A stretch of DNA of 64,000 bases from Salvelinus alpinus (lineage: Eukaryota; Chordata; Actinopteri; Salmoniformes; Salmonidae), in assembly GCF_045679555.1 (NCBI RefSeq), contig NC_092091.1:86519462-86583461 (forward strand), in the 5' to 3' direction. Position 1 is the first letter of the stretch, and each line of letters starts with the position of its first letter. The notes under the pieces were generated by a model. It did no database searches. It was not told the DNA's origin and worked only from the letters and a program-made list of their open reading frames with translations. Shown here one piece after another: positions 1 to 64,000 of this stretch. A program made the position numbers and the translations under genes.

Positions 1-127
1 AAGCTCATCAAATGTCTCCTCAAATTAATGTTAAAACAACCAAGAGTCATGACTATCAATAGATTATTGAGAAGACCTTGAATGTTTATAAGAGTGTAGT
101 TCTGTTTCTGTTTAATGTTTTGTCCAG
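1..127 (+). other. intron of receptor A upstream of its membrane exon
   Basis: This is intronic sequence. It closely matches the stretch before the membrane exon of receptor C (about 22,700-22,825), including the pyrimidine-rich lead into TGTCCAG. The signal-peptide and Ig exons of receptor A must lie to the left of the window. Confidence 0.7.
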
Positions 128-989
128 ACACCAGTCCTCCTGAGTCCTCCTCCTCTCCTCCTCCTGTAGACTGTGGGCTGTGTTGGATGTTGCTGTTCAG
201 TCTGTGTCCTGTGTCTGCTCTCCTCTCCTCTCTCCTCTCCTCCACCTGTGTCTACTCCTTCTGCAGAACAACAGGTAAACTCACTCTCTCACTTCCTCTC
301 AGTCAGGATTGACTTAATTAATCACTCGTTCATATTTTAAGTCTGGGTATTCCTAATCAATCTCACCTATTATTTAAACAACTACCTACGTTTAAAGCCT
401 TCGTTTTTTTAAAGCATCTTGACCACAATAAGTAAACATCTACCAACTTTTAACTGATATGTCCTTGTTTGACCTCAAACTTGGTGTTTTAATGGTGGTA
501 ACTCTTCCTCTGCAGCTCCAACTGAGACTCAGGTTCCTCTGAACAGGACGACCACCAGGGGAAGTGACAGCAGAGAGCAGACTACAGTCAAAGTGGGTGT
601 TGTAGTTATATTGTGGATAGCCATCTTGATTTGGAGTCCATGTGTTTGGAAACCCTACCCTATTCACATAGTATGTTTTCAATGGCATTTATAGTCATTA
701 AAAACAGAAGATAGATAGCAACAAAACAAATTGTATAATCTTAATGTTTATATTTCAATAATATTAACAGAATATTAAAATAATCACTCTCTCGCTCTCC
801 TTCTGACTAACTCTCTGCCTCTTTTTCTGTCTCTCTCTCTTTTTCTCTCTCTCTCTCTCTCAGGAGGAAGGAGACCTGTTTTACGCCTCGTTGGATATCC
901 GTCAGGGACAGAGGAGACCAAAGAAGAAGAAGAGAACCAAGAACTCTGACTTCAGTACCTACTCAGCCATCAATACCAGCAGAGTGTGA
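128..989 (+). CDS. receptor A, 3' part: ITIM-bearing Ig-superfamily receptor
   Basis: Three exons at the 3' end of an inhibitory-type Ig receptor, read from splice sites and from alignment to receptor C. Exon 128-274 encodes a Ser/Pro stalk and a membrane segment (CGLCWMLLFSLCPVSALLSS...). Exon 516-592 encodes a cytoplasmic linker (APTETQVPLNRTTTRGSDSR...). Exon 864-989 encodes the tail and ends in TGA. The tail holds two ITIM-like motifs, LFYASL and STYSAI, around a basic stretch, so it should recruit SH2 phosphatases at the plasma membrane. The linker exon lacks the donor used in receptor C (GAG then GTACTG); the next in-phase donor is GTGGGT at 593, which would add five residues. The signal peptide and Ig domain lie outside the window. 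Family assignment is uncertain, but gene structure and motifs are clear. Confidence 0.78.
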
Positions 990-3900
990 GACCTATACCA
1001 TCCATCAATACCAGCAGAGTGAGACCTATACCATCCATCAATACCAGCAGAGTGAGACCTATACCATCCATCAATGCCAGCAGAGTGAGACCTATACCAT
1101 CCATCAATACCAGCAGAGTGTGAGACCTGAACCATCCATCAATACCAGCAGAGTGAGACCTATACCATCCATCAATACCAGCAGAGTGTGAGACCTATAC
1201 CATCCATCAATACCAGCAGAGTGAGACCTATACCATCCATCAATACCAGCAGAGTGTGAGACCTATACCATCCATCAATACCAGCAGAGTGAGACCTATG
1301 CCATCCATCAATACCAGCAGAGTGTGAGACCTGAACCATCCATCAATACCAGCAGAGTGAGACCTATACCATCCATCAATACCAGCAGAGTGAGACCTAT
1401 ACCACCCATCAATACCAGCAGGGCGTGAGACCTATACCATCCATCAATACCAGCAGAGTGAGACCTATACCATCCATCAATACCAGCAGAGTGAGACCTT
1501 TACCATCCATCAATACCAGCAGAGTGAGACCTACACCATCCATCAATACCAGAAAAGTCTGAGACCTATACCAGCCATCAACACCAGCAGAGTGTGATAC
1601 CTATACCATCCATCAATACCATCAGAGTGAGATCAATACCAGCAGAGTGAGATCTATATCATCCATCAATACCAGCAGAGTGTGATCTATACCATCCATC
1701 AATACCATCAGAGAGAGACCTATACTATCCATCAATACCATCAGAGAGTGAGACCTATACCATCCATCTATACCAGCAGACAGTGACACCTTTACCATCC
1801 ATCAATACCATCAGAGAGAGACCTATACTATCCATCAATACCATCAGAGAGTGAGACCTATACCATCCATCTATACCAGCAGACAGTGACACCTTTACCA
1901 ACCATCAATACCAGCAGAGAGTGAGACCTATACCATCAATCAAAACCAGCAGAATGAGGCCTATACCATCCATCAATACTAGCAGAGTGAGAGACTTATA
2001 CCAGCCATCAATACCAGGAGAGTGAGAGACTTATACAATCCATCAATACCAGCAGAGTGAGAGACTTATACCAGCCATCAATACCAGGAGAGTGAGAGAC
2101 TTATACCAGCCATCAATACCAGGAGAGTGAGAGACCTATACCATCCATCAATACCAGCAGAGTGAGCGACTTATACCAGCCATCAATACCAGGAGAGTGA
2201 GAGACCTACATCATCCACCAATACCAGCAGAGTGAGCGATTTATACCAGCCATCAATACCAGCAGAGTGAGAGACTTATACCAGCCATCAATACCAGGAG
2301 AGTGAGAGACATACCAGTAATCAATACCAGGAGAGTGAGAGACCTATACTATCCATCAATACCAGCAGAGTGAGCGACTTATACCAGCCATCAATACCAG
2401 GAGAGTGAGAGACCTATACCATCCATCAATACCAGCAGAGTGAGCGACTTATACCAGCCATCAATACCAGGAGAGTGAGAGACCTATATCATCCATCAAT
2501 ACTAGCAGAGTGAGCGACTTATACCATCCACCAATACCAGCAGAGTGAGCGACTTATACCAGCCATCAATACCAGCAGAGTGAGAGACTTATACCAGCCA
2601 TCAATACCAGGAGAGTGAGAGACATACCAGCCATCAATACCAGGAGAGTGAGAGACTTATACCAGCCATCAATACCAGGAGAGTGAGAGACTTATACCAG
2701 CCATTAATACCAGGAGAGTGAGAGACTTATACCAGCCATCAATACCAGGAGAGTGAGAGACTTATACCATCCATCAATACCAGCAGAGTGTGAGAGCTAT
2801 ATCAACCATCAATACCAGCAGAGTGTGAGACCTATACCATCCATCAATACCAGCAGTGTGAGACCTATACCATCCATCAATACCAGCAGTGTGAGACCTA
2901 TACCATCCATCAATACCAGCAGAGTGTGAGACCTATACCATCAATCAATACCAGCAGAGTGAGAGACCCATACCATCCATCAATACCAGCAGTGTGAGAC
3001 CTATACCATCCATCAACACCAGCAGAGTGTGAGACCTATACCATCAATCAATACCAGCAGAGTGAGAGACCTATACCATCCACCAATACCAGCAGAGTGT
3101 GAGACCTATACCACCCATCAATACCAGCAGTGTGAGACCTATACCATCCATCAATACCAGCAGAGTGTGATCTATACCATCCATCAATACCATCAGAGAG
3201 AGACCTATACTATCCATCAATACCATCAGAGAGTGAGACCTATACCATCCATCTATACCAGCAGACAGTGACACCTTTACCATCCATCAATACCAGCAGA
3301 GAGTGAGACCAATACCAACCATCAATACCAGCAGAGAGTGAGACCTATACCATCAATCAAAACCAGCAGAATGAGACCTATACCATCCATCAATACTAGC
3401 AGAGTGAGAGACTTATACCAGCCATCAATACCAGGAGAGTGAGAGACTTATACAATCCATCAATACCAGCAGAGTGAGAGACTTATACCAGCCATCAATA
3501 CCAGGAGAGTGAGAGACTTATACCAGCCATCAATACCAGCAGAGTGAGAGACTTATACCAGCCATCAATACCAGGAGAGTGAGAGACTTATACCAGCCAT
3601 CAATACCAGGAGAGTGAGAGACCTATACCATCCATCGATACCAGCAGAGTGAGCGACTTATACCAGCCATCAATACCAGGAGAGTGAGAGACCTACATCA
3701 TCCACCAATACCAGCAGAGTGAGCGATTTATACCAGCCATCAATTCCAGCAGAGTGAGAGACTTATACCAGCCATCAATACCAAGAGAGTGAGAGACATA
3801 CCAGTAATCAATACCAGGAGAGTGAGAGACCTATACTATCCATCAATACCAGCAGAGTGAGCGACTTATACCAGCCATCAATACCAGGAGAGTGAGAGAC

Positions 3901-5516
3901 CTATACCATCCATCAATACCAGCAGAGTGAGCGACTTATACCAGCCATCATTACCAGGAGAGTGAGAGACCTATATCATCCATCAATACCAGCAGAGTGA
4001 GCGACTTATACCATCCACCAATACCAGCAGAGTGAGCGACTTATACCAGCCATCAATACCAGCAGAGTGAGAGACTTATACCAGCCATCAATACCAGGAG
4101 AGTGAGAGACATACCAGCCATCAATACCAGGAGAGTGAGAGACTTATACCAGCCATCATTACCAGGAGAGTGAGAGACCTATATCATCCATCAATACCAG
4201 CAGAGTGAGTGACTTATACCATCCACCAATACCAGCAGAGTGAGCGACTTATACCAGCCATCAATACCAGCAGAGTGAGAGACTTATACCAGCCATCAAT
4301 ACCAGGAGAGTGAGAGACTTATACCAGCCATCAATACCAGGAGAGTGAGAGACTTATACCATCCATCAATACCAGCAGAGTGTGAGAGCTATATCAACCA
4401 TCAATACCAGCAGAGTGTGAGACCTATACCATCCATCAATACCAGCAGTGTGAGACCTATACCATCCATCAATACCAGCAGAGTGTGAGACCTATACCAT
4501 CAATCAATACCAGCAGAGTGAGAGACCTATACCATCCATCAATACCAGCAGTGTCAGACCTATACCATCCATCAACACCAGCAGAGTGTGAGACCTATAC
4601 CATCAATCAATACCAGCAGAGTGAGAGACCTATACCATCCACCAATACCAGCAGTGTGAGACCTATACCACCCATCAATACCAGCAGAGTGTGAGACCTA
4701 TACCATCCATCAATACCAGCAGAGTGAGCCCTCTACCCTCCATCAATACCAGCAGAATGTGAGACCTATACCAGCCATCAATACCAGCAGAATGTGAGAC
4801 CTATATCAACCGTCAAAACCAGCAGAGTTGAGACCTATACCATCCATCAATACCAGCAGAATGTGAGACCTATACCAGCCATCAATACCAGCAGAGTGAG
4901 ACCTATACCATCCATCAATACCAGCAGACTGAGACCTATACCATCCATCAATACCAGCAGACTGAGACCTATACCATCCATCAATACCAGCAGAATGTGA
5001 GACCTATACCAGCCATCAATACCAGCAGTGTGAGACCTATACCATCCATCAATACCAGCAGAGTGAGACCTATACCAACTATCAATACCAGCAGAGTGTG
5101 AGACCTATACCAGCAGACTGTGAGACCTATACCAGCAGAGTGTGAGACCTATACCAGCCATCAATACCAGCAGAGTGAGACCTATACAGGCCATCAACAC
5201 CAGCAGAGTGTGAGACCTATACCATCCATCAATACCAGCAGACTGAGACCTATACCATCCATCAATACCAGCAGACTGAGACCTATACAAGTCATCAATA
5301 CCAGCAGAGTGAGACCTATACCAGCCATCAATACCAGCAGAGTGAGACCTATACCATCCATCAATACTAACAGAGTGAGACCTATACCATCCATCAATAC
5401 CAGCAGACTGAGACCTATACCATCCATCAATACCAGCAGAGTGAGACATATACCATCCATCAATACCAGCAGAGTGAGACCTATACCAGCCATCAACACC
5501 AGCAACACCAGAAATA
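955..5516 (+). repeat. ITIM-derived 33-bp minisatellite, array 1
   Basis: Roughly 130-140 tandem units of about 33 or 35 bp (key parts: GAGACCTATACCATCCATCA then ATACCAGCAGAGTG). The array starts inside the tail exon of receptor A: the last codons, TCA GCC ATC AAT ACC AGC AGA GTG TGA, are the core of every unit. There is higher-order structure: the stretch from about 1,680 recurs from about 3,168, including the same variant units. In units without the extra TG the frame reads RPIPSINTSRV repeatedly; the long frames at 5,120-5,602 and elsewhere come from this and are not genes. Confidence 0.95.
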
Positions 5517-5820
5517 ATAATATTTGGACTCTCTTCCTCAGGCTGAATGACAGCACCATGGCAACAACAACAGGAAGTCAGTGTGGGTTTCCTGTGTACT
5601 GAGTGTGTCTTCTCAGCCAATCAGTGACTATCTGATCAGTGACTAGCTCTTTTATGAGTACTTTAATGTCAACATCATAATATCAGATTTATCAACATTA
5701 GTAGTGGTCATTGTATGTTTATGTTTACATATAAATGATGTGGGTATATGGGAGTGTTCGTTCATACGATTGCATATAATGTATAGTCTTATGTGTGGTT
5801 GTGGTTTAATCAGTGAGTTC
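5517..5820 (+). other. 3' flank of receptor A, shared with the B/C palindrome centre
   Basis: Non-repetitive flank with motifs such as GGAAGTCAGTGTGGGTTTCC and a block around AGCTAGTCACTGATTGGCTGA in one orientation or the other. It matches 18,170-18,310 in the same orientation and 20,220-20,490 in inverted orientation. No coding frame is recognised. Confidence 0.6.
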
Positions 5821-6240
5821 TGTAGGGGAGGTCTGAGGGGAGGACTGAGGGGTTAAGGGGGGCCTGGGTTTCAGGTCTGAGGGGAGGACTGAGGGGTTAA
5901 GGGGGGCCTGGGTTTCAGGTCTGAGGGGAGGACTGAGGGGTTAAGGGGGGCCTGGGTTTCAGGTCTGATGGGAGGACTGAGGGGTTAAGGGGGGCCTGGG
6001 TTTCAGGTCTGAGGGGAGGACTGAGGGGTTAAGGGAGGCCTGGGTTTCAGGTCTGAGGGGAGGACTGAGGTGTTAAGGGGGCCTGGGTTTCAGGTCTGAG
6101 GGGAGGACTGAGGGGTTAAGGGGGGCCTGGGTTTCAGGTCTGGGGGAGGACTGAAAGGTTAAGGGGGGCCTGGGTTTCAGGTCTGAGGGGAGGACTGAGG
6201 GGTTAAGGGGGGTCTGGGTTTCAGGTCTGATGGGAAGACT
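5821..6240 (+). repeat. G-rich minisatellite (GGGGTTAAGGGGGGCC type)
   Basis: About seven units of roughly 58-60 bp built from GGTCTGAGGGGAGGACTGAG, GGGTTAAGGGGGGCCTGG and GTTTCA. A related, longer array is at 18,312-19,050. The runs of four to six guanines could form G-quadruplexes. Confidence 0.9.
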
Positions 6241-6451
6241 GAACTCCTCTTCTACTTGTCCAATGAGATCAGCATCAAACTGTTGTCATTTGTTATTTTG
6301 CCTTTCTTTTTGTGTTGCGTATGCATCTATGAGACAAAGAAAATTTGATTTGAAGTCTCTACTTTTATCTCAATTTATTTGTTGCTTCTTTAAAATGTCT
6401 TTTTTTTTTCCATTTGAAAATGTCTCCAACATGTTATTCTGCATTTTCTAT

Positions 6452-6770
6452 TTTGTATTGAGATCATGATAATGTCTGATTTATAGTTCAGACTGAGATC
6501 ATGATAATGTCTGATTTATAGTTCAGACTGAGATCATGATAATGTCTGATTTATAGTTCAGACTGAGATCATGATCATGTCTGATTTATAGTCCAGACTG
6601 AGATCATGATAATGTCTGATTTATAGTTCAGACTGAGATCATGATCATATCTGATTTATAGTTCAGACTGAGATCATGATAATGTCTGATTTATAGTTCA
6701 GACTGAGATCATGATAATGTCTGATTTATAGTTCAGACTGAGATCATGATCATGTCTGATTTATAGTTGG
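6452..6770 (+). repeat. 35-bp minisatellite
   Basis: About nine units of 35 bp (GAGATCATGATAATGTCTGA, TTTATAGTTCAGACT) with few substitutions. The palindromic ATCATGAT core recurs in each unit. Confidence 0.9.
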
Positions 6771-8514
6771 TGAATATACCTGGAATAAATATATTTTGGA
6801 ATAAAATTATGTTTTTCAGAGATTACAATGTTCTGTGGTGTAATTGACCTGATCACTATGTAACTCTATTGAGAATGTGTTTTAAAGCTTTACTGGGCTT
6901 CTTTTAGTCAACTTCAACCAAAGGCTCAGTGTTTGTATGAAACCATGGAAACTGCTGGGATTCTGTCAACATTTGTCTTCCTCTAAAGCCACACCCCCCT
7001 TAGCATCCAATCCACACCCTCTTAACCTATAAGTCACACGCTTGTCTCGTCTAAGCCAACCCTCTAAGTATATAAACCACAACTACTATGCCTATAAGCC
7101 ACACCCTCAAACATAAACCTCGCTGAAATTTCAAACAGAATGACCTGACCTTGACATGGAGGAGACTGAAGGGCAGTATTTCAAACAGAATGGCCAGACT
7201 GTAGGGCTGTATTTCCCAAACTTGGTCCTGGGGACCCCAAGAAGTGCACATTTAAATAATTAATTAGTGAATCATCAAGCGTTGATTATTAGATTCAGCT
7301 GTGTAGTGCTAGGTCAAAACCACAACGTACCACAGAGGTAGACTGAGTCAGTCTGGACGATCTGTCTTGTTAGGAGCTCAGTCACTTCATCTCTTTATGA
7401 TACAAGCAGTGTCTTCACATTTCACCACACATCATTTCATCAGCAATTCTAAATGCTTACGGCAATGAAATTAAATCAAATGCAACTATATAAATCAATA
7501 ATGAACAAAACAAGAAACACAAACACCGCACTGACGTGAAACAGAAACAATGACGACTGGGGAAGGAACCAAAGGGACATAGAAACGGCAGGTAATCAAG
7601 GAGGTGATGGAGTCTGGGTGACTGTCATTATGCGCATAACGATGGTGACAGGTGTGGAGGAGACTGGAGACCTAGAGAGGTTTGATCTAAATGCAAATTG
7701 TTCTAAAAGCTTAAAACACATCAATTGTTATAATTCTAAAAGTAAAAATCACTGAAAAAGGGGCGTAGACTTCGGCTAACAACTTTGGCTTGCGTCAAGA
7801 AAAAATGTTGAGTGTTCGAACAGCCATCAAAACTCTTACCGAAATTTAAAACAAAACTTCCCAAAAATGTAGTCATAATATACTGTTTTGGCTGGTAGCA
7901 TGCAGACGCCTTCGCACTCCTACTAAGCCTATAAGCCACACCCCCAAACACAGACCTCTCTGATAGGTTGCTGGAGCCTAGTCAGACTGAATGACATGAC
8001 ATTGAACAGGAAGAGACCATAGTGTCCTCATACTCAACTCTGGTCCTCCAAGCCAGTTAAACTGTGTTTTTACATTGCTCCCTTCTCTCTAATCACGGAT
8101 TGGTTTAGACCTGTGATACCAGGTGGGTGTAATTAATGATCAGGTAGAACAGAGAACCAGCAGGCTACGGACCTCGTAGGGTCAGAGTTCAATACCCCTG
8201 ACATAGAGGGAGAGAATGAAATAATGAAATAACATCTAATGAAACTGAATCAATATTTATTGAAAATTGCTTTTAAAACACATCAATACACTGCAAACAT
8301 GAATTACAATGATAAACCAACAATGAAACTTCCAAACTGAAACTATATCAAAAGATATTTAAACATTTTCCCTGAGCTTAAAAACAACATTTTAAAATAA
8401 CAATTGTTATGATCATTATAAGACGAACGTAAAAAAGAAAAAAAGTCACTAGAACAAAAATATATTAACTCATACAATCAAAGCTGTAATACCTTGTCCT
8501 CCCTGATAAATAAT
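6771..8514. other. 3' flank of receptor B; inverted match to 27,400-27,830
   Basis: No gene is recognised. The stretch around 6,890-7,030 (AACCAAAGGCTCAGTGTTTG, CCATGGAAACTGCTGGGATT) and parts of 7,920-8,000 (ATAAGCCACACCC) match 27,400-27,830 in reverse complement, marking the outer arms of the B/C inverted duplication. ACACCC-rich 20-bp motifs (AAGCCACACCCTC) recur, related to 31,085-31,320. Confidence 0.55.
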
Positions 8515-9384
8515 GTTATTGGTCTCACTCTGATGGTATTGATGGATGGTATAGGTCTCACTCTGCTGGTATTGATGGATGGTATAGGTCTCACTCTGAT
8601 GGTATTGATGACTGGTATAGGTCTCACTCTGATGGTATTGATGACTGGTATAGGTCTCACTCTGATGGTATTGATGGCTGGTATAGGTCTCACTCTGATG
8701 GTAATGGTGACTGGTATAGGTCTCACTCTGATGGTATTGATGACTGGTATAGGTCTCACTCTGATGGTATTGATGACTGGTATAGGTCTCACTCTGATGG
8801 TATTGATGACTGGTATAGGTCTCACTCTGATGGTATTGATGGCTGGTATAGGTCTCACTCTGATGGTATTGATGACTGGTATAGGTCTCACTCTCTGATG
8901 GTATTGATGGATGGTATAGGTCTCACTGATGGTTTTGATGGATGGTATAGGTCTCACTCTCTGCTGGTATTGATGGCTGGTATAGGTCTCACTCTCTGAT
9001 GGTATTGATGGATGGTATAGGTCTCACTCTCTGCTGGTTTTGATGGCTGGTATAGGTCTCACTCTCTGCTGGTATTGATGGCTGGTATAGGTCTCACTCT
9101 CTGATGGTATTGATGGATGGTATAGGTCTCACTCTCTGCTGGTTTTGATGGCTGGTATAGGTCTCACTCTCTGCTGGTTTTGATGGCTGGTATAGGTCTC
9201 ACTCTCTGCTGGTTTTGATGGCTGGTATAGGTCTCACTCTCTGCTGGTATTGATGGATGGTATTGGTCTCACTCTGCTGGTATTGATGGATGGTATAGGT
9301 CTCACTCTGCTGGTTTTGATGGCTGGTATAGGTCTCACTCTCTGCTGGTATTGATGGATGGTATAGGTCTCACTCTGATGGTAA
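8515..9384 (-). repeat. ITIM-derived 33-bp minisatellite, array 2 (outer part)
   Basis: About 26 units, reverse complement of the array 1 unit (GGTATAGGTCTCACTCTGAT, GGTATTGATGACT), downstream of receptor B in its own orientation. The 33-bp periodicity keeps one frame open for 159 codons on the minus strand. The array is split from 9,681-11,017 by a SINE. Confidence 0.93.
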
Positions 9385-9680
9385 ATCTCCCGGGTGGCGC
9401 AGTGGTCTAGGGCACTGCATCACAGTGCTAGCTGCGCCACCAGAGTCTCTGGGTTCGCGCCCAGGCTCTGTCGCAGCCGGCCGCAACCGGGAGATCCGTG
9501 GGGCGACGCACAATTGGCATAGCGTCGTCCGGGTTAGGGAGGGTTTGGCCGGTAGGGAGGGTTTGGCCGGTAGGGATATCCTTGTCTCAGTATGTAAAAA
9601 AAAAAATGTATGCACTCTACTGTAAGTCGCTCTGGATAAGAGCGTCTGCTAAATGACTAAAATGTAAAAATGTAAAAAAT
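9385..9680 (+). mobile_element. tRNA-derived SINE inserted in the ITIM minisatellite
   Basis: Begins CTCCCGGGTGGCGCAGTGGT, a tRNA-like head with box-B-like GGTTCGCGCCC, continues CGCACAATTGGCATAGCGTC and ends with a tail CTGGATAAGAGCGTCTGCTA before short AAATGT repeats. This is the salmonid SINE pattern with a LINE-related 3' tail. The insertion interrupts an otherwise continuous array, so it postdates at least part of the expansion. Confidence 0.85.
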
Positions 9681-10992
9681 GTATTGATGGCTGGTATAGG
9701 TCTCACTCTGATGGTATTGATGGATGGTATAGGTCTCACTCTGATGGTATTGATGGCTGGTATAGGTCTCACTCTGCTGGTATTGATGGATGGTATAGGT
9801 CTCACTCTGATGGTATTGATGGATGGTATAGGTCTCACACTCTGCTGGTATTGATGGACGGTATAGGTTTAACACTCTTCTGGTATTGATGGCTGGTATA
9901 GGTCTCACTTTGATGGTATTGATGGCTGGTATAGGTCTCACTCTGATGGTATTGATGGCTGGTATAGGTCTCACTCTGATGGTATTGATGGATGGTATAG
10001 GTCTCACACTCTGCTGGTATTGATGGATGGTATAGGTCTCACTCTGATGGTATTGTTGGCTGGTATAGGTCTCACTCTGCTGGTATTGATTGATGGTATA
10101 GGTCTCACTCTGCTGGTATTGATGGATGGTATAGGTCTCACTCTGATGGTATTGATGGATGGGATAGGTCTCACTCTGCTGGTATTGATGGATGGTATAG
10201 GTCTCTCACTCTGCTGTTATTGATGGATGGTATAGGTCTCACTCTGCTGGTATTGATGGATGGTATAGGTCTCACACTCTGCTGGTATTGATGGATGGTA
10301 TAGGTCTCACACTCTGCTGGTATTGATGGCTGGTAAAGATCTCACACTGCTGGTATTGATAGCTGGTATAGGTCTCACACTGCTGGTATTGATGGATGGT
10401 ATAGGTCTCACACTGCTGGTATTGATGGATAGTATAGGTCTCACTCTGCTGGTATTGATGGATGGTATAGGTCTCTCACTCTGCTGGTATTGATGGATGG
10501 TGTAGGTCTCACTCTGCTGGTATTGATGGATGGTATATGTCTCACTTTGCTGGTATTGATGGATGGTATAGGTCTCACACTCTGCAGGTATTTATGAATG
10601 GTAAAGATCTCACACTGCTGGTATTGATAGCTGGTATAGGTCTCACACTCTGCTGGTATTGATGGCTGGTATAGGTCTCACACTCTGCTGGTATTGATGG
10701 CTGGTATAGGTCTCACACTCTGCTGGTATTGATGGATGGTATAGGTCTCACACTCTGCTGGTATTGATGGATGGTATAGGTCTCACACTCTGCTGGTATT
10801 GATGGCTGGTTTAAGCCTTACACTCTGCTGGTATTGATGGCTGGTAAAGGTCTCACACTGTGCTGGTATTGATGGATGGTATAGGTCTCACACTCTGCTG
10901 GTATTGATGGCTGGTATAGGTCTCACACTCTGCTGGTATTGATGGCTGGTATAGGTCTCTCACTCTGCTGGCATAAATAGATGGTAAAGGTC

Positions 10993-11017
<25 letters not shown>
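9681..11017 (-). repeat. ITIM-derived 33-bp minisatellite, array 2 (inner part)
   Basis: About 40 units that join the last codons of receptor B at 10,993-11,030 without any spacer. Units near the gene carry the extra TG (TCACACTCTGCTGG on this strand), units further away mostly lack it, and ATCAG variants (GATGGT) dominate on the far side. Confidence 0.93.
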
Positions 11018-15961
<4,944 letters not shown>

Positions 15962-16310
15962 CTGGTGGTCTGATGGTGTGATGGTGACTGTCAGAGAGTA
16001 ACAAGGTCTTTGCTGCGTATTTCCGTGTTCATGACTAGATGTACTTTACCATGAAAGGACATACGAGCAGCGATTGGTTCGATGGAATGGAAAGTTTTCA
16101 GCTCGTGGTACACTTGTTGTGTGACATGAAGGGGAGGGTTTAGCATCGAAGTAAACAAGTTTCACACCGACATGACGTCACTGGAAAATATTCAGCTTCT
16201 TTGAGGTGGTCGTTGTAGATAGCAACACCTAACTAGCAGCACATGGTCAAAGTCAACCTACTGCAACATCATTAAACACAACATGAAGAACAAAACACTC
16301 ATTTTAATGT
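15962..16310 (-). promoter_or_regulatory. upstream region of receptor B with a CRE
   Basis: Matches the upstream region of receptor C in inverted orientation. A palindromic TGACGTCA lies at 16,173-16,180, about 0.2 kb before the start codon; a conserved block (CCATGAAAGGACATACGAGC, AGCGATTGGTTCGAT) lies between it and the gene. Promoter activity is inferred from position and conservation. Confidence 0.6.
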
Positions 16311-16324
16311 CACTTTGATCCTTG

Positions 16325-17036
16325 AAAGAGAAGACTTGAGACAGAGACCTATCATGAGACAGAGACCTATCTTGAGACAGAGACCTATCTTGAGACAGAG
16401 ACCTATCTTGAGACAGAGGCCTATCTTGAGACAGAGACCTATCTTGAGACAGAGAGCTATCATGAGACAGAGGCCTATCATGAGACAGAGACCTATCTTG
16501 AGACAGAGGCCTATCTTGAGACAGAGACCTATCATGTGACAGAGGCCTATCTTGAGACAGAGACCTATCTTGAGACAGAGACCTATCATGAGACAGAGAC
16601 CTATCATGAGACAGAGACCTATCATGTGACAGAGGCCTATCTTGAGACAGAGACCTATCTTGAGACAGAGACCTATCATGAGACAGAGACCTATCATGAG
16701 ACAGAGACCTATCTTGAGACAGAGGCCTATCTTGAGACAGAGGCCTATCTTGAGACAGAGGCCTATCATGAGACAGAGACCTATCTTGAGACAGAGACCT
16801 ATCTTGAGACAGAGACCTATCTTGAGACAGAGGCCTATCTTGAGACAGAGACCTATCTTGAGACAGAGGCCTATCTTGAGACAGAGGCCTATCTTGAGAC
16901 AGAGGCCTATCTTGAGACAGAGGCCTATCTTGATACAGAGACCTATCTTGAGACAGAGACCTATCATGAAAGAGAGACCTATCATGAGACAGAGGCCTAT
17001 CTTGAGACAGAGACCTGTCTTGAGACAGAGACCTAA
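16325..17036 (+). repeat. 18-bp minisatellite
   Basis: About 39 units of ATCTTGAGACAGAGACCT with ATCATG and GAGGCCT variants. The period divides by three, so several frames stay open on both strands (up to 269 codons); none is a gene. The mirrored place next to receptor C (about 21,040) holds only one unit. Confidence 0.95.
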
Positions 17037-17660
17037 GGTTGGCCTGTATACCTGTAGCCTGCCAGTATTAATGTTTGATTTATCAAACGATGAACATCTA
17101 CTAATCATAACATTTAAAAGCTGATCTGCATGAACTATTTCAGGCGTCCCAAAATGTAGTATTTATCCATCAAACATTGAGACCAAACCCTGACTTGAAA
17201 ACCATGGGCGCGTTCGAGTAGATCACGTTTGTCGAGTTGTTGAGCATCGTTGGTCACCGCCTTACAAAGTGTGTTGCATTATGGTTATGAAAATTGTCCG
17301 ACTTGCGACCACATGGAGGCTGTATGACCTTGACTAAAACCATGTGATCAAAGGTCATGCAGATGTTGATGAAGTCGCTGCAGTTGCTTCTCACCAACTG
17401 GACCATGTAACCATCACCTGCATTGTGGGAGGGACTATTTGTCAACCAATCATTGGGGTGTTTTTGTTTGACCTACAGGAACGTGGTGAAAGACGTGACT
17501 GAAACAGGAAGCACCTTGTCATGATTGTAAAGCTACTGGGGATAAAATGAAAGTGATATTTGAGACCTCTCTGTAACCCATTAATTATACACATGTTAAG
17601 TTTTCAGTTTGTAATGAGTGATAAGGGGCGTATAGTAAAGTTTATTTACACATTTATAAA
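17037..17660. other. inner arm of the B/C inverted duplication
   Basis: Unique-looking sequence; the part around 17,040-17,200 matches 20,880-21,040 in reverse complement (CATTTAAAAGCTGATCTGCA). No gene is recognised. Confidence 0.55.
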
Positions 17661-17995
17661 GAAAAACTTTTAGAAACACCAGCAGCTATGTTGACACTGT
17701 CATGTTGAAACAGCCAGAAACTACAACCAGAAACTACAATAACCATAATGCTCTATAGAGGATGTGACTGGAACAGAAACACGTTTAGAAACACCAGCAG
17801 CTATGTTGACACTGTCATGTAGAAACAGCCAGAAACTACAACCAGAAACTACAATAACCATAATGCTCTATAGAGGATGTGACTGGAACAGAAACACTTT
17901 TAGAAACACCAGCAGCTATGTTGACACTGTCATGTTGAAACAGCCAGAAACTACAACCAGAAACTACAATAACCATGATGCTCTGGAGTGAATGT
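17661..17995 (+). repeat. 115-bp tandem repeat, three copies
   Basis: Units start TAGAAACACCAGCAGCTATG at 17,671, 17,786 and 17,901. The unit includes AACTACAATAACCATAATGC, which has an inverted relative around 20,760-20,870. Confidence 0.88.
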
Positions 17996-18311
17996 GACGG
18001 TACATATTTTAACAGCTAAACCAATTGTAGTTCTTTATCTTTGTGGATGTATTTCTGTATCTAACAATCTCTTTTAATTCAGGATTATTGGGGAAACAAA
18101 TAGGACTGAGACAGAGTGAGAAATTCACTCAGTGTGAACATATGTGAGCTCATCGTCATAAGTTTAGCAACACCATGGCAACGGCAACAGGAAGTCAGTG
18201 TGGGTTTCCTATGTACTATGTGAGTGTGTGTGCATATGATGATTGCATATGCATGCCGAGTCCTTTTTGTGTGGTTGTGGTTTACTCAGCTAGTGCTGCT
18301 GCTCTGTAGGG

Positions 18312-19050
18312 GAGGGGTTAAGGGGGGCCTGGTGTTTAGGTCTGAGGGGTTAAGGGGGGCCTGGTGTTTAGGTCTGAGGGGTTAAGGGGGGGCTGGTGTT
18401 TAGGACTGAGGGGTTAAGGGGGGCCTGGTGTTTAGGTCTGAGGGGTTAAGGGGGGCCTGGTGTTTAGGTCTGAGGGGTTAAGGGGGGCTGGTGTTTAGGT
18501 CTGAGGGGTTAAGGGGGCTGGTGTTTAGGTCTGAGGGGTTAAGGGGGCCTGGTGTTTAGGTCTGAGGGGTTAAGGGGGGCCTGGTGTTTAGGACTGAGGG
18601 GTTAAAGGGGTCTGGGTTTCAGGTCTGAGGGGTTAAGGGGGCCTGGTGTTTCAGGTCTGAGGGGAGGACTGAGGGGTTAAGGGGGCCTGAGTTTCAGGTC
18701 TGAGGAGTTAAGGGGGCCTGGTGTTTCAGGTCTGAGGCGAGGACTGAGGGGTTAAGAGGGCCTGTTGTTTAGGTTTGAGGGGTTAAGGGGGACCTGGTGT
18801 TTAGGTCTGAGGGGTTAAGGGGAACCTGGTGTTTCAGGTCTGAGGGGAGGACTGAGGGGTTAAGGGGGCCTGGGTTTCAGGTCTGAGGGGAGGACTGAGG
18901 GGTTAAGGGGGCCTGGGTTTCAGGTTTGAGGGGAGGACTGGGGGGTTAAGGGGGGCCTGAGTTTAGGTCTGAGGGGTTAAGGGGGGCCTGATGTTTAGGT
19001 CTGAGGGGTTAAGGGGGGCCTGGTGTTTCAGGACTGAGGGGTTAAGGGGG
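18312..19050 (+). repeat. G-rich minisatellite (second locus)
   Basis: Many units of 30-60 bp built from GGTCTGAGGGGTTAAGGGGG and CCTGGTGTTTA, related to 5,821-6,240. Short and long unit types alternate in the right half. Confidence 0.9.
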
Positions 19051-19065
19051 GCCGTTGCACAGACG

Positions 19066-19066
19066 G

Positions 19067-19144
<78 letters not shown>
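19066..19144 (+). repeat. (GT)n microsatellite
   Basis: About 39 uninterrupted GT dinucleotides near the centre of the B/C palindrome. Confidence 0.97.
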
Positions 19145-19146
<2 letters not shown>

Positions 19147-19564
19147 AGCGTTCGTGATCGTGCTTTTAGAAGTTTGTGTGTGCAAAATACTATGTGACAT
19201 TATTATTATGTAGTAATATGTAATATTTCTCCAGTATACGTGGTATAAGGTGTAGTATTAACAGTCTTTATGAGGGAATAGATACCAGATAGATACTTTA
19301 TGACGTGACTTTGAGTGAAACAACAGAGTCATTCAGCTGTATCAACACCTCTAAAACTCAAGTCATGAGGTGTGACTTCCTCATGTGGTGTGGGTCCATC
19401 TCAGTCTGTGTTCCACACCTGGAGTCTAACATTACCCATCAGACCTTGAGATGGACTAGTTCAAGTCAAGAGGTGTGAACTGTTAACATGAGAGGGCAGG
19501 GCAGTAGTTGTGATTGTATCCTTTATGGTTGTGTTTACCTGTTATACTAACTGATATCTGCATC
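19145..19564. other. spacer near the palindrome centre
   Basis: About 420 bp without repeats or a recognised gene, including a CTCAAGTCATGAGGTGTGAC and TTCAAGTCAAGAGGTGTGAA pair. Confidence 0.4.
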
Positions 19565-20190
19565 AGAGACCCAGCTACTCTGGTACTGTTACTGACAGAC
19601 CCAGCTACTCTGATACTGTTACTGACAGACCCAGCTACTCTGATACTGTTACTGACAGACCCAGCTACTCTGATACTGTTACTGACAGACCCAGCTACTC
19701 TGATACTGTTACTGACAGACCCAGCTACTCTGATACTGTTACTGACAGACCCAGCTACTCTGATACTGTTACTGACAGAGCCAGCTACTCTGATACTGTT
19801 ACTGACAGACCCAGCTACTCTGACACTGTTACTGACAGACCCAGCTACTCTGATACTGTTACTGACAGACCCAGCTACTCTGATACTGTTACTGACAGAC
19901 CCAGCTACTCTGACACTGTTACTGACAGACCCAGCTACTCTGATACTGTTACTGACAGACCCAGCTGCTCTGATACTGTTACTGACAGACCCAGCTACTC
20001 TGATACTGTTACTGACAGACCCAGCTACTCTGATACTGTTACTGACAGACCCAGCTACTCTGATACTGTTACTGACAGACCCAGCTACTCTGATACTGTT
20101 ACTGACAGAGCCAGCTACTCTGATACTGTTACTGACAGACCCAGCTACTCTGATACTGTTACTGACAGACCCAGCTACTCTGATACTGCT
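19565..20190 (+). repeat. 30-bp minisatellite
   Basis: About 20 nearly perfect units of CTGACAGACCCAGCTACTCT and GATACTGTTA. The ten-codon period leaves a 244-codon open frame that encodes only DPATLILLLT repeats. A single unit-like piece (CAGACCCAGCTACTCTCTGA) is present at 21,391 in the upstream region of receptor C, a plausible source. Confidence 0.95.
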
Positions 20191-21039
20191 CCTCAGACCT
20201 GAAACTCAGGCCCCCCTTAACCCCTCCCCTACAGAGCAGCAGCACTAGCTGAGTAAACCACAATCACACACACAGGACTATATATGATATATAATCATAT
20301 GTAGAAACACTTCCATATACACACACATATATATATATAAACACATGTACATACATTGACCACTACTAATGTTGATAAGTCTGATATTATGATGTTGACA
20401 TTACAGTATTCATATAAGAGCTAGTCACTGATTGGCTGAGAAGACACACTCAGTATACAGGAAAACCACACTTCCTGTTGCTTTTGCCATGCTGCTGTTT
20501 GTTAACTGTTGCCATGCTACTTTCTGTCTACCGTTGCCATGCTGCTGTTTGTTAACCGTTCCCATGCTGCTGTTTGTCTACCGTTGCCATGCTGCTGTTT
20601 GACTACCATTTGGCCTGAAGAAGAGAGGACATCCAAGTTATAAGTAGTTGTTCATCCATAGTGCTGCTATTCTCCTGATGATGAACTCATGTTTCACACT
20701 GAGTGCATTTCTCTCTCTGTCTATGTCCTATTTGTTTTCACACTAATCCTGAACAAAAAGAGATTAAGAACTACAATTGGCATAGCTGTTAAACTACAAC
20801 TTTACCATCACATCCTCTCCAGAGCATCATGGATATTGTAGTTTCTGCTTGTAGTTTCTAGCTGACTTTAATTCAGGGTGTCCTAGATTGGAAAGGCCTA
20901 GATGTTTGCTGGATAAATACTACATTTTGGGATTCCTGAAATAGTTCATGCAGATCAGGTTTTAAATGTTATAATTACTGGATGTTCATCATTTCATAAA
21001 TCAAACATTAATACTGGCAGGATACAGGTACAGACGCCA
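20191..21039. other. inner arm of the B/C inverted duplication (right)
   Basis: Reverse-complement match to 17,040-18,330 (for example CAGAGCAGCAGCACTAGCTG, and the block with GGAAGTGTGG) and to the 3' flank of receptor A at 5,530-5,830. A small GTTGCCATGCTGCTGTTTG repeat lies at 20,480-20,610. No gene is recognised. Confidence 0.55.
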
Positions 21040-21431
21040 ACCTTAGGTCTCTGTCTCAAGAGTCTTTTCCTTCAAGGGTCAAATGTGACACCAGAATGAG
21101 TGTTTGGTTCTTCATGTTGCAGTAGGTTGACTTGACCAGGTGCTACTAGTGTTGCTAACTAAGGTGAACACCTCAAAGCAAAATATTTTCCATTGACGTC
21201 ACGTTGGTGTGAAACCTGTTTACCTCGATGCCAGACCCTCCTCTTCCTGTCACAACATGGGTTTCCGAGAAAAGGACCACGAGCTGAAAACTTTCCACTC
21301 GATCGAACCAATCGCTGCTCGTATGTCCTTTCATGGTAAAGTACATCTAGTCATGAACACGGAAATACGCAGCAAAGACCTTGTTACTCACAGACCCAGC
21401 TACTCTCTGACAGTCACCATCAGATCACAAC
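21040..21431 (+). promoter_or_regulatory. upstream region of receptor C with a CRE
   Basis: Inverted counterpart of the receptor B upstream region. TGACGTCA lies at 21,194-21,201, 0.23 kb before the ATG, followed by the shared block with CGAACCAATCGCTGCTCGTA (contains a CCAAT box). Role inferred. Confidence 0.6.
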
Positions 21432-24400
21432 ATGGACAGGCTGTGTGTCACTCTGATTGCATTCTTATGTGAGTAACTTTTTTACTGGGCCTTATAGCTG
21501 GATGATAGATGATTTATTGATGTGGTTTTATGGTTGACCAGATTTGTTATCTTATTATTGTGATATTGTGATGACTGTGGTAAAGACATGATGTTTATAT
21601 TTTCATGTGGAGAAGTTTATGATGTCAAAGTGACATTCTGTTATTCATCCTGACACTGTTCCTCTGTTACCTGTAGGTGCTGTTTCCTCCAGTCAGTTCA
21701 TCCTAACACTGTTCCTCTGCTACCTGTAGGTGCTGTTTCCTCCAGTCAGTTCATCCTGACACTGTTCCTCTGCTACCTGTAGGTGCTGTTTCCTCCAGTC
21801 AGTTCATCCTAACACTGTTCCTCTGTTACCTGTAGGTGCTGTTTCCTCCAGTCAGTTCATCCTAACACTGTTCCTCTGTTACCTGTAGGTGCTGTTTCCT
21901 CCAGTCAGTTCATCCTAACACTGTTCCTCTGTTACCTGTAGGTGCTGTTTCCTCCAGTCAGTTCATCCTAACACTGTTCCTCTGATACATGTAGGTGCTG
22001 TTTCCTCCAGTCAGTTCATCCTAACACTGTTCCTCTGCTACCTGTAGGTGCTGTTTCCTCCAGTCAGTTCATCCTAACACTGTTCCTCTGTTACCTGTAG
22101 GTGCTGTTTCCTCCAGTCAGTTCATCCTAACACTGTTCCTCTGTTACCTGTAGGTGCTGTTTCCTCCAGTCAGGATGGGATCTCTGCAGCAGAGGTGGAG
22201 CTGAGAGTCAGACCAGGAGACAACATCACTCTCTACTGTGACTGTAGCATAACTACTGGAGTTTACATTATGTGGTATAGGAACTGTTCTCACAAGTACC
22301 AGCCTCCTCTTGTTATTTCAGCTAAGTTTTTAAGTAACAACCGTTTCCCTGGATATAATGGGTTATGGAACCCCTCTAACAAGTCCCATGATCTACTGAT
22401 TGAGAACATCACTGAATCTGACCTGGGACTCTACTACTGTGGGACTAAGGAGAACACGGTAGTGGATGATGGAGGTAAAGGAGGAATTAAACAGAAAGAG
22501 TTGTACCACTATGGAAACATCACCACTAGGATTTCACTTGGTAAGAACAGTTATTATTCTGTCTTCATCTTCTGGCTGTATCTTTAGTATTATTAATATT
22601 GTATTAGTATTGGTGTGTCTGGTTTCCTTGAATGAGAGGATGTTGAGTTGTGAGGAACACCAAAGAAAATGTATCTTATTTTGAATTAATAATTCGAGGT
22701 TGATCAAGTGCATCAAATGTCTCCTCAAATTCATGTTTAAACAAACAAGACTATCAATAGATTATTGAGAAGATCTTGATTGTTTCTAATAGTTTAGTTC
22801 TGTTTGTGTTTAATGTTTTGTCCAGACATCAGTCCTCCTGAGTCCTCCTCCTCCCCTGATGTAGACTGTGGTCTGTGTTGGATGTTGCTGTTCAGTCTGT
22901 GTCCTGTGTCTGCTCTCCTCTCCTCTCTCCTCTCCTCCACCTGTGTCTACTCCTTCTGCAGAACAACAGGTAAACTGACTGCATTATTCATAACAGTATG
23001 TGCTCTTTCACTCTTTTATAGTATGAACTCATTCAGTTTGTTGATGTGATGGATTTTAATTCAACCTTGAATATGAATATTCCTGTCAGCTGTTCTGCGC
23101 ATGCGCTGAGAACGCGTCCTGTAATAACGTTGAACTGATAAAAGACGTTTGTGACGTCGTCCTCGGAGAGCGAGGCTCAGTGCCCATGGAAGAGGAGATG
23201 GGTATTTTGTTTCAGTGAATCTCATATTTAGAAACTTAAAAACATACAAAAATAGTTTCCCCCCCAATTAGTTGAATTTTATTAAGCAACAAGCTTACCC
23301 TCCCCTTAATCAAGGCTGGTTTAGCAGCGTCGCGTACGTGCCTCTTTTTATCATGGCCATTAGCCAAAAGTAGCCTATGAACAAAGGGGTTTTAAATGGT
23401 TTACTGAGAGTGCTTTGAAATATGTTGGAGGTTTTTGCCGTCACAATTCACATACCTGCTTTTTTCACTTGTTCGAGTAGACTATCCATCCCCGTTTTAA
23501 AAGAGCGCCCCTCGTCCGACAACCAAAGACAAGCTCCGCTCCTCCAATCTATTCAGTCTTCCGAATAGCCTAATGCCATTTAGACTGCGGACTTTTTGGA
23601 GAATATGCGTTATGAATGTTACGCGTAAAGACATATAGACCTACGTGTGTAAACACAGTGGAGGAAGTACAAATGTGATCTGTTGCATGGTTCCATGATG
23701 TTTATGAGACAATACTTTACGAGGAGCAATTATGGTTCCTGTAACTGTATTTAGAAATAGCTTGTTTATAACAAGTTGCTGTGTCATTTCTGTTAGAATT
23801 TGATTCGAATTATACTCTCTTATCAATTGCTTAGGTCTTATCAATTGCTTAGGTCTTATCAATAGTTTAGTGAATTGATTCTAGATAATTGACTACCTCT
23901 GGCATGTCCATGTCCAGACTGCATTTTATCAGTAGCCCCCTATATCAGTGTGAATGCTATAGTCGATGTTTAACAATGTATTTCCGTATTAAAAGTGATG
24001 CATTTAGAACAAAGTTCAACACATTTGGGCTCCCGAGTGGCGCAGCGGTCTAAAGGCACTGCATTTCAGTGCAAGAGGCGTCACTACAGTCCCTGTAGTT
24101 CGAATCCAGGCTGCATCACATCTGGCTGTGATTGGGAGTTCCGTAGGGCGGCGCACAATTGGCCCAGCGTCGTCCGGGTTTTGGCTAGTGTAGGCAGTCA
24201 TTGTAAAGAATTTGTTCTTAACTGACTTGCCTAGTTAAATAATATAATGGTTAAATAAATAAAAATATGGAGCAGGCTATTTAATGAACTACGCTGTAAA
24301 GGACTGACATTGGAATTGGAGTTGATGACAGCTGAATACATAAAAGGCTGTAAATACACAACTTGAAGAAACCACATATTTAGCCATGGAGCACTTTTTG

Positions 24401-25178
24401 ATTGGCCAGTAAGTGACCAGGCCTGGACACACCCACAACATGTTTATTCATCAAAACCCAGCCCTTTTGCGCCACTGCCAGTTATTGCGGTTGTGAAAAT
24501 AGCAAAAATATTTCTGATAAACGCAGGAAAATATAATGCTACCATCAGCGCTAAGATTTAACATTGCGTTACGTTTCGTTTTTAAAATAAAGCCATTAAA
24601 GTTAGTATGTGTCCTTTTAAGTAGTTAGTTTGAATAATGCCAATCTCTACTCTACAGCTCCAACTGAGACTCAGGTTTCTCCGATCAGGACCACCACCAG
24701 GGGAAGTGACAGCAGAGAGGTACTGTATATGAACAGTCAAAATGGGTGTTGTAGTTCTATAACAGGCATGGTATCTTGTTTTGTAGTCCACATTTTTTTG
24801 TAATCCAGTGTTATAGAGCCCCACAGTGGAGGTGTCCTAATACCCATAAAACCTAGTGGTCAAACAGGGAAATGGTTCCAATCGTTTTTCCACCATTCAT
24901 TTTTCCTATAGGGAATTTTACAAACACATAAAATAAGAGGTTGTGTTTCGTGTAGGCTTACCCTGGCGTGACGTTTTGATAACCGTGTAAATCTCTCTCG
25001 GACAAGGTGACTTTTACAGTAACATATTATTTATAAAATCTCTCTCTCTCAGGAGGAAGGAGATCTGTGTTACGCCTCATTGGATATCCGTCAGGGACAG
25101 AGGAGACCAAAGAAGAAGAAGAGAGTCCAGAACTCTGACTTCAGTACCTACTCAGCCATCAATACCAGCAGAGTGTGA
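21432..25178 (+). CDS. receptor C: intact ITIM-bearing Ig-superfamily receptor
   Basis: Five coding exons with consistent phases encode 251 residues: signal peptide 21,432-21,468 (MDRLCVTLIAFL), V-type Ig domain 22,154-22,540, stalk and membrane 22,826-22,969, linker 24,658-24,719, tail 25,053-25,178. Ig hallmarks are Cys41, Trp53 and Asp102-Leu-Gly-Leu-Tyr-Tyr-Cys108; an extra Cys57 follows WYRN. The membrane segment (about 158-182) has no charged residue. The tail has ITIM-like motifs LCYASL (Tyr217) and STYSAI (Tyr243) on either side of a lysine-rich stretch, so it probably recruits SHP-type phosphatases and inhibits leukocyte activation. It shares a mirrored upstream region with receptor B. 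Known fish families with similar layout are NITRs, DICPs and CD300-like proteins; I cannot choose between them. Confidence 0.88.
21660..22153 (+). repeat. 53-bp array of V-exon splice acceptors, receptor C
   Basis: About nine units directly before the V exon, each with GTGCTGTTTCCTCCAGTCAG, the tract CACTGTTCCTCTGCTACC and TGTAG. Unit starts are 53 bp apart (for example 21,677 and 21,730). Confidence 0.95.
22970..24657. other. intron 3 of receptor C
   Basis: No other gene is recognised. The intron carries a SINE at 24,028-24,245 and a short CTTATCAATTGCTTAGGT direct repeat near 23,820-23,860. Confidence 0.6.
24028..24245 (+). mobile_element. tRNA-derived salmonid SINE
   Basis: Head GGGCTCCCGAGTGGCGCAGC, box-B-like GTTCGAATCCAGGC, middle GGCGCACAATTGGCCCAGCG, and tail GTTCTTAACTGACTTGCCTA then GTTAAATAA. 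This is the HpaI/SmaI-type salmonid SINE; the subfamily is not assigned. Confidence 0.9.
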
Positions 25179-25886
25179 GACCTATACCATCCATCAATAC
25201 CAGCAGAGTGTGAGACCTATACCAGCCATCAATACCAGCAGAGTGTGAGACCTATACCATCCATCAATACCAGCAGAGTGAGACCTATACCAGCCATCAA
25301 TACCAGCAGAGTGTGAGACCTATACCAGCCATCAATACCAGCAGAGTGTGAGACCTATACCAGCCATCAATACCAGCAGAGTTTGAGACCTTTACCATCC
25401 ATCAATACCAGCAGAGTGTGATCTATACCAGCCATCAATACCATCAGAGTGTGACCTATACCATCAGTCAATACCAGCAGTGTGAGACCTATACCAGCCA
25501 TCAATACCAGCAGAGTGTGAGACCTATACCAACCATCAATACCAGCAGAGTGAGACCTATACCATCCATCAATACCAGCAGAGTGAGACCTATACCAGCC
25601 ATCAATATCAACAGTGTGTGAGACCTATACCATCCATCAATACCAGCAGTGTGAGACCTATACCACCCATCAATACCAGCAGAGTGTGACCTATACCAGC
25701 CATCAATACCAGCAGAGTGAGAGACTTATACCAGCCATCAATACCAGCAGTGTGAGACCTATACCACCCATCAATACCAGCAGAGTGAGATCTATACCAG
25801 CCATCAATACCAGCAGAGTGTGAGACCTATACCAACCGTCAATACCAGCAGAGTGAGACCTATACCAGCCATCAATACCATCCATC
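25170..25886 (+). repeat. ITIM-derived 33-bp minisatellite, array 3
   Basis: About 21 units that continue without spacer from the last codons of receptor C. This is the shortest of the three gene-linked arrays. Confidence 0.94.
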
Positions 25887-27826
25887 ATATGATAGGTCAG
25901 AGTTAGATAGACCTATACACACATTACAGCATTAGTTGTGAGGACAAAGTTTTTCATTCTTAATTTTTCTCTGGAATATTTTAAACTTCCAATCTCTCTC
26001 TCAATGCATGAAAATGAGACCTGAGACCTGAGTCCTTAAAAAAAGAAATTTTTGTGTTTTTTACATTTTTCTTTACCCTTTTGGTTTTTGGTTTATAATA
26101 TTGATAACATTATGGATTTTTAAAGGTGGAATCCTTAATGGTGAAACCACCACATCTAATATTACAACAACAAAGAAGTTAATGTAAACAACAAACAACA
26201 GTTTTTTCCCTGTGATGTCATTGTACGTGCGATGGAACAGCAGAATATGTACTGCATTTTGTTCCCGCTGCTCAACACAACTCACCTACCTTTCCTCCAC
26301 AAAACAAAAAACAATAACAAACGTGAGGACAGTGGCGCTGTTTCCCCTGACGCGGATTCCATTTTTCAAGTGTTGTTTTTAACCCTAAAAAGTTTCAATA
26401 TTTTAGGGGCATAAAAGCGGGGGTCATTTTGGACCCCAAATTAGTAATTATTGCAAAGGGACGTCAAGCACCTACACTTTGTATTGAATGAACCTTTTGT
26501 AACACAAGTAAATGGTTTCAATTCCCCCAAAATAAGCAATTTAAAAATATATATATATTCTAGTCTAATTTGATGTTTCAAAATATACGTTTTTTGTATG
26601 TTTTTCATGTTTTGAACATATATTTTGATAAATTTCATCCCTAGTCACTTGTTATGAACATTTGTCTGTTATTCATTCAACATTTTGTGTTTCTGTAGTA
26701 CTCAAAGGCTGACACACCGGTACGACCTAATATGGCCACCGATATAGGCGTTATGTGCGCCAGAATAAAGGAAACACCAACACAAAGTGTTTTAATAGGG
26801 CGTATATGATTTAAATAGTTGTTATGCTCCTCAAACCATTCAGTAGTCAATGCTTTCAGTAGACTTCGTATTCCTCATTTACTCACATGTTTCCATTATT
26901 TTGGCAGTCACCAGTACCAAATGTGGTGCTTTTATCACAAACTGTAGAGGTGATTTTCTTCTTAGTCTGAAGAAGAAGAAAAAATGTGCTAAAAAGTGTA
27001 GCTGCACCACTAGTAGATAAAAGAGAGATTATTTTACATTCCTCCATAACAACAACAGAAATCATCAGGTAAATTGTGTTTGTCGTTAACTAGGTGCTTG
27101 ACAAAGTTCTACAATTTTAGAAGGATAAAAATAAATAAAATGGGTTCGAAATTCGGAAATATTTTTACCCATTGGGCTCAAAATTGAGACCTGTTGGCAC
27201 TTTTTGGGTTAAACTCAGGGAATATGATTAAATAGCTCTTGTTATAGTTTTAAATGTAACTGTTGTTATTTCATTGGAATCATTTTTTATAGTGTATTGA
27301 TGTTTTAATTTCACACTGAATAAACATTGATTTCATTAGATTTAATTAAAAATGTTATTATTTCACTGCTTGTCCTATGTTCTCTTCCACTTCCAGGTCA
27401 TGCCTATCAGTCTTGCAACCAATCAGAGAGGTTGGTGTTAAGGGGTGTGGAGGGTGTGGCTAGATATAAACAGGGTGTGTCTTGGATGCCCAGAAGGTGT
27501 GGCTTGAGAGGAAGACATGGTCATGCTATTCAGGTAGACAAATGCTCCAGCAACCTTTCAGAGGTTTCTATTTGAGCGTGTGGCTAAGAGACTAGGGGCG
27601 TGTCTTGAGGCAAAGCGGTGTCTTTTGAACATTAAGGGGATGTGGTTTAGATACTAAGGGGTGTGTTTTGGAGGAAAATGAGGGCGGGATGGATGCTGAA
27701 AGGGTGTGACTTTAGAGGAAGACAGATGTTGAACAGAATCCCAGCAGTTTCCATGGTTTCATACAAACACCTTGCCTTTGGTTAAAGTTTACTGAAAGTA
27801 GCTCAGTAAAGCTTTCAACCACATTT
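25887..27826. other. 3' flank of receptor C, AT-rich, outer inverted-repeat arm
   Basis: No gene is recognised. From about 27,400 to 27,830 it matches 6,890-8,000 in reverse complement (CAGCAGTTTCCATGGTTTCA). Phrases such as GGGGGTCATTTTGGACCCC near 26,420 look like a degenerate palindromic repeat of unknown type. Confidence 0.5.
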
Positions 27827-28795
27827 ACATGTTGTGTTTTACCTCATCAACCAGTACGATGGCTGGGACTTCCAGTTTTACATGTTGTGTTTTAACTCAT
27901 CAACCAGTACGATGGCAGGGACTTCCAGTTTTACATGTTGTGTTTTAACTCATCAACCAGTACGATGGCTGGGACTTCCAGTTTTACATGTTGTGTTTTA
28001 CCTCATCAACCAGTACGATGGCTGTGACTTCCAGTTTTACATGTTGTGTTTTAACTCATCAACCAGTACGATGGCTGGGACTTCCAGTTTTACATGTTGT
28101 GTTTTAACTCATCAACCAGTACGATGGCTGGGACTTCCAGTTTTACATGTTGTGTTTTAACTCATCAACCAGTACGATGGCTGGGACTTCCAGTTTTACA
28201 TGTTGTGTTTTAACTCATCAACCAGTACGATGGCTGGGACTTCCAGTTTTACATGTTGTGTTTTAACTCATCAACCAGTACGATGGCTGGGACTTCCAGT
28301 TTTACATGTTGTGTTTTAACTCATCAACCAGTACAATGGCTGGGACTTCCAGTTTTACATGTTGTGTTTTACCTCATCAACCAGTACGATGGCTGGGACT
28401 TCCAGTTTTACATGTTGTGTTTTAACTCATCAACCAGTACGATGGCTGGGACTTCCAGTTTTACATGTTGTGTTTTACCTCATCAACCAGTACGATGGCT
28501 GGGACTTCCAGTTTTACATGTTGTGTTTTAACTCATCAACCAGTACGATGGCTGGGACTTCCAGTTTTACATGTTGTGTTTTACCTCATCAACCAGTACG
28601 ATGGCTGGGACTTCCAGTTTTACATGTTGTGTTTTAACTCATCAACCAGTACGATGGCTGGGACTTCCAGTTTTACATGTTGTGTTTTAACTCATCAACC
28701 AGTACGATGGCTGGGACTTCCAGTTTTACATGTTGTGTTTTAACTCATCAACCAGTACGATGGCTGGGACTTCCAGTTTTACATGTTGTGTTTTG
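27827..28795 (+). repeat. 53-bp minisatellite (TACGATGGCTGGGACTTCC type)
   Basis: About 18 nearly identical units (GTACGATGGCTGGGACTTCC, AGTTTTACATGTTGTGTTTT, AACTCATCAACCA). Frames recur every 106 bp; they are artefacts. Confidence 0.95.
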
Positions 28796-28843
28796 TTGTT
28801 TTAATTAAAATCAGGATCCTGTGGGAAGATGAAGGAAAATAAC
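28796..28843 (+). pseudogene. remnant of a receptor D-type last exon
   Basis: The sequence before the next array (TTTTAATTAAAATCAG, then GATCCTGTGGGAAGATGAAG, then GAAAATAACCAGAGACCAG) parallels the acceptor, last exon and start of the array of receptor D at 34,490-34,545. No upstream receptor exons are found, so a deleted copy is inferred. Confidence 0.5.
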
Positions 28844-29552
28844 CAGAGACCAGTCATTCTCTATGACATAACTGTAGTTGCTACGTCCCCTGAGAGACCA
28901 GAGACCAGTCATTCTCCATGACAACTGTAGTTGCTACGTCCCCTGAGAGACCAGAGACCAGTCATTCTCCATGACAACTGTAGTTGCTCTGTCCCCTGAG
29001 AGACCAGAGACCAGTCATTCTCCATGACAACTGTAGTTGATACGTCCCCTGAGAGACCAGAGACCAGTCATTCTCCATGACAACTGTAGTTGCTACGTCC
29101 CCTGAGAGACCAGAGACCAGTCATTCTCCATGACAACTGTAGTTGCTACGTCCCCTGAGAGACCAGAGACCAGTCATTCTCCATGACAACTGTAGTTGCT
29201 ACGTCCCCTGAGAGACCAGAGACCAGTCATTCTCCATGACAACTGTAGTTGCTACGTCCCCTGAGAGACCAGAGACCAGTCATTCTCCATGACAACTGTA
29301 GTCGCTCTGTCCCCTGAGAGACCAGAGACCAGTCATTCTCCATGACAACTGTAGTCGCTCTGTCCCCTGAGAGACCAGAGGCCAGTCATTCTCCATGACA
29401 ACTGTAGTCGCTCTGTCCCCTGAGAGACCAGAGACCAGTCATTCTCCATGACAACTGTAGTTGCTACGTCCCCTGAGAGACCAGAGGCCAGTCATTCTCC
29501 ATGACAACTGTAGTCGCTCTGTCCCCTGAGAGACCAGAGGCCAGTCATTCTC
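28844..29552 (+). repeat. 53-bp minisatellite of receptor D 3' type, block 1
   Basis: About 13 units of TGAGAGACCAGAGACCAGTC, ATTCTCCATGACAACTGTAG, TTGCTACGTCCCC. The same unit follows the stop codon of receptor D. Confidence 0.95.
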
Positions 29553-29562
29553 AATTATTTTA

Positions 29563-30086
29563 TTGGTCCATTTAGCCAGGCAAGCTCAATCAAGCACCAA
29601 TTTAAGTATTTGAAATGATTTCAAATAGTATTTGAACCCATGTCTCTTCAGACCACATACAGTATAGGTGGCGATTGGTGCTCGATGATGTCCCACTGAA
29701 GACAACGTGTTTAAGTTGCTATCTGGTTGTCTGACCCTCCATACATTCCCTTTAATACTACTTCTACTGGGGACATTGAATGGTATTGATGCACTGTCTC
29801 ATCTTATCACTTGCTAAGACCAAACAGGTCATAGAGTCAGTGGAAACAGTTGTGGTTTTCTGCAAGCCTCCTACGCCTCCAGCCTCCAGCCTCCAGCCTC
29901 CAGCCTCCTACACCTCCAGCCTCCTACGCCTCCAGCCTCCTACACCTCCAGCCTCCTACGCCTCCAGCCTCCAGCCTCCAGCCTCCAGCCTCCAGCCTCC
30001 AGCCTCGAGCCTCCAGCCCACACTGAGCAGCAGCAGAGCTGAATCAACCACAGACTCACCTAAGCATGCACTTTGCACACACACGT

Positions 30087-30118
<32 letters not shown>
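29563..30118 (+). repeat. inverted repeat, left arm
   Basis: Reverse-complement match to 31,508-31,942, ending in (GCAG)n. The arm contains a CCTCCAG-type array at about 29,870-30,015 that is longer than in the other arm. No gene. Confidence 0.85.
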
Positions 30119-30120
<2 letters not shown>

Positions 30121-30826
30121 TTACTACGTCCCCTGAGAGACCAGAGACCAGTCATCTCCATGACAACTGTAGTTGCTCTGTCCCCTGAGAGACCAGAGAC
30201 CAGTCATCTCCATGACAACTGTAGTTGCTCTGTCCCCTGAGAGACCAGAGACCAGTCATCTCCATGACAACTGTAGTTGCTACGTCCCCTGAGAGACCAG
30301 AGACCAGTCATTCTCCATGACAACTGTAGTTGCTCTGTCCCCTGAGAGACCAGAGACCAGTCATCTCCATGACAACTGTAGTTGCTCTGTCCCCTGAGAG
30401 ACCAGAGACCAGTCATCTCCATGACAACTGTAGTTGCTCTGTCCCCTGAGAGACCAGTCATCTCCATGACAACTGTAGTTGCTACGTCCCCTGAGAGACC
30501 AGAGACCAGTCATTCTCCATGACAACTGTAGTTGCTCTGTCCCCTGAGAGACCAGAGACCAGTCATCTCCATGACAACTGTAGTTGCTCTGTCCCCTGAG
30601 AGACCAGAGACCAGTCATCTCCATGACAACTGTAGTTGCTCTGTCCCCTGAGAGACCAGAGACCAGTCATCTCCATGACAACTGTAGTTGCTACGTCCCC
30701 TGAGAGACCAGAGACCAGTCATTCTCCATGACAACTGTAGTTGCTCTGTCCCCTGAGAGACCAGAGACCAGTCATCTCCATGACAACTGTAGTTGCTCTG
30801 TCCCCTGAGAGACCAGAGACCAGTCA
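30119..30826 (+). repeat. 53-bp minisatellite of receptor D 3' type, block 2
   Basis: About 13 units, many 1 bp shorter (GTCATCTCC instead of GTCATTCTCC), lying inside the loop of the inverted repeat. Confidence 0.94.
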
Positions 30827-31084
30827 TCTACTTTTCTACACATCCACTGACGTCAGCTTTTATAAAAGTATGCATCAATGAATTTCCAATATCCACTTTT
30901 TGTATGAAGCTTTTTTAAGACATATTAACATGTACAACCATTTGTTTGACAATACTGTGTTTTTAAATAAACCTGTGGTTAATATTAGATTAACATTGGT
31001 GACTTTTTGCCAGTGTTGTAAAGTATTTAAGTACAGACTCACTAAACACAAATACTTTGTTTGTACATTATTTCTCCGTGTTGC

Positions 31085-31942
<858 letters not shown>

Positions 31943-32306
31943 CGGTCTCAAACCGCAACCATCTGGAACTCCAGGCAGGCCAGAGCAAACGCTCAAGGTA
32001 TTTGAAAGATTTCAAATAGTATCTGAACCCAGGTGTGGTGTGAGCTTCCTACATGAGTGACTAAACGAGCATCAAGGGGTTCAGCAAAGGTGTGAAACGA
32101 TGACGGCCTCCTACACATAGAGATGGGTATGGGGCACTTGTTGACACAAAGCCTGTTGTAGCATGGGCAGTATCATTGAAGAAGTCAACGGAAACCATGA
32201 TGGTAGAAGCTAGGGGTGGGCCCTCTTTCTAACTCTATGCTCCTACGCTGGAGTGGAAATACCCCTCTGCTATGCTACTCTCAGACAGTCTCCACCAGAC
32301 CCTAGG
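31943..32306 (+). promoter_or_regulatory. upstream region of receptor D
   Basis: About 360 bp before the start codon. It does not share the CRE block of receptors B and C, suggesting different control. No promoter motif can be named. Confidence 0.3.
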
Positions 32307-34525
32307 ATGGATAGGCTGTTTATCGCTCTGATCACACTGTTAGGTGAGTCAACTTTTACATTATTGGTCTTTATTGATCAATTTGAGATGAAAACATATG
32401 GTTGGTTCTCCGTTCTTTCAGTGTAAATATTAGATGTGTTATTGAAAGTTATTTTTGACACAGTCCAATCTGTGGTCTATTCTGTGTATTGTAGGCCAGT
32501 GATCTGCATAGCAGAACATGTTTATTGTAAAGGGACTTGTTTTTTAGTCTTTAACATTGTTGCAGTTTCAAAGCGTTCATCCTAACACCTGTAGCTGCTG
32601 TTTCCTCCAGTCAGTTCATCCTAACACTGTTCCTCTGCTACCTGTAGGTGCTGTTTCCTCCAGTCAGTTCATCCTAACACTGTTCCTCTGCTTCCTGTAG
32701 GTGCTGTTTCCTCCAGTCAGTTCATCCTAACACTGTTCCTCTGCTACCTGTAGGTGCTGTTTCCTCCAGTCAGTTCCTCCTAACACTGTTCCTCTGCTAC
32801 CTGTAGGTGCTGTTTCCTCCAGTCAGTTCATCCTAACACTGTTCCTCTGCTACCTGTAGGTGCTGTTTCCTCCAGTCAGTTCATCCTAACACTGTTCCTC
32901 TGCTACCTGTAGGTGCTGTTTCCTCCAGTCAGGATGGGATCTCTGCAGCAGAGGTGGAGCTGAGAGTCAGACCAGGAGACAACGTCGTTCTTCACTGTGA
33001 CATCAAACACAACGTAGAAACAGTCTGGATCAGAAACTGTTCTGGTGGGAGTGAAACGTGTGAGGCTTCTGTCTTCAGGTCTCTAAAGAGCCCTGTCCCA
33101 CGCTTCACCCTCCTATGGAGGCGCTCTCTGAGATTCTATGATCTACTGATTGAGAACATCACTGAGTCTGACCTGGGACTCTACTACTGCGTCACCATGG
33201 GGAGAGAAGAGCAGAAGAGATCCGACGAGGCTGTATATTACCTGGAGGTCTACCACTATGGAAACATCACCACTAGGATTTCCTTTGGTGAGAACAAAGT
33301 CCTTTTTATTTTTTATTTTTTATTTTTTTACATGTTTCTGTTTTATCGATTGGTTTCATTTGGAAAAAGTCTATATAAAGTGTATAAATGTCTTTTATGT
33401 GACTAAAATTGATGGAGGAACATTTATTTAACCTTTGTATCATCAGAAGATGTTTTTACTGTCAACAATATCAGTGTAAACACAATATTTCCATTTCCTT
33501 TGGTGTAATGTAGAAAGGACACACTGATTGATTGGTCTGAAAATAATATAGAAAGTGGCCCACTGATAATGTACCTCACCATTAAACAGAGAACATCCAG
33601 GACAACCCTGACCCTGAAAGTTGTCTGATCTGGGTCCTGGTACTGGCCTCCAAATCTCTGTTCCTGCTCCTCATTCCTGCTGCCTTCTGGGTCAGAAAAT
33701 TACACAGTGAGTCAGGAGGACATTGGGGGGCTACATGCCTACTGATATCAGTTAGTTTTGTTACGTATCAAAGTGTTTGTCATGTTAGCAGTTGATGTTC
33801 CTCTTCAATAACATGGACCCCAAAGCAAATCAGGGGGAGAAAAAGTGGTTTATTCAAGGAGAACGAATCATAGATGTTATGCTGGGAAGTAGATGGTCGA
33901 TGTTCATTCTCCCCTGTCCTCAGTGATTCCTCCACAGAACAACGGGACCTGATGTCATATTTAACCCCCCAACCCTAGCCTGTGGTCGACCAATTAGAAT
34001 TCCTTGTAGTAAAATTGGGCCAATGGCCAAATAACAAGTATCCTGTTACAGGCTCAATGTATAGACGATGTGGACCAATGAAAACTTGACATGTAGCTAT
34101 GAGTCCCGGACTGAAATTCCTACACAGATTCTAAACAGATTCTAAACAGATTCTACACAGATTCTAAACAGATTCTACACAGATTCTACACAGATTCTAC
34201 ACAGATTCTACACAGATTCTAAACAGATTCTACACAGATTCTACACAGATTCTAAACAGATTCTACACAGATTCTAAACAGATTCTACACAGATTCTACA
34301 CAGATTCTACACAGATGTTGAACTGAAAAACAACTGTTTCCATTGATCATTAATGCCCCATTGACCTCTAGTCCTCTGTGTTGTGTATTATCTTAAAATA
34401 TTGTTACAGTCCCTTACTGAATGACATGTCTGTTCTTCCCTACTGATTATGACGACTATCTGATGACGTGTGTACTAGTTTTAATGTTTGTTTTTTTAAT
34501 ATTAGGAGCAAGGAGGAATGCCTGA
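32307..34525 (+). CDS. receptor D: Ig-superfamily receptor with membrane lysine, activating type
   Basis: Four coding exons give 182 residues: signal peptide 32,307-32,343 (MDRLFIALITLL), V-type Ig domain 32,913-33,287, membrane exon 33,590-33,706, short tail 34,506-34,525 (stop TGA). The Ig exon shows VVLHCDIK, TVWIRNC and DLGLYYC and has an additional cysteine (SETCEAS). The membrane segment, about residues 150-172, contains a lysine (LVLASKSLFLLLIPAAF), and the tail is only about ten residues, with no tyrosine. In known paired receptors this layout pairs with ITAM adaptors such as DAP12 or the Fc receptor gamma chain; that role is inferred. The ectodomain is clearly related to A-C, while the membrane and tail exons are not. 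Confidence 0.85.
32580..32912 (+). repeat. 53-bp array of V-exon splice acceptors, receptor D
   Basis: About six units like those of receptors B and C, ending in the true acceptor of the V exon. Presence in all three genes means the array predates their duplication. Confidence 0.94.
33770..34112. other. intron 3 of receptor D
   Basis: No gene is recognised; an ordinary intronic stretch ahead of an 11-bp repeat. Confidence 0.5.
34113..34318 (+). repeat. 11-bp repeat ACACAGATTCT
   Basis: About 18 units of CAGATTCTAMA type (ACAGATTCTAC and ACAGATTCTAA) in intron 3 of receptor D. Confidence 0.93.
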
Positions 34526-34534
34526 AAATAACCA

Positions 34535-34797
34535 GAGACCAGTCATTCTCCATGACAACTGTAGTTGCTACGTCCCCTGAGAGACCAGAGACCAGTCATT
34601 CTCCATGACAACTGTAGTTGCTACGTCCCCTGAGAGACCAGAGACCAGTCATTCTCCATGACAACTGTAGTTGCTACGTCCCCTGAGAGACCAGAGACCA
34701 GTCATTCTCCATGACAACTGTAATTGCTACGTCCCCTGAGAGACCAGAGACCAGTCATTCTCCATGACAACTGTAGTTGCTACGTCCCCTGAGAGAT
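34535..34797 (+). repeat. 53-bp minisatellite after the stop of receptor D
   Basis: Five units starting about ten bases after the stop codon, inside the presumed 3' UTR. This is the short version of the arrays at 28,844-29,552 and 30,119-30,826. Confidence 0.94.
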
Positions 34798-35500
34798 GTA
34801 ATAGGTTTTTCTATGATAAAATCAGTGTTGTTTTTCTAGAAAATCGTGCAATACGTTTTGTTAATGGAGTCTTTATGCTTTGTCTTTTTGATTAAAGTTG
34901 TGTGTGTTACCCATTACCCAAGGTATTTTAGACCAATTAAATGTATTCCCTCATTAAAAATGTAAATTCTCAATTATGTAAAAAAGGTTATCTTTACTTT
35001 TATCTGTAGCTATGTGACTGTTTAAGCATTTTGTTTGAGAATGTACTATGGTCACCAAGCAATAAATACTTACAAAACAATGATACATTTGGCATTTTGT
35101 TAATATTTATTTTAAAATTCATCATTATCAATGCATACAAAGTTTCCTTTCAATAAAGTATTTTAGTGCAGGTCCATTTCTGAGGACCTTGACTTGGTCA
35201 AGACTTTCTTTAGATATATTTGACTCTATCCTAGAAACCTAAGACTGTAAAACGGTCAATAAAATAAATTATATTTAATTAAAAAACAAGTAAAAGATGT
35301 CATGAAATTTTTTTTTTTGAGAAAACTTTGAGAAACTACCCCCCCAAAGGCACCTTCAAATAAAATCTGTAAACGAATCACCTTGAAAAGAAAAACTGAA
35401 CTTGTACAAAGAACAGAATAATTCTCAAAAACAAGCTCATTTAATTAGATTTATTTTGTTTTTAAAAAATCACATCCTTTCTCAAAACTCAGTTCCAAAA
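34798..35500 (+). other. presumed 3' UTR and flank of receptor D
   Basis: AT-rich sequence with candidate polyadenylation signals ATTAAA near 34,892 and AATAAA near 35,061 and 35,153. The mRNA end cannot be fixed from the sequence alone. Confidence 0.4.
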
Positions 35501-35504
35501 GAAA

Positions 35505-35672
35505 CAAAAAGCGACAGTGGTTAGAGAGTTGGGCCACTAACCGAAAGGTTGCTTGATCAAATCCCCGAGCTGAGAAGGTAAAAAAATATGTTGTTAAACC
35601 GAATGTTCCTAGGCCGTCATTGTAAATAAGAATTTGTTCTTAACTGACTTGCCTAGTTAAAAAAAAAAAAAC
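35505..35672 (+). mobile_element. SINE fragment
   Basis: Carries AGTTGGGCCACTAACCGAAA and GGTTGCTTGATCAAATCCCC (tRNA-like, degenerate) and the tail GTTCTTAACTGACTTGCCTA before an A run. Confidence 0.75.
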
Positions 35673-35862
35673 ATGCTTTTCAACTAATTTCCAGGTTTTC
35701 CAGAAATCCTGGTTGGAATATTCCCGATTTTCCCTCTAGATTCTGGGAATCTTCTGACCAGGATTCCAGGGAAACCTGGGAATTTGGGAAAGTTATCTAA
35801 ATGTTGCAACCGTACACATACTAGAAATCTCCCCCAAGCAAAGCTCTGTGACTGCACTGAGG

Positions 35863-36215
35863 AAACCATCTAGGAACCACTGAACAGCTCTGTGACTACA
35901 CTGACAAAACAGTCTAGGAACCATTGAACAGCACTGTGACTGCACTGAGGAAACAGTCTAGGAACCACTGAACAGCTCTGTGACTGCACTGAGGAAACCG
36001 TCTAGGAACCACTGAACAGCACTGTGACTGCACTGAGGAAACCGTCTGGGAACCACTGAACAGCTCTGTGACTGCACTGAGGAAACCGTCTAGGAACCAC
36101 TGAACAGCCCTGTGACTGCACTGATAAAAAGGTCTAGGAACCACTGAACAGCACTGTGACTGCACTGATAAAAAGGTCTAGGAACCACTGTACAGCACTG
36201 TGACTGCACTCCCCC
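35863..36215 (+). repeat. 44-bp minisatellite
   Basis: About eight units of CTGTGACTGCACTGAGGAAA, CCGTCTAGGAACCACTGAAC, AGCT with moderate divergence. Confidence 0.9.
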
Positions 36216-37278
36216 AATCCAAATAAACTACAGTTGCTTCTATCGTACAGGAGAAGAGCTCTGAAGAAATGCTCCCTAGTCAAGAAATAAAAAGCTCAGC
36301 TCTAAACACCCAACGCTGAACATAGGAGGCGATCAAACATAGTGCTAAATGACTTAAATGTAAATGTAAATGTAAATAGTATGGGATCACACTGCTTCCA
36401 AATGAAGCTAAAACGGGACACCCGTCATTGGTCTACTTATTAAGACTTCCTTGCAGAGACAACATTTGGGCACCGTAGGTTATCTTACACCCTTTCATCC
36501 TCTTTGTCCCTCTGAGGACATCCGGCCAGAGGGGTATACTACAAAAGCAGGATCAATGAGTTAGCCAGCTAACTTACCTAAACGTTATGAAAATAGCTTT
36601 TTATACCTTTAAGCTTGAAAATGGGCATTGTCTAATTGACTAAACAACCAAAGACACACATATCTAAGTTTAGATTTTCTTAATGAACCAGAAAATCAAT
36701 AGTTATTTCTGGTTATTTATCAAAGTTAGATGGTTAATTGATTCTGCTTTGTAGTACCAAAATGGTACCGAAACTATAGCAACGACTGTCTTCCTGTTTT
36801 CAGAGTATTCCGTCTAGTATGAGTTTAATCAGTGTTAGAGACTGCTATGTCAACTCAAGAGTTTGGTACCTGCCCATTGACTAGCCATTGCCAAAATAAC
36901 ATGTTGTCCGGCAATCTGCGTTTTAATCGTCCAGAACAGTATTTTTTCTGGGTTTCAAAAATTACTCTTTGTTGGCTTTGAAAAAATATATCAATCCTAT
37001 TGCTCATGTTTTTATCTTTCAAACATGTAATCCCAGCCAATCCCAGCCATTACAAACATGTAATCCCAGTCAAACATGTAATCCCAGCCAAACATGTAAT
37101 CCCGGTTTTTAGAAAATCAAATCTATAAGACTAATGTTCATGTTTCCTCTCAGCTTTTCCTGGCTGACGTCTTTCCAGATCTCTCTCTTTAAAAAAAAAA
37201 AAAAAGAGTTTCATAACCTCAAGAGACTTCCTGGTTAAAAAAATGAACATAAAAAAGTGTTTAAATTCCAGTTAACGG
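36216..37278 (-). other. presumed stim2 3' UTR and intergenic sequence
   Basis: No gene is recognised. A short AACATGTAATCCCAG repeat lies at 37,021-37,105. The stretch follows the stim2 stop codon on the minus strand; the polyadenylation site was not identified. Confidence 0.4.
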
Positions 37279-52407
<15,129 letters not shown>

Positions 52408-52960
52408 GGGGGTTTAAGAGAAACTCTCACCCCGGTGGGAGCGAGAGAACCGGGAGAAGAGCCACAAAACAGATGTCGGCTACACAAAACCGGTTGGTTA
52501 ACGACGTCAACACTCACATGCACCACCGTGCGCAAGTGTTAGGCGATCAGATTGAGCTATTAACGGAACCGTTATTCAGAGGAGATGTGACGCTAATGAT
52601 TGGATTCGGGTTGTGGGGGTTGTGGGGATATGGTGAAATATTCGATAACATTATACAACAACTCAACCGTTACATTAAAACTCCAGAAAGGGTTAGAATT
52701 CCAACGGCAGCCAACAAGTTTTTATCCAAAAAAAGAACATGGAATTGGCGCTAAATAACCTCGGCCGATGGGGTGTTAAAGTTAAATAATGATTTTAATC
52801 CTCATCATGGGTTACAAACAGAATGGTTTGAATCCACGATTATTATATCCGATAAGAACATCCAATAGAAACTTCGACAGCAAGGAAATCTGAGTGAGAC
52901 CGAAGCTCTCTCTCCACAAAATAATTCCACGGGTTGAATTTGATCGGGATTATGGAAATC
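52408..52960 (-). promoter_or_regulatory. presumed stim2 5' UTR and promoter region
   Basis: Upstream of the stim2 start codon on the minus strand, with moderately CpG-rich sequence around 52,380-52,470. No TATA box or start site was identified. Confidence 0.4.
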
Positions 52961-52974
52961 AAAAATCGAGCGCT

Positions 52975-53100
52975 CCAAAGTTCTAAATCCAGTTCCAAAA
53001 TTCCAAATCCAGTTCCAAAGTTCTAAATCCAGTTCCAAAGTTCTAAATCCAGTTCCAAAGTTCTAAATCCAGTTCCAAAGTTCTAAATACAGTTCCAAAG
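52975..53100 (+). repeat. 20-bp repeat upstream of stim2
   Basis: About six units of GTTCTAAATCCAGTTCCAAA. Confidence 0.92.
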
Positions 53101-54002
53101 CGCACTGAAAGTTCTTTGATCACAAAATTCAATATCCTGTCAAATACTGCAGTCATATACAATACCTCTTTATAGAGATGTCAACTCTCTGCAGAGTTTT
53201 CCATGCATATATATTTTCTCTCTCTTGTCGTGACGATCTTGTGCGAAACTGTCACACACATACAGAGAGATTAGATGACACTAAGGCTAGTTGTCCTTCC
53301 CAAGTCCCAGCAGTTTGCACAAATACTCCGGAACACAATTTTTCCGGTCAACCCTTGACTGCGTGTCCGTTGGATCCGTTTGTGTATGCGTGCTTGTGCG
53401 TCAAGGCTAATTCCCGACTGTTTACGCATGTTTCCCCAGACCTGGGGGTCATGTGGATGGGATTAACCAGTGTTCGGACACCTGTTAAAAGGCCTTCTCT
53501 GATGACATCTATATCAGACACAGTAGGATATTTGACGCAGTTAGAAATGCGTGCGCGCACTGACGTGGAGACAAACCCACTGATGAACAGAGCAAGCGGA
53601 GGAGGACGTCTCTCTCTCTGGTTAGAGAAACAGGGTGTCGTCTTTCGCCCCGGCAACCCCCGAGAGCCTAAAAATAAAAAAGGGGCCGGCTTTGGAGCTG
53701 ACCTTTACCCTGAGAGCATGTGCAGGTGACAGTTGTCCATCCCTGGGAGTCAGCGGGCTCCGAAGAGTGTGGAGGGAAACATTACTGTGTGTGAACATTG
53801 TCACAAAGTGTGTGTTTGAGACTATCAGGAAGCAGAGTGGGTGATTATAACATATAATGTAGGGTGTTAAGACATTACAGTAAACATCCCAGACATGTGC
53901 ATGACCATTGTACAGTATATGACCATTGTACAGTATATGAAAAGGCCTTGAGCGTCTTTGAGTTGACTTACAAAAGCAGAGGATTTCAGATGGAAGTCAA
54001 CG
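53101..54002. other. intergenic sequence between stim2 and rbpj, left part
   Basis: An open frame of 183 codons (53,178-53,729, +) has no recognised domain and no repeat structure. I see no splice or homology support, so it is not called as a gene. Confidence 0.4.
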
Positions 54003-54292
54003 ATAGCAGTCAGGGGGAGGTGCATCTTCGACAGTCAGGGGGAGGTGCATCTTCGACAGTCAGGGGGAGGTGCATCTTCGACAGTCAGGGAGAGGTGCAT
54101 CTTCGACAGTCAGGGGGAGGTGCATCTTCGACAGTCAGGGGGAGGTGCATCTTCGACAGTCAGGGGGAGGTGCATCTTCGACAGTCAGGGAGAGGTGCAT
54201 CTTCGACAGTCAGGGGGAGGTGCATCTTCGACAGTCAGGGGGAGGTGCATCTTCGACAGTCAGGGGGAGGTGCATCTTCCACAATCAAAAGT
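54003..54292 (+). repeat. 25-bp minisatellite
   Basis: About eleven units of GGGAGGTGCATCTTCGACAG and TCAGG. Confidence 0.95.
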
Positions 54293-54324
54293 CAGATGCT
54301 GTGATGGTTTTCCAACTCGCTTAA

Positions 54325-54948
54325 CCGCTATGCCAGCCCATATCACGCTAACCGCTATGCCAGCCCATATCACGCTAACCGCTATGCCAGCCCATATCAC
54401 GCTAACCGCTATGCCAGCCCATATCACGCTAACCGCTATGCCAGCCCATATCACGCTAACCGCTATGCCAGGCCATATCACGCTAAACGCTATGCCAGCC
54501 CATACCACGCTAACCGCTATGCCAGCCCATACCACGCTAACCGCTATGCCAGCCCATATCACGCTAACCGCTATGCCAGCCCATATCACGCTAACCGCTA
54601 TGCCATCCCATATCACGCTAACCGCTATGCCAGCCCATATCACGCTAACCGCTATGCCAGCCCATATCACGCTAACCGCTATGCCAGCCCATATCACGCT
54701 AACCGCTATGCCAGCCCATATCACGCTAACCGCTATGCCAGCCCATATCACGCTAACCGCTATGCCAGCCCATATCACGCTAACCGCTATGCCAGCCCAT
54801 ATCACGCTAACCGCTATGCCAGCCCATATCACGCTAACCGCTATGCCAGCCCATACCACGCTAACCGCTATGCCAGCCCATATCACCCTAACCGCTATGC
54901 CAGCCCATACCACGCTAACCGCTATGCCAGCCCATACCATGAAAATCC
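54325..54948 (+). repeat. 27-bp minisatellite
   Basis: About 23 units of ACCGCTATGCCAGCCCATAT and CACGCTA. The nine-codon period leaves long frames on both strands (ITLTAMPAH repeats), not genes. Confidence 0.95.
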
Positions 54949-54959
54949 CATTATCTGTA

Positions 54960-55440
54960 CACTGGAAGTCAACCTAACTAAATATGTTTGATTTAATTGT
55001 GTTACGAAACTCTAGGACCGGATTTATTAATAGCAGATTGTGGATAAATATATTTGTAATCTTTCAACGTGTAAATCACCAAAGAAAGGTAGATTATATT
55101 TAACGAACAGTTGAAGACAAGTACACTGAATTTAGACTACGAAACACTTACCTAGACCCAATCACCATCTCTTCAAAGTAACTTACTACATATAGTCCAG
55201 TTAACATGATGTATGAAATCGGCTTTTGAATTGTGTTTCAATGAGCATTGAAATATGGACGCATGTCCACTTAAGTGGTAACAAATCATGAAATGTTGAT
55301 GATGGTAGTAGGATAAATTAACGAACATATACAATTATCAACTTCCACATTTTTATTTAATAAATTAACTAATATTAAATGGTTCAAATGACAAAATCAA
55401 TAAGTAGATGGAAAAAATGTAATTTAACGCGATGGTGCCT
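54960..55440. other. AT-rich intergenic stretch
   Basis: No gene, repeat array or element recognised. Confidence 0.5.
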
Positions 55441-55690
55441 GGCCTTGAATTGAAGAGGAATGGTCTCCAACAATAGTGTCAACATAGCTGGGTGGATGAG
55501 AAACGTGATGAAGAGGAATGGACCCCAACACTAGTGTCAACATAGCTGGGTGGATGAGAAACATGATGAAGAGGAATGGACCCCAACACTAGTGTCAACA
55601 TAGCTGGGTGGATGAGAAACATGATGAAGAGGAATGGACCCCAACACTAGTGTCAACATAGCTGGGTGGATGAGAAACATGATGAAGAGG
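55441..55690 (+). repeat. 58-bp repeat, about four copies
   Basis: Units of GATGAAGAGGAATGGACCCC, AACACTAGTGTCAACATAGC, TGGGTGGATGAGAAACAT. Confidence 0.93.
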
Positions 55691-58600
55691 AATGGATCAA
55701 ATCTATTACAGGAAAGAAACAGAGACAAGCCAACTCTCAACTTTTATTTCTTGACCTTTTCTTTTGCCAATGCTGTCAGACCTGCCTTTTAGAGAGTGAC
55801 CCTCTCAACCAAGAGAGCTGAAGGCATACAGATATTTTATTCAGAGAATTTTTTTTTAAAACAAACTCAATGCATTTTATTTAGCCTTCTTTATGTGGTT
55901 TAAAAAAAAAGCTACCTGTCAAGAGATCCAAAAGCATGAAAACCACTGGCTTTATCTGAACTGGCAACCTATTTCCCTACATAGTGATATGTTTGATCAG
56001 GCTCTGTAGGTAGTGACCTATATATGGAATAAGGTCCCAGTTCAGATTGCAGACACTAAGTTAAAACAAGGGAAACGTTGATTCATTTGGCATGTTAAAA
56101 GAGTATCGGTTATCGTTGCAGTTCTCAGGAAAGCAAAACACTTGATTCACAACTACAGGGCCAAACCCCGAGCTGTACTGGACTGGTTAAGCCTCCATTT
56201 AGTGTGAATTAGGCAGCAGATCAGTGTCATACACCCAGAGAACCACAGGGTGGTGCTATTTCTGCGTTAGGTTCATCTACACTATAGATAAGGCTGGGGT
56301 AAACAACTATCAGTCTTAAGAGTTGCGTGTGCAGGTTTTTGTCCCGACCCAGCTCTAACACAACTGAAAATGAATCCACTACTCCTAGTCTTGAGTTGAT
56401 TTGTTGAGCATGATTAGGTTAGATTAAATTAGGGATGTTAGAGCTGGAACAAAATCCTGCATTCCCACTACGGCCCACTAGAACCAGTGACGGCTCACTC
56501 CATGGGCTAAGCTAAGGCAATACGAGTGGTTTAGCTGGAACAGGGAAGGGAGGAAAAGGGGGTTTTGGGCCAGGGTCGTATTCATTAGTGCAAACCACGC
56601 AGAATGTTTTGCAACGAAAACAAGCGTTTCTTATTTAGACAAGTTCAGGTAGTTGCCTGCAGAGTTTGATTCCGTTTAGTTTCCTAGAGAATACGACCCA
56701 GGAGACACCAGCAATATGAAGGAGGGGAAAAAACAATCATGTAAGAAATGATCCCAGGCCAGTTTGTAGTTGTGTAGCTTATACTGGGTTAGGGGTTTGA
56801 GTGGGGACCACAGATTTGAGAACAGTCATATTGTTCCTCTTACTTGTTAAAGGGTCAAGGCACCACAATTAAAGCAGAGCAGAACAAAGAGAATTTCTTC
56901 CCAAGAAAGCAAAAAAAACTGGTGACCTGTATTTGAGAACCGGTGGCCAACTAATAACTTTCACAGGGTTTTTATCAATGAATAACACCAAAAAAAACAA
57001 TAGCACTATGAGAATTGATCCAAGACGAATATCGGTAAAAAAACTCAAACAAAATCAATCAGTTAGACCCAGTTACTTTACAGTATGTGTTATAATAACC
57101 TGTTCCCATAGTAACAGAGCAACCATCCCTTTCAATGTAGTACAGCACCAATGACTGACAGGTAGCAACAGGTGACAGGTCCACCGACCAGACCCCAAGA
57201 TGTTGGGACACACATTTTGGCGATCATTTCAATAAACGTTTTCTACAGTGGGAAACATTGTAGTTGTGTGCTGAACATAGTAAATGATTCCCTCATGATG
57301 AACAAAAAAAAACTAAAAAACACCCAACTGGTAGGCTAGCTATCTGACCTAAAACGTGACGTGTGAAACACTTCTGCTACAAAAAAAGGCTACTTTGTGA
57401 GAAGACACAGTGGTGAGACAGAAAACAGTCTCTTGCTAAGGAGTGGTTTTTAAAGGCAACGTGATTTTCAATTAAGTTTAGCTGTAGCCAAGTGACATTA
57501 ATTACATATTAGCATTAGCTTCACTACTAGAATTACATTGTAGCTTAGCTTCACTAATAGAACTACATAGTAGCATTAGCTTCAGCTTAGCTTCACTCAT
57601 ATAATTACATTGTAGCATTAGCCATTAGCTTAGCCAATTGAATTCCAATGAAGCTTTAGCTAATTAAAATGTACAGTGTAGTGGGCTATTAGCTTAGCGA
57701 CGCATGTGATTTGTGTTTGATGCTACGGCTTCATTAGATAAGAAGGGGAGCTGGTTGGAAGTGTTACAAGCTAAAAGGCAGTAGTGGCATTTTTTAAAGC
57801 TCTTTGTTTAAAAAAAAGACTTCTGGCCCAGTCCCAAACCAATCCCTAGCACCTAGATAGTGTGCACCTAGGTAAGCAAATGACCCCTAGATAGTGTGCA
57901 CTAGGTAAGCAAATGACCCCTAGATAGTATGCGCTAAGTAATCAAAATGGCATGAATTACCCCAAGTCTAGAAGGCTAGAAGGGTGATTAACATATTGTT
58001 AATTCTTGTCCAATCCTCTCAGATTTACACAAACGTCTACTGGTGGCAAGGTGCTAGGAGCCGATTTGGGAATGAGCCCGAACGGTAGTGTAAAAAACAA
58101 CTCCTGCATCCCAAATGGCACCCCAATCCCTATTTAGGATCCCCCCATAGGAGGGCCCTGGTCAAAAGTAGTGCACTATTTAGGATCCCCCCATAGGAGG
58201 GCCCTGGTCAAAAGTAGTGCACTATTTAGGATCCCCCCATAGGAGGGCCCTGGTCAAAAGTAGTGCACTATTTAGGAAACCGGGTGTAATTTGAGACACA
58301 GACCAATGACATGATTTAACATTCCCAGGCCTTGGCTTTAACGAGTGTCGACCAAACACTCTTTTAGACAGTTTCAGAAAACACCAACCTTATATACACA
58401 CAACATAGAAAGGAAAAATAAAGTACATATTTTTTTATTTTCTTCTAAAAGGTCTGGTGAGAGACTGATCGATTTAAGGCGATTGGCCAGGAAGATTTAA
58501 GGTTGCTGTAGAAACTGGCTGAGATTATGGGGTGCATCTCAACCGTCTAAAAATGGCTTCCTTCCTCCCTTTACCCCGAGCCTAATTTCCTCTCCTTAAT

Positions 58601-59460
58601 CTGGACAGGACAGAGAAGGTGAAAAGAGATGGGGTAGATAGAGATAACCTACTGCGAGTTTGCTTTCACTTGTTCAACTCTTGCCCTATTCGGATAACCT
58701 ACAACCCTGACCTTTTCTAGACTTTAAGACTTGCACAAGCACCCCCGAGGTTGCTTCACTCTTTCACACTAATAAGGGAGGAATCCAGTTTAGACGATTG
58801 AGACGCAGCCTGAATCACGTAACTCAATCTCCTCAGAGTTATCACTCTCAAACGGAGAGAAAAAAATAAAACTATTTGGTAACAAAAAGTGTAGTTCCTA
58901 AAACATTATAAAACAAAAAAAACATTGGAAAATGTACCTCGGCTAAAGCTTATAAAATATCATAAAGAATAAAATACTATAATAATAATAATATTATTCC
59001 TTGGTCCGTAAAAATTGTTACTATAATAAATGGTTTCCCCATAAACAATAATGAAGTTTCTCTGCACACGAGTGATACTTCCATCATTACCAAGCCCTTT
59101 GTTGTGGTCAAAACGAAAACTAAACTTTGTAGAAAGAGTGTTGAAAAAAAATAAAAAAAGCTGTATTAAAAAGGGCTCCTGGTTATTGTCATCCTTGAGG
59201 TGAAACGTCTCCCAGACTGAATGACCCAGGCTGCAGTGTCATGTCCACAAACGACCACACGGGGGCAACAGAGAGGGGGGCACCAGAGAGGGGTTCCCCT
59301 CCATCCAGGTCTGTCTTTCATCAGAACCTCATCTCTCTTCTCTCCTTCCCCTCCTCAACTCAATCGCTCTCTTTCCAAAGAGTCCTTGAGCGAGCGTGTG
59401 TGGTTCCAAAGCAGGTCCATGAGCCTCTCACCCCCCCCACACACACACACTTCCCCGCTG
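55691..59460 (-). other. presumed rbpj 3' UTR and flank
   Basis: About 3.8 kb after the rbpj stop codon (minus strand) without any recognised gene. Candidate AATAAA signals on the minus strand lie near 55,745, 55,875 and 58,435. A 46-bp unit (CACTATTTAGGATCCCCCCA, TAGGAGGGCCCTGGTCAAAA) is repeated three times at 58,150-58,275, and TTAGCTTCACTA words recur at 57,500-57,620. Confidence 0.45.
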
Positions 59461-60302
<842 letters not shown>

Positions 60303-63300
60303 CTACAGAGACAACAGAGGGTTAGTGTCTGTCCTGTCATCTCCAACATGGCTACATCACCTCCACCATTCAACTAGAGAGACAACAGAGGGTTAGTGTC
60401 TGTCCTGTCATCTCCAACATGGCTACATCACCTCCACCATTCAACTAGAGAGACAACAGAGGGTTAGTGTCTGTCCTGTCAGCTCCAACATGACCACATC
60501 ACCTCCACCATTCAACTACAGAGACAGAGGGTTAGTGTCTGTCCTGTCAGCTCCAACATGACCACATCACCTCCACCATTCAACTACAGAGACAGAGGGT
60601 TAGTGTCTGTCCTGTCAGCTCCAACATGACCACATCACCTCCACCATTCAACTAGAGAGACAGAGGGTTAGTGTCTGTCCTGTCAGCTCCAACATGACCA
60701 CATCACCTCCACCATTCAACTAGAGAGACAGAGGGTTAGTGTCTGTCCTGTCAGCTCCAACATGACCACATCACCTCCACCATTCAACTAGAGAGACAAC
60801 AGAGGGTTAGTGTCTGTCCTGTCAGCTCCAACATGACCACATCACCTCCACCATTCAACTAGAGACAACAGAGGGTTAGTGTCTGTCCTGTCAGCTCCAA
60901 CATGACCACATCACCTCCACCATTCAACTAGAGAGACAACAGAGGGTTAGTGTCTGTCCTGTCAGCTCCAACATGACTACATCACCTCCACCATTCAACT
61001 ACAGAGACAACAGAGGGTTAGTGTCTGTCCTGTCAGCTCCAACATGACCACATCACCTCCACCATTCAACTACAGAGACAACAGAGGGTTAGTGTCTGTC
61101 CTGTCAGCTCCAACATGACCACATCACCTCCACCATTCAACTACAGAGACAACAGAGGGTTAGTGTCTGTCCTGTCAGCTCCAACATGACCACATCACCT
61201 CCACCATTCAACTAGAGAGACAGAGGGTTAGTGTCTGTCCTGTCAGCTCCAACATGACCACATCACCTCCACCATTCAACTACAGAGACAACAGAGGGTT
61301 AGTGTCTGTCCTGTCAGCTCCAACATGGCCACATCACCTCCACCATTCAACTACAGAGACAACAGAGGGTTAGTGTCTGTCCTGTCAGCTCCAACATGAC
61401 CACATCACCTCCACCATTCAACTAGAGAGACAACAGAGGGTTAGTGTCTGTCCTGTCAGCTCCAACATGACCACATCACCTCCACCATTCAACTACAGAG
61501 ACAACAGAGGGTTAGTGTCTGTCCTGTCAGCTCCAACATGACTACATCACCTCCACCATTCAACTAGAGAGACAACAGAGGGTTAGTGTCTGTCCTGTCA
61601 GCTCCAACATGGCCACATCACCTCCACCATTCAACTACAGAGACAACAGAGGGTTAGTGTCTGTCCTGTCAGCTCCAACATGACCACATCACCTCCACCA
61701 TTCAACTAGAGAGACAACAGAGGGTTAGTGTCTGTCCTGTCAGCTCCAACATGACCACATCACCTCCACCATTCAACTAGAGAGACAACAGAGGGTTAGT
61801 GTGTGTCCTGTCAGCTCCAACATGACCACATCACCTCCACCATTCAACTAGAGAGACAACAGAGGGTTAGTGTCTGTCCTGTCAGCTCCAACATGACCAC
61901 ATCACCTCCACCATTCAACTACAGAGACAACAGAGGGTTAGTGTCTGTCCTGTCAGCTCCAACATGGCCACATCACCTCCACCATTCAACTACAGAGACA
62001 ACAGAGGGTTAGTGTCTGTCCTGTCAGCTCCAACATGACCACATCACCTCCACCATTCAACTAGAGAGACAACAGAGGGTTAGTGTCTGTCCTGTCATCT
62101 CCAACATGACCACATCACCTCCACCATTCAACTAGAGACAACAGAGGGTTAGTGTGTGTCCTGTCAGCTCCAACATGACCACATCACCTCCACCATTCAA
62201 CTAGAGAGACAACAGAGGGTTAGTGTCTGTCCTGTCAGCTCCAACATGACCACATCACCTCCACCATTCAACTAGAGAGACAACAGAGGGTTAGTGTCTG
62301 TCCTGTCATCTCCAACATGACCACATCACCTCCACCATTCAACTAGAGAGACAACAGAGGGTTAGTGTGTGTCCTGTCAGCTCCAACATGACCACATCAC
62401 CTCCACCATTCAACTAGAGAGACAACAGAGGGTTAGTGTCTGTCCTGTCAGCTCCAACATGACCACATCACCTCCACCATTCAACTAGAGAGACAACAGA
62501 GGGTTAGTGTCTGTCCTGTCATCTCCAACATGACCACATCACCTCCACCATTCAACTAGAGAGACAACAGAGGGTTAGTGTCTGTCCTGTCAGCTCCAAC
62601 ATGACCACATCACCTCCACCATTCAACTACAGAGACAACAGAGGGTTAGTGTCTGTCCTGTCAGCTCCAACATGACCACATCACCTCCACCATTCAACTA
62701 GAGAGACAACAGAGGGTTAGTGTCTGTCCTGTCAGCTCCAACATGGCCACATCACCTCCACCATTCAACTAGAGAGACAACAGAGGGTTGGTGTCTGTCC
62801 TGTCAGCTCCAACATGGCTACATCACCTCCACCATTCAACTAGAGAGACAACAGAGGGTTAGTGTCTGTCCTGTCAGCTCCAACATGACCACATCACCGC
62901 CACCATTCAACTAGAGAGACAACAGAGGGTTAGTGTCTGTCCTGTCAGCTCCAACATGACCACATCACCTCCACCATTCAACTAGAGAGACAACAGAGGG
63001 TTGGTGTCTGTCCTGTCAGCTCCAACATGGCTACATCACCTCCACCATTCAACTAGAGAGACAACAGAGGGTTAGTGTCTGTCCTGTCAGCGCCAACATG
63101 ACCACATCACCTCCACCATTCAACTACAGAGACAACAGAGGGTTAGTGTCTGTCCTGTCAGCGCCAACATGACCACATCACCTCCACCATTCAACTACAG
63201 AGACAACAGAGGGTTAGTGTCTGTCCTGTCAGCTCCAACATGACCACATCACCTCCACCATTCAACTACAGAGACAACAGAGGGTTAGTGTCTGTCCTGT

Positions 63301-64000
63301 CAGCTCCAACATGACCACATCACCTCCACCATTCAACTACAGAGACAACAGAGGGTTAGTGTCTGTCCTGTCAGCTCCAACATGACCACATCACCTCCAC
63401 CATTCAACTAGAGAGACAACAGAGGGTTAGTGTCTGTCCTGTCAGCTCCAACATGACCACATCACCTCCACCATTCAACTAGAGAGACAACAGAGGGTTA
63501 GTGTGTGTCCTGTCAGCTCCAACATGACCACATCACCTCCACCATTCAACTAGAGACAACAGAGGGTTAGTGTCTGTCCTGTCAGCTCCAACATGGCTAC
63601 ATCACCTCCACCATTCAACTAGAGAGACAACAGAGGGTTAGTGTGTGTCCTGTCAGCTCCAACATGGCCACATCACCTCCACCATTCAACTAGAGAGACA
63701 ACAGAGGGTTAGTGTCTGTCCTGTCAGCTCCAACATGGCTACATCACCTCCACCATTCAACTAGAGAGACAACAGAGGGTTAGTGTCTGTCCTGTCAGCT
63801 CCAACATGGCTACATCACCTCCACCATTCAACTAGAGAGACAACAGAGGGTTAGTGTGTGTCCTGTCAGCTCCAACATGGCCACATCACCTCCACCATTC
63901 AACTAGAGAGACAACAGAGGGTTAGTGTCTGTCCTGTCAGCTCCAACATGGCTACATCACCTCCACCATTCAACTAGAGAGACAACAGAGGGTTAGTGTC
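60303..64000 (-). repeat. rbpj: 71-bp array built from the rbpj penultimate exon acceptor
   Basis: About 50 units that continue past the window end. On the minus strand each unit has ACACTAACCCTCTGTTGTCT, CTCTAG, then TTGAATGGTGGAGGTGATGT, GGTCATGTTGGAGCTGACAG, GACAG. The last two pieces are the first 45 bases of the exon at 60,199-60,302, and the first two are its polypyrimidine tract and AG. Unit lengths of 66, 68 and 71 bp come from small losses of ACA or GAGA. Confidence 0.96.

Follow-up and report, generated by a model that had tools for sequence, protein, structure and literature searches.

Mirage-like tandem duplications across intron-exon boundaries in a repeat-rich stretch of the Salvelinus alpinus genome

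Introduction

A stretch of 64,000 nucleotides from Salvelinus alpinus, hereafter the window, carries tandem arrays whose units include the ends of coding exons of unrelated genes. The preliminary description of this DNA counted at least five arrays or duplications that copy an exon border, and proposed either a local or genome-wide process such as slippage or break repair at the edges of exons, or the retention of units that carry splice signals. The question is thus whether exon edges are preferred sites for such arrays, or whether arrays born anywhere in a stretch so rich in repeats sometimes fall across them. A tandem duplication of an intron-exon boundary has been termed a 'mirage' in lancelets, where it was described in Adh3 and in the globins BflGb6 and BflGb9 (PMC3087553), with TnC and PGBD5 as additional cases (PMC3902484).

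Genes and exon map

Three gene systems were found within the window, namely rbpj, stim2 and a V-set receptor family (Table 1). The best match of the EF-hand/SAM part of stim2 was solved STIM2 (E 4e-65), and a Pfam SOAR domain was detected in its product. The receptor family lies on both strands; three of its copies have V exons, and a fourth is represented by its 3' part at the left end of the window. The leader, V, transmembrane, stalk and tail exons of receptor copy 3 give a 251-aa ORF. Searched against PDB, the V exon returned 1679 generic immunoglobulin matches, and the receptor family is left without a name here.

Exons were assigned by visual inspection, using homology and the splice consensus, and were afterwards checked by structure-chain and Pfam searches, with splice-site use inferred from the ORFs. 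The map of stim2 was guided by the human protein. The exon map is limited to the three gene systems and does not take in the stalk donor of copy 1 or the exons further on in copy 4. The sequence of the window is free of N runs.

Table 1. Genes, arrays and duplications located within the window (strand as + or -).
Feature	Position	Strand	Details
Receptor copy 1 tail array	967..5504	+	33/35 bp x about 132; begins 20 bp before stop TGA 987-989 and runs on in 3'UTR
Receptor copy 2 tail array	8513..11015	-	Family of copy 1 tail array
V-exon acceptor array, receptor copy 2	14498..14852	-	6 parsed units; authentic junction 14517/14518
18-bp array	16335..17035	-	x 39; not on a mapped exon; single copy in receptor paralog copy 3 (21039-21060)
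V-exon acceptor array, receptor copy 3	21644..22173	+	10 parsed units; authentic junction 22153/22154
Receptor copy 3 tail array	25153..25880	+	Family of copy 1 tail array; stop codon 25176-25178
V-exon acceptor array, receptor copy 4	32587..32932	+	6 parsed units; authentic junction 32912/32913
stim2	37279..52407	-	12 coding exons giving 1210-aa ORF with exon-proximal splice copies
stim2 exon 12 in-frame array	38242..39019	-	48 bp (16 aa) x 16.2
stim2 exon 10 acceptor duplication	40946..41027	-	Junctions 40963 (open frame) and 41021
stim2 exon 8 donor end, third diverged copy	44680..44745	-	Junction 44684
stim2 exon 8 donor end, two copies	45818..45999	-	90-bp unit; junctions 45935 and 45845
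rbpj	Right end of window	-	Matches of final two exons to solved RBPJ chains, E down to 5e-63; Pfam TIG_SUH domain
rbpj penultimate-exon acceptor array	60257..64000	-	71 bp x about 53; authentic junction 60302; cut by window end

Arrays and duplications at exon boundaries

Comparison of units with junctions identified four independent splice-edge duplications in the three unrelated genes: the V-exon acceptor, the rbpj penultimate-exon acceptor, the exon 8 donor of stim2 and, in the same gene, the exon 10 acceptor. In each of these the unit is made up of intron, splice dinucleotide and exon, and the copies lie head to tail adjoining the authentic boundary, at spacings of 53, 71, 90 (first two copies) and 58 bp, respectively. 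Judged from their sequence, these S. alpinus structures are of the mirage kind already described in lancelets. The remaining array of the preliminary description, that of the receptor tail, takes in about 20 bases at the end of the coding sequence, the stop codon and the 3'UTR that follows; it spans no intron-exon boundary, which leaves four splice edges from the earlier count.

The V acceptor unit consists of 33 bp of intron and 20 bp of exon. As had been described, it is present at the expected 53 bp, here in three receptor copies, and the AG was kept in 22/22 parsed units (6+10+6). Unit and position are common to the three V arrays, and the same holds for the three tail arrays, so that each family is most simply explained by one birth; counting them as separate events was rejected on account of the common units and the paralogous genes. 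The number of V units varies among the paralogs (6, 10 and 6, in the one haplotype examined). Exact-pattern scans for the V unit in virus contigs and for the tail unit in prokaryote genome contigs gave 0 matches, as expected for such collections.

In the rbpj array the 71-bp unit, also as previously described, is composed of 25 bp of intron and 46 bp of exon. TRF reported 53.0 copies and 52 exact anchors were located, all of which keep TAG|TT (52/52). Spacing between anchors was 71 bp in 42/51 cases, with the others being 68 or 69 bp and one of 142 bp. The reading frame from the proximal acceptor matches the solved RBPJ chains. Among 47 parsed units there were 17 distinct strings with the variants irregularly ordered, a few of which differ only by small-indel shifts.

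The three reported copies of the stim2 exon 8 donor were recovered, with copies 1 and 2 being near-identical (62 of the last 64 exon bases alike) and the third, diverged copy sitting beyond a TTGG-type simple array. The two copies of the exon 10 acceptor were likewise recovered, the extra one lying 58 bp upstream with 23/24 bases alike, as was the in-frame array of exon 12.

An assembly artefact, in the form of inflated or misjoined arrays, could be suspected given that the copy number of long arrays is hard to assemble and that the rbpj array runs out of the window. However, the irregular order of the rbpj variants, the differing V arrays of the three paralogs, the absence of N runs and the intact coding frames all argue against this, and we consider such an origin to be highly improbable.

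Reading frames from the alternative splice copies

Use of the exon-proximal copies gives open frames in both stim2 (1210 aa) and receptor copy 3 (251 aa). From the other copies the outcome is mostly an early stop. All 51 anchored rbpj acceptors that lie upstream would lead to a stop after 22–24 codons, and all 9 upstream V acceptors of receptor copy 3 to a stop at codon 27–30, with the upstream exon 10 acceptor of stim2 (41021) giving a truncated protein and the third exon 8 donor copy a stop and a truncated protein. The second exon 8 donor (45845) adds 30 residues in frame, giving an open 1240-aa ORF in which the SOAR domain is still recognised.

These observations bear on the proposal that selection retains splice-signal units as decoy or regulatory sites or as makers of isoforms, of which the second exon 8 donor would be an example. 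The intact AG of all anchored rbpj and parsed V units agrees with such retention, as does the open frame from the second donor. In human STIM2.1 an additional exon is included between exons 8 and 10 (PMC4411291), and the second-donor junction may be the counterpart of that site, the match of exon numbers being presumed. A simple pattern scan of stim2 intron 8 for a STIM2.1-like microexon found none. Against retention, the units are near-identical and recent amplification alone predicts intact AGs, which were for this reason rejected as a sign of selection; the early stops from 51/51 upstream rbpj copies, 9/9 V copies of receptor copy 3, the exon 10 copy and the third exon 8 copy also speak against it. 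Retention of this kind is regarded as very unlikely.

Repeat content of the window

TRF arrays occupy 49.6% of the window, or 49.3% (68 arrays, with units up to 500 bp) once overlapping rows are dropped. Of these arrays, 57 have a period of at least 10 bp, and comparison of their units gave 43 families (44 when pruned by hand). As about half of the window lies in arrays, any feature there has a good chance of being in or near one. The two longest families, the receptor tail (4538 bp) and rbpj (at least 3744 bp), each touch an exon. A period of 53 bp is common to three unrelated families; this was rejected as a signal, since by a rough estimate coincidences are expected among about 44 families.

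Are exon edges preferred?

For a permutation, each array was collapsed to one unit, leaving 34.5 kb with 6% in units, and the units were randomly placed. Of 45 splice sites, 5 are spanned by units, where random placement averaged 2.56 (P 0.10); with the paralogs dropped it was 3/32 against a mean of 1.43 (P 0.17). A second test called hits without TRF, using a 60-bp probe across each splice site, a displaced copy within 1500 bp and 3000 controls from the collapsed sequence. Over eight settings 5–6/45 sites were hit (P 0.046–0.11), or 3–4/32 without paralogs (P 0.11–0.27). The maximum, obtained with paralogs kept separate and the exon 10 duplication included, was 6/45 against 175/3000 controls (P 0.046), which without paralogs became 4/32 (P 0.11). 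Four TRF settings applied to 47 sites, that is the 45 with two leader donors added, gave 5–6/47 (P 0.12–0.25) and, without paralogs, 3/33 (P 0.28–0.59).

Overlap of minisatellites with coding exons of the window was about as for random placement, with 11/57 arrays against 10.5 expected and 6/44 families against 8.1, the exon ends of the copy 1 stalk and copy 2 tail being approximate in this test. Complex arrays lying across a splice site or up to 30 bp on its intron side likewise showed no significant excess with paralogs included (7/45 against 4.6, P 0.18). There is thus no clear excess of minisatellites at exon edges in the window, in tests of low power, which at 32 sites would reveal a 2-fold excess in 27% of cases and one of 3-fold in 63%. 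A modest preference for exon edges may therefore have escaped detection. It should also be noted that edge arrays were longer than others (n=4, one being the tail array, against 47, with paralogs and the exon 12 array omitted; P 0.03, post hoc).

A different picture was obtained for low-complexity arrays, which lie up to 30 bp on the intron side of 9/45 splice sites against 1.6 expected (P 2e-5), in a class defined by our own rule, counting two paralogous tail acceptors and with a null that ignores the denser stim2 arrays. At 15 bp and 50 bp the counts were 9/45 and 10/45, with 5/45 and 7/45 for complex arrays. Pyrimidine runs precede the acceptor in four of the nine cases (of which two are paralogous) and a GT/CA run does so in one; the donor cases comprise two GT/CA runs and two repeats of other A/T-rich or five-base types. 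It is likely that the splice signal itself seeds most of these repeats.

The possibility that exon edges are true hot spots of tandem duplication, with splice-signal composition, R-loops or nucleosome phasing promoting slippage or break repair, draws on the finding of four independent duplications of splice edges among three unrelated genes, on the point estimates of the splice-site tests, every one of which exceeds expectation, and on the strong enrichment of low-complexity arrays beside splice sites. However, no significant excess of spanned sites is left after dropping paralogs, complex arrays show none on or next to splice sites with the paralogs included, there is none for exon overlap, and an excess of low-complexity arrays would be expected from pyrimidine tracts and GT-rich donors. 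Hot spots are accordingly held to be unlikely. The border-copying structures shared by unrelated genes are real, as the preliminary description had stated, but neither of the causes it offered gained support: in a window half made of arrays, splice-edge hits are not clearly above expectation, and minisatellites overlap coding exons about as often as at random. The null within the window illustrates how easily a repeat-dense region mimics a targeted process.

Origin and persistence of the arrays

Local amplification is supported by the differences between units and by a site that is single-copy in a paralog. Flanking DNA is common to receptor copies 2 and 3, and within it the 18-bp array of copy 2 corresponds to a single copy in copy 3; birth in place would be simpler than contraction to one copy in the paralog. 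The 19-bp and 21-bp arrays of receptor copy 2, also located off mapped exons, have no counterpart array in copy 3. Given the single-copy site in the paralog, arrays seem to arise in place anywhere.

The explanation that we favour, with a probability of roughly 0.72, is that array births are more or less blind to gene structure, that those which happen to straddle an edge become mirages, and that selection then acts as a filter. Short tandem duplications would arise and expand in place in this very repeat-rich stretch, probably by slippage, template switching or unequal exchange, as for minisatellites. Births would be roughly blind to gene structure, with a few falling across an exon edge. Arrays inside exons would persist if the unit is a multiple of three, and edge arrays may do so because the intron or 3'UTR can hold every copy of the edge but one. 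Of the copies, the one adjoining the intact exon is expected to be chosen by the spliceosome, as in exon definition the acceptor is paired with the donor on the other side of the exon. Low-complexity repeats would be the exception, being found at splice sites and probably seeded there by pyrimidine tracts and GT-rich donors. Counting against this explanation are the splice-site point estimates above expectation, the one test version with P 0.046 and the length of the arrays that touch exons.

In the two array families located inside exons the units measure 12 and 48 bp, which are multiples of three, and those of the acceptor arrays (53 and 71 bp) are not. Such lengths are what would be left by selection acting on randomly placed arrays, the numbers being small.

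Relationship to known systems

Lancelet mirages are reported to be without interference in regular splicing and to undergo concerted evolution inside the cluster (PMC3087553, PMC3902484). Among the matches listed from the open literature, 'mirage' as a term was found only for lancelets and no exon-edge arrays in fish were named, although their absence in fish is unproven by this. The lancelet globin BflGb6 has 6 and 3 copies in two haplotypes, in contrast to about 53 in the rbpj array of S. alpinus, and splicing of lancelet mirages was followed by RT-PCR, whereas that of the fish arrays is read from ORFs alone. What is unusual here is the copy number of the rbpj acceptor, the occurrence of several mirages within a single short piece of vertebrate DNA and, in stim2, the second donor that keeps the frame.

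It is doubtful that exon edges are hot spots of minisatellite birth throughout the genome in this fish lineage, with mirages common and providing spare splice sites for introns and isoforms. Were mirages common in a repeat-rich vertebrate genome, they would offer natural tests of how the spliceosome chooses among dozens of near-identical acceptors, and also of the origin of introns and isoforms. If exon edges were indeed hot spots, a STIM2 with 30 residues inserted into its Orai-activating region would be an example of such an isoform.

Prolific tandem repeats, including coding ones, are known from Atlantic cod, where they make up 10.9% of the assembly against under 2.5% in most species studied (PMC5241972). 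That value refers to units of 1–50 bp genome-wide and is not comparable to the 49% found here, which is for one window and units up to 500 bp. The growth hormone (GH) introns of Sparus aurata contain polymorphic minisatellites (PMC3045353). Arrays across exon edges are not described in the available portions of the cod and Sparus aurata accounts (PMC5241972, PMC3045353). A report on teleost Piccolo proved to be unrelated.

In the potato RdRp gene an intron was gained via a tandem duplication across an intron-exon boundary, in a report that also cites cases in ATP2A1 and with AGGT in fission yeast (PMC4974935). Unlike in potato, the extra copies seen here, known from genomic sequence alone, can all fit inside the existing intron. 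The two systems are alike in that a short duplication carries the acceptor together with the start of the exon (PMC4974935).

Arrays in and around the receptor copies

Between the V exon and the transmembrane exon of receptor copy 2, a member of the V-set receptor family, lies a block (11845–12731) containing a pure TC run and a 33-bp array of the tail family, the tandem array type of the receptor tail exon (see table). A 53-bp direct repeat (98%) was found on both flanks of this block of array and TC run. The tail-family minisatellite seems to have been relocated as one block.

An inverted duplication (14118–22549) comprises receptor copies 2 and 3 in head-to-head orientation, and several arrays occur in only one of the two copies. 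At 29558–31942, a 52/53-bp array is enclosed by an inverted repeat (97% over 307 bp and 98.5% over 68 bp), and the family of this array was found again at 28842–29552 and 34531–34796.

Arrays within stim2

The pyrimidine tracts of the acceptors of stim2 exons 6 and 4 have grown into arrays that extend to within 10 bp of the exon. Use of the second exon 8 donor (45845–45935) would be predicted to place 30 amino acids, in frame, into the SOAR region. Exon 12 contains a 16-amino-acid repeat of approximately 16 copies (38242–39019), which results in a long in-frame tract.

Positions of arrays in receptor copy 2 and at stim2 acceptors
Feature	Position	Size
Tail-family 33-bp array, part of block	11900–12323	
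Pure TC run, part of block	12315–12678	
Expanded pyrimidine tract, stim2 exon 6 acceptor	47654–48140	~0.5 kb
Expanded pyrimidine tract, stim2 exon 4 acceptor	48862–49795	~0.9 kb
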